A stretch of 58,999 nt of DNA from Elusimicrobiota bacterium. Lineage in GTDB: Bacteria; Elusimicrobiota; Elusimicrobia; UBA1565; UBA9628. The notes below the pieces were generated by a model. The model was not told where the DNA came from. It searched no databases and saw nothing but the letters and a program-made list of their open reading frames with translations. Shown piece after piece: positions 1 through 58,999 of the stretch. Each line of letters begins with the position of its first letter. Positions within the stretch are counted from its first letter, which is position 1. The position numbers and the translations under genes were made by a program. The stretch is taken from the NCBI GenBank assembly GCA_016182905.1, contig JACPFR010000044.1, positions 1 through 58,999 of the forward strand, read 5' to 3'.

Positions 1-555
1 CGCCCCCGCCGAGCCCGCCCCGCCTCCGCCCGCGCCCGCCCCGGCCGCCGCCCCGGCGCCGGCCGCGTAGCCGCGCCCGCGCGCCGTGATTGTCGAGCCG
101 CCGGCCAGGTTGAACGAGCCCGAGGCGTAGAACCTCAGGAAGGGCGCCGGCCCCGTCGCGGCGGGCGCGACGGTGAAGGCGACGCTCGTCCCCGGGAGCA
201 GGGCGATGTCCGTCGCCGCCACCGAGGCCCCCGTGGAGACCTGGAGCGCCGCGCCGTCGCGCATGAGCATGGTCCCGCCGACCGCGAGCCCGGTCGAGAG
301 TTGGAGCACCGCCGCCGGCGTCACGCCCGCCTCGCCCAAGGTCAGCGAGGCGACGCCGAGCGCCGGGTCCGTCGAGTAGGCCACGACGGTCCCGGACGGG
401 ATGGTCACCGCGTCGAACGCCCCGGGCACCGACGCCGGCGTCCAGTTGCCCGCGACGTTCCAGTCCCCGGCCGCGCCGCCGGTCCAGACGACCGCGGCCG
501 CCCGCGCGGAGCCCGCGAGCATGACGGCGCAGACGGCGGCGAGCAGGCGCCTCAT
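1..555 (-). CDS. Large secreted repeat/adhesin-like protein, N-terminal part (truncated by window edge)
   Basis: The frame opens with ATG at 553-555 and stays open for 185 codons to base 1, so only the N-terminus is visible. The start shares one base with the stop of the upstream barrel gene (TGATG), implying translational coupling. It begins with a signal peptide (MRRLLAAVCAVMLAGSARAA) followed by WTGGAAGDWNVAGNW, a motif common at the start of passenger-like, beta-helical surface proteins, and then by Ala/Gly/Thr-rich beta-strand-like sequence ending in a Gly-Ala tract. By position it matches the giant gene of the second FecR-barrel locus in this window. Secretion is well supported; adhesin function is an inference from composition. 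Confidence 0.75.
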   Translation of the reverse strand, partial: MRRLLAAVCAVMLAGSARAAAVVWTGGAAGDWNVAGNWTPASVPGAFDAVTIPSGTVVAYSTDPALGVASLTLGEAGVTPAAVLQLSTGLAVGGTMLMRDGAALQVSTGASVAATDIALLPGTSVAFTVAPAATGPAPFLRFYASGSFNLAGGSTITARGRGYAAGAGAAAGAGAGGGGAGSAGA

Positions 556-1775
556 CACCAGTCCCACCGGAAGCCGGCGAGCGCGCTCGTCGCCTCGTAC
601 GCGTAGCGGTAGTAGCGCTCGAAGCGCTGGTTCGACTTGGCGCTCGCCCGCTCGAGCGTGAACACGAGGCTGAAGCGCTTGACGATCGGATAGGTCAAGG
701 TGCTCGCGACCGTCCACTCTGTCGTCGAGAGCGGCCCGCCGGCGTACGCCCCCGTCTCGTCCTGCGCCCGGCGCCCGGCGTACGAGCGTCGCCGCCAGCC
801 GATCGAGAGGTCCACCGCCACCGGCGCGCGCTGCGGCCCGACGAGCAGCTTCACCGCCGGCGTCACCGACACCTCGCGATAGTCGTAGAACTTGGCCAGG
901 AACGCCCCGCGCGAGGCGTCGTAGCCGTTCTGGTTCGACGACAGCACGCCCAGGCCGAAGGTCAGCGACCCCAGCGCGCGCAGGTCGGCGTTCCACTCGT
1001 GCGGCATCCGGGCGGCGACGCTCAGCGCGGTCAGGAAGTCCGCGCGCGTGTCCGCGTCGAACTGCCCCGCGTCGTTGACGACCTTCTGGCTGGAGTAGCG
1101 CGACCACACCGTGGACAGCCCCGCGTCGAGCCGCACGCGCTCGCCGACGGGCATGTCGAACGCCGCTCCGAGGCGCACGCCGCTGCGGTCGAGGACGCTG
1201 TCGCCCACCAGCTCGCGCGCGACCGGCGCGCCCGCGAACTGCAGCGCCGCCTGCGACTCGAGGCTCGTGTAGTTGGGATACGACGCGTCGAACCAGTCGA
1301 GCGCCGCGCGCGCCGAGTGCGGCTCGCGCGTGAGGAACTCCGCCTCCGCGCCGACCGTCCACAGCCGCTCGTCGAACAGGCCGCCGCCCCAGGACTCGTC
1401 GGCCGTCTCCTTCAGGAACCCGAGCTTGTACGAGATCCCGGGCTTCAGGCGCCAGCGCGACGCCGGGTCGGCCCACACCGCGCGGAACGCGACCTTGTGC
1501 TCCATGCGCTCCTGCGCCGGCGTCGCGGTCCCGAGCGTGTCGGTCACGCGCCGCGTCCCCTCGTAGGACGAGCGCACGGACGGGAGGAACGACCAGTCCT
1601 CGTCGTGCCGGATCGCGGGCGCGAACACCGCGTCGGCGTTCCCCGACAGCGCGCCCTTGTCCCCGCGGAAGAAGTGCACGCCGCCGAGCGCCTGGATGCC
1701 CGCGATGGGAGTGATCTCGATCGCGTCCGCTGACGCGGCCGCCATCGAGAGCACGACGGCTATCAACAGCCTCAC
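555..1775 (-). CDS. Outer-membrane beta-barrel protein, paralogue of the barrel at 28154-29398
   Basis: A 406-residue protein starting at GTG 1773-1775. The start overlaps the upstream FecR-gene stop as GTGA, so a longer in-frame extension is rejected. A signal peptide (VRLLIAVVLSMAAASADA) precedes alternating hydrophobic/polar strands rich in Tyr, Trp and Arg, and the protein ends in an aromatic strand (GFRWDW), as outer-membrane barrels do. It shares FLKETADESWGGGLFD with the second barrel (FLKETRDESWGRGLFD), as well as a WRLKPG/WRVKPS strand and a YRYAYEATSALAGF-like C-terminus. It is likely an outer-membrane pore or anchor serving the secreted protein next door. No characterised family is recognised. 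Confidence 0.8.
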   Translation of the reverse strand: MRLLIAVVLSMAAASADAIEITPIAGIQALGGVHFFRGDKGALSGNADAVFAPAIRHDEDWSFLPSVRSSYEGTRRVTDTLGTATPAQERMEHKVAFRAVWADPASRWRLKPGISYKLGFLKETADESWGGGLFDERLWTVGAEAEFLTREPHSARAALDWFDASYPNYTSLESQAALQFAGAPVARELVGDSVLDRSGVRLGAAFDMPVGERVRLDAGLSTVWSRYSSQKVVNDAGQFDADTRADFLTALSVAARMPHEWNADLRALGSLTFGLGVLSSNQNGYDASRGAFLAKFYDYREVSVTPAVKLLVGPQRAPVAVDLSIGWRRRSYAGRRAQDETGAYAGGPLSTTEWTVASTLTYPIVKRFSLVFTLERASAKSNQRFERYYRYAYEATSALAGFRWDW

Positions 1776-3190
1776 GGCGTCTGCCTCGTCGCGCCGATGG
1801 CGTCGGACGGCAGGACGATCTTGATCGTCCGTCCTCCGAACGTCGTCCGGTCCTCGACGTTGCGGTCGGGCGAGGCGAAGCCCGAGCGCGGCCCCGCGCC
1901 GCCGCCGAAGTCGAGCGCGAGGGTCTCCCGGACGAGGGTCGTCCCGTCGCCGTACGACTCGCGCCTCACCTGGCGCGCCGCCGCCGCGTCCGGGAAGGTC
2001 GTGTTGATCACGACGACCGGCAGCGCCGCGCCGAGCAAGGCCCCGGTCAGGGGATCGTTCGTCGTGCTCGCCGCGGCGTCCGCGTAGGTCTGCAGGTTCA
2101 CGCCGGTGAACCCGCGCTTGAGCGCCCCGTTCGCGTACAAGCCGTAGCGGTCGAAGATCGTCCGGAACGCCGCGCCGCCGCCCGCGACGTCGTCGAGCGG
2201 GTCCGCGTTCCCGTTCACGTCCACCTGATGGCCGCCGGAGCCCTTCTCCGCCAGCGAATCCGCCGCGTCCGCGCGCGTCATCGTGAAATCCGTCACCGTC
2301 CACGCGCTCGCCGACGCGCCGCCCCTCAGGCTCGCGAAGACGCCCGACAGGTCCGCCGGCAGCGCCGCGTCGAAGGTCCCGTCCCACGCGTAGTAGGACA
2401 GGCCCTCCGGCCGCCCGTTCATCACCACGAGCGCCAGCCGGTTACCCGCGGGGCGCACCACGTACTCCTCGACGCGCACGCGCCGTCCGTCCGCGTCGGT
2501 CAGCAGGCGCCCCTGCTCGCGCTCCGCCCGGCGCGTCTCGCGCGCGGCCGCCGCGAAGTCCGCGTCGCGCCCCAGCTCGAAGCCCAGCTCCCGCCGCATC
2601 GACGCCATGAAGTCGATCTTGCGCGCCTGCACCGGCGTCGGCGCGGCGGTCGGCTCGTGCACGCCCGCGAGGTCCACCTCGATGCGCTGATCCCTGCGCA
2701 GGATCACCGACGCGCCGCGGTTGTCCTCGACGCCCGCCACGCCCTCCTCCACCTCGACCGTCGTGTTCCCGCCCCCCGCCACGGTCACGCGCGCCAGCAC
2801 GCGCTCCCCGCGCGCCCGCACGACGCACGTCGGCGTGCGCACCGACACCGACCGCCCGCGCGGCGCGTCCGCGATCATCCTCACCGTGCCGAACAGCGCG
2901 TGGACGCTCGTGTGCCCGGGCGTGTCCACCTCGACGGACACGTGGGCGTTGCCCTCGGCGATCAGGACCGTCCCGCCGTTGAGCTCGACGCGCGCCTTGG
3001 CGTTGAAGCCGGTCCGGATCCCGTCCCCCTCTCCCATCGGGCGGGGCGTCTTGCCGGCGGGGCGCCAGCTGTCGCCCCCGGCGGGCCGGACCTGGACGAG
3101 GCCCGTCGCCTCGCGCAGGACGGCGGCGCGAGCGGCGGTCGAAGCGGCGAAAACCAGCGCCGCTGTCAGGAAAACCCGGAACGGGGGCAT
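1772..3190 (-). CDS. Secreted FecR-domain protein, first of two paralogues
   Basis: A 472-residue protein with a signal peptide ending near ARAA. A FecR-like domain (about residues 22-160) follows, with the pattern G.VQVRPAG..W, GDGIRTGFNAKARVEL, GTVRMIADAP and VSVRTPTCVVRARG. The C-terminal half is shared with the FecR protein at 29409-30962: RRVRVEEYVVRPAGNRLALVV versus NRVRIEEYIVRPAADQFKLVV, GGHQVDVNGNADPLDDV versus GGHQVDINNNAVGAVDDV, and FGGRTIKIV versus FGGRKIDLV. Classical FecR is a membrane anti-sigma sensor, but there is no sigma-factor gene here and no transmembrane helix, so a periplasmic or surface structural role is more likely. It is the first gene of the left module; a TAGACT -10-like hexamer lies 7 bases before its ATG. 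Confidence 0.85.
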   Translation of the reverse strand: MPPFRVFLTAALVFAASTAARAAVLREATGLVQVRPAGGDSWRPAGKTPRPMGEGDGIRTGFNAKARVELNGGTVLIAEGNAHVSVEVDTPGHTSVHALFGTVRMIADAPRGRSVSVRTPTCVVRARGERVLARVTVAGGGNTTVEVEEGVAGVEDNRGASVILRRDQRIEVDLAGVHEPTAAPTPVQARKIDFMASMRRELGFELGRDADFAAAARETRRAEREQGRLLTDADGRRVRVEEYVVRPAGNRLALVVMNGRPEGLSYYAWDGTFDAALPADLSGVFASLRGGASASAWTVTDFTMTRADAADSLAEKGSGGHQVDVNGNADPLDDVAGGGAAFRTIFDRYGLYANGALKRGFTGVNLQTYADAAASTTNDPLTGALLGAALPVVVINTTFPDAAAARQVRRESYGDGTTLVRETLALDFGGGAGPRSGFASPDRNVEDRTTFGGRTIKIVLPSDAIGATRQTP

Positions 3191-3279
3191 TCCTATTAGT
3201 CTAACAGCGCTCCCCCGTCAGCGGTGAACGCTTTTGTTACAAGTTTCAGCCTATTTTCCCGGCCGAATTTGAAATCAGA

Positions 3280-3816
3280 CTATCTCCGCGGCGGAGAATG
3301 AGCGCCGGGCTTCTCCTGTACGACGGGGCGCGCCTCGGCCGGCTCCTTCCGCTTCACCGGCTGGGACTCTTGGCGCGCCTTATCCTCCTTCCTGTCCGCC
3401 TCGCGCCGGGAGACTTCGGCCGCCTGCTCCTCCCGGTACTTGCGCAGGGCCTGGTAGGCGCGGCCGGCGATCAGCGCCATCAAGGTTGTGCCGAAGAACG
3501 CGAGCAGCACCCACGCAGCCGCCATCAGCGCGCCGCTGGCCGAGTTCATGACGATCATCAGGCCCTCGGCCACTCCCGGAGGCGGCCCCGGCGGGGCGTT
3601 GCGGTCGATGAAGCCGCCGCCGAGGGGCGCGGGCAGGCCGCCGGTGAATGAGACGGCGAACACGCCGAACTTGATGAACTTCGCCCAGTGTATGGCGACG
3701 CCTTCGGGGAGCAGCCGTATGAGCGTCTGCTCGATCGAGGCGGAAAACGCGGCCGTCACGCCGAGGGCCACGAGCGCCGCGGCGGTGTACGCCAGCAGCA
3801 GGGGTTGGATATCCAT
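3280..3816 (-). CDS. Hypothetical inner-membrane protein with charged C-terminal tail
   Basis: A 178-residue protein with a good Shine-Dalgarno (GGAGG, 6 bases before ATG). It has about three hydrophobic helices: residues 5-27, a Gly/Pro-rich loop-flanked stretch around 45-62, and a long one at 85-118 (NSASGALMAAAWVLLAFFGTT). The last 55 residues are strongly charged, with many Lys, Glu and Arg (KYREEQAAEVSRREADRKED), and probably form a cytosolic helix or tail. No family was recognised. It stands alone between the FecR module and the GNAT pair, with a TACTAT -10-like hexamer shortly upstream. Confidence 0.65.
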   Translation of the reverse strand: MDIQPLLLAYTAAALVALGVTAAFSASIEQTLIRLLPEGVAIHWAKFIKFGVFAVSFTGGLPAPLGGGFIDRNAPPGPPPGVAEGLMIVMNSASGALMAAAWVLLAFFGTTLMALIAGRAYQALRKYREEQAAEVSRREADRKEDKARQESQPVKRKEPAEARPVVQEKPGAHSPPRR

Positions 3817-3936
3817 GTTCGCCTCCGGGCTCCTCGCATAGTATGCCCCCGGCGAGCCGAGGCCGCGACCAAATTAGGCTCAAATCACGGGGAGGCGGCC
3901 TGCGTTATGGCTCCGGCCGCTCGTGCCGAGGCTCGT

Positions 3937-4440
3937 TCATGGAGCCGCCGCGTCGGATTTCCCTCGCGGGAAATCGGCGAGAGGCCCTACCGTCTTGCGC
4001 AACAGCAGTTCAGAGTATCCCCGGACGACATAGTCCTTCAGCTCTCCCACAGGTTCATAGCCCAGCCTCGCGTACAATTCTCTGGCCCTCGAGTTGAAAG
4101 AAGAAACACAGATGAACACGTTCGGGGTTTCGGCAAGGATCCGCTCTTCAGCAAACCGGATGAGGCGGGATCCGATCCCGTGACCGCGCTGCGCCGGATC
4201 GACAGCGACCGTCTGTATGTAACCCCTGAATGCTCCCCCCATCACCACGACGATCAAGCCCGCAGGCTCGCCTCCGATGGTCGCGACATACACCTCCCGC
4301 GATGGGTCTTGAAGGACGCCTAATGCGGAATCATAATTCCGGCGCAGGGTGATCCAGGGCTCAGAGCTCGCCATCAGACTCGCACACCACTGGAACTCAT
4401 GAAGACCATCCGCACGGCGGATCTTAATTTCGATCGTCAC
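3937..4440 (-). CDS. GNAT family N-acetyltransferase (second of a tandem pair)
   Basis: A 167-residue protein starting at GTG. It carries the acetyl-CoA pyrophosphate-binding motif QRGHGIGSRLIRFAEERI (motif A, about residues 95-112), preceded by the strand GYIQTVAVDP and followed by motif B-like FICVSSFNSRARELYARLGYEPVGE. GNAT enzymes move an acetyl group from acetyl-CoA to an amine; the substrate cannot be read from the sequence. The gene overlaps the preceding GNAT gene by 17 bases, so the two are probably co-translated. Its base composition is visibly less G+C-rich than that of the surrounding genes, suggesting acquisition together with its neighbour. Confidence 0.85.
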   Translation of the reverse strand: MTIEIKIRRADGLHEFQWCASLMASSEPWITLRRNYDSALGVLQDPSREVYVATIGGEPAGLIVVVMGGAFRGYIQTVAVDPAQRGHGIGSRLIRFAEERILAETPNVFICVSSFNSRARELYARLGYEPVGELKDYVVRGYSELLLRKTVGPLADFPRGKSDAAAP

Positions 4441-4969
4441 GTTTCCCCGCCGAGCCGCCGATCGGGCGTGCCATGACGATGTCTCGCTGCGGATCAGCCC
4501 CTAAACTGAAAATGTGGTCTCCGACTTCTACAAACTTGAATTTCTTATAGAACGAGATCGCTCTTGGATTTCGCTCCCAAACACCGAGCCAGGCGACATC
4601 CGATCCGCGCTTCTCCATTTGAGTCATGCACGCCGCCATCAGGTCTTTTGCGATACCTTTGCCGTGCCATGCGTTCAGCACATAGAGTCTTTGAATCTCC
4701 CCGGGACGGTTCGCGGAGACGCAATCCGGCGCTTTTCCCCAGCGAAGCTGTGCAAATGCGATCAGACTCCCTTTCTCTTCACATACCAACGTGACCATCT
4801 CCGCATTCGAGATCTCCGCCGCTTGGATCGATTCGCCGTAACTGGTTTTGCAATGAAGATTCATATCTTCAATCGCATTCACGCCGCCAAATGTATCCCG
4901 AAATGTTCGCTCAGCCAGCGCGGCCAGCTTCCCTGCATCGGAAGGTTCTGCAGATCGGATCGTTGACAT
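4424..4969 (-). CDS. GNAT family N-acetyltransferase (first of a tandem pair)
   Basis: A 181-residue GNAT protein. The N-terminal STIRSAEPSDAGKLAALAERTFRDTF, the central IQRLYVLNAWHGKGIAKDLM (motif A variant with H-G-K-G-I-A) and LGVWERNPRAISFYKKFKFVEVGDH are typical of the PaiA/polyamine-type subgroup, although substrate assignment is only suggestive. The ATG at 4967-4969 lies 22 bases from copy 1 of the 125-base direct repeat, which may supply its promoter (TTGACG, 18 bases, TGATTA). Lower G+C than flanking genes suggests lateral transfer. The downstream GNAT gene overlaps its 3' end. Confidence 0.85.
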   Translation of the reverse strand: MSTIRSAEPSDAGKLAALAERTFRDTFGGVNAIEDMNLHCKTSYGESIQAAEISNAEMVTLVCEEKGSLIAFAQLRWGKAPDCVSANRPGEIQRLYVLNAWHGKGIAKDLMAACMTQMEKRGSDVAWLGVWERNPRAISFYKKFKFVEVGDHIFSLGADPQRDIVMARPIGGSAGKRDDRN

Positions 4970-4991
4970 CGTTGTCTCTAAGGCGCCTGAC

Positions 4992-5115
4992 CAATAATCA
5001 GACTGACCAGCTCAATTCCGTCAAGAGATCAGTCGTCCTCGGATTGTACAGCGAATATCAGCAATTAACCAGTCTTTCCGAGACCACGAGTCAGACATGA
5101 TAGACAGGGGCGGCC
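4992..5115. repeat. Direct repeat, copy 1 (about 125 bases)
   Basis: Copy 1 of an element found again at 8582-8708 in the same orientation. Three blocks are conserved: CTGACCAGCTCAATTCCG, an identical 34-base core (5041-5074 here, 8632-8665 in copy 2) and AGACATGATAGACAGGGG. Both copies lie just upstream of a lower-G+C minus-strand gene. On the minus strand both could encode a short peptide containing DWLIADIRCTI, but the frame ends at different places. No convincing inverted repeat was found, so it is not a standard attC site. Confidence 0.85.
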
Positions 5116-5136
5116 GAATCCGCGATCGCGCGGCGC

Positions 5137-5439
5137 TCAGGGGCGGGCGCGCTCGAGCTCGTCGAAGGCCGCCGCGCACCGCCCTTCCAGGACCTCGAGT
5201 TCGCGACGCCACTCGCCGTCGCTCAGGCCCGGTATGAACCGGTCGCCGAGCGCCTTGGGATGGCAGGACTCGCCGATCCGGAACAGGGCTTCCTTCGTCC
5301 CGAAGCGCCCGTCCATCGACGACAGCTCATCCTCCAGCCTCGCGGCGCACGCCCCGTCGGCCGCCTCGCCGGATCGGCCCAGCAAGCCGATGATACGGCG
5401 GACCTGCTCCTTCGCGGCTTCGAGCGTCGTCTGCGTCAT
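5137..5439 (-). CDS. Hypothetical 100-residue cytosolic protein
   Basis: Begins MTQTTLEAAKEQVRRIIGLLG. It is predicted mostly alpha-helical and charged, with two cysteines and no signal peptide. Codon use matches the host (G/C in third positions), unlike the flanking GNAT and HNH patches. A TAGTCT -10-like hexamer sits 6 bases before the ATG, the leaderless pattern seen elsewhere in this window, although that hexamer overlaps the stop of the upstream gene. No family recognised. Confidence 0.55.
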   Translation of the reverse strand: MTQTTLEAAKEQVRRIIGLLGRSGEAADGACAARLEDELSSMDGRFGTKEALFRIGESCHPKALGDRFIPGLSDGEWRRELEVLEGRCAAAFDELERARP

Positions 5440-5443
5440 GCGC

Positions 5444-5731
5444 CTAGACTAGGACTTTCCAGCCGGTCCGCTCAAGCGTGCCGACGTACTTTTCCAGGAA
5501 CTCCCAGGCCTGGGCCTCGTCGGGCAGGACCTCCACCTCGTTGTAGAAGATCGCCTGGCCCTTCCGCCAATGGGCGATCTTCTTCGGAGGGCGGTCGCAA
5601 TGCGCGCGTACGACCGTCCCCAAGGATTGCGTGGAGATGAACAGATAGAACTCCTTGAGCGTGTCGTTCGAGGCTTCGAAGACCGTCACCCGTAAATTGT
5701 AGGTCGAAAACCTCTCTATGACAATGGTCAT
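5444..5731 (-). CDS. Hypothetical 95-residue protein
   Basis: Read from ATG 5729-5731 (MTIVIERFSTYNLRVTVFEAS). A longer reading is possible but would run into the upstream membrane-protein gene. It is a small alpha/beta protein with strands near the N-terminus and an amphipathic segment EAQAWEFLEKYVGTLERTGW near the C-terminus. There is no signal peptide or membrane segment. It probably belongs to one minus-strand transcription unit with the genes at 5137-5439 and 5761-6105. Function unknown. Confidence 0.6.
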   Translation of the reverse strand: MTIVIERFSTYNLRVTVFEASNDTLKEFYLFISTQSLGTVVRAHCDRPPKKIAHWRKGQAIFYNEVEVLPDEAQAWEFLEKYVGTLERTGWKVLV

Positions 5732-5760
5732 AGTGGCGCTGGCCCGCCTTTCTGGACGCG

Positions 5761-6105
5761 TCAGGCCTGGGGCTCGCCCTGGAGCGGCTTCCACACGAAC
5801 AGGTACCAATACACGGGCATCGCGATCGCGTTGCCCATGAACAGGACCACGGCCCACAGGGCCTTCTTGTCCTGCGCGATCTCGTCGGTCTTGAACAGGT
5901 GCAGGATGTAGAACACGAGCAGGCCGAGCATCTCCGCCATCGTGAAGAAGTGCAGGACGATCAGGACGCCGAAGAACGAGGGCATCTGATTCGAGCCTCC
6001 TCTCATCAAGAAGAACGACGAGGCGACGGTCGCCATGAAGAAGAACATGTAGGCGATGGGCCAGACGGTGAACGCGGCCAGCACGAGCGCTTTGGGCTTA
6101 TTCAT
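5761..6105 (-). CDS. Small polytopic membrane protein
   Basis: A 114-residue protein with about four hydrophobic helices: 6-35, 43-70 (FGVLIVLHFFTMAEMLGLLVFYIL), 82-95 and 96-106. The final part (KALWAVVLFMGNAIAMPVYWYLFVW) loosely resembles the short membrane segments of PLDc_N-type proteins; this is a weak impression. A clear Shine-Dalgarno (AGGGAG) precedes the ATG. Function unknown. Confidence 0.65.
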   Translation of the reverse strand: MNKPKALVLAAFTVWPIAYMFFFMATVASSFFLMRGGSNQMPSFFGVLIVLHFFTMAEMLGLLVFYILHLFKTDEIAQDKKALWAVVLFMGNAIAMPVYWYLFVWKPLQGEPQA

Positions 6106-6127
6106 GACGCTCCCTCTGATGAAACCT

Positions 6128-6697
6128 CTACCGGACTCCGGGGATGGATCGACCGTTGAACCGCTTCCACACGGCCCGCAGGCCCCGCAGCGAGCGGTGG
6201 AAGCCGTGCAGGCGCATCTCCCGGTAGGCGGCGGCCTTCGTCTTCCCGTCGTGCAGCACCCGGTACAGGCCGACGACCAAGCCGGTCCGGTCTTCCCCGT
6301 GCAGGCAATGGACGTACACCGGCCTCAGGCTCTCGTCGCGCAGCGATTCGACGGCGAGCATGAGGCGTTCCGGCTCCGGGGCGCCGAAGACGTCCTTGAT
6401 CGTCGCCGGCGGGCCGGAGGCGTCGATCACGGTCATGCCTAAAGCCGCGGCTTCGTCGTCGGAGCCCTCCGACGCGAGATGGAGCTTCACGACCGTCCTC
6501 ACGCCCTTGCCTCTCAAGAAGGCCCAGCCGGCGGCGGTCGGGTGGCCGCCGCGGTACACGCCGGGGGACACTTCGCGGAAGTTGGGCACGCCTTCGGCGG
6601 TCGAGGTGGACGGCGCGACGGTCTCGTCGGCGGCCCGGGCGACGGCCGGGACCGCGAGGCAGAACGCGAGGGTCAGCGCGATCCGGGGGCCGCTCAT
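6128..6697 (-). CDS. Secreted dual-specificity/tyrosine phosphatase-like protein
   Basis: A 189-residue protein with a signal peptide (MSGPRIALTLAFCLAVPAVARA). The phosphatase signature HCLHGEDRTG at residues 130-139 provides the nucleophilic Cys131 and phosphate-binding Arg137 of the Cys-x5-Arg superfamily. The upstream strand/turn NFREVSPGVYRGGHP matches the N-terminal part of bacterial DSP-like enzymes. It probably acts outside the cytoplasm on phosphoprotein, phospholipid or inositol-phosphate substrates; which one cannot be told. Its ATG overlaps the upstream gene's stop (ATGA), so it is co-translated with the anchored protein at 6694-7077. Confidence 0.85.
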   Translation of the reverse strand: MSGPRIALTLAFCLAVPAVARAADETVAPSTSTAEGVPNFREVSPGVYRGGHPTAAGWAFLRGKGVRTVVKLHLASEGSDDEAAALGMTVIDASGPPATIKDVFGAPEPERLMLAVESLRDESLRPVYVHCLHGEDRTGLVVGLYRVLHDGKTKAAAYREMRLHGFHRSLRGLRAVWKRFNGRSIPGVR

Positions 6698-7077
6698 TTG
6701 GAGGCGCCGTAGTTCATCAGCACGGAAAAGTCCTTATGGATGACGACGACGGCCCGGTAGCCGCCAAAGCTCTCGAGATAGATCCCGGCTTTCGGCGAAT
6801 GGGTCTTGCCTCCGGCCGAGAACGAGATCGACATGCCGGTTTCCCCCCGGAACGCCGGCGAGACCTCGACTTTCGCGCCGGGTTCGAGGTCGGGCACGGC
6901 GTGACGCCAGGCATCCCCGGTCAAGCTCACCTCGCTGAGACGGGCCTCCGTCTCGTTGACGATCGTGACGACGGGGCCTCCGGAGAATCTCCCGACGACG
7001 ACGAGCCCTCCGACGACGCAGAGGACGCCGAGCATCAAGATGACCACTCCGATCCGGGCGAGGCGTTTCTTTGTCAT
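6694..7077 (-). CDS. N-terminally anchored extracytoplasmic protein of unknown function
   Basis: A 127-residue protein: positively charged start MTKKRLARIG, one transmembrane helix (about 9-30), then a beta-rich domain containing VVTIVNETEARLSEVSLTGDAW and a YRAVVVIHKDF strand. It is probably exposed in the periplasm. It overlaps the downstream secreted phosphatase gene by 4 bases, suggesting a joint role, for example as partner or inhibitor; no direct evidence exists. Confidence 0.6.
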   Translation of the reverse strand: MTKKRLARIGVVILMLGVLCVVGGLVVVGRFSGGPVVTIVNETEARLSEVSLTGDAWRHAVPDLEPGAKVEVSPAFRGETGMSISFSAGGKTHSPKAGIYLESFGGYRAVVVIHKDFSVLMNYGASK

Positions 7078-7108
7078 GGATTCCTTAACGATCAGTTCAG
7101 CAGACGCA

Positions 7109-7187
7109 GCTGCCTAGCCTTGCGCTGGTGCGTCCGGACGCAACAGGACCCTGTTTTCAGACGTCTAAAGGGAACTGGCTAGGCAGC
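7109..7187. other. Nested inverted-repeat element (possible terminator or structured RNA)
   Basis: Outer arms GCTGCCTAGCC (7109-7119) and GGCTAGGCAGC (7177-7187) are perfect complements. Inside lie TGCGTCCGGACGCA (7129-7142), CAGGACCCTG (7144-7153) and AGACGTCT (7159-7166), each able to form a hairpin. It occupies the gap between a lower-G+C membrane-protein gene and a host-like gene. It lacks paired GTTRRRY/RYYYAAC cores, so an attC call is not made. Confidence 0.6.
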
Positions 7188-7195
7188 ATGATTTA

Positions 7196-7744
7196 TTACT
7201 TCTCATTCGCCTCATAAACAACGAAAGGGAGCTTGAAGATGATCCTGTAGCAACCGATGATATGCAGCAGGAACAATAGGAGATTCACGCTGAGATAGCT
7301 CCACCAGTCTCCATTCGCGCCAAGCAACTGGTGCGCTTGAAATAGGCTGCAACCATAGAACACCAGCCACGTTCCCCAGATGATGAAAATGGGAATGTAG
7401 GTATATCGGACAAATTTCCTCGAACCGGCATAATGAACTTCGTAGTCCACCAGATCTGAACCCAACAACGAATTCAATTTTCGAGATTTCGCCTTGACAT
7501 AGTTGGTCAGGTTCTGGGTATAGGCAAGCTGAAGGATTGCAAAGGCAGCAATTAGCACTAGACATGGCGGAACGAACAGAATCATCCAACTCAACGGCTT
7601 CCTATCGAGGAGGGTGCCGCCTGCCAGGGCGCCCGCAAGCAATAGGTACAGGGTGTAATTCGTTAGCCGATACCTTACGAGAATCTTATCTCGAACGTCA
7701 TGAATCTCCTGCGCGAGTATTCCGACCTCTATTTCTTTCGTCAT
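7196..7744 (-). CDS. Polytopic membrane protein of unknown function, low G+C
   Basis: A 182-residue protein read from ATG 7742-7744 (MTKEIEVGILAQEIHDVRDKI). An upstream in-frame ATG at 7763-7765 falls inside the attC-like hairpin and is less likely. It has about four membrane helices: YTLYLLLAGALAGG, SWMILFVPPCLVLIAAFAIL, IPIFIIWGTWLVFYGCS and LSVNLLLFLLHIIGCYRII. Base composition is markedly A+T-richer than the neighbours. It lies directly behind the HNH endonuclease gene and the attC-like site, as expected for a cassette-borne gene. It could be a membrane partner of the HNH protein, but this is speculation. Confidence 0.7.
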   Translation of the reverse strand: MTKEIEVGILAQEIHDVRDKILVRYRLTNYTLYLLLAGALAGGTLLDRKPLSWMILFVPPCLVLIAAFAILQLAYTQNLTNYVKAKSRKLNSLLGSDLVDYEVHYAGSRKFVRYTYIPIFIIWGTWLVFYGCSLFQAHQLLGANGDWWSYLSVNLLLFLLHIIGCYRIIFKLPFVVYEANEK

Positions 7745-7755
7745 ATGATTCGTCT

Positions 7756-7829
7756 GCCAACGCATGGCTCAGCCGCGCGCGCTAATGGCGCTCCGCACTG
7801 GCGCGCGTCGGCTGAAGCCGATGTTAGGC
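7756..7829. other. attC-like recombination site (integron cassette hairpin)
   Basis: Ends are GCCAAC (7756-7761) and GTTAGGC (7823-7829), matching integron core sites that pair with one base missing. Inside, 7766-7782 and 7801-7819 are complementary over 17 pairs, with two unpaired bases on one arm only, the extrahelical-base pattern of attC sites. The HNH stop codon TAA lies inside the GCCTAAC core read on the minus strand, as in many cassettes. No integrase gene is in the window. Confidence 0.65.
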
Positions 7830-8564
7830 AACCTCTTGGCGTAGTCGCAGAATCCTTCTGCCGTCCTGAATATTCAGCCAACGTTTTTCCCTCGCAATCG
7901 CCCGATGAAGAAGTCTGTGACAACTCGCACAGAGGAGGGCAATGTCGCTGAGTCGTGTCTTTCGTTCCATCGCCATAGAAACTGGCACCAAATGATGTGC
8001 TTCGAACCCTGCATCTTCAAAGGACGGCTCGGCGGACTTTGACTGCTCTAGGCACATATCACAGGCCAGCCGGCCTTTGCTCCATCGGACCTTAAGCAAT
8101 TGCCTTCTGACCTGCGGGTTGCGCTCCCGCCGTTTGTGGTTCTGAGTGACGATGCGTCCTTCGACAAACTCACTATCGTCGTCATCTCCTTCCGAATTGG
8201 GTAGTGACTGGGCGACCTGAACACCATTCCGAATCAGTTCTGCGAGTCGTCGGACCTCCTCTGGGCGCGAGCCGAGTTCGGGCCAAATTTTACGGTCCAT
8301 CTCCGAAACATTCCCCAAGCCCTTGCCTGTTGCCACTTTTCGAATATTTTGAAGCTTGAAGGCTACCCCTGCAGGATTCCGAAAAGACTCCTTCCGAGAC
8401 AAGGCGGCATGATATGGGAGTCGGCGAAGGGATTCCGACAGGCTTTCAACACGAGGATCGTTTCGAGATGGGACCTTCTCTTTACAGCTCAAGTAAAGGT
8501 CAAGGGCCAGGATTGTTTCATCGCGCGTCCAGTCTGGGTTTCCGTGTCCGTGGGTTCTTGCCAT
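7824..8564 (-). CDS. HNH endonuclease (McrA-like restriction/defence type)
   Basis: A 246-residue protein. The C-terminal HNH nuclease domain shows Cys168-x2-Cys171, the His190-His191 pair (FEAHHLVPVS), Cys212-x2-Cys215-His216 and LLH220: a zinc-supported HNH fold with the catalytic histidine present. The N-terminal ~120 residues (GNPDWTRDETILALDLYLSCK) resemble the leading domain of modification-dependent HNH nucleases. It is likely an intracellular DNA endonuclease in phage defence. Low G+C, an upstream repeat copy and the attC-like element at its stop codon suggest horizontal gain. A perfect palindrome TTGCTTAAGCAA (8573-8584) lies just before the ATG and could be an operator. Confidence 0.85.
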   Translation of the reverse strand: MARTHGHGNPDWTRDETILALDLYLSCKEKVPSRNDPRVESLSESLRRLPYHAALSRKESFRNPAGVAFKLQNIRKVATGKGLGNVSEMDRKIWPELGSRPEEVRRLAELIRNGVQVAQSLPNSEGDDDDSEFVEGRIVTQNHKRRERNPQVRRQLLKVRWSKGRLACDMCLEQSKSAEPSFEDAGFEAHHLVPVSMAMERKTRLSDIALLCASCHRLLHRAIAREKRWLNIQDGRRILRLRQEVA

Positions 8565-8572
8565 ATCTTGGT

Positions 8573-8584
8573 TTGCTTAAGCAA
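8573..8584. promoter_or_regulatory. 12-base perfect palindrome upstream of the HNH gene
   Basis: TTGCTTAAGCAA is its own reverse complement and lies 9 bases before the HNH start codon, adjoining direct-repeat copy 2. A dimeric repressor site is plausible for a nuclease gene, but no regulator gene is adjacent. Confidence 0.4.
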
Positions 8585-8708
8585 TAATTAGGCTGACCAG
8601 CTCAATTCCGGAATGGATTGATGCCATCCTTGGATTGTACAGCGAATATCAGCAATTAACCAGTCGTTCCGGGTCCTTGGGTAAGACATGATAGACAGGG
8701 GAGCGGCC
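8582..8708. repeat. Direct repeat, copy 2 (about 125 bases)
   Basis: Second copy of the element at 4992-5115. The 34-base core at 8632-8665 is identical between copies, as is AGACATGATAGACAGGGG; the segments between are diverged. It sits between the 3' end of the giant-protein operon and the HNH gene. On the minus strand, ATTCCG followed 18 bases later by TAATTA is a weak promoter-like pair matching the TTGACG/TGATTA pair in copy 1. Confidence 0.85.
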
Positions 8709-8733
8709 TGATCTGCGATGTCGGGGCGCCCGC

Positions 8734-9624
8734 TTACGCGGTCTTCTTGACCCAGACCCGCAGCAGCCGCGACGCCCGCCGCGGATCGTCCGCGTCCGTC
8801 ACCGCGCAGACCTCGAGCAGGTCGTCCTTCACCGACTTGAGCGCCAGCCCTTCGATCTTCTCGCCCTTGAGCCGGGCCAGAATCACCGGCTTCTTGCCCT
8901 TCACCATCGCCCCAATCACCGATCCCGCGACCTTGCCGTCCCGGTAGGTGTCCTTCCCCCCTTCGGCGGCCGCGGCGAAGTACGCCGTGCCCTCATGAAA
9001 GAACCCGTCCGTGAACGAGAGCGCGATGCGCCCCCAGGAACCGAGCGGCACCCGCCTGACCCGTATGCGCAGCGCCGAGGCCCGCCAGCGGCCTGCCAGG
9101 CCTTTGTGGAAGGCCTTCAGCCGCAGTTTGACGAGGCCGTTGAAGCCCGCCTTGCCGTTGCCGCGCTGAAGGAGCACGACCTTGCGCCGGGACACATACC
9201 CGCCCTCGATGTTGAGCCCCGGCACCGATGTCTCGAGAAGATCGATGAGCGGCCGGAAGTCCACCTCGCACGCGCTTTTAAACCGCCCCCGAGCGTCGAG
9301 CCTGATCAGAGAGCCCCGCGCGCGCCGGTCCTTGGAGCCCGACGGAAAAGCCACGAGCCGTCCAGCGCCCAGGTCGATGAGCGACTCCAGGTCCTTCTTG
9401 ACCCGCTTGCGCTCCCCGGCGGAGGCCGGCAAATCGCCCGGGAACAGCCGGTAGCCGCGGCCCTGGCCTTTGCCGTCGGGGATGCGGATGAGGTGGTTGA
9501 GGTCGTCGGCGACGGCCCAGAACCCGCCGGAGACGCGCGCCAGGCCGCTGCCGGCGCATAAGGCGCGCGTCTTGCCCTGCGCGCTCCAGCGCACCAGCTT
9601 GAGGGTCTCCCAACTCGGCTTCAC
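8734..9624 (-). CDS. Cytosolic beta-rich (propeller-like) protein, last gene of giant-protein operon
   Basis: A 296-residue protein starting at GTG 9622-9624, one base after the stop of the PorV-like gene. It has no signal peptide. Repeated strands (GFWAVADDLNHLIRI, GRLVAFPSGSKDRRARGSLIRLD, KVVLLQRGNGKAGFNGLVKL) and the domain size suggest a beta-propeller similar to uncharacterised DUF-type proteins of Bacteroidota and relatives; the exact family is not certain. Motifs such as NHLIRI and VLLQRGN indicate blade-like repetition. Position implies co-transcription with the giant secreted protein and PorV, although the product appears cytosolic. Confidence 0.7.
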   Translation of the reverse strand: MKPSWETLKLVRWSAQGKTRALCAGSGLARVSGGFWAVADDLNHLIRIPDGKGQGRGYRLFPGDLPASAGERKRVKKDLESLIDLGAGRLVAFPSGSKDRRARGSLIRLDARGRFKSACEVDFRPLIDLLETSVPGLNIEGGYVSRRKVVLLQRGNGKAGFNGLVKLRLKAFHKGLAGRWRASALRIRVRRVPLGSWGRIALSFTDGFFHEGTAYFAAAAEGGKDTYRDGKVAGSVIGAMVKGKKPVILARLKGEKIEGLALKSVKDDLLEVCAVTDADDPRRASRLLRVWVKKTA

Positions 9625-9625
9625 T

Positions 9626-10597
9626 CTAGAATTTGACGAGGAGCGAGAAGCGGAAGGCGTCGCCGAGAGACCCGAACGGGATCCAGGCGAAGTCGAAGTT
9701 GGCCTTGTTGAAGGAAAGGCCGCCGCCGGCGGTCACGCCCGCCAGGCCGCCGTTGTCGCGGCGAGAGGAGGTATAGCCGAAGCGCAGGGCCCCGCCCACG
9801 CCCTCGGTGAGGCTGCGGCGGCCCTCCATGCCGAAGGCGGCGTAGAGGTCGAAGTCGCGGGCCTTGCCCAGGTCGAGGTCCAAGGTGAGGCCCTTGGTGA
9901 GCTCGGCGGCGCCGGCGACGACGACCGTGGTCGGGAGCGGGTCGGTCTGGCTCGAGACGTAGCCGATGCGGTTGCCGATGTTTCGGATGGAAAGCGCGAG
10001 GTTGACCGGCTTTTCCGTGTGCGGATTGACCCGGTAGAGGACGCCCAGGTCGGCGGCCATCGCGGAGCCGCTGAAGGAGTCGATGGACTGATGGATGTAC
10101 TTGCCGGTGAAGCCGAGGCTCAGGTTGTCGTTGGGGGCGTAGGCGTAGGTCCCGGCGTAGGCGGAGTCGGCGGAGTTGAAGGTGCCGACGGGCAAGGTGG
10201 AGTCGCCGGTGCGGCGCTCGATGTCGCCCACTCCGAGGTAGTAGATGGAGAGGCCGACGGCATGGCGGTTGTTGGCGGTCTCGATGCGCTCGCGCCCGTT
10301 GGAGCGGCCGAACGGGATGACGAAGGCGAGGGACTGATAGCTGACGCCCTGGAAGAGGGCGGAGTGCGCGCCGCCGAGCTGCGGGCTCTTGAGGCGGGCC
10401 AGGCCGGCGGGGTTGTAGTAGGCGGCGAAGGCGTCGTCGGCGACGGCGGTGAAGGCGTCGGCCATGGCGCCGGCGCGGGCGCCGGAGCCAAGCTTGAGGA
10501 ACTGGGCGCCGGAGGTCCCCCCCGACTTGGCGGCCGACGCGGGCAGCGCCCCCACAAGGAGCATGAACATCAGGATGGCGCTGTTTCTATATATCAC
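9626..10597 (-). CDS. PorV/PorQ-family outer-membrane protein
   Basis: A 323-residue protein with a signal peptide (MIYRNSAILMFMLLVGALPASA) and the family hallmark FLKLGSGARAGAMADAF, then TAVADDAFAAYYNPAGLARL. The rest is alternating beta-strand sequence, and the protein ends in RFSLLVKF with a terminal Phe, as outer-membrane barrels do. In Bacteroidota, PorV shuttles type IX secretion cargo to the surface-attachment complex. Its ATG overlaps the stop of the 5,817-residue gene by 4 bases (ATGA), so the barrel and its likely cargo are made in step. No PorK/L/M/N/T genes are visible, so a full type IX system is not shown here. Confidence 0.88.
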   Translation of the reverse strand: MIYRNSAILMFMLLVGALPASAAKSGGTSGAQFLKLGSGARAGAMADAFTAVADDAFAAYYNPAGLARLKSPQLGGAHSALFQGVSYQSLAFVIPFGRSNGRERIETANNRHAVGLSIYYLGVGDIERRTGDSTLPVGTFNSADSAYAGTYAYAPNDNLSLGFTGKYIHQSIDSFSGSAMAADLGVLYRVNPHTEKPVNLALSIRNIGNRIGYVSSQTDPLPTTVVVAGAAELTKGLTLDLDLGKARDFDLYAAFGMEGRRSLTEGVGGALRFGYTSSRRDNGGLAGVTAGGGLSFNKANFDFAWIPFGSLGDAFRFSLLVKF

Positions 10598-13500
10598 AGG
10601 CCGCTCCCCTTGATGATGGCGATCTTGAAGAACTTGCGGCGGCCGCCGTGGATGGCCTCGCCGATGTAGACGCCGCTGGCGATGGTCTGGCCGTTATCGT
10701 TCGTGCAGTTCCACGGCGTGTAGTAGGTCTGGCCGGCGGGCACCTGGCCCTGCTCGATGGTGCGGATCTTCTCGCCGGTGACGGTGTAGATGTTGATCTT
10801 CAGGTCCTGCGGCGTGCCGGACAGCGGGATCGAGGTGCGGATCATCGTGCCGGTGAAGGGCGCGTGCACGCCGCCCGACCCGAAGAGGGTGGAGTTGCGG
10901 GCGATGTTGGAGTGCGTGATGCAGTCGGCCGGGTTCGGGAAGTTGGCGACGGCGATGTCGGCCCCGCCGAAGGAGACGGTGGAGGTGGCGACCGGCGTCG
11001 AGTCGAGGACGACGAAGGTGGAGAAGTGGTCGACGGAGACGGTGATCGTCTTGTTGACCGTGTCGAGGCGGCGGTTGACCGTCTCGGGGACGAAGCGGCC
11101 CAGCACGGCGTTGTAGAAGTAGACCTGGATCTTGTCGTCGGTGGTCGAGGTGGAGGCGGCCAGGTTGTAGGAGAGCGTCAGGTCGGCGCGCTGCTTGAGC
11201 TGGTGGCGGATGCCGGCGGGCAGGAAGATGGAGTAGAAGGCGGAGATCGGGTTGGCGCCGCCGATCTGGGTGGTGGAGGCCTGGGTGCGGTAGGTGGACA
11301 TCGCGGCCCACATCTCGGCCGGGAAGGCGGACGGCACGTCGGCGACCTGGAGGGCGGCGGGCGCGTAGCCGAGGGTGGCGACGCTCAGGGCCTTGGCCAG
11401 GGCCTGGTCGCGGCCCTTGGTCATGGAGACGTTGACCGTGGTGGTCGGGTTGGCGACGACGCCGGAGTCGGCCAGGCTGTCGGACCCCTCGCCGAAGGCG
11501 CCGGGGGGCAGATCGATGCCCGAGCGCTCGTCGAGGCCGAGCAGCTCGTCCTGCGCGGAGGGCTTCATGCCGACCTTGCCGCCGTTGATGTTGGTGGCGC
11601 GGCCGTCTGCGGACGAGTCGAGGCCGGCGTAGAAGTCGAAGACCTTGTCGATGGCGAAGTTGTCGCCGGTGGTCGGGTCCACCTCGGCCGCGTAGGCGCG
11701 GATGCGGATCGAGAAGCGGGTCTCGAGGGGCGCCAGCGTGTAGGTCGCCGTCAGGAGGCGGCGGTTGGTGGAGTTCGACGGGTTGTTGAGGACGCCGGTG
11801 CCGTTCGGGGAGACGAGGGCGGCGCCCGCGGCGGTGAAGGTGGAGAGCGTCAGGATGGTGCTCAGGTCGTCGTCGGCGGCCGTCTGCTGGCGCAGGGGCT
11901 TGAGGCAGTCGACCTGGACGAGGAAGCGCGAGCGGGCGGCGTCGAGGGCCTTGGCGGTGCCGAGGCAGTCCAGGGCGGCCGGCTTGTAGGTGAGGTTGAT
12001 GGTCTTCGTGGTCGTGGACTCGGAGGCGGTGAAGACGACGCCCGCGCCTTCGGCCGGGAAGGAGACTTCCTGGCCGTTGGAGCCGGAGAGCAGGACGATG
12101 TCGTACGAGATGCCGGGCTTGAAGCCGGAGATGGTGTAGGCGTTGACGGTCTTGGCGACGGCGTCCGTCTCGACGGAGCCGACGACGAACTCGCCCGCGC
12201 CGAAGTTGGCGGCGGCGACGCCGACGACCTCGCTCGAGTTGGGCGAGGTGCCGTCGGACTTGAGGATGCGGCCGGTGGCGGTCGCTCCGCGCGTCAGCGT
12301 GATCGGGTTCACCGCCGTGTTGGAGCCGGTGAAGATGGAGAAGGAGGAGCCGATGACCGAGACGGTGGCGTTGTACACCGCGTAGCCGAGGCTGGTCGCG
12401 TGGAGCTTGTAGACGCCGGTGGAGAGGCCGGGGATGCTGAACAGGCCGCCCTCGACCGTCGTCGCCTCGATGTCGCCGAGCGGGTTCTCCGGGACGACGC
12501 CGACCGGCTGGAGGTTGATGGCGGCGGCGGGGAAGCCGCGCTTGTCGCCGAACGGATAGCTGAGCGCGCCGCCGGTCGCCGCGTCGGCGACGACGACCTG
12601 ACCGGTGACGACGACGGAGAGCGGGGTGAGGAGGAAGTTGGCGCTGGTCTGGGTCTGCAGGTTCAGGTTGGTGAGCTCGACCTTGCCGTAGTACAAGCCG
12701 TCGCTGGCCTGGTTGCCGTCGCGGGGCGCGGCGACGAGGTTGTACTGGTTGGAGACCGCGCTCGACACCCACAGGGAGTAGGCGCCCAGCTGGTTGGAGA
12801 AGGTCTGCACGACCAGGTCTTCCTCGGAGCCGAAGGACGGACGGGCGGTGACCTTGATGTTGGCCAGCGGCAGGCCGGTGGTCGTCGAGCGCACGACGCC
12901 GGTGATGGACTGGCCCTGGCCGAGCGAGACGATGCCGATGTCGCGGATCTCGCCGGGGGTCGGCTTGAGGCCGGAGATGGTGACGGGCGCGTAGTTCTGG
13001 CTGCCGGCGGCCAAGAAGTTGGGGTCCCAGGTCGCCTGGGCCAGGCGCAGGTCGTAGGAGACGTCGGGCACCAGCGGGCCGACGCGGAAGTAGCCGTCGC
13101 CCTCGATCGGGCGGTTGTTGATGGAGGACGGCGCGACGACGTAGCCGCCCTCGGTCCACGGGTTGGCGGTCGCGGCGATCGCGAAGTTCGGGGCGAGCCA
13201 GCCCGCGTTGGACGCGGAGATGAGCTCGCCCGTGCCGCCGTCCTTGAGGCGGCCGGTGATGTAGGCGGCGCGCTGCATCGTCACGTTCTGGGCGGTCAGG
13301 TTCGACTGCAGGCCGCTCGGGGAGAGCGCCGGGTCCGGGAACTTGAGCGGGCGGCCGACGTACTTGATCGGGAAGAGCTGGCCGCGGACGGTGAGGGTGT
13401 AGAACTCGCCGGCCGGGAGGTTGGTGAAGGCGTAGTCCACCGAGCCCGACATCGCGCCGAGGCTGAGGTCGCCGAGGTAGGCGACGGTCGAGCGCACGAC

Positions 13501-16500
13501 CTCCTGGCGCTTGTTGAGGACGCGCAGCTCGAAGACGCGGGCGTCGAGCAGGCCGCCGTCGAGGGAGATCGTGCCGGAGACGTTGTAGCCGTTGGAGACG
13601 GTCAAGGTGACGCTGGAGACGTCGGCGCCGGAGACCGTGACGGTGCGGCCGACCGAGGGCGCGATGACCGCGCAGGTCGAGCACGAGCGCAGGTCGGTCG
13701 TGCGCACGACGTAGACGCCGTTCGGGCAGTTCGGGATCGTGAAGGCGCCCGAGGCGTCGAGGAAGCCGACGCGGCTGCTGATCGGGTTGAAGACCGTCGA
13801 GATCGCGACGCCGTAGGAGTCGATCTCCTGGCGCACCGCGGTCACGCGCGCGGTCGTCGAGGAGAGGCCCGCCGGGTAGTTCTGCGGCGCGACGTACGGG
13901 GCGTTGGCGAGGATCTTCGCGTTCGTGTTGAAGAGCGTGTCGGTGATCTGGTTGACGAGGAAGCCCGAGATCGCGAACGTCGAGCCGCGCAGGTCGGAGA
14001 CCACGGAGAAGGTCGAGCCGTTGACCGCGGAGACCGGGTGGCGCGAGGACTGGCCGGTCGTCTTGTGCAGGAAGCGGACGTCGAGCGTCTGGGTGTTGAG
14101 GCCGGTGACGCGGAAGGTCGCCGAGGACACGGTCCCGACGCAGGCGCCCGCGACCGGCGACGAGGACGGGTTCGAGGCGGGCAGGCCGCCGCAGCTGAAG
14201 TTCGGCAAAGCGGTCGCGACCTCGGTGAACGTGCGGCCGACGTCGTCGGGGCGCAGGGAGGCGATGGTGAGCACGGTCAAGGTCACGTTGTTGAAGTCCG
14301 ACGTGCCCGGGCGCAGCATGATCAGGCCGTCGATCACGCCGGAGGCCGCCGCGAGGGTGAAGTTGTCGGTCGCGGGCGGCACGACGAGACGCGGGAAGCC
14401 GCCGACGGCCTCGTACTCCCCCTCGGCGTCGACGTTCGCGTAGAGCTGGTAGGTCGCGCCCGCGTCGAGGCCGGGCAGGGCGTAGGCCGCGGCGCCGCCG
14501 TTGACGTAGACCTGCGTCGAGCCGAAGTTGAAGGACCCGGGCGACCAGGCGTTGACCCAGATGCGGCTGCCGTTGGGCGCGGCGACCGTGATCGTCCCCG
14601 TGATCGAGGCGCCGGCGCCGAAGTCCGGGAAGTCCATGCCGGTGATCGTCGCCGTGCCGGCCACCACGATCGGGCCGGTCGTCACCGCGCTCAGGCCCTG
14701 CGTGTTGGCGCGCAGGATGTAGCCGCCGGGGTCGAAGCCGGAGATCGAGTACACCGCGTAGGTGGAGCCGGCCGGGATGAAGGTGCCGCCGGAGAGGCTC
14801 GAGGAGGCGATGTCGGTGGACAGCGCGACCGCGCTGATGCCGACGCCGAGGCCGTACGGGGCGGGCGCGGGGTTGCCGACGCCGAGGCCGACCTGGCCGG
14901 TGATGACGGCCTTCGGCAGGAAGGGCGTCAAGTCGAGGCGCGCGCCGTCGGCGCCGACGTACGCCGAGCCGGTCGAGCGCGAGTAGCCGCTCAGGTCGGC
15001 GAGCACGGTGTAGGTGCCGACCGGGACGTTGAAGCCGAGCAAGGTCTTGGCGATGAACTGCTGGGTCGCCGAGTCCCACTGGCCGCCGTCGTCGAAGGTC
15101 GTCGTCCCCCCTCTCAGCCGCATCGGGCCGTAGATGGTGGACGCCTGCTGGGCGGCGGCGGTGGACGGGCGGATCTGCAGGCTGCCCCACTGGTCGGTGA
15201 CCGCGGCGGCCACCGAGGGGTCGAGCGACGGGACCACGATCAGGCGCGGCGCGCGGCTGACGAACAGGTCCAGGCCGCCGGACGCGTTCGAGGACACGAG
15301 CAGGCCCGCGGTGCGCGAGATGAAGGCGGTCGCCGCGCCGGCGGTGTTCAAGGTCAGGTCGATCGCGCCGTCGACGTAGTCGGGGCGGCCGACGTTCATG
15401 CGGTAGGCGCCGGCGCCCAGGCCGGGCAGCACGTAGGAGCCGTCGGCGAGGGTCGTCGCCGTGAAGTAGCCGGTCGGGCCGTACACGCGAAGGTTCACGC
15501 CGGACAGCGGCGGGTTGGGGACGGTGCCGGGGTCGAAGGCGCGGCCCGCGAACTGGGGCAGGGCGACGCTCAGGCGGATCGTGTCGTCCTTGACGCCGCC
15601 GCCGCCGCCGACCTCGACGCGGACGTAGTAGAGGCCGTTGGGCACGCGCACGCCGCCGTTGATCCAGGGGCTGTAGCGGCCGTCCCAGGCGATCTCGCCC
15701 TTGTTCGGCTGGCCGTAGCCCCAGCGCTCCCAGACCGCCGCGGGCGTCTCGCCGGACTTGAACGGCAGCGAGGAGACGAGCACGTGCCAGGGCTGGTTCG
15801 GGTCGCCGAGGGTGAAGTTCAGGAAGACCTGGTTCGGCTGGCCGTTGAGCCCGAGGCCGATCGCCGCGCTCGACAGGGCCACGCCGTTGGACGCGGTCGA
15901 CACGGACACGGCGGTCAGGGCGTCGGCGGGCATCGCGCTGACGCCGAAGTAGAAGGTCGTGTCGAAGATCAGGTTGTAGTGCAGCTCGAGGTTCTTGAAG
16001 CCGGTGGACGCGGCGAGCACGTAGAAGGCCTTCGAGGACTCGCCGACCGCGAAGTTCACGGCGACCGCGGCGGCGGTCGAGAGCACGGTGCTCGTCGTCA
16101 CGCCGACCTCGGCGTCGGGCACGAAATTCGTCCCGTTGAAGCGCGTCGAGCGCAGGTCCACGGTCAGCGGCGCGGTCACGGACGCGCGCGAGCCGCACTG
16201 ATCGCGGGTCTCGAGGCGGCGGACGTCGGACAACTCCCCCTGCTTGACCGAGAAGTAGGGCTCGTCGAGCTGCACGAAGCGCGCCGGGCCGGCGACGACC
16301 GCGAGCGAGGGCGAGCCGAGCAGCAGCGGCTGCGGGACGTCCGTCGCGACGGCGGTGGTCTTCAGGGCGGACACCGTGACGGTGGCGGCGCCGACCTGGC
16401 AGGCCATGTAGACGTTCGACCACACCATCGTCAGCGTCTGGCCCGCGGCCAGGCCGGCGCCGGTCAGCTTGACGAAGGCCGAGGGACCGGAGTAGGTGAC

Positions 16501-19500
16501 CGGGCCGAAGGTCGTGAAGGCGCTCGTGACGGTGACGCTCGAGCCGGCGGGCGAGTTGTACGGGAACGGGAAGCCGGGAGGCGCCGTAAAGCCTACCTGG
16601 CCGCCCGTGGCGCCGCCGGAGATGCCGTTGGCGCCGGCGGTGTAGGTGACGATGATCGTCGCCTGCTGGCCGGAGACGGCGAAGGTGGAGGACAGGACCG
16701 CCGTGCCTTCGCCGGAGATCGCGCCGCTGGCCGCCAGGCCGGGGTCCTTGAGGAGCAGGTCGATGCCCACCAAGGTCTGACCGGCCGGGGCGTACACCTG
16801 CTCGGCGCCCTGGCCGGCCGGGCCGTACACGCCGCGAGGCTCGTCGGGCTGCAGCGCGAAGTCGCCGTTGGCGTCGATGAAGGCGCGGACATAATAAGGC
16901 AGGCCGCCGGCGACCGCGACGTCGTAGGAGCCGACGCCGGTCGGGATGACGCGGCTGGCCACGGGGTGGCCGGTGAACGAGGCGCTGGACCAGAACTCGA
17001 GCACGAGCGAGCCGGTGCGCGTCCCCGCGTAGGTCGCCGCACCCGTCACGTAGGCCGCCGAGGCCGCCGCGGCGGTGGAGGGCACGACCCCGATCTCGAT
17101 GCCCGAGGCGATCTGGCCGGCCGCGAGGAAGATCGGGTTGGGGACGCCCTCGAGGCCGAACACGCCGCCGTCCTCTCCCGCGTCCGGGACCTGGTTGGCG
17201 TTGACGTCGATGAAGGCGCCGAGGTAATAAGTCGTGCCGACGGCCAGGTTGCTGAAGGCGAAGGCGCGCGTGCTGGTCAGGACGAGGCCGCCGGCCGAGG
17301 TGCTGCTCGAGAACGCGGGCGAGTCGAACAGGCCGACGACGACCGCGCCGCCCTGGCTGCCGGCGTAGTTGACGCGGCCGGAGATGCCGCCGAGCGCGCC
17401 CGCCGAGCCCGACAGGGACAGCTTGAACTGGCCGAAGGAGCCGGAGGCGTAGGCGCCGGCGTCGATCGTGTACACGCCGTCCTCGGGCAGGACGAAGTTC
17501 GAGATCAAGGCGTTCCCGTCGCCGCCGCGGTCGTCGTCGTACTCGAGCCAGTCGCCGTCGGGGCCGTACAGGTCGAGGTACGAGTCGTAGAAGCCGACCG
17601 CCTTCATCGCGATCGTCACCGGCTGGCCGCGGGTGCCGCGGAAGGTGTACAGGCGGCGAGGCGCGCCCGGGCGGTCCGGGGAGGTGCAGTCCGAGGCGCC
17701 GAAGGACTGGACGACGTCCACGCCGAAGGCGATCTGGCGGCGGTCGCACATCTGCACGGGGATGGCCGGCGTCTGGCTGCTGAAGCCCGCGGTGAAAGGA
17801 ATGCCGTACAGCGTCGAGGCGCCGATCGGCTCGCCCTCGTCCGGCCGGAAGTTGCCGTTCGGGTCGACGAAGGCGCGCACGTCGTAGACCCCGGTCGGGA
17901 CGTTGTTGAACAGGAACGGCGACGAGCCGCCGAACGGCGCCGTCGCGAAGCGGATCGGCACGTCGGCGTACAGCGGGGTCAGGCTCATGCGCACCGTGCC
18001 GGAGGTGACGAGAGTGCCGCCGTACGTGGCCGCGCCGCTCATAAAGTTGACCGCGTTGGCGGTCGTGATCGCGACGGGCGAGCCCGCGCCGCTCGCGGCG
18101 CCGCTCGCGTTGCCGTTGAGGCGGACGGTGCCCCAGTCGAGGTTCTGGCCGTTGTCGACGGCGCCGGTCAGGAACACGGTCGACGAGTTGTAGACCGCGA
18201 GGCTGAGGCCCGTGTCCTCGTGAGCGTTGTCGAAGCCGTCGAAGGTGCGCTGCCCGACGAGGTTGAGCGACTGGTCGTAACGCAGCAGGAGGTAGTCCCC
18301 GGCTCCGCTCGTGCTCTCCCAGACCTCGAACAAGTGGCCGGTGGCCGGATCGAGCTTGATGCTGCCCAGACCCTCGCTGAAGTGGACCTTGATCGGGCCG
18401 TACGCCGCGGAGCCGGTCTGCGCGATCGCCGCGCCCGACACGTCGAACTTGTAGGTTCGCGCCGTGTCGCCGTCGGACGAGAACGCGAGGTACAGCGCGC
18501 CCGAGTTGTCGAGAGCCATGCTCACGCCCCCGCTCGCGGGGGCCCCCACGGAGGTGACGTCCTTCGAGGAGATCAAGTTCATCCCCGTATCGAACTTGAG
18601 CAGGAAGTGCAGCCCGCGATCCTCGTCGCCCTGCTGGTTGACGATCCCGTAGACGACGAAGGTCTGCGCGTCCGGGCTCAGGACCGAGCCCTGCACGCGC
18701 GTGTAGCATACCCCCGAGCACGAGACCGGGTTGGAGAACGCGCCGCTGAACTGGACGGCGAGGGTCCCCGCGTTGATCTTGAGGGCGCGGACCTCGTTGG
18801 TCGGCAGGTAGCGCGAGGCCGCGTAGATGTAGCCGCCGTTGTACGTCACCCCGTCCAGGCCCTGGTAGTTCGCGTACTCGACGTAATTCAGCGGAGCGAA
18901 GGCGGAATCGTACTCGGTCAGCGTCGCCGTCGAGCTGTTCGTGCCGGGGGTCTCGATGCGCCCGGGGAGGAAAATGCTGGCCGGACCGATGGCGAACTGG
19001 CCGATCGTGAGATCGTCTCCGGTCGAGACCACCGCCGAGGAAAGCAGGACGCCGGTCGAGCTGTAGCGCACGCCCCAGCCCTCGACGCCGCCGTTCTGCG
19101 CGGTGATGCCGAGCACGATGGGCTGCGGCCCGTAAGAAGTCGTGGAATCGACTTGAACGATCGCGCCGAGGTCGGTCGCGCCGCCGTCGAAGCGGGCGCC
19201 CCCGGGCGCGGCGAAGGAGCCGGTGAAGGCGTTGACGCTGCCGCCCTGGCCCGGGTCGGAGATCGTGCCGCCGAAAACGTAGCGGTCCGGCCGCTCCTGC
19301 GTGAGCATCACCGCCTGGCCCTGGTTGATCTTGCCGAACGCGTGGGCCGCGGGATTGTAGACGCCGGAGTCGCTCGGGTCGCGGAAGGCGTCGAGGTAAT
19401 AGGTCTCGAAAGGCAGGTTCGGGCGGTCGAAGTCGAACTCGCCGGAGCCGGCCGCCGGCAGGCCCGTGGCCGGCACGCGCAAGGTGTAGACCGGCGCGCC

Positions 19501-22500
19501 GAGACGGTCGGGGTTGTTGAAGAAGCGGACGTACAGCGGGCCGGCCTGGGTCCCGAAATAGATCATCTCGCCGCGGATGCGGCCGGCGGTCAGCGCCGGC
19601 CCGAGCGAGCCGGGGTCGAATATCTCGACGTTCGCGCCGTATACCGGGAAGGCGTTCGCGCCGCTCGAGACGGCGACGGGCGGCCGGCTGCCGAACGGCT
19701 CGCCGAAGTCGTGCCAGCCGTTGTTGCTCGAGTCGACGAAGGCGTTGACGTAATAGCTCTCGGCCGAGAGGTAGGACAGCGTGTAGGCGTAGGTGCTCAC
19801 GCCGACCGCGCGGGGGATGACCTGGGTCGCCGGCTTCCAGAAGCCCGCCGTCGCGGCCGCGGGATACGCCTGCACGATCAAGTTCGACGCCGACGCGGAC
19901 CCGGCGTAGCGCACGACGCCCTGGACGGAGCCGTTGGGCGGGTCGGAGAGGTTCAGCTTGACCCCCGTCGCGCCCGTCGCGGCCACGAAGATCTGGGGCG
20001 GGTTGTCGAAGCTGACCGCCCCGCCGTAGGAGGCCAGGGAGCCGGCGTTCGCGGGCTCGCCGAGGGCCTCGTCGGGACTGTTGTTGAGGTTCGAATCGAT
20101 GAAGCCGGCCATGTAGTACGTCGTGTCGCCCAGCAGGCCGGAGCGCTCGAAGTAGCCGGTCGCCGGCAAAGTCAGGAGGTAGTCGACGCTGCGGAACTGC
20201 GGGTCGCGGGAGATGCCGACGATGACCGGGCCCGCGGCCGTGCCCGAGTAGGACACGGTGCCGACCACGACCGCCGCGCCGGCCTGGCCGAAGCCGCCGT
20301 CCTGCACGATCAGGCTGATCGTCGAGGTCGCGTTGACGAACACCGTGATCGGGAAGGTCGAGATCGACGACTCGAGCGCGTCGGAGCGCCCGTTGCCGTT
20401 GGCGTCGACGAAGGCCCGGATCACGTAATCGGTGGCGGCGGGCACGAACGGCAAGGTGTAGACGCTGCCCGCGGCGACGGTGGTGAAGACGACGACCTCT
20501 CCGATCGAGCTGCAGCCCGGGCAGGCGGGCCGGCCGGCCTCGACGCGCAGGGCCCCGCCGACGGTGCCCTCGTAGAGCGCCGCGCCGCGGACGACGCCGA
20601 CCGCCGGGTCGGCGAGCGCCACGTGGAACGGGCCGCCGACCGCCTGGCCGCCCGCGACCTGGACCGGCAGGGCCGAGCTGGCCGCGACGCCGTACTGGCC
20701 CGAGGGATCGCCGGCGTCGCGCACGCCGTTGCCGTTGGAGTCGCGGAAACCGCGCACGTAGTAGGCGCCGTCGGGAAGCCCGGGGAAGGAGTAGGAGAGC
20801 GGCAGGGCGGCGCTCGAGGTCGAGGTCAGGATCGGCACCGACTGCGCGCTCGGCGAGTTGTACAGCTGGGCGTAGACCAGTCCGGTCCGGGCGCCGGTGT
20901 AGGTCACGGAGCCGCCGATGACGCCGGCGTAGCCGCCCTCGAGGCGCATGTTGAGCCGGAAGCTGCCGAACACCCCGGACTGGAAGCTGGTCAGCTCGGC
21001 CAGGTAGATGCCGGGCGCGTTCAAGGTCGTGGAGAGGTTGGCGCCGCCGACGCGGTTGTCGCGGGCGACGATGTTGCCGTCCGGCCCGAGGAGGATGAGG
21101 TCGGTCGCGAACAGCGTCTCGGTGGACACGGCCAGGTTGACCTGGGTGCCGACGCCGAACGAGCCCGCGACTCCGCCGCCGACCGAGAGCGCGTACAGGC
21201 TGGTCACGAAGCCGGGGCCCTTGTCGAGAGCCGGGCAGCCGGCCGCGCTCAGGCTGCCGGCGACGGACGGCGGGGCCAAGGGCGAGCGGTCGCAGATCGT
21301 CGCGTCGGCGCCGGACACCGCGTTGCCGTTGATGATCGCGATCGGGAAAGGCTGGTTGAGTCCGCCGAAGGTGCCGGCGGGCTCGGTCAGGGGGTCTTCG
21401 ACGCCGTTGCCGTTGACGTCGCGGAAGGCGCGCAGGTAGTAGGTCCGGTCGGCCAGGCCCGTGAAGGTGTAGCTCGACACCGCGGCCTCGGCCACGCTCG
21501 GCGCGGAGGGAGACGGAGAGAGGCTCAGGCGCACCCGGTACTGGCCGGCCGCCGCCGCGCTGAAGCTGCGGATCTGGCCGGAGATGGAGCCGCCCGACGA
21601 GGGCGCGGCCGACACCGCGCCGGAGGGCGCCGACGAGTTGCCGCCGATGTCGCGGGCGCGCACGACGTAGATGTTGGGGATGCCGGGGATCGGAAGGCCG
21701 TCGACGAACGAGGCCGTGCCCGTGGACAGCAGCGCCGGGGTCAGGGACGCGAACGGCGCGGTCGGGGACGTGGCCCGGAACACCGCGTAGCCGGCCAAGT
21801 CGATGAGGTTCGTCCCGTTGGCGTTCTTCGTCGGCGGCACCCACGTCAGCGTGATCTTGTTGAAGCCGGGGACCGCGACGACGCCGGCGGGCGGGCCTGG
21901 AGGCACGGTGTCGACGGACACGGCGAAGCTCACCCCGGTCACCGGGGAGCCGGCCACGACGCTCGACCCGACGACGCCGCGATCGGCGCCCGGCTGGAGG
22001 GCGCCGTTGCCGTCGAGATCGACGAACGCGCGCACGAAATACGTGCCCGCGGGCACGGGCAGGTACCAGGGCTGCTGCAGGGCGCCGGGCAGGGCCGCCG
22101 AAGACGCGCGCGGGTAGAAGGTCGCGAGGCTCGTCGAGGCCTCGATGACGAAGCCGCGGCCGCCCGCGGTCTGGGCGCCGCCGTAGTAGAGGCCGCCGGA
22201 CAGCGACGGGCCGGTCGCCGGCAAGGTCACCGTCGAGCCGGCGCCGCTGAAGGCGGAGAACAGGCCGTTGCCGTCGAGCGCGCGGACGGTCCAGAAATAG
22301 GTCGAGGCCGGGGCCAGCGGGCCGGACACCGAGGTCCCGGAGCCGAGGTACACGCGCGCCGACGCGCCGGCGATCACGGTCGAGCGCGTCAGCTCGTACA
22401 CCGTGCCCGCGGGGTTCGCCCCGCTCCAGGAGACGACGGCGCTCGTCGCTCCGACCGGGTCCGGGACCGGGTTGCCGGGGATCGCCGCCAGCGTATAGAC

Positions 22501-25500
22501 GGCCTGGGACAGCGCGGCCGCCGCCGAGGTGCCGTTGCCGTTGAACGCGGTGATCGAACGGATCTGCGAGGAGGTGTTGGCCGGCAGGGCGTCGATGTAG
22601 TAGCTGACGGACGCGCCGAGCGAGGTGAACACGGAGCTGTCCGCGCGGCGCAGCTGATAGCCGGCCGCGCCGGGGACCAGGTTCCAGTCGAAGCGCACCG
22701 AGGGCGCCGAGGCGGCCGCCTGGAACGAGGCGGGCGCCGCCGGGGGCGCCAGGACGTTCAGCGCGAAGTCGAAGCGGGCGCGCCCGCCTGAGGGCACCGA
22801 GACGGTGGACAGCGCCGTCATCTGCTCCTCGCCGGCGGAGGGCTGACCGTCGAAGTTCTTGTCGAGGAAAGCGAACACGCTGTAGCCGGTGGCCGGACGC
22901 AGCAGATGGAGGGTATAAGGGAGTCCGGCGGGCGGGACGACGCCGAAAATCGGGACGATGACGCGGTTCTCGGTCTCGTAGCCGGGCGAGCCGGGCACGC
23001 CGCGCCCGGTCTCGACGACGATGGTGCCGGTCGCGCCCCCCTGGAGGGTCACCGAGCCCTCGATGGAGCCCATGTCCTGAAGGGTCACGTTGATGCCCGA
23101 GACGGTTCCGGAGCTGGGCACGTAGATCGGAGCAAGGAACGCGGGCAAGGTGCTGAGGCCGCCGCCGGCGGATCCGTAATAGCCGAGGGGCTCGGGACCG
23201 CTGGGCTTGCCGTTCCAGTCCCCGTCGCGATAGGCGACGAGGTAATAGGTGGCCGGGGAGGGCAGGCCGACGAACGAGAAGGGGCCCGCCGCGGCCAGCT
23301 GGGTGCCGCCGAAGAACTCGACCCGGCCGGTGAAGTCGGTGACCGTGGCCACGCCGACGCTGAAGTTGCCCTGGCCGAGCACTCCTCCGTAGACGATCGA
23401 GCCGCTGATGCCGCCCGAGCTCTGGTACATCGTCGCGTCCAGGTAGGAGGTCGCGCCCGCCTGGACCTGGACCTTCTGGACGCTCACGCCGAAATTGGAG
23501 TTCGAGCCGTGCGCGACCGCGAGATCGTACTCGCCCGGGGGCAGGCTGTTGATCCAGAACGGATAGGACGAGGAGGCCGCGACGCCGAAGCTCGTCGAGT
23601 TCTTCGGCGTAGTGCCGTTGAGCCGCGCCGTGACGGTGAGCGTGCCGGCGACCGGGGTCGAGTAGAACACCTGGCCGGAGATCGCGCCGACGCTGGAGCC
23701 CGAGGCGGTGAAGCCGGCCAAGACCTCACCCGAGTTGTCGGAGTAGGCCCCGACGAAGTCGTTCATCGCCAGGCGCAGCTCGCCGTCGCCGGGCGACGGG
23801 AAGGGAGCGCTCGAGGCGCCGATGCGGACCCACGGCGAGGAGTAGCTCGCGCCCGCCTGGGTCCGGCCGATCAGCTCGCCGAGGTTGGCCGAGGGAAGGA
23901 CGGTGTTGAGGCCCGTCGTGCCGGGCGCGCCGCCGGGACCCGTCGCCGAGTCGGACGGGCCGGTGCGCCAGGAGCCGGTCGAGATCACCGAGATCATCTG
24001 GCCGGGGAAGAAGTAGGAGCCCGTCCCCGCGCCGCCCTGCAGGTCGGGAGTCGCCGTCTCGTTGGCGCGGACCAAGGACATGATCGGCAGGGCCCCGGTC
24101 TGCACCGGGAAGTTCGGGGTGACCGAGAAGGTCCCGATCGAGAGGGTGAAGCTCGTGGCCGACTCGATCAGGATGCCGGCGGTGGAGCCCGGAGGAAGCG
24201 CGCTGCCGCCCAAGTCGAGCGCGATGAAGAAGTCCTTGGAGGCGCCGGAGGGCAGGAACGCCGGCTGCCAGAAGCTGACCGTGTACGTGCTCGGGCCGAG
24301 AGTGAAGATCGGAGCGTACCCGCGCTGCAGGTCGTACATCATGTTGAAGAGCCCGTCGCCGTCGTCCGCCCACACGCTGAAGGACGAGCCGGGGTTCGGG
24401 AGCGGTCCGCCCTGGTAGGTCAGGCGCAGCGCGGAGAGCTGAGCCGAGCCGCCGGACGCCGTCAGGCGCGCGCGGATCATCGCGTTGACGCCCGACGAGC
24501 CGACCGCGCCGCGGTGGACGGCCGAAGTGGCGAGCGTCACCGAGCCGCCGGGCGCCGCGTCGCCGCCGAAGATGCCGAAGTTGCCGACGAAGGTCTGGGA
24601 GACCGGGTTCACGTTGACGCCGGTGACCGAGGTCGACGCCTCGAACACGTCCCAGGCCCCGCTGCCGTTCGCGTCGATGAAGGCGAACACGGTGACCGGG
24701 GACGTCGCCTTCGTCAGGATCGCGTAGCCGGGATTGGCCAGGCCGCGCGCCTGGCGCGTGCTGGCCGACAGATTCGGCTGCCCGACCCAGGTCTCGACGA
24801 GCGCCGGTCCGGCCTGGTTCGACTGATTATTAAAGGAACCGCCGATCTCGCCCCAGTCTTCGACGGTGATGTTGATGCCGCCCGGCGTGCCGCCGCTGGG
24901 GATGAACACCGGCTCGGAGATCATATTGCCCGGGTGGCCGAAGCCGCCGGCCGGCGTGAAGGGGATCCGGTTGCCGCCGCTTTCCTGGTAGGCGAACAGG
25001 TAATAGGTGCCGGGCGCGCGCAGGCTGAGGACCGAGTAGCCGCCGGGGCTCACGGTGGTGGAGCCTCCGCCGCCGAGACCGGTGCTGGACGGCCCGTTCG
25101 GCGAGGTCGAGGCCATGACCATGTAGCTTCCGGCGGGTCCGGACAAAGTGCCGCCGATCGAGCCGGGGGCGCCGCCGCCGTCGGGCAGCCAGCGCACGAC
25201 GCCGTTCGGGTCCTGAGTCTTCGTCGAGCCGAAGCTGGTGCCGGCGATCCCGACGGAGTCGTTGAAGACGATGGTCGAGCCCGCGACGACGCCCGCGGCG
25301 TTGACGCCGGGGTTGCGGGAAGACGAGCCGGAATCCCACTTGTTGAAAGTATAGGCGACGGGGGACGACGCCGTGAACCGCACGTACGGAGAGGTCGACG
25401 TGAGGTTCGTGGTGATGCTCGCGTTGTCGAAGGAGAGGACGGTGGCGTTGATGAAGTCGACGAAGTCGACGCCGTCGAGGCTGATCGACGTCGCGGTCAC

Positions 25501-28047
25501 GTTGACCGTGGCCTGATCGACGCGGAGGTACCAGGCCTGAGAGGGGATCATCCTCCAGATCGAGGACGTGCCGGAGGCCCGAAGGAGCGCGCCCGCGCGG
25601 ACCTCCGCGCCGACGCCGAGCTCGAGCCGGCCGTCGCTCAGGTCGATCGTCGCGGTGTCGCGCACGACGAGCCTGCCCTTCACCGCGAAGGAGTTCGTCT
25701 GCGAGAACGAGGCCTTGCCGACGCTGAACAGGCCGCCCCGGATCTCCGCGTCGCCGTCCACCGTCAGCCGGTTGCTGTTCTGGTACGGCGGCTGGATCAG
25801 GCGGATCGTCCCCGCATAAGCCGTCGAGACGGACAGAGAGGCCAGGGACACGTTGGACAGGTTCCAGTCGCAGTCGTAGGCGCTCGAGTCGAACGCCACG
25901 TTCTCGCCGTAGGACGGCCGGCCGCCGACCCAGTTCTGATTGATGTCGGCGCTGGTCTCGAAGCCCAAGGTGCCGCCGAGCCAGCGCTTCGAGATCGTGG
26001 ACGGCAGGACTTCGAACGAAGCACGGACGTAGCCGGAATTGTCGGTGTAATCCGTGTCGTTGGGAGCGACGTACAGGGAGCCGGCCGAGGTCGCGGTGAT
26101 GGTCGACGACTGGCCCATCGGGAACCACGCCCCCGAGCCGATGCGCCCGACGAGAAGACCTCGGTTGAAGCCGGCGTTGAGGCCGCCGGTCGGAGCCGAG
26201 CCGTCGGCGGACACGGCCCCCGGGACGTTCCACGTGTCGCCGGCTTCGATCTCGCCGTGGACGCGCTGGCCGACCTGGACGAAGATCCCGGTGTCGAGGC
26301 CGCCGCTGTTGGCGGCGCCGGCCGACGGCGCGGGATAGTTGAAGACGCCGTTGCTCGGGTTCGCGAACAGCCGCTGGCGCACCAGGATCTGGTCCGAGAG
26401 GGCGGGCAGCGCCAGATCGTTGGGCGACGCGCCGAAATCGGCCCCCAGCTGGAAGCCGAACTGCACCTTCCGGCCCGACGGCACGCCGTTGAAGTGGACC
26501 GCGAAATGGTAGCGCGCGGAGACGACGGCCGGCTCGCCCGAGGCGTTGAGCATCGCGCGCGCCGGCAGGCCGCCGCCCGGGGGCTGGAACGTGACCGAGG
26601 CGACGAAGACGTCGCTCGCCGGGCTGAAGGAGCCGTCGCCGTTGTCGCGCCACATCGCCGCCGTGAACAGGCTCGACGGGACGTCGCCGAACAGGTTCAG
26701 CGTGAAGGTCCCGAGGCCGGCGGGGCTCGGATATCCGATCAGGTCGGCGTAAAGCACGGGCACGTCCAGGCTCGTCCCGTCGACGGACGCGGGCGCGGTC
26801 GAGACGACCGTCGCGAGGAACTCGTTGCCCGGGCCCGGCATCTTGTACTTGGCGATCAACGCCTTCGGCGTCGGATCGGTCACGGTGCCGACCGCGTAGG
26901 CTTTCCGGTTAGACTGGTCGAGCGTCACACCCCACAGCTCGTCGAAGTTCGTCCCGCCCGAGTTGAGCGTCGAGCTCGAGCGGAGCGTCAGACTGTAGTC
27001 GAACTCCCCGAGCCAGGCGTTGTTCCCCTGCCCGGCCGCCTGCATGTTCCCCGCGACGTAGACGCGGTCGTTCGTCAGGGCGAGGGCGTTCGCGTGGGCG
27101 TTGGTGGTCCCAGGGCCGGGGAGGGACGTCGAGTTGAGGAAGGCGAGGCTCGGGCTGTAACGGGCGACGTACAGGTCGGCGACGACGCCGGCGTTGTTCA
27201 TGTAGCCCGCGACGTACACGTTGCCGTCGGAGCCGATCGCGACGTCGCGCAGCTCGTCGCTGTTCCCGCCCGCCCCCGCCACGGTCGCGCTCGCGATGAA
27301 GACGAGGGAGGAGCCGAACTTCCCGACGAAGGTGTTGTTCGAGGTCAGCGCCGCGGGGGCGACGGAGCCGGCGACGAAGAGGTTGGCGCCGTCGTGGGCC
27401 ACGGCGAAGCCGAAGTTGCTGTTGAAGCCGCTGAAGAAGGTCGTGCTCGACACGATGGCGAGGCTCGGCGACACCTCGGCGAGGAGTATCCGGTTCTCGC
27501 CGGGGCCGGCGATCGTCGTGTCGGCGGCGAGGAAGAGGTTGCCGCCGCCGGGGGCGACGATGAGGCCTTTCTTGTAGACGATCCCCGGGTTGATCGAGAT
27601 CGGGAAGGTGTTGCTGCTGACGAACGCCAGGGAGTTCGTGAACTTGCCCATCCAGAGGCTGGGCCCCTGGCCGGCCTTCGACGAGACGCCCATCACGAAG
27701 ACCTCGCCCGAGGGCTGCACCGCCACGGCCTGCGCCGTGTCGTTGCCGTTGGCCGTGCCGTTGAAGGTCATGCTGGAGACGAGCGTGAGGCTCGACTCGT
27801 TCCAGCGGCTGACCCAGATGTTCTTGCCCTGGCCGGTGGCGCTCGAGTAGCCGACCGCGAAGAGGCTGCCGTTGCCGTCGCGCGCCACGGCGAGGGCGAC
27901 GTCGTCGAGGCCGGCCGTGTGCGTGGTGCTGCTGAGGCGAGGGAGGAGGCCGGCGTTCGCAGCCGACGGCAAAAGCGCCAACGCCAGCCCTAGGGCTGCG
28001 AGGACGGCGCGCGGCTCGAACGGAATACGGCGGTTCTCGGTGGTCAC
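10594..28047 (-). CDS. Giant multidomain secreted protein (5,817 residues) with FlgD-like C-terminal tail
   Basis: Starts at GTG 28045-28047 with a signal peptide (PRAVLAALGLALALLPSAANA). Rough order: propeller-like repeats of about 50 residues (34-400); mixed beta domains with an NW..GRP motif near 700; many 80-110-residue beta modules, often ending in a D-x-N-G-N-G-x-x-D loop (about 1125, 1732, 2012, 2214, 2437, 2550, 3395, 3615, 3727); fibronectin-III-like domains near 1782 and 2059; pre-peptidase C-terminal-like domains near 2300 and 3500; a second propeller-like region near 2930-3315; carboxypeptidase-regulatory-like domains from about 4170 on; and an FlgD-like tail over the last ~85 residues (INIYTVTGEKIRTIEQGQ, ASGVYIGEAI). 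It is probably exported by a PorV-linked route and displayed on the cell surface. Adhesion, substrate binding or S-layer-like roles are all possible; no enzymatic domain was recognised. Confidence 0.9.
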   Translation of the reverse strand: MTTENRRIPFEPRAVLAALGLALALLPSAANAGLLPRLSSTTHTAGLDDVALAVARDGNGSLFAVGYSSATGQGKNIWVSRWNESSLTLVSSMTFNGTANGNDTAQAVAVQPSGEVFVMGVSSKAGQGPSLWMGKFTNSLAFVSSNTFPISINPGIVYKKGLIVAPGGGNLFLAADTTIAGPGENRILLAEVSPSLAIVSSTTFFSGFNSNFGFAVAHDGANLFVAGSVAPAALTSNNTFVGKFGSSLVFIASATVAGAGGNSDELRDVAIGSDGNVYVAGYMNNAGVVADLYVARYSPSLAFLNSTSLPGPGTTNAHANALALTNDRVYVAGNMQAAGQGNNAWLGEFDYSLTLRSSSTLNSGGTNFDELWGVTLDQSNRKAYAVGTVTDPTPKALIAKYKMPGPGNEFLATVVSTAPASVDGTSLDVPVLYADLIGYPSPAGLGTFTLNLFGDVPSSLFTAAMWRDNGDGSFSPASDVFVASVTFQPPGGGLPARAMLNASGEPAVVSARYHFAVHFNGVPSGRKVQFGFQLGADFGASPNDLALPALSDQILVRQRLFANPSNGVFNYPAPSAGAANSGGLDTGIFVQVGQRVHGEIEAGDTWNVPGAVSADGSAPTGGLNAGFNRGLLVGRIGSGAWFPMGQSSTITATSAGSLYVAPNDTDYTDNSGYVRASFEVLPSTISKRWLGGTLGFETSADINQNWVGGRPSYGENVAFDSSAYDCDWNLSNVSLASLSVSTAYAGTIRLIQPPYQNSNRLTVDGDAEIRGGLFSVGKASFSQTNSFAVKGRLVVRDTATIDLSDGRLELGVGAEVRAGALLRASGTSSIWRMIPSQAWYLRVDQATVNVTATSISLDGVDFVDFINATVLSFDNASITTNLTSTSPYVRFTASSPVAYTFNKWDSGSSSRNPGVNAAGVVAGSTIVFNDSVGIAGTSFGSTKTQDPNGVVRWLPDGGGAPGSIGGTLSGPAGSYMVMASTSPNGPSSTGLGGGGSTTVSPGGYSVLSLRAPGTYYLFAYQESGGNRIPFTPAGGFGHPGNMISEPVFIPSGGTPGGINITVEDWGEIGGSFNNQSNQAGPALVETWVGQPNLSASTRQARGLANPGYAILTKATSPVTVFAFIDANGSGAWDVFEASTSVTGVNVNPVSQTFVGNFGIFGGDAAPGGSVTLATSAVHRGAVGSSGVNAMIRARLTASGGSAQLSALRLTYQGGPLPNPGSSFSVWADDGDGLFNMMYDLQRGYAPIFTLGPSTYTVSFWQPAFLPSGASKDFFIALDLGGSALPPGSTAGILIESATSFTLSIGTFSVTPNFPVQTGALPIMSLVRANETATPDLQGGAGTGSYFFPGQMISVISTGSWRTGPSDSATGPGGAPGTTGLNTVLPSANLGELIGRTQAGASYSSPWVRIGASSAPFPSPGDGELRLAMNDFVGAYSDNSGEVLAGFTASGSSVGAISGQVFYSTPVAGTLTVTARLNGTTPKNSTSFGVAASSSYPFWINSLPPGEYDLAVAHGSNSNFGVSVQKVQVQAGATSYLDATMYQSSGGISGSIVYGGVLGQGNFSVGVATVTDFTGRVEFFGGTQLAAAGPFSFVGLPSPATYYLVAYRDGDWNGKPSGPEPLGYYGSAGGGLSTLPAFLAPIYVPSSGTVSGINVTLQDMGSIEGSVTLQGGATGTIVVETGRGVPGSPGYETENRVIVPIFGVVPPAGLPYTLHLLRPATGYSVFAFLDKNFDGQPSAGEEQMTALSTVSVPSGGRARFDFALNVLAPPAAPASFQAAASAPSVRFDWNLVPGAAGYQLRRADSSVFTSLGASVSYYIDALPANTSSQIRSITAFNGNGTSAAAALSQAVYTLAAIPGNPVPDPVGATSAVVSWSGANPAGTVYELTRSTVIAGASARVYLGSGTSVSGPLAPASTYFWTVRALDGNGLFSAFSGAGSTVTLPATGPSLSGGLYYGGAQTAGGRGFVIEASTSLATFYPRASSAALPGALQQPWYLPVPAGTYFVRAFVDLDGNGALQPGADRGVVGSSVVAGSPVTGVSFAVSVDTVPPGPPAGVVAVPGFNKITLTWVPPTKNANGTNLIDLAGYAVFRATSPTAPFASLTPALLSTGTASFVDGLPIPGIPNIYVVRARDIGGNSSAPSGAVSAAPSSGGSISGQIRSFSAAAAGQYRVRLSLSPSPSAPSVAEAAVSSYTFTGLADRTYYLRAFRDVNGNGVEDPLTEPAGTFGGLNQPFPIAIINGNAVSGADATICDRSPLAPPSVAGSLSAAGCPALDKGPGFVTSLYALSVGGGVAGSFGVGTQVNLAVSTETLFATDLILLGPDGNIVARDNRVGGANLSTTLNAPGIYLAELTSFQSGVFGSFRLNMRLEGGYAGVIGGSVTYTGARTGLVYAQLYNSPSAQSVPILTSTSSAALPLSYSFPGLPDGAYYVRGFRDSNGNGVRDAGDPSGQYGVAASSALPVQVAGGQAVGGPFHVALADPAVGVVRGAALYEGTVGGALRVEAGRPACPGCSSIGEVVVFTTVAAGSVYTLPFVPAATDYVIRAFVDANGNGRSDALESSISTFPITVFVNATSTISLIVQDGGFGQAGAAVVVGTVSYSGTAAGPVIVGISRDPQFRSVDYLLTLPATGYFERSGLLGDTTYYMAGFIDSNLNNSPDEALGEPANAGSLASYGGAVSFDNPPQIFVAATGATGVKLNLSDPPNGSVQGVVRYAGSASASNLIVQAYPAAATAGFWKPATQVIPRAVGVSTYAYTLSYLSAESYYVNAFVDSSNNGWHDFGEPFGSRPPVAVSSGANAFPVYGANVEIFDPGSLGPALTAGRIRGEMIYFGTQAGPLYVRFFNNPDRLGAPVYTLRVPATGLPAAGSGEFDFDRPNLPFETYYLDAFRDPSDSGVYNPAAHAFGKINQGQAVMLTQERPDRYVFGGTISDPGQGGSVNAFTGSFAAPGGARFDGGATDLGAIVQVDSTTSYGPQPIVLGITAQNGGVEGWGVRYSSTGVLLSSAVVSTGDDLTIGQFAIGPASIFLPGRIETPGTNSSTATLTEYDSAFAPLNYVEYANYQGLDGVTYNGGYIYAASRYLPTNEVRALKINAGTLAVQFSGAFSNPVSCSGVCYTRVQGSVLSPDAQTFVVYGIVNQQGDEDRGLHFLLKFDTGMNLISSKDVTSVGAPASGGVSMALDNSGALYLAFSSDGDTARTYKFDVSGAAIAQTGSAAYGPIKVHFSEGLGSIKLDPATGHLFEVWESTSGAGDYLLLRYDQSLNLVGQRTFDGFDNAHEDTGLSLAVYNSSTVFLTGAVDNGQNLDWGTVRLNGNASGAASGAGSPVAITTANAVNFMSGAATYGGTLVTSGTVRMSLTPLYADVPIRFATAPFGGSSPFLFNNVPTGVYDVRAFVDPNGNFRPDEGEPIGASTLYGIPFTAGFSSQTPAIPVQMCDRRQIAFGVDVVQSFGASDCTSPDRPGAPRRLYTFRGTRGQPVTIAMKAVGFYDSYLDLYGPDGDWLEYDDDRGGDGNALISNFVLPEDGVYTIDAGAYASGSFGQFKLSLSGSAGALGGISGRVNYAGSQGGAVVVGLFDSPAFSSSTSAGGLVLTSTRAFAFSNLAVGTTYYLGAFIDVNANQVPDAGEDGGVFGLEGVPNPIFLAAGQIASGIEIGVVPSTAAAASAAYVTGAATYAGTRTGSLVLEFWSSASFTGHPVASRVIPTGVGSYDVAVAGGLPYYVRAFIDANGDFALQPDEPRGVYGPAGQGAEQVYAPAGQTLVGIDLLLKDPGLAASGAISGEGTAVLSSTFAVSGQQATIIVTYTAGANGISGGATGGQVGFTAPPGFPFPYNSPAGSSVTVTSAFTTFGPVTYSGPSAFVKLTGAGLAAGQTLTMVWSNVYMACQVGAATVTVSALKTTAVATDVPQPLLLGSPSLAVVAGPARFVQLDEPYFSVKQGELSDVRRLETRDQCGSRASVTAPLTVDLRSTRFNGTNFVPDAEVGVTTSTVLSTAAAVAVNFAVGESSKAFYVLAASTGFKNLELHYNLIFDTTFYFGVSAMPADALTAVSVSTASNGVALSSAAIGLGLNGQPNQVFLNFTLGDPNQPWHVLVSSLPFKSGETPAAVWERWGYGQPNKGEIAWDGRYSPWINGGVRVPNGLYYVRVEVGGGGGVKDDTIRLSVALPQFAGRAFDPGTVPNPPLSGVNLRVYGPTGYFTATTLADGSYVLPGLGAGAYRMNVGRPDYVDGAIDLTLNTAGAATAFISRTAGLLVSSNASGGLDLFVSRAPRLIVVPSLDPSVAAAVTDQWGSLQIRPSTAAAQQASTIYGPMRLRGGTTTFDDGGQWDSATQQFIAKTLLGFNVPVGTYTVLADLSGYSRSTGSAYVGADGARLDLTPFLPKAVITGQVGLGVGNPAPAPYGLGVGISAVALSTDIASSSLSGGTFIPAGSTYAVYSISGFDPGGYILRANTQGLSAVTTGPIVVAGTATITGMDFPDFGAGASITGTITVAAPNGSRIWVNAWSPGSFNFGSTQVYVNGGAAAYALPGLDAGATYQLYANVDAEGEYEAVGGFPRLVVPPATDNFTLAAASGVIDGLIMLRPGTSDFNNVTLTVLTIASLRPDDVGRTFTEVATALPNFSCGGLPASNPSSSPVAGACVGTVSSATFRVTGLNTQTLDVRFLHKTTGQSSRHPVSAVNGSTFSVVSDLRGSTFAISGFLVNQITDTLFNTNAKILANAPYVAPQNYPAGLSSTTARVTAVRQEIDSYGVAISTVFNPISSRVGFLDASGAFTIPNCPNGVYVVRTTDLRSCSTCAVIAPSVGRTVTVSGADVSSVTLTVSNGYNVSGTISLDGGLLDARVFELRVLNKRQEVVRSTVAYLGDLSLGAMSGSVDYAFTNLPAGEFYTLTVRGQLFPIKYVGRPLKFPDPALSPSGLQSNLTAQNVTMQRAAYITGRLKDGGTGELISASNAGWLAPNFAIAATANPWTEGGYVVAPSSINNRPIEGDGYFRVGPLVPDVSYDLRLAQATWDPNFLAAGSQNYAPVTISGLKPTPGEIRDIGIVSLGQGQSITGVVRSTTTGLPLANIKVTARPSFGSEEDLVVQTFSNQLGAYSLWVSSAVSNQYNLVAAPRDGNQASDGLYYGKVELTNLNLQTQTSANFLLTPLSVVVTGQVVVADAATGGALSYPFGDKRGFPAAAINLQPVGVVPENPLGDIEATTVEGGLFSIPGLSTGVYKLHATSLGYAVYNATVSVIGSSFSIFTGSNTAVNPITLTRGATATGRILKSDGTSPNSSEVVGVAAANFGAGEFVVGSVETDAVAKTVNAYTISGFKPGISYDIVLLSGSNGQEVSFPAEGAGVVFTASESTTTKTINLTYKPAALDCLGTAKALDAARSRFLVQVDCLKPLRQQTAADDDLSTILTLSTFTAAGAALVSPNGTGVLNNPSNSTNRRLLTATYTLAPLETRFSIRIRAYAAEVDPTTGDNFAIDKVFDFYAGLDSSADGRATNINGGKVGMKPSAQDELLGLDERSGIDLPPGAFGEGSDSLADSGVVANPTTTVNVSMTKGRDQALAKALSVATLGYAPAALQVADVPSAFPAEMWAAMSTYRTQASTTQIGGANPISAFYSIFLPAGIRHQLKQRADLTLSYNLAASTSTTDDKIQVYFYNAVLGRFVPETVNRRLDTVNKTITVSVDHFSTFVVLDSTPVATSTVSFGGADIAVANFPNPADCITHSNIARNSTLFGSGGVHAPFTGTMIRTSIPLSGTPQDLKINIYTVTGEKIRTIEQGQVPAGQTYYTPWNCTNDNGQTIASGVYIGEAIHGGRRKFFKIAIIKGSGL

Positions 28048-28153
28048 GGTCTCGGTGTTCCGTGATGCGGCACGTCGGCTAACGCTGAGTATATACCCTT
28101 ATTAAGGATGTTGCCAGGTGATATCCGTCACATTGCGAAGCTGTTCCCGACAT

Positions 28154-29398
28154 CTAGTATTCGTACGCCACTCCGATGAGATAGTTCATCGCGCGGTACG
28201 CGTACGCGTAGTTCTTCTGATATTTGTGGTTCGACGCGGCCCACAGGATGTTGGTGCGGAAGGTCAGCGTCAGCTTGGGCGCGAGTGGATAGCCGTAGCC
28301 CAGCGAGAAGGTGTAGCGGTCGTGCTTCTGCTTCGCCGAGCCGTACGCGCCGACCTCGTCCTGGACGAGGCGGCCGAGATAGCTCTGCCGGTTCCAGCGG
28401 AAGGAGGCGGAGGTCCACGCCGGAGCCTTCTTGTCCCCCCACGAGAGGACCGCCGCGGGCCCCGCGCCGAAGGTCCAGTAGCTGTACGAGTCGCCGAGGA
28501 AGCGGGCGAAGGTCGCGTCGAAGGTGTTCTGGTTCGAGCGGTTGTAGGAGAAGCTCATGGCCATGCTCAGATCGAGGCGCCCGTCGCCGTCGAACACGCG
28601 CATCGGGATCGGCCGCATGATCGAGCCGCCCAAGGACTGCAGGAAATCCTTGCGGCCGGTATCCTGGAACTGGCCATCGGTCTGCACGATGCGCTGATCC
28701 AGGAAGTCCTTATAAAGGAGCGAGTACGAGCCCGAGAGCACATACTTGGGCTCCTCGAAGGGCCAGGGGCGGGTCCCGGACACGGAGGCCTGCCAGTTGT
28801 AGGTGTCCAGCACGTGCTTCGAGGCCAGCTCGCGGCCGAGCGGGTTGCCGAACGGGTCCGTGCCCGAGCGCGACTCCAGCGACTCGTAGCTCGGGAAGCG
28901 CACCCGGAACGCGTCGAGGCCCGCCCGCAGGGAGAACGGTTCCTTATACATGTTCTCGAACTCGACGCCGGCCGAGATCTTCTCGTAGTCGAAGAGGCCG
29001 CGGCCCCAGGATTCGTCGCGCGTCTCCTTGAGGAACTCCCGCTTGTAGCCGGCGGAGGGCTTCACGCGCCAGGTCGATTCCTCGAGCTTGCGGATCCCGG
29101 TCATCGACACCGTATGGTCCATCTGCTGCTGGAACAAGGTCCCGGAGGCGACGCCGTCGTCGACGCCCTTGGTCCCGCGATACGAGCCGTTGTACATCGG
29201 CAGGAGGCTCCAGCGCTCGCTCAGCTTGACGAGCCCCGCCGCGGTGAGGGCGGCGTTGCCGCCCAGGTTCCCCCGCTGGCCCTGGAAGAAGTACTGGCCG
29301 CCCGACACCGACCCGTTGAGCACGGGCGTCCACTCGACCGCGGAAGCGGGGAGGGCGGCGGCGAGCAGTACCACGCAGGAGAAGAGGGGTTTTATCAC
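28154..29398 (-). CDS. Outer-membrane beta-barrel protein, paralogue of 555-1775
   Basis: A 414-residue protein starting at GTG 29396-29398 (MIKPLFSCVVLLAAALPASA is the signal peptide). Long amphipathic strands alternate with turns, and the protein ends in NYLIGVAYEY, an aromatic last strand. It is clearly homologous to the first barrel: FLKETRDESWGRGLFD, WRVKPSAGYKREF, SYESLESRSG and a YAYAYRAMNYL C-terminus. It lies 10 bases after the FecR gene stop and upstream of the giant gene. It likely forms an outer-membrane channel or anchor specific to this module; ordinary porin function cannot be excluded. Confidence 0.8.
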   Translation of the reverse strand: MIKPLFSCVVLLAAALPASAVEWTPVLNGSVSGGQYFFQGQRGNLGGNAALTAAGLVKLSERWSLLPMYNGSYRGTKGVDDGVASGTLFQQQMDHTVSMTGIRKLEESTWRVKPSAGYKREFLKETRDESWGRGLFDYEKISAGVEFENMYKEPFSLRAGLDAFRVRFPSYESLESRSGTDPFGNPLGRELASKHVLDTYNWQASVSGTRPWPFEEPKYVLSGSYSLLYKDFLDQRIVQTDGQFQDTGRKDFLQSLGGSIMRPIPMRVFDGDGRLDLSMAMSFSYNRSNQNTFDATFARFLGDSYSYWTFGAGPAAVLSWGDKKAPAWTSASFRWNRQSYLGRLVQDEVGAYGSAKQKHDRYTFSLGYGYPLAPKLTLTFRTNILWAASNHKYQKNYAYAYRAMNYLIGVAYEY

Positions 29399-29408
29399 GA
29401 ATGCACGA

Positions 29409-30962
29409 TCACGGGATCAAGCCGGATTGGATGAAGATCTTGGGTTCGACGACGAGGTCGATCTTGCGGCCGCCGAACTCGGAGGCCGTCACGATGGTCT
29501 GGAAATTCCAGCCCAGCAAGGTCTGCTTGAACGACTGGCCGCCGAAGCTGGTCGCGGCGAAGTCGCTCGCCTTGGCGATCTTGCCGAGGTCATTGATGAC
29601 GTAGCTGTCGTACTTCTCCCAGACGCTTCCGTCGCCGTTGGCCGCGTAAACGACGTCATGGAAAACGCCTTCCCCGATCTCGTTGTAGGTGCAGTCCGGC
29701 GGCGCGCAGCCAGGGGCATTCTGCACGGTGGTCACGTTCGTGAAGACGGGCGCGAGCGCCTGCCCGTTCTCCATGTTCTGGATGTTCACGCCGGCCCAGC
29801 TCTGGTGGCTCACGCCGTTGAAGGTGAGGTTGTAGTTGTCGAAGAGCGTCTGGTAGAACGACCGGCCCGTCGCCAGGGGAATGAAGGTGGCGGTCGCGGG
29901 ATCGTAGGCCGCGGCGACGTCGTCCACCGCGCCGACAGCGTTGTTGTTGATATCGACCTGGTGCCCGCCGCTGGCGACCTCGAGCATGCTGTCCTGGGTG
30001 TTCGAGCGCCCGGTCCGGTAGGAGGTCAGGAAGTAGGAGCACGCCGCGTCGAGGCAGCCCGTGATCTGGCGGAGGGCGACGGACATGTCCGTCGGCAGCG
30101 CCTGGTTGAAGGTTCCTTGATAGAAGAAGTAGTCGAAGCGGGTGTCGCGCTCGTTGAGCACCACGAGCTTGAACTGGTCGGCGGCGGGGCGCACGATGTA
30201 CTCCTCGATGCGGACCCGGTTGCCGTTGACGTCGATGATCGCCTTGCCTTCCTGGAACTCCGAGAGCTTGCTCTCCTCGGCGGCCGCGGCCTGGACCTCC
30301 TCCTTGCTCATGCGCAGGTCCACCTCGCGTTTGGCGGCCTGGCGGGCCTCGGAGTCGCCGCGCTCCTCGCGCGTCCCGGCGTCGGTCACGCGCCCGAGCC
30401 CCTCGCTCGTGACGCTGACGCTGTCCCGGTCCTTGATGAGCACCTCGTTGCCGGCCTTGTCGGCCACGGCGAGCAGGCCGCCGAACATCTGCACGCGCGT
30501 GTCGCCGGACCCGTCGACGTCCACGCCGAACTCGGTGCCGCGGACGGAGCAGACGGCGGTCGGGGTGCGGACCTGGAAGCGGCGGTTGAGGCTCTTGGAG
30601 ATCCACGCCTTCAGCGACCCGAGCTTGAGCTCCATCCCGCTGGCCTCGGGCGAAGCTTCCTTGAGGGTGAACGACGAGCCGGGGCTGAGGTCGACGCGGG
30701 AGGCGTCGTCGAACGTCACCGTCGCGCGCGCGCCGCCGGCCGTCTTGAGCTGGTCGCCGGGGGCGAGCACCTGGCCGCTCGACACCTGGGCCCAGGTGTA
30801 GGAGCCTGATTTCAGGAAGAGGACCTTGCCGTCCGCGGAGGTGATGGAGACCGCCCCGGCGCCGGCCGCGCGGAAGAAGGCGGCCAGAAGGACGGCGGCG
30901 AACGCCGCGCGTCTCCCGGTCCGTGAATTCCTTGGCTCGGCCTGCTGGAATTCAAGGCTCAT
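29409..30962 (-). CDS. Secreted FecR-domain protein, second paralogue (heads the giant-protein operon)
   Basis: A 517-residue protein with an Arg-rich N-region, then a hydrophobic signal (FAAVLLAAFFRAAGAGA). The FecR domain lies at about 40-190: VLFLKSGSYTWAQVSSG, LAPGDQLKTAGGARATV, VDLSPGSSFTL, FQVRTPTAVCSVRGTEFGVDV. The middle part is charged, perhaps coiled (SEARQAAKREVDLRMSKEE). The C-terminal domain is shared with the FecR protein at 1772-3190 (VRIEEYIVRPA, GGHQVDINNN, FGGRKIDLVV). No sigma factor is adjacent. A strong promoter (TTGACA, 17 bases, TATACT) lies 12 bases before the ATG and probably drives the whole 22-kb operon. Confidence 0.87.
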   Translation of the reverse strand: MSLEFQQAEPRNSRTGRRAAFAAVLLAAFFRAAGAGAVSITSADGKVLFLKSGSYTWAQVSSGQVLAPGDQLKTAGGARATVTFDDASRVDLSPGSSFTLKEASPEASGMELKLGSLKAWISKSLNRRFQVRTPTAVCSVRGTEFGVDVDGSGDTRVQMFGGLLAVADKAGNEVLIKDRDSVSVTSEGLGRVTDAGTREERGDSEARQAAKREVDLRMSKEEVQAAAAEESKLSEFQEGKAIIDVNGNRVRIEEYIVRPAADQFKLVVLNERDTRFDYFFYQGTFNQALPTDMSVALRQITGCLDAACSYFLTSYRTGRSNTQDSMLEVASGGHQVDINNNAVGAVDDVAAAYDPATATFIPLATGRSFYQTLFDNYNLTFNGVSHQSWAGVNIQNMENGQALAPVFTNVTTVQNAPGCAPPDCTYNEIGEGVFHDVVYAANGDGSVWEKYDSYVINDLGKIAKASDFAATSFGGQSFKQTLLGWNFQTIVTASEFGGRKIDLVVEPKIFIQSGLIP

Positions 30963-30974
30963 GTAAGTTAGCCA

Positions 30975-31003
30975 AGTATAGCCTGGGGCTCGTCACCTGT
31001 CAA
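30975..31003 (-). promoter_or_regulatory. Sigma-70-type promoter of the giant-protein operon
   Basis: On the minus strand TTGACA (30998-31003) and TATACT (30975-30980) are separated by 17 bases: a perfect -35 and a near-perfect -10. The -10 ends 12 bases before the FecR start codon, so the mRNA leader is predicted to be only about 5-6 bases. Confidence 0.8.
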
Positions 31004-31043
31004 CGCTGTTTCGGTCACAAGAAACCAATATGGAGGAACATGC

Positions 31044-31049
31044 TAGAAT
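31044..31049 (+). promoter_or_regulatory. -10 hexamer predicting a leaderless mRNA
   Basis: TAGAAT is followed by exactly 6 bases and the ATG of the channel-like gene at 31056. There is no clear -35. The string GCTAGAATCGCCTCATG closely resembles the one before rsmE (GCTAGAATCGGCGCATG). Confidence 0.55.
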
Positions 31050-31055
31050 CGCCTC

Positions 31056-31730
31056 ATGGGACAGAACCTCGTCCGCCTGTTCGTCGACCCGTTCCTGGGC
31101 GCCTATGACCGGTTCGCCGGCGCCATCCCGACCCTCGCGGCCGCCCTCCTCTTATTGCTGGTCGGGATGTTCCTGGCCCGCGCCGTCCGGACCTTGATCG
31201 AGGCGTCCTTCGGCAAGCTCCGCCTCGACGACCACACCTGCAAGGTCGGCATCAACGAGGTGCTGTCCCGCCTCGGCCTCGGCAAGTCCCCGACCTTCGT
31301 GCTCGCCTGGGTCGCGCACTGGTTCATCCTCTTCCTGTTCATCGTGTCCGCGGCCAACGCCGTGAACATGACCGTCGTGTCCGAGCTCCTCGAGCGCTTC
31401 GTGGGGGTGCTCCCCTCGCTGATCGCCGCCGTGCTCATCCTCTTCGGAGGCCTGCTGTTCGGCCGCCTGCTGGCGCACATCCTGCGCAACGCGGCGTCGG
31501 CCAACTCGATCCGCGGCGGGTCCTTCGTCGCGGTCGCCGCGCAGGCCGTCGCCATCGGCGCCTCCGGGGTCATCGCCCTGGAGCAGCTCGGCGTGCGCCC
31601 GCAGATCCTCATCCCGACGGTGCAGATCTTCATCGGCTCGATCGGCCTCGCCGTCGCGATCGCGCTCGGCCTCGGGGCGAAGGACATCGCCGCCGACTAC
31701 CTGCGCGACCTCCTGCGGCCGCAAAGATAG
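31056..31730 (+). CDS. Small mechanosensitive-channel-like membrane protein (conserved TM-helix family)
   Basis: A 224-residue protein with about four or five membrane helices: 24-42, 85-103, 113-135 (LERFVGVLPSLIAAVLILFGGLLFGRLLAHIL), 155-175 and 187-207 (IFIGSIGLAVAIALGLGAKDIAADYL). The final motif GLAVAIALGLGAKD is characteristic of the TM_helix/CmpX-type family related to MscS pore helices, here without the cytosolic MscS beta domain. It may sense membrane tension or act as an accessory pore. The receiver gene follows after 3 bases, so the two are co-transcribed. Confidence 0.8.
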   Translation: MGQNLVRLFVDPFLGAYDRFAGAIPTLAAALLLLLVGMFLARAVRTLIEASFGKLRLDDHTCKVGINEVLSRLGLGKSPTFVLAWVAHWFILFLFIVSAANAVNMTVVSELLERFVGVLPSLIAAVLILFGGLLFGRLLAHILRNAASANSIRGGSFVAVAAQAVAIGASGVIALEQLGVRPQILIPTVQIFIGSIGLAVAIALGLGAKDIAADYLRDLLRPQR

Positions 31731-31733
31731 GCC

Positions 31734-32129
31734 ATGGCCAAGCTGCTGATCGTCGACGACGAACCCACCCTCGTCCTGCTCATGCGCGCGGTGCTGGAGA
31801 AGGTCGGCCACACGGTCGCCGACGCCTCCCACGGGGGCGAGGCGCTCGCCAAGCTCGGAGTCGCCCCCGACGACGCGTCCGCGGAGCTTCCGGACCTCAT
31901 CCTGCTCGACGTGATGATGCCGGTCCTCGACGGCTTCGGCGTGGCGGCGGCGCTGCGCGAACATCCCCGCGCCGGCAAGGTCCCGATCCTCGTCGTCACG
32001 GCCAAGGGCGACATGCGCCCCCTCTTCGAGGCGATGCCTCAGGTCGCCGGCTTCTTCCAGAAGCCCTTCACTCCGGCCGGCCTGCGCGAGGCCGTCGCGC
32101 GCGCCGTGGCGCCCAAGCCCGGCGCGTAG
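31734..32129 (+). CDS. Single-domain response regulator (CheY-like receiver)
   Basis: A 131-residue receiver domain alone. It has the acidic pair Asp8-Asp9 (LLIVDDE), the phospho-acceptor Asp59 in LILLDVMMP, the switch Thr in ILVVTAKGD and the conserved Lys in FFQKPFTP. No DNA-binding or enzymatic output domain and no adjacent kinase are present, so the partner kinase is elsewhere. It begins 3 bases after the channel-like gene; a signalling link with that membrane protein is possible but only by position. Confidence 0.93.
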   Translation: MAKLLIVDDEPTLVLLMRAVLEKVGHTVADASHGGEALAKLGVAPDDASAELPDLILLDVMMPVLDGFGVAAALREHPRAGKVPILVVTAKGDMRPLFEAMPQVAGFFQKPFTPAGLREAVARAVAPKPGA

Positions 32130-32138
32130 CGCGCCGCC

Positions 32139-32432
32139 TTACCTCGGGGCGGGGACCGCGGCCGGCTTGGGCTTGCGGCGCTGCACGCGCGAGAGCTTGA
32201 TGGACGGCACCGCGGTCACCGCGGTCTCGGTCCGCCCGGGAGAGGTCATCGAGGGCAGCGGCGGCTTGTCGGGGTTGAGCGCGGCGGGCTCCGCGGCCGC
32301 CGAAGGCGCCTCCGGGGACGGCGCCGCCGCGCGCCGGAGCCACAACTCCCGCCCGACGAAGGCGGCCAGCAGGAGAGCCGCCGCGAAGACCGCGGCTTCC
32401 AGGGCGGGATGGCGGTGCTGACGGCGGCGCAT
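32139..32432 (-). CDS. Small single-pass membrane protein downstream of rpoD
   Basis: A 97-residue protein: basic start MRRRQHRHPALEA, one helix (AAVFAAALLLAAFVGRELWL), then an Ala/Pro-rich extracytoplasmic tail ending in a basic stretch (KLSRVQRRKPKPAAVPAPR). The start is one base after the rpoD stop, so it is likely the last gene of that operon. It converges with the receiver gene, 9 bases away. Function unknown. Confidence 0.6.
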   Translation of the reverse strand: MRRRQHRHPALEAAVFAAALLLAAFVGRELWLRRAAAPSPEAPSAAAEPAALNPDKPPLPSMTSPGRTETAVTAVPSIKLSRVQRRKPKPAAVPAPR

Positions 32433-32433
32433 G

Positions 32434-34155
32434 CTAATCGAGGTAGTCCCGCAGGCCCTTGCTGCGCGAGGGGTGGCGCAGCTTGCGGATGGCCTTGGCC
32501 TCGATCTGGCGGACGCGCTCGCGGGTGACGCGGAAGATGCGGCCCACCTCCTCGAGCGTGCGCGGGTAGCCGGAGTCGATGCCGAAGCGCAGCTTGATGA
32601 TCTTCGCCTCGCGGTCGGTCAGCGAGGAGAGCACCTTCTCGATCTCGGTCTTGCGCAGGAAGGAGGACGCCGTGTTCGACGGCGCGGCCGTCGTCTTGTC
32701 CTCGATGAAGTCCTCCAGGTAGGAATCCTCGTCCTCGCCGATCGGCGTGGCGAGCGAGACGGGCTCCTGCATGATCTTCAGGACGTTCTTCACCTTGTCC
32801 ATGCTGATATGCAGGGAGCGCGTGTACTCCTCGAGGGAAGGCTCGCGGCCGAACTCCTGGCGGTAGCGCCGGGTCACCTTCGTGAGCTTGCTGATCAGCT
32901 CCTTCATGTGGACCGGGATGCGGATCGTGCGCGCCTGGTCGGCGATCGCGCGGTTGATCGACTGGCGGATCCACCACGTCGCGTAGGTCGAGAACTTGAA
33001 GCCGCGCTTGTACTCGAACTTCTCGACGGCCTTCATGAGGCCCAAGCCGCCTTCCTGGATGAGGTCCGAGAGCTCCAGGTTCGAGTTGACGTGCTTCTTC
33101 GCGATCGAGACGACGAGGCGCAGGTTGGCCTTGATCAGCTTGAGCTTGTCCTCGAGGATGGTGTCCTCGAGGCGGATGATCTTGTCGTTGAGCTCGAGGA
33201 AGCGGTCGATCGGGATCGGCAGCGTGTTCTGGATGCGGTCGATGCGGTCGACGACCACCTCCATGTTCTCCATCGCGGCCTCGACGGCGGTCGGGGCGTA
33301 GCCGGTCTTGGCGCGGAACGCCTCGGGGCGCATCTTGCCCTTCTTGAGCGCGGCGAAGTACGACTTCAGCTCCTCGTGCGAGCAGCCGTAGCGCCGCTGG
33401 TAGCGCTCCATCTCGTCGCGGCACTCCTCGATCTTGCCCGCGAGGTTCTTGATCTTGTTCGTCAGGCGCTTGATCTTGTCCTGGTTCAGGTTGAGGTTCA
33501 GGATGCGCGCGATGACGAGCTTGTTGATCTGTTCGATCTTCTTCTGCAGCTTGATCCTGCGCTGCGGCTTCAGGTTCTGCGGCAGGAGCTTCTGGCGCAG
33601 CGCAGCCATCTGCTTCTCGGCCTTCGTGATAAACTGCGCGACGGACTTCATCTTGCGGCGCATGCCGGAGAGCTCGGCGTTGGTCTTGCGGCCGCGGGGC
33701 ATCAGCTCCTTCGGCGTCATCTCCTGCGCCTCGATCAAGGTCTCCCACGAGCGGATCTCGCGCATCGTGACGGGGGACTCGAGGACGAGCATGCGGAGCT
33801 CCTTCTCGCGCTCCCGGACGTTGCGGGCCAAGGTGACCTCTTCCTCGCGGTTGAGCAGGGGCACGCGGCCCATCTCGGAGAGGTACATGCGGATCGAGTT
33901 GGAGATGTCGGAGCTGCCGCCCCAGTCCTCGGAGAAGCGCTCGCGGCCGCGCTCGGGCGCGGCGGCGGCGGCCGGCTTCTTGCGGTCGACGACCTCGATG
34001 CCGAGATCCTCGAGCGCCGTCATGAGCTCGTCCATCTCCTCCGACTTCATGTTGGCCGCCGACACGGTGCGGCTGATCTCCTCAAGGGTCAGGTAGCCGT
34101 GCTCCTTCCCGAGGCCGATCAAGTTCTTCATCGCCTGACTCGTCTGAATCGCCAT
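32434..34155 (-). CDS. rpoD: Primary RNA polymerase sigma factor (sigma-70)
   Basis: A 573-residue housekeeping sigma factor. A region 1.1-like N-terminus is followed by region 1.2 ([19 protein letters not shown]), a long basic non-conserved region, region 2 ([59 protein letters not shown]), region 3 and region 4.2 ([20 protein letters not shown]). It is the third gene of the rpsU-dnaG-rpoD macromolecular-synthesis operon, preceded by a Shine-Dalgarno AAGGAG. Its presence fits the TTGACA/TATAAT promoters read throughout the window. Confidence 0.98.
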
Positions 34156-34169
34156 GTCTCTCCTTACGC

Positions 34170-35924
34170 CTAGCGCTTGGTGCCCTTCAATTCCGCGGCC
34201 AGCCGATGGTACTCATCGCGCAGCCCCGGATCCACCGGTGCGTTTCCCGACAAAACCAGAGGCTCGAGCTCCTTCAAGCGGCGCTGCGTGCGGCGCTTGC
34301 CGACGAGCGCGCGCAAGGTCGCGGCGGGGTCGTCGTAACCGAGCTCGTCGCCGAGCAGGCGCGAGGCCACCGCGCGCTCGGCCGGCTGCAGCGCGTCGAG
34401 CAGGCGCGGGCCCCATTTCCCGTCGAGCGGCAGGGTCTTAAGCGCCGTGACGATCTCGCGCGCCGAGGCGGACTCGAGGTCGGCCGCGGAGACCTCCGGG
34501 GCGGACGCGGGCGTCTTGAACAGCAGGCCGAGGATCTGCAGGTCGCCGGCCGGGATCAACGCAGGCTTCACCGGCCCCTGCGCGCTCGCCGCGACCGCCC
34601 CGGCGGGCGCGGCGTTCGAGGCGATCCGCCGGCTCGCTTGCGGGATGGCTTTGCCGCCGGAGCGCCTCAGGGAATCCTCGTTCAAGCCGAGGCGCGAGGC
34701 GAGGCGGCGCACCCACTCGTCCTTGAGGACCTCGTCGGGGCAGCGGGCGATGGTCGACAGCACGTCCTTGGCGATGGCGGACTTCGCCTCGGGCGTCAGC
34801 TCGCCGGCGCGCTTGATCAGCAGATCGGTCTTGAAGGCGACGAGGTCCTGGGCGCCGTCGAGGGCGGCCTTGAACGCCTCGAGGCCCTTCGCGTGCAGGA
34901 ACTCGTCCGGGTCCTTGCCCTCGGGGACGGAGGCGACGCGCGTCGCGATCCCGGACTCGAGCGCGACCTCGGCGCCGCGCACCGCGGCGTTCTGGCCGGC
35001 GTTGTCGGCGTCGAAGACGATGGCGATCGAATCGGCGTAGCGCTTGATCAGCAGGGCGTGCTCGGGCGTCAGCGCGGTGCCCAGCGGCGCGCACGCGGTC
35101 TTCAGGCCGTGCTGATGGGAGGCGATCACGTCCATGTAGCCTTCCATCAGGTGCGCCTTGCGCGCCTTGCGCGTTTCAGGAAGACCTTCGAAGAGCCCGT
35201 ACAAAACCCGGCTCTTCGAGAACACGGGCGTCTCCGCGGTGTTCAGGTACTTGGGTTCTCCATCGCCCAATGTACGGCCTCCGAACCCCACGAACGCGCC
35301 CTTCGCGTCGCGGATCGGGAACATGAGGCGGTCGAAGAAGTAGTCGCGCAGCGAGCCGTCGGCGCGCTTGGCCGCGAGCCCGGCCTTCATCAGAAGCTCC
35401 TCGGAGAACCCCTTCTTCAAGGCCGCGGGCACGAGGTTGCCGTTGCGCGGGGCGTAGCCGATCAAAAAGCCGGTGACGGACGCCTTCGAGAGGCGGCGCT
35501 TGGCTACATACTGGCGGGCGGCCTCGGCGTCAGGATGTTTATTAAGCAAGTCATGATAATGACTTGCGGCGAACTCGTTCGCCTCGCGGATCTTGATGCG
35601 CTCCTTGTCCGCGGGGCCCAGCTCGCGGTCCGCCTCGATCTTCACGCCCGCGCGCAGGGCGAGCTTCTCGGCGGCCTCCATGAACGAGAGGTTCTCCGAC
35701 TTCATCACGAAGGTGAAGGCGTCCCCGCCCTCGCCGCAGCCGAAGCAGTGGAAGGTCTGGCGCTCGGGGGTGACGATGAACGACGGGCTGCGCTCCTGGT
35801 GGAACGGGCAGCGCGCCTTCATGTTGCGGCCGGCGCGCGTCAGCGGGACGTACTCCCCCACCAGCTCGACGATGTCGAGCCGGGAGCGGATCAGTTCCAG
35901 CGTTTCGGGAGGTATCAGGGCCAA
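34170..35924 (-). CDS. dnaG: DNA primase
   Basis: A 584-residue primase. The N-terminal CHC2 zinc site uses Cys39, His42, Cys60 and Cys63 ([26 protein letters not shown]). The catalytic core and TOPRIM domain show [19 protein letters not shown] and KDPDEFL. The C-terminal part would carry the helicase-binding domain. It makes RNA primers for DNA replication. The start chosen is TTG 35922-35924, giving [20 protein letters not shown], the usual N-terminus. A strong hairpin lies between rpsU and this gene and may reduce its expression relative to rpsU. Confidence 0.97.
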
Positions 35925-35945
35925 ACGAGAATTCCGGAAAATCGG

Positions 35946-35985
35946 GACGGACCGGCGCCGCGCGCGAGCGCGGCGCCGGCCCGTC
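35946..35985 (-). terminator. Hairpin between rpsU and dnaG (terminator/attenuator)
   Basis: Perfect 12-base arms (35952-35963 and 35968-35979) with a 4-base loop, extended by GACGG/CCGTC across one mismatch. On the minus strand it is followed by GATTTTCC. In E. coli an internal terminator between rpsU and dnaG keeps primase low; the same arrangement is inferred here. Confidence 0.65.
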
Positions 35986-35994
35986 GGGCGAACG

Positions 35995-36192
35995 TTAGGG
36001 CGTGCGGCGGCGCTTGGAGCGGCGCAGCTTGCGACGCGCTTCGGCGGCCTTCAGCTTGCGCTTCATCGCGGGGTTCATGTAACGCTCGCGGCGCTTGACT
36101 TCCTTCAGCACGCCGTTGCGTTCGCACTCCCGCTTGAAGCGGCGCAGGGCCTCCTCGAGACCCTCGCCTTCACGCAGTTTAATGAAAACCAT
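35995..36192 (-). CDS. rpsU: 30S ribosomal protein bS21
   Basis: A 65-residue very basic protein with the S21 pattern: EALRRFKRECERNGVLKEVK, RRERYMNPAMKRK and an Arg/Lys-rich C-terminus. It binds the small subunit near the mRNA/16S 3' end and aids initiation. A Shine-Dalgarno GGAAAGGTGG precedes the ATG. First core gene of the rpsU-dnaG-rpoD operon, probably read through from the HIT gene. Confidence 0.97.
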   Translation of the reverse strand: MVFIKLREGEGLEEALRRFKRECERNGVLKEVKRRERYMNPAMKRKLKAAEARRKLRRSKRRRTP

Positions 36193-36255
36193 AGTTAGAG
36201 ATTCACCACCTTTCCACGAATGGAACGCAAAATATCAAGACAAGAGCGAAGCGAT

Positions 36256-36594
36256 TCAGCCGGGCGGCCATTGCATCGGCCGCCCTCCCAACAGATGATA
36301 ATGAAGATGATCCACCGACTGGCCCGCGCCCTTCCCGTTGTTGGTCACGAGCCGGAACGAGGACAGCTTGACGCTCTCCGCGATCCGGCAGGCGACCCTC
36401 TGCAAATGACCCAATAAAGGGGCATCCCCGTCCGTCGACGCGCTCAATGACCCCAGATGCCTCTTCGGGACCACCAATAAATGCGTCGGCGCCTGGGGCG
36501 TGATGTCCTTGAAGACGAGCGCTTGCTCGTCCTCGTGGACGATCTGGGCGGGTATCTCGCGTCGGACGATACGGCAGAACAGGCACTCCTGCAA
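36256..36594 (-). CDS. HIT-family nucleotide-binding hydrolase
   Basis: About 112 residues. The family N-terminus ECLFCRIVRREIPAQIVHEDE, HLLVVPKRHLGSL and the catalytic His triad HLHYHLLGG are all present, as in HinT-like purine-nucleoside phosphoramidases. No ATG exists; TTG 36592-36594 gives MQECLFC, matching the family start. Upstream in-frame codons run through a perfect TATAAT -10 box and a -35, so a longer reading to 36630 is unlikely. The start lies 7 bases from the -10, predicting a leaderless transcript. It precedes rpsU and may be co-transcribed with it. Confidence 0.9.
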   Translation of the reverse strand: MQECLFCRIVRREIPAQIVHEDEQALVFKDITPQAPTHLLVVPKRHLGSLSASTDGDAPLLGHLQRVACRIAESVKLSSFRLVTNNGKGAGQSVDHLHYHLLGGRPMQWPPG

Positions 36595-36601
36595 CCGAAG
36601 G

Positions 36602-36630
36602 ATTATAGCCTTCTGGGCCCCCCCGGGCAA
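36602..36630 (-). promoter_or_regulatory. Promoter of the HIT-rpsU-dnaG-rpoD operon
   Basis: TTGCCC (36625-36630), 17-base spacer, TATAAT (36602-36607) on the minus strand. The consensus -10 lies 7 bases from the TTG start of the HIT gene. From 36631 to 36766 there is A+T-rich DNA with no gene. Confidence 0.8.
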
Positions 36631-36766
36631 GGGTCCTCGGCTCCCCCCTCACGATGGGTCCAATGGCGGAGCCGCAGATGTCCCGCACTTTTATAAAAAT
36701 AACCATTATTTAAAAAGGATTATCCGCATCGCACGCGCGATGCCAATCCGCCTTATTTCACCGGCG

Positions 36767-37282
36767 TTATTTTTTCAAAAATGAAGGATTTTCCGCGAGA
36801 ACCTCGCGGGCTTCCGCCCCGAGCCTCTCCTCGGTCGGCCAATGCGCGGCCAGGAAGGCGAGGAACAGCCCGTAAGGGGCGAGACCGGCCCAGTAGGCGG
36901 GGTAGGCGCGCAGGACGCCGTTGCGCGCGGCGAGGAAGGCGACGACGAGCCCGAGCAGGCCGGCGCCCTCGCGCATGGCCAGTCGGACGATGAAGGCGGT
37001 CTGCACGCGGCCGCTGAGAGGCCCCGTCGAGGCACGCAGCACGGAGCGCCAGGCGAACTCCGAGGCGACGATCAGGCCCAAAGCCAGGACCATCACGGTC
37101 GTGGTCATCGTGTTGATCACCTGAACGGATCTCGGATCGGGGACCTGACCGGCGGAACCCGCGTAGAACCAGACCACGAGGCCGGCGATCATGGTCAGGC
37201 CCGCGCCCATCGCGCCGGCGATGATGCGCAACTGGCGCGCGGTCGCGGGCGAGACGCCGTCCTCGTTCTCGACGACGCTCAC
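36767..37282 (-). CDS. Four-helix membrane protein of unknown function
   Basis: About 171 residues from GTG 37280-37282, which overlaps the rsmE stop as GTGA. Helices at about 18-37 (IIAGAMGAGLTMIAGLVVWF), 54-74 (TTTVMVLALGLIVASEFAW), 100-120 (GAGLLGLVVAFLAARNGVL) and 125-140. A charged C-terminal tail follows. The product may need coupling to rsmE translation. No family was recognised. Confidence 0.75.
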   Translation of the reverse strand: MSVVENEDGVSPATARQLRIIAGAMGAGLTMIAGLVVWFYAGSAGQVPDPRSVQVINTMTTTVMVLALGLIVASEFAWRSVLRASTGPLSGRVQTAFIVRLAMREGAGLLGLVVAFLAARNGVLRAYPAYWAGLAPYGLFLAFLAAHWPTEERLGAEAREVLAENPSFLKK

Positions 37283-38052
37283 ACGCCTCCGAGCTCGTAC
37301 TGCACGAGCGCCGCGGCCGCGATGGCCGCCGTCTCCGCCCGGAGCACGCGCGGGCCCATGCCGAACAGGACCGCGCCCTCGGCCTCGGCGAGCTCGATCT
37401 CCTCGTCGGAGAAGCCGCCCTCGGGGCCGACGAACAGGCTGACCTCGAGCGGTTCCGTGCCGCGCTTGGCGTCCGCCGCGCGCAGGGCCGGGCCCAAAGT
37501 CTGCGACGCGATCGAGCCCTTCATGCCTTCCCAAGCGACCAAGGTGATCCCCTTGTCCTTGACCGCGCGGATCGCGTCGCGGAACTGCACCGCGTCGCGC
37601 ACCGGCGGCAGGTCGGCGCGGCCGCACTGCTTGGAGGCGGCCATGATCAGCCGCGACCAGCGCTCGGCCTTGGCCTTCGTGCGCTCGATCTCGTGCAGCA
37701 GCACGACGGTGCGCGGCGTCAGCAGCGGGACGAAGGCCGACACCCCGAGCTCGGTCCCCTTCTCGAGCGCATAGTCCCAGTGGCTGGCCTTGAGCAGGCC
37801 GCGGTACAGGTTGAGCGCGACGGGCGCGCGCTTGTCATCGGCCTTGAGCGTGGCGGTGACCTTCCCCGTCACCGAGCCGTCGGAGTGGACCGCCTCGATG
37901 ACGCCCTTGAAGCGCCCGCCCTTGCCGTCGAACAATTCCAGCTCGGCGCCGGCGGCGAGGCGCATCACCTTGGACACGTGGAAGGCCTCGGGACCGGCGA
38001 GACGGAACTTGCTGAGGCTGACGTCTTCGGGCGCAACGAGGAATTGTGGCAT
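37279..38052 (-). CDS. rsmE: 16S rRNA (uracil-1498-N3)-methyltransferase
   Basis: A 257-residue SPOUT enzyme that methylates U1498 of 16S rRNA using S-adenosylmethionine. The N-terminal PUA-like part (HVSKVMRLAAGAELELFDGKG) is followed by the knotted domain with ELGVSAFVPLLTPRTVV, RWSRLIMAASKQCGRADLP, FVGPEGGFSDEEIELAE and MGPRVLRAETAAIAAAALV, all standard RsmE motifs. A TAGAAT hexamer sits 6 bases before the ATG, predicting a leaderless mRNA independent of the upstream dnaJ operon. Confidence 0.96.
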   Translation of the reverse strand: MPQFLVAPEDVSLSKFRLAGPEAFHVSKVMRLAAGAELELFDGKGGRFKGVIEAVHSDGSVTGKVTATLKADDKRAPVALNLYRGLLKASHWDYALEKGTELGVSAFVPLLTPRTVVLLHEIERTKAKAERWSRLIMAASKQCGRADLPPVRDAVQFRDAIRAVKDKGITLVAWEGMKGSIASQTLGPALRAADAKRGTEPLEVSLFVGPEGGFSDEEIELAEAEGAVLFGMGPRVLRAETAAIAAAALVQYELGGV

Positions 38053-38058
38053 GCGCCG

Positions 38059-38064
38059 ATTCTA
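38059..38064 (-). promoter_or_regulatory. -10 hexamer before rsmE
   Basis: TAGAAT on the minus strand, 6 bases before the rsmE ATG. No clear -35. Same geometry as the elements before the channel-like gene, clpP and the methyltransferase. Confidence 0.5.
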
Positions 38065-38094
38065 GCAACATCCGCGCGCCGCGCGCATGGCGAT

Positions 38095-38161
38095 GGTGTC
38101 AGGCTCGCAAATTCGTCGATTACTCCGGAAAAGAATTCAACGAATTTGCGAGCCTGACACC
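38095..38161. repeat. 22-base perfect inverted repeat between dnaJ and rsmE
   Basis: Arms 38095-38116 and 38140-38161 are perfect complements (left arm begins GGTGTCAGGCTCGCAAATTC) around a 23-base loop. There is no T-run on either side, so it is not a standard intrinsic terminator. It could be a REP/MITE-like dispersed palindrome that also ends or protects the dnaJ transcript. Confidence 0.8.
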
Positions 38162-38167
38162 CTGTTT

Positions 38168-39304
38168 CTACTCTTTGCCGAAGATGCGGCCGAACACGCT
38201 GTCGTTCTTGCCGTGCTCGTCGTGGAGCGTCTTCTGGAACGCCTCGAGGAGCTCCTTCTGCTTGGCGGTGAGGTCGCGCGGGACGTCGACGCGGACGTGG
38301 ACGAGCAGGTCGCCGCGGCCGCGGCCGTGGAGCTTGGGCATGCCCTTCTCGCGCACGCGCAAGGTGGCGCCGTGCTGGGTGCCGTGGGCGATCTTGACCG
38401 TCACCGGCTCGCCGTCGATGGTCGGGACCGTGGTCTGGCCGCCGAGGGCGGCGGTGGCGATATCGACGGAGGCGCCGACGCTCAGGTCGTCGTCCTTGCG
38501 CTCGAAACGCGGGTCGGGCTTCACGTGGATCTCGAGATAGAGGTCGCCCGGCTGGGCGCCGCGAGGGCCGCCCTCGCCCTCGCCGGAGATGCGCAAGGTC
38601 GCGCCGTGGTAGATGCCCGGCGGGATCTTGACCTTGAGCTCGGCCTCCTTGCGCACGCGCCCCTGGCCCTTGCAGTCCTTGCACGGGTCCTCGACGATCT
38701 GGCCCTCGCCGCCGCAGCGCGGACAGGTCTGGGACATCGCGAAGAAGCCCTGGGACACCTGGACGCGGCCGGAGCCGCGGCACTGGGTGCAGCGCTTGAC
38801 GCCGGAGCCCGGCTTGCCGCCGGAGCCGTGGCAGGTGCCGCAGGACTCGACGCGCTGGAAATGGAGCGGGAGCTGGACGCCCTTGAACGCGTCCTCGAGG
38901 GAGATCGTGGTCTCGTACTTGAGGTCGTTGCCGCGCGCCTGCCGGCGACCGCCGCCGCGCTGACCGCCCTGGCCGCCGAAGAGGTTCTCGAACAGGTCGC
39001 CGAACACCTCGTTGACGTCGACGCCCTGGCCGAAGCCCTCGAAGCCGGGGCCGCCCTGGCCGCCGAAGCCGCCCGCGCCCTGGTTGACGCCGGCCTCGCC
39101 GTACTGGTCGTACATCCGGCGCTTCTTCGCGTCGGACAGCGCCTCGTAGGCGCTGTTGATCTTGCGGAACTGCGCCTCGGCTTCCTTGTTGCCGGGGTTG
39201 CGGTCCGGGTGATGCTTCATGGCGAGCTTCCGGTACGCGGATTTGATCTCCGCGTCCGTCGCGTTGCGCGCGACGCCCAGAAGCGAGTAGTAGTCTTCAG
39301 CCAT
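38168..39304 (-). CDS. dnaJ: Chaperone protein DnaJ (Hsp40)
   Basis: A 378-residue type I DnaJ. The J domain carries the essential HPD (KHHPDRNPG), then a Gly/Phe-rich linker ([17 protein letters not shown]), four CxxCxGxG-type zinc repeats ([32 protein letters not shown]) and the C-terminal client-binding domain. It stimulates the DnaK ATPase and delivers unfolded proteins. Last gene of hrcA-grpE-dnaK-dnaJ, 26 bases after dnaK. Confidence 0.98.
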
Positions 39305-39330
39305 TTTTCACCCGGACCGCCCCGGCCGGC

Positions 39331-41193
39331 TTATTTAGAGTCCTTCTCGTCGACGACTTCCGCGTCGACGACGTTGTCCTTGCCTTTGGCTTCCGCGCCC
39401 GCCGCGCCGTCGGCTCCGCCGGGCTGAGCGCCGCCCTTCGCGGACTCGGCCTTGTACATCTCCTCGGCGAGCTTATGCGACGCCTTGAGCAGCGCCTCCT
39501 TGGCCTTGTTGATGGCCGCGAGGTCGTCGCCCTTCAGCGCTTCCTTGAGCTCGGAGATGCCGCGGTCGATGTTCTGCCGGTCCTCGGGCGAGACCTTGTC
39601 GCCGTGCTCCTTCAGAGCCTTCTCGGCGGAGAAGAGCAGGGTGTCGGACTCGTTCTTGGCGGTGACCTTCTCCTTGAACGCCTTGTCCTCCTCGGCGAAC
39701 TGCTCGGCCTGCTTGACGAACTTCTCGATCTCGGCCTTGTCCAGCTTGTTGGAGGCGCTGATCGTGATGTGGTGGGACTTCTTCGTGCCGACGTCCTCGG
39801 CCTTGACGCTGAGGATGCCGTTCGCGTCGATGGAGAAGGTCACCTTGATCTGAGGCACGCCGCGCGGGGCCGGCGGGATGCCGTCGAGGTCGAACTTGCC
39901 GAGCGGCACGTTGTCCGACGCCTTCGGGCGCTCGCCCTGCAGGACGTGGACGGTGACGGCCGGCTGGTTGTCCGCGGCGGTGGAGAAGGTCTGGGACTTC
40001 TCGACGGGCACCGTCGTGTTGCGCTCGATGAGAGGGGTCATGACGCCGCCCAACGTCTCGATGCCGAGGGTCAGAGGGGTCACGTCGAGCAGGAGGACGT
40101 CCTTCACCTCGCCGGTGAGCACGGCGGCCTGCACGGCCGCGCCGGCGGCCACGCATTCCATGGGGTCGATGCCGCGCTCGAGCTTCTTGCCGACGTAGTC
40201 CTCGACGAACTTCTGCACGATGGGCATGCGCGTCGGGCCGCCGACGAGGATGACCTTCGTGATGTCGGACGCCTTGAGCTTGGAGTCCGTCAGCGCCTGC
40301 TCGATGCTGGTCTTGCAGCGCTTGACGATGGGCTCGACGAGCGTCTCGAGCTTGGCGCGGCTGATCTTGAGCGCGAGGTGCTTCGGGGCGTTGTCGATCG
40401 CGGTGAGGTACGGGAGGTTCAGGTCGGTCTCGAACGTCGTCGAGAGCTCGATCTTCGCCTTCTCGGCCGCCTCGCGCACGCGCTGATAGGCCATCGGGTC
40501 CTTGCTGACGTCGGCGCCGGTCTCCTTCTTGAACTCGGCGACGATGAAGTCCACGAGCGCCTTGTCCATGTCCGTGCCGCCGAGCTGGGTGTCGCCGGAG
40601 GTCGAGATGACCTCGAACACGCCGCCGCCGAAGTCCATGATGGTGACGTCGAGCGTGCCGCCGCCGAGGTCGAAGACCATGATCTTCTCGTCCTTGCCCT
40701 TCTTGTCGATGCCGTAGGCGAGGCAGGCGGCCGTCGGCTCGTTGACGATGCGCACGACCTCGAGGCCGGCGATGGTTCCCGCGTCCTTGGTCGCCTGGCG
40801 CTGGTTGTCGTTGAAGTAGGCGGGGACGGTGATGACCGCCTTGTCGATCGTGGTGCCGAGGAAAGCCTCCGCGTCGCGCTTCACCTTCTGGAGCAGGAAG
40901 GCGGAGAGCTGCTGCGGCGTGTACTCCTTGCCGTCCGGGGCCTTGTACTTGTGGTCGGTGCCCATCTTGCGCTTGAAGGCCATGAAGGTGCCTTCGGGGT
41001 TGGCGACCGCCTGGCGGCGCGCCGGCTCGCCGACGAGCAGCTGGCCGTCCTTGGCGAACGCCACGTAGGACGGGAACGCCTTGCCGCCGATGCTGGTGCC
41101 CTCGGCCGAGGGGACGATGGTGGGCTTGCCGCCCTCCATCGCCGACGCCGCCGTGTTCGAGGTGCCCAGGTCGATTCCGATGATCTTGCTCAT
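39331..41193 (-). CDS. dnaK: Molecular chaperone DnaK (Hsp70)
   Basis: A 620-residue Hsp70. The nucleotide-binding domain shows [54 protein letters not shown] and [15 protein letters not shown]. The substrate-binding domain ([20 protein letters not shown]) and helical lid follow. The C-terminus is short and acidic ([15 protein letters not shown]). It folds client proteins in an ATP cycle with DnaJ and GrpE. The ATG overlaps the grpE stop by 4 bases. Confidence 0.98.
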
Positions 41194-41732
41194 GATTTTG
41201 CCTCCGTTGCGTCAGATTTCTTCTGCAGGCGCACCTTCGCGGTGCGCAGCACTTTGTCGCCGAGAAGGAAGCCGGCCTGGAGCACGTCGGCCACCACCCC
41301 CTCCTCGAAACCCGGCCGGTCCACGAAGCCGAAGGCCTCGTGGTAGTGCGGATCGAACGGCTTGCCGAGCGGGTCCATCTTCGTCACGCCTTCTTCTTTG
41401 AAAAGCTTGTCGTACTCGCGGAAGATCCCTTCCATCCCGGTCGCCAACGGCGAATCCGCGTGGCCGGTCTTCACTTCCTCGTGCGCGTGGCGCAGGAGGT
41501 CGTACAGCGGCAGCAGCTTCGACAGCACTCCGGCGGCGCCGAGCCTGTACCAGTCGGGCTTCTCGCGGTCCACGCGCTTGCGGTAGTTCTCGAACTCGGC
41601 CTTCAGGCGCAGGAGCTGGGAATAGTAGTCCGGCTCGATCGGCCCCTTTCCAACGGCGTTTGGAAGGGGCACTTCCTCGCCTATAGGCTCGGTCGGCTTC
41701 TCCCTCACCGGGTCGCTCACGTCGTCGCTCAC
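41190..41732 (-). CDS. grpE: Nucleotide exchange factor GrpE
   Basis: About 180 residues from GTG 41730-41732, overlapping the hrcA stop as GTGA. The N-terminal helix ([20 protein letters not shown]) mediates dimerisation. The beta domain has the family motifs [34 protein letters not shown] and [21 protein letters not shown]. It releases ADP from DnaK. It is fully embedded by overlaps between hrcA and dnaK. Confidence 0.95.
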
Positions 41733-42826
41733 TTGCGGCCCTCCAATCCCTTCGTCTCGAAATCCCACTCGTTGAGCCGCGCCTCGACGAGGCGGCCGAC
41801 GTAGTCCACCAACCCCATCATGCGCGAGTACTCCATGCGCTTGGAGCCGATGACGCCCAGGACTCCGAGGACCTGGTCGCCGTGGCGGTAGACGTGCGTG
41901 ATGACGCTGGCGTTGCGCAGCTCGGGCAGGCCGCTCTCGGCGCCGATGCGCACGCGCACGCGCGCCGGCTTGGCCGCGTCGTCCTCGAGCTCCCGCTCCA
42001 GCATCAGGGCGAGGCGGTCCTTCTCGCCGATGACGCGCATCAGCGACTGGACCGTCTTCAGGTCCCCGAACTGCTCGGCACGGCTCAGGATGTTGTCCGC
42101 GCCCTCGACGTAGATCGACTCGGGGGAGGCCACGCGGCCCACCTCGGTGAGCAGCTCGTGGGCGAGGCTCGTCAGCTCCGCGAACTCGCGCTCCATCTGC
42201 GTGAGCTTGTTGAGCACCATGCTCTGCGCCTTGTCCACGTTGACGCCGCGGATGTTCTCGTTGAGGAAGCGGTTGAGCATGTTGACCTGACGGGCGCTCG
42301 GCGCGAAGGCGAGCTGGATCGGCCAATGGCGGACGAGGCCCGAGTCGGTGATCAGGACGCCCAGCACGTTGCGGCCGCCCAGAGGCAGGAGCTCGAGGCG
42401 CTTGATCGCCTGCTTGCCCATGTGGGGCGAGAGCACGATGCCGGCGCCGTGCGAGACGCGCGAGAGCAGGCGCGAGGTCTCCGACAGCAAGGTGTCGAGC
42501 TCCTCGATGCGGCTCTTGTACTGCTCCTCGATGCTCTCCTTCTCGGCGGCGGCCAGGCGCTGCACGCCGGACAGGTAGTCGACGAAGAAGCGGTAGCCCT
42601 TGTCGGTGGGCTCGCGGCCCGCGGAGGTGTGGGCCTGGTGCAGGAAGCCCTCGTTCTCGAGCTCCTGCAGGATGCTGCGGATGCTGGCGCTCGACAGGTC
42701 GAGGCCGGCCTCCTCGGCGATCAAGGAGGATGAGACGGGCTTCGAGGTCTTGATGAAATAGTGGACGATCCACTGCAGAAGGTGGCGCTTGCGCTCCTGG
42801 ACGACCTCGGGTTTCAGTTGTCTCAT
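41729..42826 (-). CDS. hrcA: Heat-inducible transcription repressor HrcA
   Basis: A 365-residue repressor. An N-terminal winged helix (RKRHLLQWIVHYFIKTSKPV, SASIRSILQELENEGFLHQ, HTSAGREPTDKGYRFFVDYL) is followed by a GAF-like dimerisation domain with VLGVIGSKRMEYSRMMGLVD near the end. It binds CIRCE operators and needs chaperone help to fold, linking repression to chaperone supply. The promoter and a CIRCE-like operator lie directly upstream, indicating autoregulation of the whole four-gene operon. Confidence 0.96.
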   Translation of the reverse strand: MRQLKPEVVQERKRHLLQWIVHYFIKTSKPVSSSLIAEEAGLDLSSASIRSILQELENEGFLHQAHTSAGREPTDKGYRFFVDYLSGVQRLAAAEKESIEEQYKSRIEELDTLLSETSRLLSRVSHGAGIVLSPHMGKQAIKRLELLPLGGRNVLGVLITDSGLVRHWPIQLAFAPSARQVNMLNRFLNENIRGVNVDKAQSMVLNKLTQMEREFAELTSLAHELLTEVGRVASPESIYVEGADNILSRAEQFGDLKTVQSLMRVIGEKDRLALMLERELEDDAAKPARVRVRIGAESGLPELRNASVITHVYRHGDQVLGVLGVIGSKRMEYSRMMGLVDYVGRLVEARLNEWDFETKGLEGRK

Positions 42827-42840
42827 GGCTATGACGTATA

Positions 42841-42867
42841 CTGGCAGTCCACTTATTCGACTGCTAA
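42841..42867 (-). promoter_or_regulatory. CIRCE-type HrcA operator
   Basis: TTAGCAGTC, 9 bases, GACTGCCAG on the minus strand. The consensus is TTAGCACTC-N9-GAGTGCTAA, so the spacing and outer bases are kept, but C/G at position 7 is swapped symmetrically in both arms. It starts immediately after the -10 of the hrcA promoter, the normal location. Confidence 0.85.
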
Positions 42868-42868
42868 T

Positions 42869-42897
42869 ATTTTACCGCAAGCCGCCAAAGTTGTCAA
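42869..42897 (-). promoter_or_regulatory. hrcA-grpE-dnaK-dnaJ promoter
   Basis: TTGACA (42892-42897), 17-base spacer, TAAAAT (42869-42874) on the minus strand. The downstream CIRCE-like operator would cover the transcription start. Confidence 0.85.
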
Positions 42898-42915
42898 TCC
42901 CCCCCTCCGACTGCC

Positions 42916-42964
42916 AAAAAAGACGGCCCGGCTTCCGATTCGCCTTGGCGAATCGCGCCGGGCC
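42916..42964 (-). terminator. Intrinsic terminator of clpP
   Basis: Arms GGCCCGGC (42925-42932) and GCCGGGCC (42957-42964) enclose a second perfect stem GATTCGCC/GGCGAATC. On the minus strand the stem is followed by CGTCTTTTTTGG, a six-T run (42916-42921), ending clpP before the hrcA promoter. Confidence 0.88.
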
Positions 42965-42984
42965 GATCTTTTCTAAGGAAGGGC

Positions 42985-43614
42985 TTACTTGTTGGGGATC
43001 GCCTTGAGCGCGACGGCCTTGGCGCCCATGATGACCTCGTCGATGATGCCGTATTTCTGGGCTTCCTCGGCGGACATGTAGTTGTTGCGCTCCATGTCGC
43101 GGTTGATCTTCTCGAAGGTCTGGCCGGTGTGCTTGGCCATGATCTCCTCGAGGATCTTGCGGGTGTGGGCCATCTCCTTGGCCTCGACGATGATGTCGGT
43201 GGCCTGGCCGGAGATGCCGCCCACGAGGGGCTGGTGGATCATGATGCGCGAGTTGGGCAGCGCGTAGCGCTTTCCTTTTGACCCTGCCGCAAGGATGACC
43301 GCGCCGAAGCTCATCGCCATCCCCATGCAGATCGTGGTGATCGGGGCCTTGATGAACTGCATCGTGTCGTACACCGCGAGGCCCGCCGTGACCATGCCGC
43401 CGGGGCTGTTGATATAGAGGTTGATGTCCTTCGTGTTGTCGTCGCTGTCCAAGTAGAGGAGCTGGGCGATGAGGGTGTTGGCCGAGTCGGTGGTGAACTC
43501 GCCTTCGTAGCCTCCGACGAAGATGATGCGATCCTTCAGCAGCCTTGAATAGATGTCGTAGCCGATGACGGAGCCCTGCGTGGCGCGCTCGATGACTTGG
43601 GGGATGAGATTCAT
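42985..43614 (-). CDS. clpP: ATP-dependent Clp protease proteolytic subunit, Ser-His-Asn type
   Basis: A 209-residue ClpP. The nucleophile Ser102 ([15 protein letters not shown]) and His127 ([11 protein letters not shown]) are present. The triad Asp, normally in an ERD motif, is Asn177 here ([17 protein letters not shown]). Such a Ser-His-Asn triad is known in Listeria ClpP1, which works mainly in mixed complexes. [10 protein letters not shown] and the hydrophobic N-terminal loop are normal. It degrades unfolded proteins delivered by ClpX/ClpA/ClpC. A promoter ends 6 bases before the ATG. Confidence 0.95.
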
Positions 43615-43620
43615 GGCGGC

Positions 43621-43649
43621 ATGGTAGCCAATTCCCCGCGCCGCCGCAA
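43621..43649 (-). promoter_or_regulatory. clpP promoter, leaderless type
   Basis: TTGCGG (43644-43649), 17-base spacer, TACCAT (43621-43626), then exactly 6 bases to the clpP ATG. No Shine-Dalgarno can fit in the predicted leader. Confidence 0.65.
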
Positions 43650-43800
43650 GCCCGGTCAGTTTTCTAGGAGAGCAGAGGCTTTCGATTCGAGTATCGCGCT
43701 CCCGACATCAATGGTTCCTGACCCCGATAAGCCGGAGTGTAATCTCCGTATCGCGGCGTGTCAATGGCGTTCGGTCCCGCTATTTCCTATCCTCCGTTCT

Positions 43801-45216
43801 ATGGACAACGAGGCCCTCCCCGGCTACCCCGGAACGCGCGGCATGAACTTCTGGGAGGCCGACGCCGTCTTGCGCGAGATCGCGTCGCCGATGCTCACCC
43901 CGCAGGGGCAGGAGCGCTCCTCCGAGTTCGGCGCGCTCGCCGGGCGCACGCTCGACGCCCTGATCGACAAGGCCCACAAGGCCGAGAACCTCCCCAAGCT
44001 CGTCGACGGCGCCGTGAAGTACTGCCCGGAGCAGATCGAGGCGCGCCGCCGCCTCGCCCGCGCGATCTACGGCGGCCCCGGCCCGCTGACCTTGACCGAG
44101 CGCATGACGCGCGCGATCATCGCCAACTACTGCGGCGAGGGCGGCATCACGTGTCCCTTGGCCATGACGGACGGCTTGATCGGCCTGCTCGAAAAACGCG
44201 GCAGCGCCGCCCAGATGCGGGAGTTCCTCCCTCGCCTCAAATCCGACGACCCCGACTGGGCGCTCACCGGCGGCCAGTTCATCACCGAGAGGCAGGGCGG
44301 CTCCAACGTCGCGGCCAACGAGACGACGGCGAGCAGGAACGACGACGGGACATGGTCGCTGAACGGCACCAAATGGTTCTGCTCCAATCCCGGCGAGCTG
44401 TGGGTCACGACCGCGAAGACGCCGGAGGGCGTCATCGCCCTGTTCCTCGTCAAGCGCAAGGACCCGGACGGGAGCCTCAACGGCCACAAGATCCTGCGCC
44501 TCAAGCCCATCGGCGGAACGCGCGGCAAGGCCACCGTCGAGGTCGAGTACACCGGCGCGAAGGCCGAGATGATCGGCCGGCCGCGTGAAGGGATGGTGCT
44601 TCTCGTCAACGAGATCCTGTCGGTGTCGCGCCTGCATGTGGCCGCCGCGGCGCTCGGCTTCGCGGGGCGCGCGGTGCTCGAGGCGCGCACCTTCGCCGAC
44701 TGGCGCCTGGCCTACGGCCGGCCGCTCACGGCGCTGCCCGCGGTGCGGACCAAGCTCGCGATGATGGAGGCCCTGCACGCGGGCATGCTCACCGCCTTCT
44801 ACCGCGGCCTCGCCGCGCTCGAGGCGGGCGAAGCCGACGCCGAGGCGCTGGTGCCGATGCTCAAGGTGGAGGTCTCGATGCGCGGCAGCGAGATCGTGCG
44901 CGAGGCGCAGCTGCTCATCGGCGGCCACGGCATCCTCGACGATTTCTCCCCGCTCAACCGTCTCGCCGACGACGCGATCGTCAACGAGATCTGGGAGGGC
45001 ACGCATCCCATACTCGCGGGCCACGCCGCGAAGGCCCTGCGGCGGCCGCGGGTGCTGGAGAGCTTCCTGGCGCGGGTCTCCGGCGACGCCGACGAGGAGT
45101 CCCTCCAGCGGTTCACGTCCATGGTCAAGCAGAGCCGGACTTGGGACGAGGACGAGCGCGGCCTGCGCGACGAGGAACTGGTCGCGGAAGCCTACCTGCT
45201 GCTGTCGGGCTTCTAA
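43801..45216 (+). CDS. Acyl-CoA dehydrogenase family flavoenzyme (AidB-like)
   Basis: About 471 residues. TGGQFITERQGGSNVAANET matches the flavin-binding segment of AidB-like dehydrogenases (TEKQGGSDV), followed by NGTKWFCSN, KPIGGTRGKATVEVEY and VNEIWEGTHPILAGHA near the C-terminus, the region of the catalytic base and FAD contact. It likely oxidises an acyl-CoA or acts in AidB-type alkylation protection; the substrate is unknown. A longer frame reaches 43597 but would enter the clpP promoter; ATG 43801 is preceded at 7 bases by TATCCT, which supports this start. Confidence 0.9.
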   Translation: MDNEALPGYPGTRGMNFWEADAVLREIASPMLTPQGQERSSEFGALAGRTLDALIDKAHKAENLPKLVDGAVKYCPEQIEARRRLARAIYGGPGPLTLTERMTRAIIANYCGEGGITCPLAMTDGLIGLLEKRGSAAQMREFLPRLKSDDPDWALTGGQFITERQGGSNVAANETTASRNDDGTWSLNGTKWFCSNPGELWVTTAKTPEGVIALFLVKRKDPDGSLNGHKILRLKPIGGTRGKATVEVEYTGAKAEMIGRPREGMVLLVNEILSVSRLHVAAAALGFAGRAVLEARTFADWRLAYGRPLTALPAVRTKLAMMEALHAGMLTAFYRGLAALEAGEADAEALVPMLKVEVSMRGSEIVREAQLLIGGHGILDDFSPLNRLADDAIVNEIWEGTHPILAGHAAKALRRPRVLESFLARVSGDADEESLQRFTSMVKQSRTWDEDERGLRDEELVAEAYLLLSGF

Positions 45217-45854
45217 GCCTCGACGACGCGGCCCAAGGTCAGGAGTTCCTTGGTCATGGCCTTCCAGCGGCGCTGGACGCTCGGGTCCGACGGGGATAGG
45301 CGGTAGGAGCGGGCCTTCGCTTCGACGGGCGCGGCCTGGCCGTCCTCACCGGGCTCGACCGGGGCGATCTGATGCTCGACGGACATCAAGCGGCCGTCGA
45401 GGGACACTTTATAGATCCAGACGCGGACCTTGCCCTTGCCCGTCTTCGGGTCCACTTCCCAGCTCTCGCTCGTCGCCTCGAGGTGCGAGAAATAGCGCCG
45501 CATCACGACCTGGCGGAACATCGAGTCGTCCGGGGTCTCCGTGAGCTCGGCGGGGATCTCGACGAGGTTGGCCTGGAGGCTCTTGAAGCGCCCGTTCGCG
45601 TCGGGGCGGCCGACGCGCGTGTAGATGTTGCCGATGCCCTGCTCCATCTCCACCTGCTCGCCGTCCTTGATGAGGCGGTCGGTCAGCGCCTTGACCGGCC
45701 TCGGGTCCACGGGCGCGGGCGTGAGCTTGTCGCGCAACGTCCGCGCGGACTTCGCCGCGGCGGCGATCCCGTCGGCGTGGTCGGACGAGACGAAGTCCTG
45801 GGCGAACGCGGGCACGGCGAGGACGAGGGCCAGCAAAGGGAAAGCGGCTTTCAT
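45213..45854 (-). CDS. Secreted protein of unknown function
   Basis: A 213-residue protein with a signal peptide (MKAAFPLLALVLAVPAFAQ). The mature part is charged, with a long beta-rich middle (RQVVMRRYFSHLEATSESWE, GKVRVWIYKVSLDGRLMSVE) and a helical end. It converges with the acyl-CoA dehydrogenase gene, overlapping by 4 bases. TATCCT lies 6 bases before its ATG, again the leaderless geometry. No family recognised. Confidence 0.7.
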   Translation of the reverse strand: MKAAFPLLALVLAVPAFAQDFVSSDHADGIAAAAKSARTLRDKLTPAPVDPRPVKALTDRLIKDGEQVEMEQGIGNIYTRVGRPDANGRFKSLQANLVEIPAELTETPDDSMFRQVVMRRYFSHLEATSESWEVDPKTGKGKVRVWIYKVSLDGRLMSVEHQIAPVEPGEDGQAAPVEAKARSYRLSPSDPSVQRRWKAMTKELLTLGRVVEA

Positions 45855-45920
45855 GTTTTAAGGATAACGGCGTCTCGGGGCGCCGGCGAGGGTCCGGGGA
45901 CCCTCCCCCGGCCGGGTCCG

Positions 45921-45949
45921 TTGGCCTACGGGCCCGCAAGTCGTATAAT
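45921..45949 (+). promoter_or_regulatory. Promoter of the methyltransferase-SIS operon, leaderless type
   Basis: TTGGCC (45921-45926), 17-base spacer, TATAAT (45944-45949), then 6 bases to the GTG start at 45956. This is the clearest leaderless promoter in the window. Confidence 0.8.
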
Positions 45950-45955
45950 CCCCGC

Positions 45956-46813
45956 GTGAAAGAAACCCCGTTCGACCCCGCCGCTCACACCGCCGAATCG
46001 CGCGCCGTCTGGGACGAGGCCGCGGAACGCTACGAGAAGCTCTCCAGCGCGCTGTTCGCCAAGACGGCGGAGGAGTTCGTGCAGTTCGCCGGCCTCAAGA
46101 AGAAATGGCGCGTCCTCGACGTGGCCTGCGGACCCGGCATCGCGAGCCGCGCCGCCGCGGCGCGCGTCGACGAGAAAGGCTCCGTGCTCGGCGTGGACCT
46201 GGCCCCCGGCATGCTCGCGCGCGCGAAGGCCGTGCCCGCGGCCAAGCGCTGCGCCCCGGTCGAGTACGCCGAGATGGACGTCCACGACCTCAAGCTCGAG
46301 ACGGGCTCCTTCGACGCCGCGATCTCCCAGCTCGGCCTGATGCTGTTCGCCCAGCCCGACAAGGCGCTGGCGGAGATGACGCGCGTGGTCAAGCCCGGCG
46401 GCGTCGTCGCCTGCCTTGTCCAGGGGCGCCGCGAGAAGATGCTGTTCACCTCGCTCGTCCTGCACGCGATCACCGAGTGCGACCCGGACCTGCGGGCCCC
46501 GTACGGCGCGCCGACGATCTACTCGTTCGGCCCCGACGGCGCGCTCGAGGCCGCCTTCGCGCGCGCGGGGCTGCAGGAGATCTCGACGAAGCGCCTCAAC
46601 GGCGCGTTCCGCTTCGCCTCCCCCGAGGAATACTGGACGACCATGACCGAGGGCGCGGGGCGAACCGGCGCGATGCTGCGCAGCCTCGACGAGAAGGGCC
46701 AGGCCTGGGTCAAGAAGACCGTCCTGCGCCGCGCCCTGAAGAACAAGACCCGCTCCGGCATCGAGATCCCGTACGAGTTCATGATGGCGCGAGGCTTCAA
46801 GCCCGGACGATGA
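45956..46813 (+). CDS. Class I SAM-dependent methyltransferase
   Basis: A 285-residue UbiE-like enzyme from GTG 45956. Motif I VLDVACGPGIASRAAAARV binds S-adenosylmethionine, followed by GVDLAPGMLARAKA, a D-x-H-D-L acidic strand (EYAEMDVHDLKLETGSFDAA) and the post-motif MTRVVKPGGVVACLVQG. The methyl acceptor cannot be deduced. The stop overlaps the ATG of the SIS gene (ATGA), so the two products are probably made together. Confidence 0.92.
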   Translation: MKETPFDPAAHTAESRAVWDEAAERYEKLSSALFAKTAEEFVQFAGLKKKWRVLDVACGPGIASRAAAARVDEKGSVLGVDLAPGMLARAKAVPAAKRCAPVEYAEMDVHDLKLETGSFDAAISQLGLMLFAQPDKALAEMTRVVKPGGVVACLVQGRREKMLFTSLVLHAITECDPDLRAPYGAPTIYSFGPDGALEAAFARAGLQEISTKRLNGAFRFASPEEYWTTMTEGAGRTGAMLRSLDEKGQAWVKKTVLRRALKNKTRSGIEIPYEFMMARGFKPGR

Positions 46814-47724
46814 GCCGCTTCGAGGCCAACGTCTTCGCCCAGCCGGAGCTGATCGCGCGGGCCCTGCGCGCGCCGCTGCCCGCGTGGATGAAGCCCCCGA
46901 AAGGGAGGAAGATATTCTTCGTCGGCGTCGGCACCAACCATCACGCGGCGCGCATCGCCGCGTGGCTGTGGAGCGGGGCCGGCCTCGACGCGCGGGCCGT
47001 GCACTCCTACGACTTCGTCTCGCGCCCGTACGAGCTGTCGAGGGGCGACCTCGGGATCTTCCTCTCCCATCGCGGGGGCACGAAGTCCTACACCGTGAAG
47101 GCCGAGGCGATGGCCCGCCGCGCCGGCGCTTCCACCGTCGCCGTGTGCGGCGCGGGCGCGGTGTGGAAGGGTCCCAAGCGCCGACTCGAGACCTGCGAGC
47201 TCGAGGACACCGGCGCCTTCACCAAGTCCTTCACCACGACCATGGTCTGGCTCCTGCGCTGGGCGGGCAAGCCCGCGCTGCTCGCGCCGTTCCCCCGCGC
47301 GGGCACGAGCCTGAACTGGGGCCCCGACTCGCCGAAGGTGGCCCCGGACACCGACCTCGTCCTGCTCGGCGACGGCCTGCGCGAGTGGGTCGCCTGCGAG
47401 ACCGCGCTCAAGCTGCTCGAGACCGCGCACCTGCGCGTGCGCGCCTACGGCCTCGAGGAGTTCCTGCACGGGCCGCACATCTCGGTCGGGAAAGGCTCGC
47501 TCGTGATCGGCTTCTCCACCGTGGGAGAGACCCGCTGGGACGCCGCGCACCGCTACCTCGACACGATCGGCGTGCCCTTCCTCGACGTCGCCAACGCCGA
47601 CTGGCTGGCGCAGATCCTGTGGGGCCAGCGCTTCACCGTCGACGCCTGCCGCGCCCTCGGCATCGACCCCGACGACCTCCGGTCGAGCGAACCCGCCTAC
47701 AAGAAAGCCCTCGCCGAGCTGTAG
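46810..47724 (+). CDS. SIS-domain sugar isomerase-like protein (GlmS C-terminal type)
   Basis: A 304-residue protein from ATG 46810. Two SIS-like halves: FFVGVGTNHHAARIAAWLW and FLSHRGGTKSYTVKAEAMAR in the first; VACETALKLLETAHLRVRAY and GLEEFLHGPHISVGKG in the second. The last matches the GlmS/AgaS ExxHGP active-site segment. There is no glutaminase domain, so it would act as a sugar-phosphate isomerase or deaminase, or as a binding protein. A 12-base stem-loop overlaps its stop codon. Confidence 0.85.
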   Translation: MSRFEANVFAQPELIARALRAPLPAWMKPPKGRKIFFVGVGTNHHAARIAAWLWSGAGLDARAVHSYDFVSRPYELSRGDLGIFLSHRGGTKSYTVKAEAMARRAGASTVAVCGAGAVWKGPKRRLETCELEDTGAFTKSFTTTMVWLLRWAGKPALLAPFPRAGTSLNWGPDSPKVAPDTDLVLLGDGLREWVACETALKLLETAHLRVRAYGLEEFLHGPHISVGKGSLVIGFSTVGETRWDAAHRYLDTIGVPFLDVANADWLAQILWGQRFTVDACRALGIDPDDLRSSEPAYKKALAEL

Positions 47725-47738
47725 CCCGGCGAGGGCTT
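47705..47738. terminator. Bidirectional hairpin at the end of the SIS gene
   Basis: AAGCCCTCGCCG (47705-47716) and CGGCGAGGGCTT (47727-47738) form a perfect 12-base stem with a 10-base loop, overlapping the SIS stop codon. On the minus strand it is followed by a T-rich stretch, so it may end transcription from the RNA gene to its right as well. Confidence 0.65.
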
Positions 47739-47743
47739 CCCGT

Positions 47744-47927
47744 CAAAAGCGAGGCCGATCGTTTCGATGGAGTTCCGTGTGGTCCTCCAGAGAATCCCGC
47801 CCCCTCGGCGGTATTCCCTAGGTTCTCTCGCGAGTTGACCTTTCGAGGCGTTCGGCCAGGACCGGTAGGTCTCCGCTTCTCTTTGGAGCGGCTCGAGGTG
47901 TTGATTCTCGAGTACGACCTTATCGGC
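47744..47927 (-). ncRNA. Candidate structured RNA, possibly 6S RNA
   Basis: No credible protein is encoded here. On the minus strand a promoter (TGGACT, 17 bases, TATACT) would start RNA at G47927. The first six bases GCCGAT (47922-47927) pair with ATCGGC (47754-47759) near the other end, followed by CTCGCTTTTG at 47744-47753. Between the ends, 5' and 3' strands can pair in short blocks separated by internal loops to give a long rod, with local hairpins in the middle. A length near 184 bases, end-to-end pairing and a solo promoter fit 6S RNA, which traps sigma-70 RNA polymerase. The class assignment is tentative. Confidence 0.45.
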
Positions 47928-47933
47928 ACTTTC

Positions 47934-47962
47934 AGTATAGCCCCGCCCCCGGCGGGAGTCCA
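47934..47962 (-). promoter_or_regulatory. Promoter of the candidate RNA gene
   Basis: TGGACT (47957-47962), 17 bases, TATACT (47934-47939) on the minus strand. The -35 overlaps the end of the inverted repeat at 47945-47992. Confidence 0.55.
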
Positions 47963-47992
47963 GTCAAATGCTTTTCAAATCCCGCCGGGGGC
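47945..47992 (-). terminator. Inverted repeat after the cysteine-paired small protein
   Basis: GCCCCCGGCGGGA (47945-47957) and TCCCGCCGGGGGC (47980-47992) are perfect 13-base arms around a 22-base loop. It lies just downstream of the small protein at 48006-48188 and likely ends its transcript, although there is no T-run. Confidence 0.5.
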
Positions 47993-48005
47993 TCGGGCCG
48001 CCGTC

Positions 48006-48188
48006 TTACTTCGCCGGCGCGGGCGCCTCGACGGCGGCCGGAGCCGCGGTCTTCGCCGTGCAGCACTTGCCCGCGAGATAGCCGCCCGTCGCGCCGATCG
48101 CCAGCAGCGCGAACGCGGCGAGCGCCTTGCCGCCGCAGCACTTCGACTTGTCGCAGCACGCCTTCTCGTCCTTTTCCTGGTTCTCCAT
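48006..48188 (-). CDS. Small single-pass membrane protein with paired cysteines
   Basis: About 60 residues read from ATG 48186-48188, 7 bases after the Shine-Dalgarno AAAGGAG; an ATG 6 bases upstream is the alternative. Sequence order: acidic/basic head, ACCDKSKCCGG, a helix (KALAAFALLAIGATGGYLAG), then KCCTAKTAAPAAVEAPAPAK. Three adjacent Cys-Cys pairs flank the membrane segment, suggesting metal or thiol chemistry. It is downstream of a MarR regulator and shares an operator motif with it, so it is a likely regulon member responding to stress or metal. Confidence 0.7.
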   Translation of the reverse strand: MENQEKDEKACCDKSKCCGGKALAAFALLAIGATGGYLAGKCCTAKTAAPAAVEAPAPAK

Positions 48189-48209
48189 GTTCATTCTCCT
48201 TTCGAATAG

Positions 48210-48222
48210 TTCGACTTTTGAA
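48210..48222 (-). promoter_or_regulatory. MarR-type operator before the cysteine-paired gene
   Basis: TTCAAAAGTCGAA on the minus strand, differing by one base from TTCGAAAGTCGAA in the operator at 48711-48725. A further TTCGAA half-site lies at 48201-48206. It falls inside a weak promoter (TTGCCG at 48230-48235, 18 bases, AACTAT at 48206-48211). Confidence 0.6.
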
Positions 48223-48243
48223 ATGTTTACGGCAAAAAAAATC

Positions 48244-48693
48244 TCAGGCGGCCGCCTTCTCCTTCCTGATGCGCTCGGAGATCTTGCCGAACAGCGAGAC
48301 CAAGGCGTCCTGCTCCTCGGCGTTGAGTCCCCTGAGCATGCCGCGGGCAAACTCGACGGGGCCCGCCATCGCCTCCTCGTTGAGCTCCCGGCCCTGCTCC
48401 GTGAGCTCCACCTGCACGACGCGCCGGTCCTCGCTCGAGCGGTCCCGCTTGACGAGCTTCTTGCTGACGAGGCGGTCTATTAAGCCTGTTGCCGAACTGA
48501 GGGAAAGGCAGATCATGTCGGCCAGGCCGCTCATCGGGCAGCACTCCTGGCGCCCGACCGCGCGCAGCACGCGGACCTCCTGCCAGGTGAGCTTCTCCCG
48601 AACCGCCGTGTTCTTCTTGTCGGCGCTCTCCGCCTCCTCCATGACCGTCTGGAGGTGGTCCGTGAGCCGGCGCGCGCGGTCTTCGAGGTTCAT
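48244..48693 (-). CDS. MarR-family transcriptional regulator
   Basis: A 149-residue winged-helix protein: N-terminal helix (DRARRLTDHLQTVMEEA), recognition region LSSATGLIDRLVSKKLVKRD, wing SSEDRRVVQVELTEQGREL and C-terminal dimerisation helices. A Cys-Cys pair (RQECCPMSGLADM) just before the DNA-binding helix could be a redox or metal sensor. The promoter TTGACA-17-TATACT (48724-48752) overlaps a palindrome CTTCGAAAGTCGAAG, suggesting autorepression. The likely second target is the small membrane protein directly downstream. Confidence 0.92.
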   Translation of the reverse strand: MNLEDRARRLTDHLQTVMEEAESADKKNTAVREKLTWQEVRVLRAVGRQECCPMSGLADMICLSLSSATGLIDRLVSKKLVKRDRSSEDRRVVQVELTEQGRELNEEAMAGPVEFARGMLRGLNAEEQDALVSLFGKISERIRKEKAAA

Positions 48694-48710
48694 GGTTCGA
48701 TTCTTAAATG

Positions 48711-48725
48711 CTTCGACTTTCGAAG
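48711..48725 (-). promoter_or_regulatory. Palindromic operator of the MarR gene
   Basis: CTTCGAAAGTCGAAG: six-base arms around three bases, overlapping the last bases of the -10. Confidence 0.7.
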
Positions 48726-48752
48726 TATATCACGCCCGCGCGCGACTGTCAA
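48724..48752 (-). promoter_or_regulatory. marR promoter
   Basis: TTGACA (48747-48752), 17-base spacer, TATACT (48724-48729) on the minus strand. A near-consensus promoter that the adjacent palindrome would let a repressor block. Confidence 0.8.
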
Positions 48753-48830
48753 GGTCCTAGGCCCTTTGCGGCGGCCCCGAAGGACGAAGGCCCCACGCGG
48801 CCGCGGGCGCATCCGGGGTACACTGAAGGC

Positions 48831-48932
48831 ATGGAAAAATGGGGTTATGTCCTCTTCGCCTGCTCGATCGGGACCTTCGTCATCGCCGCGTACCTGATGA
48901 AAGGCGCCGGACCTTCGCGCTCGATGTGGTAA
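48831..48932 (+). CDS. 33-residue single-helix membrane protein
   Basis: ATG 48831 to TAA. MEKWGYVLFACSIGTFVIAA followed by YLMKGAGPSRSMW: one transmembrane helix with a short basic tail. TACACT lies 6 bases before the ATG, the leaderless pattern. It ends 11 bases before the ATG of the large oxidoreductase/PQ-loop gene, so it may be a partner subunit or a leader peptide. Too short for homology by eye; the evidence is composition and promoter placement. Confidence 0.5.
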   Translation: MEKWGYVLFACSIGTFVIAAYLMKGAGPSRSMW

Positions 48933-48943
48933 GCCGCCGTTTC

Positions 48944-51900
48944 ATGAACCGATCCGGCGTCCGTGGCAGCTTATCAAGGATGCGACTGCTTCTGGCCGCG
49001 CTCCTGCTCGGCCCCTCGCCCTCCCAGGCCGCGGCGCTCACGGCGTCGCTCGCCGCGGCCGAGGCGCGCGCGCCCGTCCCCGCGCCGGCGTTCACCTTAC
49101 CGGCGCCGTCCGGACTCCTATTTCCGGCCGCGTCGCTGCCGGCGCTGACGCCTCCAGTCGTTCCCCTCGCGCCGGCTCTCGCCGCGCCCGCGCTCGCGGC
49201 TCCCGCCGTTCCCGCGGCGCTTTTCCCGGTCATCTCCGCGGCCGCGAAACCCGCGGGCACCCTCGATCCGGCCCCGGCGCGCCCCGCGGCCGCGGCGTTA
49301 GCCGAGCTCGTCGCCGATCCCGTCCTGGCCGGCGCGCTGTTCGACGGCATGGCGGGCGTCGCCTCCACGCCCGCGGAGCGGGAGGAATTCGCGCGCCTGG
49401 CGGCCGGGCTCTACGCCGCGGCTCCCGGCTCGGATGAGGCCGTGTCCGCGACGGGCCTGCGGCGGCGCCTGTCGCGGCCGACCAAGGACCCGGAGAAGGA
49501 CCAGTCGCGGCGCCGGCTCCTTCGCGCCCTGCTCGACCTGCCGAGGCTGACCGCCGAAGGCATGGTCCGCGTCAACCTGCGCACGCCGTCGGCCGAGACT
49601 TTGCGCCGCGGCCTGATCGCGGCCAAATGGAAAACGAGAGACGGCGAGCCGGTCGCCGACGCCGTGATCGTCGGCGGCGGCCCCGCCGGGCTCTCGACCG
49701 CGCTGCAGGCCGCCGACAAGGGCGCCAAGGTCGTGCTGTTCGAGGGCGGCTGGCTCGCGCAGAGCTTCTCCGACGCGGCGATGAAGCCGGTGTACCGCAT
49801 GCGCACGAACTCGACGCGCAACTCGCTGGCGCAGGAGCCGTTCTCCGACCCCGCGCTCGTCAAGCGCGCGGGCCTCGTCTCGAGCTTGAAGCATCTGCGC
49901 CGCGACGGCAAGGACGCCGACGCGCGGCGCTTCGCGCGCGACGGCCGGCCGCCGATCGGCCACGCCGTCCTCGACCTCGAGGACGAGGACCCCGCGGTCG
50001 CCTCGGCGCGCGTCGAGCTGCTGCAGCACTTCGCGCTGGCCGCGGACGAGGTCGAGCGCCTGGGCTCCCGGATCGTTGAGAACGCTCCTGTCAATACCGC
50101 GCGCAAGCGCGCCGACGGACTCTGGGAGATACGCACCGCCGCGGGCCATCTCGTGCTCGCGCGCAAGCTCGTCCTGGCCCAGGGCCAGGTCGGCGGCGAG
50201 GTCCAGCACACCAAGGACCCGGCGCCGGCCGCCTCGGCCTTGCCGGAAAAAGCCCGCCTCGTCCTCAACGGACGCGCGGACCTCGAGGCGCAGGCCTCCC
50301 GCCTCGCCGCCGCGGTGCAGGCCCTGCGCCGCGGCCGCGCGCCGCCGCGCCTACCGGTCGTGCACGATTCTTTGCTCGGTTCGCCCGAGGTCCGTGAATA
50401 TCTCGCCCTCCTTCCTCGAGGCCGCACCGTCGCCGTGATCGGCAGCGGAGAGTCCGCCGCGAAAGCCGTGATGGACCTCCTGCGTCTCAACGGCGGCCTG
50501 ATCGTCCATCTGTTCGTCAAGGACGCCCTGGCCTCGGCCCAGCTCCAGATTCCCGCCCCGCACGCCGCGCCCGAGGCGATCAAGCGCGCGCAGGACGACC
50601 CCGACGCGGCGCGCCGGTCCCTCGAGGAGTGGAAGGCCTTCGGCACGCCGATCACGCCCGCGACCTACGCCGACCTCCAGGACGAGGCCGCCCGCGGCCG
50701 CGTCGTCGTCCACGCGCTCGGCGCGCGCTTCGACGCGCGCGCCGGCGGCTCGGTCAAGGCCGCGTGGGACGGCGCCGCGCTCACGCTCCGGAGCGCCGCC
50801 GGCGCCGCCGCGATCACGGGCGCCCTGATCTGGGCGTCCGGCTACGACCGGCGCGCCCTGCGCGCGGACCCGCTGACGGCCTCGCTCGAGAAGGCGGGGC
50901 TTCTGCGCCGCGCCGGCGGCCGCGGCCTGGACGCCGACGAGTTCGCGCTCGGCGAAGACCGGCTGTCCAGCGCCGCCGACCCCGACCTGTACCTCGCGGG
51001 CGCGCAGAGCTTCGCGCTGTCGGCCGACTCCGCGATCCCGGGCGCGGTCGCGCGCGCGGCGCGCCTGGCCGAGGCGATCGCGCGGCCGTCGGTCGAGACC
51101 TCGCGTCCGCGCGACTGGGTCCTGCCGGCCGTCCTCACCGCTCTCGCCGTCGCCTCGAGCGTCTTCGCGTTCCCGCTGTTGGCGCAGGCCGCGTTCTGGA
51201 CGGCCAACCTGCTCGCCTTCGCCTACATCGCCCCGCAGATCCACCGCCTGCTGCGCAACCGCTCGGCCGACATCTCCACGGGCACGGCCGCGATCGGCCT
51301 CGTCTCCGCCTCGGTGATGACGATGGACTTCGCGCATCTCGGCCAGGAGCTGATGACCTACCGCAACCTCGCCCAGGCCGGCGGCTTCGCGATCGTGCTC
51401 GGGCTCAAGGCCTGGTACGACCGGCACGCGGCGATCCCGGGTCCCGCCGCGAAGGCGGCCGCCGTGGGCCGCACCGCTTTGGCGCTCGCGGGATTAGGGC
51501 TCATCCTGCTCTTAGGCGGGCCGCTGGCCCTCGCCGCGGCGCCGTCGGCGGCCTGGCTCGATTCCCTGCTCGTGCCGTTCCAGATCCTGTCGGGCTTCGG
51601 CTTCACCTGGCTGATGATGCCGCAGTTCGAGAAAATCGCGCGCGAAGGCGCGATCGGTGACGCCTCGGAGGCCATGGCCTGGGGCTTCGTCGGCACCCGC
51701 ACGATCTGGATCTGGTCCCTGTCCACTCTCGCCGCGCTCTCGCTCGGCGGCACGGCCTTGGCGCTGGCGCCGTTGGCCGCGTTCTCCGCCCTGGCGCTGG
51801 CCGCCAGCGGCCTGACGCTCGGACTGCTGCGGCGCTCGAACCTGACCCGCTGGAGGGGCTTTCTAGCGCTCGCGGCGGTCATGGCCGCGGAAGTCCTCGC

Positions 51901-52042
51901 CGGCTGGCTGATCTTGCCCCACTTCGCTGCCGTCCCCGCCGGCGCGGAGTCGAAGTACCTGATGTATCTGTGCTACCTGGTACAGAACCTGACCGCCTTC
52001 CTGGCGGCCGTCATGACCGCGCTCGCCTTCCGCCGGCGCTGA
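48944..52042 (+). CDS. FAD-dependent oxidoreductase fused to a PQ-loop membrane domain
   Basis: About 1,032 residues from ATG 48944 (ATG 48980 gives a tidier signal peptide, MRLLLAALLLGPSPSQA). Order: signal, an Ala/Pro-rich linker (about 25-130), a helical segment, an FAD-binding Rossmann domain from about 240 (DAVIVGGGPAGLSTALQAAD), a second dinucleotide site near 490 (TVAVIGSGESAAKAVMDL), LIWASGYDRRAL and PDLYLAGAQSFALSADSAIP. From about 725 it is polytopic, with two PQ-loop motifs (FAYIAPQIHRLLRNRSADIS near 760; TWLMMPQFEKIAREGAIGDA near 888). PQ-loop proteins are SWEET-like transporters or receptors. The fusion suggests coupled redox chemistry and transport at the membrane; the substrate is unknown. 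Confidence 0.8.
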   Translation: MNRSGVRGSLSRMRLLLAALLLGPSPSQAAALTASLAAAEARAPVPAPAFTLPAPSGLLFPAASLPALTPPVVPLAPALAAPALAAPAVPAALFPVISAAAKPAGTLDPAPARPAAAALAELVADPVLAGALFDGMAGVASTPAEREEFARLAAGLYAAAPGSDEAVSATGLRRRLSRPTKDPEKDQSRRRLLRALLDLPRLTAEGMVRVNLRTPSAETLRRGLIAAKWKTRDGEPVADAVIVGGGPAGLSTALQAADKGAKVVLFEGGWLAQSFSDAAMKPVYRMRTNSTRNSLAQEPFSDPALVKRAGLVSSLKHLRRDGKDADARRFARDGRPPIGHAVLDLEDEDPAVASARVELLQHFALAADEVERLGSRIVENAPVNTARKRADGLWEIRTAAGHLVLARKLVLAQGQVGGEVQHTKDPAPAASALPEKARLVLNGRADLEAQASRLAAAVQALRRGRAPPRLPVVHDSLLGSPEVREYLALLPRGRTVAVIGSGESAAKAVMDLLRLNGGLIVHLFVKDALASAQLQIPAPHAAPEAIKRAQDDPDAARRSLEEWKAFGTPITPATYADLQDEAARGRVVVHALGARFDARAGGSVKAAWDGAALTLRSAAGAAAITGALIWASGYDRRALRADPLTASLEKAGLLRRAGGRGLDADEFALGEDRLSSAADPDLYLAGAQSFALSADSAIPGAVARAARLAEAIARPSVETSRPRDWVLPAVLTALAVASSVFAFPLLAQAAFWTANLLAFAYIAPQIHRLLRNRSADISTGTAAIGLVSASVMTMDFAHLGQELMTYRNLAQAGGFAIVLGLKAWYDRHAAIPGPAAKAAAVGRTALALAGLGLILLLGGPLALAAAPSAAWLDSLLVPFQILSGFGFTWLMMPQFEKIAREGAIGDASEAMAWGFVGTRTIWIWSLSTLAALSLGGTALALAPLAAFSALALAASGLTLGLLRRSNLTRWRGFLALAAVMAAEVLAGWLILPHFAAVPAGAESKYLMYLCYLVQNLTAFLAAVMTALAFRRR

Positions 52043-52076
52043 TCACGAGCCAGGATGTTTGACGGGGTGCGACCGC

Positions 52077-53372
52077 TCAGGGGGCCACAGCCGTCGAGCA
52101 ATCGGCGACCGTCACCTCGGCGGAGCCGTCGCTGTAGAGGCCTCGGCCGGCCTCGGCCTCGATCGCGCAGCGCTTGAGCGTGGCGCCCCGGCTGGCGCGG
52201 ATCTCGAAGGCGTTGGCGCCCCGGGCCGACAGGGCCACGCCGTCCAGGACGAAGCCCTCGGCCCCCTGCACGCTCACCGCGGGACGCCCGTACGGGGCGG
52301 CCACGGTCGCGCCCGGGCCGCGCAGCGCGACGCGGCCTCCGCGCACCGCCACGGCCTCGTCGTAACGCCCGGGCGCGAGCAGGAGGACGCCGCGCCCGCC
52401 GTAAGGCTCGAGCTTGGCGAGACCCTCGGAGATCGTCGCCGCGTCGCCGCCGCCGGACGCGGACACGCGCACCAGGCCGCACGCCGGGCGGCCGCGGGCG
52501 GCCTTGGCCGCCGCCGCGGCGGCCGCGAGGTGCGCCTTCAGGTAGTCGCGCAGCGCGGCGAAGTCGGCGTCCCCCGGCTTGAGGCCGACCGCCCGGACGA
52601 GCGCGTCCCACTCCTCCGCCGTCGGGTTCCCGTAGGAGTGCGAGAACTTCCAGTCGCCGCTGCGCGACTGCTCCGCGCGGCACAGCATCTCCCACGACAG
52701 CTCGCGCCGGGCGCCTTTCGGGTCGCGAGCCTTCAAGACCTCGTAGAAGCGGTCCCACTCGTCCCACGGCAGCTTCATCTCCCCCGCCGCCATGCGCAGG
52801 GCGGCGCGCGCCAGCACCAGCTCGGGCGAGAAGTCCGCGTCGGCGCCCGCGGACTCGAGCCGCGTCAAGGCCTCCGCGCGGCGCCCGGCCGCCGCCAGGT
52901 CGCGCGCCTCGCGCAGGATGCGGGACGCCTCCGGCGCGGGCGCCGACGCCAGCAGCCAGTCGCGGTAGCGCTCGCGGCGCGGCAAGGTCGCGTGATCGTC
53001 GAGGACGGAGTCGAAAATCCGCCGTTCCCGCGCCAACTGCTCGCCGAACAGCTTCCGTCTCTCGTAATCCTCGAGGCGCCACCACGGATCGCCGACGCCG
53101 CGGCGCGCGTTCTCGCGCGAGCGCCAGTCGAAGTACATGCGCTCTTCGCGGTCGTAGGAGAGGTACGGCCGGGGCTCGCCGGCCCGGACGGCGCGCATCG
53201 TATCGGCGACGTGCAGGCCCCAGAACACGCTGAAGACCCGCGCCTCCCGCTCGTACTCGTAGGGCCGCAGCGAGATCGACTTGATCTCGGAGCGAACGGT
53301 CTTCAGCGAGTCCGACGCCGGCGAGGCCGGGGCGGAGGACGCCAGGAAGATCAGGAGCGCCGCGAGGTTCAC
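52077..53372 (-). CDS. Secreted protein with C-terminal beta-helix
   Basis: About 431 residues from GTG 53370-53372, overlapping the upstream stop as GTGA. Signal peptide VNLAALLIFLASSAPASPAS. Helical, charged middle (about 30-300: RERYRDWLLASAPAPEASRI, an Ala-rich run) and a C-terminal right-handed beta-helix (ISEGLAKLEPYGGRGVLLLA, ALRGPGATVAAPYGRPAVSV, GFVLDGVALSARGANAFEIR), as in pectin-lyase-fold proteins. It may bind or process a polysaccharide. Last gene of a three-gene envelope operon. Confidence 0.75.
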   Translation of the reverse strand: MNLAALLIFLASSAPASPASDSLKTVRSEIKSISLRPYEYEREARVFSVFWGLHVADTMRAVRAGEPRPYLSYDREERMYFDWRSRENARRGVGDPWWRLEDYERRKLFGEQLARERRIFDSVLDDHATLPRRERYRDWLLASAPAPEASRILREARDLAAAGRRAEALTRLESAGADADFSPELVLARAALRMAAGEMKLPWDEWDRFYEVLKARDPKGARRELSWEMLCRAEQSRSGDWKFSHSYGNPTAEEWDALVRAVGLKPGDADFAALRDYLKAHLAAAAAAAKAARGRPACGLVRVSASGGGDAATISEGLAKLEPYGGRGVLLLAPGRYDEAVAVRGGRVALRGPGATVAAPYGRPAVSVQGAEGFVLDGVALSARGANAFEIRASRGATLKRCAIEAEAGRGLYSDGSAEVTVADCSTAVAP

Positions 53373-54379
53373 GGGGCCGGGGCCTCCAGCTTCCATATCT
53401 CGCCGCGCGAGCGCGTCTCGCGGCCGGTCACGTTCGCCTCGTCGTCCTCGGGGAGGTCCTCCGAGCGCGAAGTGCCGTACAGCAGGCGGCCTCCTCCCCG
53501 CCCCTCGACGTAGCGCAGGGCCACGGCTTCGGGAAGGACGGCGGACGGGGGAGCCGGCTTGGAGGCCCAGGTCTTGCCGCCGTCGGCCGTCTCCCAGAAC
53601 GCGCCCGGGGCCGCCGCCCAGCCGCGGTTCTTGTCCGCGAAGGCCAGCGAGACGGAACCGGCGGTCGACAGCGAGATCGTCCCGCGGGCTTCCCATTCGT
53701 CGCCGCCGTCGTCGGTCGCGTAGATCGTCCGCGCCGCGCCGGAGGCGATCGACGCCCAGCCTCGCTTCTTGTCGAGAAAGAACAGCGCGTCGCACGCGCC
53801 GAACAGAGGCGTCGAGGACTTCGAGCGGTCCCAGTCCTTGCCGCCGTTCGTCGTGCGCCATACGGCGGAAATCCCATCGGTCGAACAGATCCACGCGCGC
53901 TTATCATCCAACACATACGGCCGGACGCGCCAGCCGAGCGGCCCGCTCAACACCGTCGTCCAGGAGGCGCCGTCGTCGCGCGAGATCAGAACGCCGACCT
54001 TGTCGTCCTTCGAGTCCCGAGAGAAGCCGATCACCATCGCCGAACGGCCCAGGAAACGAGCCGCGATCGCGACAAGGGCCTGGACGCCTTCGTTCAGCGT
54101 CTCTTCCTCGTCGTCCAACTTCTGGAGATGCAGGTAATTTTTGGGGAGGACGGCGATCTCGCGCCGATCGTCCGAAACGTCGGAATCGAGAAGTCCGCCC
54201 GCGTCGAGACCTTCCACCCACGACGTGCCGCGGTCCGTCGAGCTCGACAAGCCAGGCAACGCCCACAGCTTGCCGTCCCTTTCGACGAAGCGTTCGACGC
54301 CCGCTCCGTCATAGACCTTGTCCCAAGCCAGGGCTGGCGACGACGTCAGCAGCAAGGCGGCGGCGATGACGGCTCTCAT
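53369..54379 (-). CDS. Secreted Asp-box beta-propeller (YCF48/BNR-like)
   Basis: A 336-residue protein with a signal peptide (MRAVIAAALLLTSSPALA). Repeated Asp boxes SRDDGASW, TTNGGKDW, TDDGGDEW and TADGGKTW, each preceded by a strand pair, mark a sialidase/YCF48-type propeller. It is typically a binding or assembly factor rather than an enzyme; no sialidase catalytic set was seen. ATG overlaps the upstream stop (ATGA), and its own stop overlaps the next start. Confidence 0.8.
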   Translation of the reverse strand: MRAVIAAALLLTSSPALAWDKVYDGAGVERFVERDGKLWALPGLSSSTDRGTSWVEGLDAGGLLDSDVSDDRREIAVLPKNYLHLQKLDDEEETLNEGVQALVAIAARFLGRSAMVIGFSRDSKDDKVGVLISRDDGASWTTVLSGPLGWRVRPYVLDDKRAWICSTDGISAVWRTTNGGKDWDRSKSSTPLFGACDALFFLDKKRGWASIASGAARTIYATDDGGDEWEARGTISLSTAGSVSLAFADKNRGWAAAPGAFWETADGGKTWASKPAPPSAVLPEAVALRYVEGRGGGRLLYGTSRSEDLPEDDEANVTGRETRSRGEIWKLEAPAP

Positions 54380-55641
54380 GGCTTGCTCTCCTTCGGCGGC
54401 TTCGGCGGTTTAGGTTTGGCGACCTCGATCCAATCCGCCACGTTCTTGAGGTATCGCCGGGCCTCCTTCTGGAACTTCTCCGGCTGATCGCCCTTATTCA
54501 GGATTTCCTCCAACAAAGGCGGCTTGCCCGCGCGCGGCTTCATCATATCGGCCAGTCGGAGGCTCGACAACGGCTTATTGTAATCGCGCGGCCCTTCGCG
54601 GAGCGCTCTTCTTAAAGCGGGGTAGCCGACGTTGTGTCCGATCATGATGAACTCCCGCAGAGCCTCGTCGTCGGGCGCCGCATGAGCCTCCTGGTATATG
54701 TCCGTGAGCTTCTCCTCGACCAGGCGAAGCGAGCGTAGGCCGCCGCGGATCGCTTTCGCGGGGTCGAGTCGCTCGTCGACCTCGCTTGTAACGAGCAGGG
54801 CGGCGCCCTTTCGATCGGTCGCGTTTTCGTGCACCATCGAGAGCAGCCCGACGCCTATGAGCATCGCTCCGGGCTTGCCGCCGCACTTCTTTTTGGCGAA
54901 CCCGCAGTTTTTCTTGTTGTCGGGATTGAACGAGCTTTCCCAGGCGATAAGGCCTTTGTAATGCACGGGGGTGACCAGGCGAAGCGTCGTCCGGAACGAA
55001 GGATCCGCCCATAGTTCTTTATACGCCGCCAAGATGTCGGCGTTGTACTCGTTTTGACGGGCGAACTTGTTCTTGCCGCTGCGGAGCTTCACGACGCGCT
55101 CGGTCTCGAGGACGGCGTCATCGTAAGGGAATATGTCCGCGCCGAGCTCCGCGGCTTCGGCGCTGTCGACGAGCCCGTCGAGCAGCATCCCGACACGGCT
55201 CCACTCCGCCTCGCGGCCGGCATTCTCTCGCCGCTGGAGGTCGGCGATCACCGCGGCCTCGCGGCGATCCTCCTCCTCGCGCCAACGCCGGTACTCCGCC
55301 GCGTCCCGCTCCGCCCTCTCCCGCGCGAGCCGTCGCTCCTCGAGCCAGTCCGTGAAGGCCTTGCCCGCGAGGTAGATGGCGCCGCCGACGACGATCACCG
55401 GGGCCGCGACGATCACGGCCAGCGTCTCGAGGGCCTCCGCGGGGTCGGCGGAAGTCGCCGAGGGGCTCGAGTACTCGCGCGGCTCGCGGGGCTCGCGCGG
55501 CGAGGCGCCCCCTTCCCCGCTCCCGCGGGTCGGCTTGTCGACGATGATGGTCACCGGAACGTCGGTCGGCATCGTGGTCGAGAAGCCCCAGGCGCGAACC
55601 TGGAGGGTCAGGCAGAATAACGCGGCGACGGCGCGCTTCAT
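54376..55641 (-). CDS. Lytic-transglycosylase-like envelope protein
   Basis: A 421-residue protein with a signal peptide (MKRAVAALFCLTLQVRAWG), a Pro/Ser-rich linker, a transmembrane helix (LAVIVAAPVIVVGGAIYLAG), a charged coiled segment (ERRLARERAERDAAEYRRWR) and a C-terminal domain with YKGLIAWESSFNPDNKKNCG followed by GAMLIGVGLLSM. These match the catalytic Glu (ESxFNP) and GLMQI-like motifs of SLT-type lytic transglycosylases, with some divergence. The C-terminus is Lys/Pro-rich. It likely cuts or remodels peptidoglycan and heads the operon running to 52077. Confidence 0.7.
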   Translation of the reverse strand: MKRAVAALFCLTLQVRAWGFSTTMPTDVPVTIIVDKPTRGSGEGGASPREPREPREYSSPSATSADPAEALETLAVIVAAPVIVVGGAIYLAGKAFTDWLEERRLARERAERDAAEYRRWREEEDRREAAVIADLQRRENAGREAEWSRVGMLLDGLVDSAEAAELGADIFPYDDAVLETERVVKLRSGKNKFARQNEYNADILAAYKELWADPSFRTTLRLVTPVHYKGLIAWESSFNPDNKKNCGFAKKKCGGKPGAMLIGVGLLSMVHENATDRKGAALLVTSEVDERLDPAKAIRGGLRSLRLVEEKLTDIYQEAHAAPDDEALREFIMIGHNVGYPALRRALREGPRDYNKPLSSLRLADMMKPRAGKPPLLEEILNKGDQPEKFQKEARRYLKNVADWIEVAKPKPPKPPKESKP

Positions 55642-55799
55642 GCTCCCATCCTATCAGATATCGCAATATCTTCCCCCCAATGACCGTCATGAGCGCAGAC
55701 CCAAGGCCAAGCCCGCCCCGCTGGACAGTCCGCAGACGAGGTGGGGCGCCGGGACCCTGGGCGAAAACCGGGGGCGCGATTTGATAGTATCTTCACCTC

Positions 55800-55856
55800 G
55801 GCGGGGTAGCTCAGTGGTAGAGCACCGGTCTGAAAAGACGGACGCCGCCCCCGCCA
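55800..55856 (+). pseudogene. tRNA-Phe remnant lacking the T arm
   Basis: Acceptor GGCGGGG (55800-55806) pairs perfectly with CCCCGCC (55849-55855). The canonical U8-A9, D arm GCTC/GAGC and anticodon loop CTGAAAA (anticodon GAA, Phe) follow, but the anticodon stem is mispaired and the variable loop and T arm are missing, leaving 57 bases instead of about 76. A TAGTAT -10-like hexamer remains upstream. It cannot form a normal tRNA and is probably the scar of a deletion or integration event. From 55857 to 56096 there is no gene; the stretch holds the palindrome CAAATCGCGATTTG (55903-55916) and two tandem CATCTCGACAAA units (55941-55964). Confidence 0.75.
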
Positions 55857-56096
55857 AATCCCGCCTTTAAGCGACTTATTCCGCGTTTTGCGACCTTTTC
55901 AGCAAATCGCGATTTGTCGTTGGATGTGCGTTTTTGCCGTCATCTCGACAAACATCTCGACAAAATACTCCTGCCCGTCGTGGACACTATCAGAACTCTC
56001 GCTACGGCCCAATTGCCGGGTCCGTCACTGGCAAATGCCACGCGATTCACTCTCCGGCGATGAGCAAACCAACTACTGCCACAACACAGAGGGCGT

Positions 56097-56858
56097 TTAT
56101 TCGTTGAATGTAATAGCGGCTATATATCTATCGCCAAGCGTGGTGATTCGCTTCAACGTGACGTGGCGAGGATCAATCGCCCTATCCCAACCACCCCACG
56201 TCTCTCCCATGTCCTCGATCAGGCCGCAACTCGCCAACCCAGTGAGCAAGACTTTCCAGTGGTCCTTTGGAATATGGGGCAACGCTGGCTGTAGCAAAAG
56301 AGACGCGAGGCTTAGAGGCGCTGGCCGGAAGCTATTCGGGCTGGTTGCCGAACGAATGGCTTCCGACACTTGAGGATTCTCTTTCACGACTCTTCCTGGA
56401 TTGTGAAGCACCCGCAGGGTCTGGATGTGCTCGACTGTCAGGTCCTCGGTTATTTTGACGAACAACTCCGCCTCCGGGTTCGTCGATGGACCGATGGCCT
56501 CGTTGAGCAGGATCGCCCGAAATGCCGCTTGCTTTTCCTTGGCAGGTTCTACCACAGCATCTCGTAGAACTCGCACAAGCATTATATTGAAGGCCTGGGA
56601 GCGAAGACGCTCATCGCTGATCCTGTGCTTCACTCGCTCCAAGTCGTCATGCAAAGTTGCTAACAGTTCATCTCGTTGGGCCTGAAGGGCCGTAGGGACG
56701 CATTTGTCGAGCAGGAGTGCTAGAACGCTTCCAACGTGCGGAACGAACGATAGAGCGCCTTGTGCCGCGATAAGCAGACTGTCGCGCACTGGCAATTTCT
56801 CGGACTTCAATGAATCCCGTTCCTCTGAGGCAGGCTTTGGCAATTTCTTGATGGGCAC
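56097..56858 (-). CDS. Hypothetical helical protein of the accessory region
   Basis: A 253-residue protein from GTG 56856-56858. Basic N-terminus, a hydrophobic stretch (AAQGALSFVPHVGSVLALLL), then a predicted helix-rich domain (DELLATLHDDLERVKHRISD) and a C-terminal region with winged-helix-like character (DHWKVLLTGLASCGLIEDMG). Base composition is less G+C-rich than the core genes. It follows the coiled-coil membrane protein by 7 bases, so it belongs to the same unit. Such proteins occur in defence islands, but no named family is claimed. Confidence 0.6.
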   Translation of the reverse strand: MPIKKLPKPASEERDSLKSEKLPVRDSLLIAAQGALSFVPHVGSVLALLLDKCVPTALQAQRDELLATLHDDLERVKHRISDERLRSQAFNIMLVRVLRDAVVEPAKEKQAAFRAILLNEAIGPSTNPEAELFVKITEDLTVEHIQTLRVLHNPGRVVKENPQVSEAIRSATSPNSFRPAPLSLASLLLQPALPHIPKDHWKVLLTGLASCGLIEDMGETWGGWDRAIDPRHVTLKRITTLGDRYIAAITFNE

Positions 56859-56865
56859 TGCGGAC

Positions 56866-58212
56866 TCAGGCTCCGCCGGCCGGGACTCCCTTGATCTTCG
56901 CCATCACAGCTTCGACCGTCGCCGGGATGAGCTTCTGTACCGCCTCGACCGCGGGCGTGAGCGGCGTGACGTCCTGCTGCTTCCCCTCGTAGATGCGTCC
57001 GGGACGCCGAGCGAAGATTTCAAGGACGCGGTTGCACAAGGCCTGCAAGGCCTCGGGGTTAGACGCCAGTTCGCGCTTGTAGCCCTCGAAGGACGTCGAA
57101 ACCGCTTCCTTGTTCGCGTACTCCTCTTCCATCTGGACGGCCATCATGTACTGGCGCCCGGCGACGATGGCGAGCCAGATCGGCGGCACGATCCACGGCA
57201 GGCGTTGAACGAAGTGCCGCCTGATCGCATCCCACTCCTGGAGTCCCGACAAGCCGCCGTCGAAGTAGGCGATGATCAGCAGGGATCCGATGCACGCGAA
57301 GAGGACCTTCATCCACCACTTCCGGGCCTCTTCGTGACGCTTGCGCAGTGTGGAGAATGAAGAGGCCAAGCCGGCGCTCGTGGCGCCGGGCAGGAGCCCC
57401 TCGATCTTGTCCTTCATGGCAGCGAATTCGGACTGGAGCGCCGCCAAATTGCCCTCGTACTCCTCGACCTTCTTCTCCAGAGTGAGGCTTTTCTCTGTGA
57501 GATCGCTGACCATCTCGGCCTTCGCCTTGGCGTTTTTCTCCAGGGTCTCGATGGCGGTGAGCGCAGTCTTCGAGCGCTCCTGTAACTCGTTGCAGGTCGT
57601 CGTAGCCTTTTGCATCGCCGCTACGTGCGCCGTGGAGGTTTCCTTGGCGGCAGAAATCTGCGCGAGATCGGCGGTAATCGCCTTGGTTCCCTCACGCACG
57701 GACAGAGCGAGATCCTCGATGCTCTTCTTGGTCTCGGAGATGTTGGCCTGAACAGCTGCGGCCTTGCCGGACGTCTCGGTCACGGATTTGGCGGCCTCGT
57801 CGGCGGTCTTTCGAGCGCTCGCAATCGCCGTCGCGTCGGCTTCGCTCGTCGAGCGGAGATTGGCGAAGCTCTGGACGATGGTCTCGATCTCCGCCCGCTT
57901 CTTGGCGATGACCGCCGTGTCGCTCTCCATGGAGCCCTTCAGCTTCGCAGCCGCACCCGAGTGTTCCTCCACAAGGCCCTTCGCGTGGCTCGCTCGCAAC
58001 GCTTCGTTATCCGCCTTCATCTGCGCTTCGCCCGCCTTGGCCAACAGCTCGATCAGCCTGCCATCGGCATCCACGGCCTTCTTGTTGGTGCCCTCGATGA
58101 CCTTCAAGTACTCCTTGGCGCGCTTGACGGTCTGCTCCAACTGCTCGAGAGCGGACTTATGATCTTCGTTCTGCGGGGCGGGCGAGATGGGGGCGGAATC
58201 GTTTTCGGCCAT
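56866..58212 (-). CDS. Long coiled-coil protein with C-terminal membrane helices
   Basis: About 448 residues from ATG 58210-58212 (a GTG at 58260 is the alternative). Residues ~20-270 are heptad-like with many Ala, Lys and Glu (ALEQLEQTVKRAKEYLKVIE, ETSGKAAAVQANISETKKSI), similar to the signalling stalk of chemoreceptors or SMC-like arms. Two helices follow (VLFACIGSLLIIAYFDG; WIVPPIWLAIVAGRQYMM), then a cytosolic tail. Divergent from the ATPase gene at 58418, suggesting a two- or three-component membrane complex, perhaps a defence system. Confidence 0.7.
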   Translation of the reverse strand: MAENDSAPISPAPQNEDHKSALEQLEQTVKRAKEYLKVIEGTNKKAVDADGRLIELLAKAGEAQMKADNEALRASHAKGLVEEHSGAAAKLKGSMESDTAVIAKKRAEIETIVQSFANLRSTSEADATAIASARKTADEAAKSVTETSGKAAAVQANISETKKSIEDLALSVREGTKAITADLAQISAAKETSTAHVAAMQKATTTCNELQERSKTALTAIETLEKNAKAKAEMVSDLTEKSLTLEKKVEEYEGNLAALQSEFAAMKDKIEGLLPGATSAGLASSFSTLRKRHEEARKWWMKVLFACIGSLLIIAYFDGGLSGLQEWDAIRRHFVQRLPWIVPPIWLAIVAGRQYMMAVQMEEEYANKEAVSTSFEGYKRELASNPEALQALCNRVLEIFARRPGRIYEGKQQDVTPLTPAVEAVQKLIPATVEAVMAKIKGVPAGGA

Positions 58213-58417
58213 AATAGGTGTGAATCCTCCGTACTGCTTTCCAGCGAAAATTTCCGGCACGGCAGGCGAAGACGGTGGCGGCGGGGAGCTTCAGGTGGGC
58301 TCGGCTTCCGGCAACATTCTCCGTCGACGACAGTAAGTATTGTAGCACGCCCCACATGTTCACGTCGATGTCAGATTCTCGATATAAAATTGGCGGGTAT
58401 GCTAGACTTAGGTTCCT

Positions 58418-58999
58418 GTGGCCACTAGCCAACCCTTGCCGTTCACCTTCAGCGATCGCTTCCTGGAGGATCACGCCGGGCAAATCATTGTCGACCCCCT
58501 GGTCGCGATCATCGAATTGATCGCGAACGCATATGATGCCGGCGCCAGCAACGTTAAGATCACGTGGCCTGTTTCATCCCCTGGGCGACTAGTGATCGAA
58601 GACGATGGCACGGGGATGTCCAGGGAGGAGTTCGAGTCGAGGTGGCGAGAACTCTGCTACAACCGCCTCGAAGCGCAGGGTCCAGATGTCCAGTACCCTC
58701 CGGGCAGGGGCGGCAAAAAGCGGCAGGCCTTCGGCCGGAACGGCAAGGGCCGGCATGCCGGATTCTGCTTCGCCGATTCGTACATCGTGGAGTCTCAGAA
58801 GGACGGAGACTCCTTCCGGGCGCAGGTTTCGCGGCAGGCCGACGCTCCCTTCGTCTGTGAGGTTCAGAAGGTCGGCAAGGCCCGGGGCCACGGCACGGTT
58901 ATTTCTGCTGAAGCCAACAAAAACATCCTGCCGGTAGCCACTGTCATCCAGACCGTTGGCTCCAAGTTCGCTGTAGACCCGAGCTTCCAAATTCAGGTG
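58418..58999 (+). CDS. GHKL (Hsp90/MORC-like) ATPase, N-terminal part
   Basis: From GTG 58418 the frame is open to the right edge (194 codons). Bergerat-fold motifs: N box EliaNayDaGA (Glu33, Asn37, Asp40), G1 DDGTGM (residues 62-67) and G2 FGRNGKGRHAGF (about 105-116), which bind Mg-ATP. This set is typical of Hsp90/MORC/MutL-type ATPases used in DNA mismatch repair and several phage-defence systems. No histidine-kinase H box is visible. It is divergently oriented from the coiled-coil membrane gene, sharing a 205-base gap. The C-terminal output domain is outside the window. Confidence 0.85.
   Translation, partial: MATSQPLPFTFSDRFLEDHAGQIIVDPLVAIIELIANAYDAGASNVKITWPVSSPGRLVIEDDGTGMSREEFESRWRELCYNRLEAQGPDVQYPPGRGGKKRQAFGRNGKGRHAGFCFADSYIVESQKDGDSFRAQVSRQADAPFVCEVQKVGKARGHGTVISAEANKNILPVATVIQTVGSKFAVDPSFQIQV

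Follow-up and report, generated by a model that had tools for sequence, protein, structure and literature searches.

How do the Elusimicrobiota export and hold their very large proteins, and what do the genes encoded beside these proteins contribute? A survey of huge proteins (>5,000 aa) ranked this phylum with the richest among bacteria and left the functions of the proteins unassigned (PMC11573180). The question arises here from the window, the whole stretch of 58,999 nucleotides that we analysed, which forms the end of the 143-kb contig C44 in a genome of 3.98 Mb; among named relatives, the Elusimicrobiota are the closest to it.

Gene content of the cassette

As the first-pass annotation had described, a FecR-domain protein, an outer-membrane barrel and a giant secreted protein occur together twice on the same strand (Table 1). 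A third full copy was found elsewhere in the genome, on contig C27 (locus L012); there the genes run FecR-giant (1,507 aa)-PorV-barrel and overlap at every junction. The annotation had counted three genes to the module; these three are real, but a fourth, a PorV-family gene whose start overlaps the stop of the right giant by 4 bp, had been overlooked, and the module consists of four genes. Its reading of 1-4-base overlaps in the left copy was confirmed: FecR and barrel share 4 bp (GTGA), and barrel and giant meet at GTGATG, an overlap of 4 or 1 bp. Because base 1 of the window is the contig end, the left giant is truncated; its N-terminus resembles the giant in the same position of another locus, L067 (E=1.7e-9). 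Between the two copies in the window lie 6.4 kb of genes with a lower GC content (61% vs 70-75%).

Table 1. Position and identification of the cassette genes in the window
Feature	Coordinates	Strand	Length and evidence
FecR-domain protein, right copy	29409..30962	-	517 aa; PF04773 E=4.6e-15
16-strand outer-membrane beta-barrel, right copy	28154..29398	-	414 aa; AF2 model
Giant secreted protein, right copy	10594..28047	-	5,817 aa; Sec signal, C-terminal FlgD_ig
PorV/PorQ-family outer-membrane protein	9626..10597	-	323 aa; NF033709, PF19572, PDB 6h3i chain F
FecR-domain protein, left copy	1772..3190	-	472 aa; Sec signal; PF04773 E=2e-7
16-strand barrel family, left copy	555..1775	-	GTG start at 1775
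Second giant secreted protein, N-terminus only	1..558	-	Sec signal visible

FecR domains classically report the state of outer-membrane receptors, and the FecR fold has been described in proteins that work with outer-membrane proteins from the periplasmic side. Both FecR proteins of the window carry an N-terminal Sec signal, read directly from the sequence; in the right copy it is followed by the FecR domain (residues 70-162) and by a new C-terminal domain at about residues 220-517. The AF2 model (pLDDT 88.4) matches PDB 4m0n and the C-terminal signalling domain of PupR (6ovk) in its FecR part, with E = 1.1e-6 to 4.9e-6, and a sequence search of the PDB likewise gave matches confined to the FecR domain, apart from weak ones to MtxA and an antifreeze protein. 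No significant Foldseek match was obtained for the C-terminal domain; RseB and LprG, which have LolA-like folds, appeared among its matches at non-significant E and are a lead only. Taken together, the protein has the FecR fold, is secreted and ends in a new C-terminal domain. It shares the FecR domain fold with the anti-sigma regulators FecR and PupR but differs from them in being Sec-secreted, in this C-terminal domain and in its surroundings: the cytoplasmic anti-sigma domain is absent, and neither an ECF sigma factor (FecI) nor a TonB receptor was found among the module neighbours scanned. Fec-type regulation was therefore ruled out, in accordance with the earlier annotation, whose statement that no sigma factor is present holds for FecI/ECF types only, since a housekeeping RpoD gene lies in the window at 32434-34155. 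We also considered LapA-like retention. The FecR region gave weak, sub-threshold matches to Leptospira LipL45/Lsa33 and the LapA retention module (41 and 37 bits; LapA 21 bits vs a cut-off of 50), far below the curated cut-offs, and the giant has neither type 1 secretion nor LapA-type architecture; this candidate was ruled out on its sub-threshold score.

The barrel was modelled by AF2 with confidence (16 strands, pLDDT 93.4, pTM 0.88), and the model points to an outer-membrane protein of no known family. The right copy matched no Pfam family, no family covers most members, none of the 70 members matched PorP_SprF in Pfam, and a PDB search with the barrel profile returned chance matches only. 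Against the PDB, Foldseek matched the model to generic porins, chitoporins, AlgE and TonB receptors, at TM <0.5 to the query. An AlgE-like exporter gave the best match, yet at TM 0.34-0.45 and rmsd >10 A this is a generic barrel match, and we rejected it. The model also lacks a plug, and its 16 strands differ from the 22-strand plugged barrel of a TonB-dependent receptor.

Linkage and duplication of the FecR-barrel pair

The motifs that had been noted in the window, EEYxVRPA, GGHQVD and FGGR in both FecR proteins and FLKETxDESWGxGLFD in both barrels, were all recovered. Left and right FecR proteins are 29% identical, and since they match at E = 6.9e-45 and the two barrels at E = 1.2e-71, their paralogy is not due to chance. 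In the barrel tree, the right, left and C27 copies fall into separate supported clades, each spanning several genomes, and the FecR tree contains the same three paralogue clades. As the paralogue split occurs within genomes, FecR and barrel were duplicated together. In a mirror-tree comparison of 60 FecR-barrel pairs, pairwise distances correlated at r = 0.91 vs a permutation maximum of 0.16, a value that partly reflects shared species history. As judged from their sequences, the two proteins co-evolve. The same tandem was found in a second family, G210, in the order FecR-barrel-giant-PorV-FecR-barrel-giant with 0.3 kb between copies; its giant has 8,962 aa and is free of internal stops.

Occurrence across the phylum was assessed by comparing two independent profile searches of 295 genomes, a count that is free of barrel-based selection of loci. 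The barrel was present in 117 genomes and the FecR C-terminal domain in 116; 113 had both, 4 the barrel alone, 3 FecR alone and 175 neither. The first-pass annotation had proposed a module, to be given up if either profile usually occurred alone or beside unrelated genes, and these counts show that the two usually occur together. Contigs labelled Sumerlaeota, Caldiserica and Clostridia also contain the module; in the barrel tree they branch within the Elusimicrobiota, and they probably carry a wrong name or were wrongly binned.

Gene order was surveyed in 80 named loci with 84 barrels, 76 of them assessable; these were gathered through the barrel, and the figures describe linkage given a barrel. 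FecR was linked in 70 of the 76: in 63 it directly precedes the barrel, in 2 it directly follows it, and in 5 the giant and PorV lie between the two. Five of the six barrels without a linked FecR share a single syntenic setting, next to ribosomal-protein and leuA-like genes and without a giant; the barrel can therefore have a role of its own. A class of FecR-less barrels also occurs next to ExbB/TonB-like genes. Downstream sequence of 3.3 kb or more was available for 45 FecR-barrel pairs. In 33 of them the next ORF has 1,000 aa or more, in line with the predicted association with proteins above 1,000 residues. Three more had PorV next with a giant upstream, in 2 the next ORF has 700-999 aa, and 7 had none of these. 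Of the giants with a sorting domain in these loci, 30 could be assessed, and each was linked to PorV: 26 immediately and 4 past an intervening FecR-barrel pair.

Export of the giant protein

The right giant contains DUF2141, CarboxypepD_reg and PPC-like domains, followed by a C-terminal FlgD_ig domain at about residues 5733-5813 (PF13860, 31.7 bits; cut-off 27), whose position and motif layout are those of type A sorting domains of the type IX secretion system (T9SS). The C27 giant matches TIGR04183 with 32.6 bits (cut-off 23). The C-terminal domains of the giants are of FlgD_ig or Por_Secre_tail type. BLAST revealed no repeats within the giant, and a phmmer search of the PDB with its 103-aa tail gave no match. 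The PorV protein of the window scored 159 bits with NF033709 (cut-off 90) and 37 bits with PF19572 (cut-off 27), and among PDB structures it matches PorV in the T9SS translocon (6h3i chain F, E=2.6e-9); the two NF033709 scores of the PorV carrier test, 159 and 127 bits, both exceed the cut-off. The genome further encodes an SprA/Sov homologue of 1,860 aa (L181:7311-12893), with 28.3 bits for PF14349 (cut-off 27) and E=2.8e-51 for TIGR04189; the 174 bits of the latter lie under the equivalog cut-off of 200, which supports a homologue and does not certify an equivalog. No match to it was found by phmmer in the PDB. SprA-like matches occur in 254 of the 295 phylum genomes.

Given the sorting domain of the giant, the PorV gene paired with it and the genomic SprA, a T9SS-like SprA-PorV pathway is the most likely secretion route, and for the same reasons a hitherto unknown secretion system was set aside. 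The resemblance to the SprA-PorV route for type A C-terminal domains (CTDs) in Flavobacterium and Porphyromonas lies in the SprA homologue, the PorV family, the Ig-like C-terminal sorting domain and Sec-dependent cargo. There are differences, too. According to a 2024 review, T9SS genes are absent outside the FCB phyla (PMC11285876), whereas the cassette described here belongs to the Elusimicrobiota, for which we found no description of a T9SS or of a FecR-barrel module in the open-access papers searched. In F. johnsoniae, all type A cargo shares a single PorV (PMC12618676); the Elusimicrobiota have many, usually one behind each cargo. About 20 PorV-family genes were counted in the source genome with NF033709, and many relatives have similar numbers, counted as at least so many. 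The motor protein GldM (TIGR03517) and the C25 sortase PorU (PF01364) were each detected in 0 of 30 relatives, in searches that had no positive control and are weak for that reason. SprA, PorV and sorting-domain cargo point to a T9SS-like system here, and no claim is made that it is complete.

In 17 other PorV neighbourhoods of the same genome, most PorV genes stand directly behind an ORF with a sorting-domain-like tail, and these other cargo-PorV pairs are without FecR and barrel. FecR and barrel are therefore an addition to some cargo-PorV pairs. Since PorV behind sorting-domain cargo is the general rule of this genome, export by itself appears to need no FecR-barrel pair, which leaves a role after export.

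Role of the FecR-barrel pair

The first pass had suggested an undescribed module for secretion, anchoring or surface display. Secretion is better assigned to the T9SS-like route, while the FecR-barrel pair is indeed undescribed; this pair is the new element, and its best reading is a putative role in anchoring or retention of the giant. We put at about 0.5 the probability that the cassette makes, exports and fixes the giant through SprA and PorV, with FecR and barrel forming an accessory complex that anchors or holds it. After Sec had brought the giant into the periplasm, the PorV of the next gene would capture the Ig-like sorting domain at its C-terminus, and the giant would exit via the SprA-type translocon of the genome, with one PorV per cargo; these steps are modelled on homology and on the published mechanism (PMC10994853). 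The 16-strand barrel would most likely receive or hold the giant in the outer membrane once it has been exported, and the secreted FecR-fold protein may contact the barrel from the periplasm, to brace or gate it.

This last part of the scheme is drawn by analogy with PorE and PorP/SprF in the handling of type B cargo. The PorE-PorP-PG1035 and SprF-SprB complexes hold type B cargo at the surface (PMC9143113, PMC12618676), and there, too, large surface cargo is encoded with its own outer-membrane barrel; five F. johnsoniae operons also encode a periplasmic PorE-like partner (PMC9143113, PMC12618676), PorE being the peptidoglycan-binding periplasmic partner in the PG1035-PorP-PorE system. In contrast, the Elusimicrobiota barrel is not PorP/SprF by sequence, its partner is of FecR type instead of PorE, and the cargo domain is type-A-like and already served by PorV.

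The FecR-barrel pair might, on the other hand, constitute a separate unit for uptake or sensing, in which a porin-like channel admits whatever the giant binds or degrades and FecR senses or plugs the channel. Such a role would suit the porin-like character of the best, though weak, structural matches of the barrel model (AlgE, chitoporins and other porins), the classical function of FecR domains and the ExbB/TonB-like neighbours of a class of FecR-less barrels. The cassette, however, has no consistent regulator, inner-membrane transporter or degradative enzyme, TonB-box receptor architecture is missing, and the modelled barrel is unplugged, and we regard uptake as unlikely. We consider somewhat less likely still that export of the giant requires the barrel as a second shuttle or translocon specific to this cargo, comparable with SprF/PorP and unrelated to them in sequence, with FecR as its periplasmic chaperone. 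The barrel does adjoin the cargo as SprF does (PMC12618676), and the C27-type loci, ordered FecR-giant-PorV-barrel with all genes overlapping, fit such a function; yet each of these cargoes already has a dedicated PorV, and many other sorting-domain cargo-PorV pairs of the genome do without FecR and barrel.

Frequent linkage of unrelated envelope genes, with FecR and barrel functionally unconnected to the giant, could account for the 7 of 45 pairs without a giant directly downstream and the 6 of 76 barrels without FecR. This explanation is already disfavoured, and we hold it to be improbable: the linkage persists over many families, in three rearranged gene orders and with 4-bp overlaps, and FecR and barrel co-occur and were duplicated together. 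Anchoring stands as our preferred reading. In its most specific form, to which we give rather less than even odds, the FecR-barrel pair would be a new sortase-independent surface anchor for the largest cargoes of the T9SS-like system of the Elusimicrobiota, each with its own PorV, and FecR would serve as a periplasmic brace or latch.

Collectively, these results offer a plausible export route, together with partners, for the giant proteins of the Elusimicrobiota, and they would extend the SprA-PorV-sorting-domain pathway beyond the FCB group. The organisation of one PorV to one cargo makes the specificity between cargo and carrier testable by comparison, and one family of FecR-domain proteins gains a non-regulatory context.

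Separation of the module copies

In the window, the two module copies are separated by an island of lower GC (61%), whose genes are listed in the table. Their spacing is only 80-322 bp in L064, L067, L082 and G210. The island looks like a later insertion between the copies. The orthologous giant of G210 contained no internal stops, and its identity was 41% across the final 2,500 residues. The first-pass annotation had excluded a Fec-type regulatory system for lack of a sigma factor and a TonB receptor; the absence of a sigma factor holds for FecI-type factors only, not in general, as a housekeeping RpoD adjoins the module.

Features by location
Feature	Location	Remark
HNH nuclease, DSP-type phosphatase, GNAT acetyltransferase, DUF6929 protein	inside window 3200-9600	
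RpoD	window 32434-34155	housekeeping; adjoins module
DnaG	window 34170-35924	housekeeping; adjoins module
Orthologous giant	L183/L184, G210:C14:27771-54659	8,962 aa
FecR-less barrel	~10 kb in its locus	9.4 kb in L078
FecR C-terminal domain without FecR domain	L113:7494-8594	barrel 1.4 kb downstream

Barrel paralogues and relatives

A FecR-less barrel paralogue was found at one conserved locus (L078, L091, L092, L095, L097), which contains no giant. Ribosomal-protein/lipid genes flank the paralogue, together with one leuA-like and one GAF-domain gene, and genes of ExbB/TonB-like type follow downstream. Two tandem FecR-barrel pairs were observed in each of L101, L103, L120 and L124, with the second barrels strongly diverged. 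Barrels from contigs labelled Sumerlaeota, Caldiserica and Clostridia (L106, L116, L118) nested among Elusimicrobiota barrels, probably owing to misnaming, misbinning or transfer.

Carriers and cargoes

Across the whole genome of the window, about 20 PorV-family genes were found, the majority directly behind a sorting-domain cargo (L163-L179). In this arrangement, each cargo has its own carrier.
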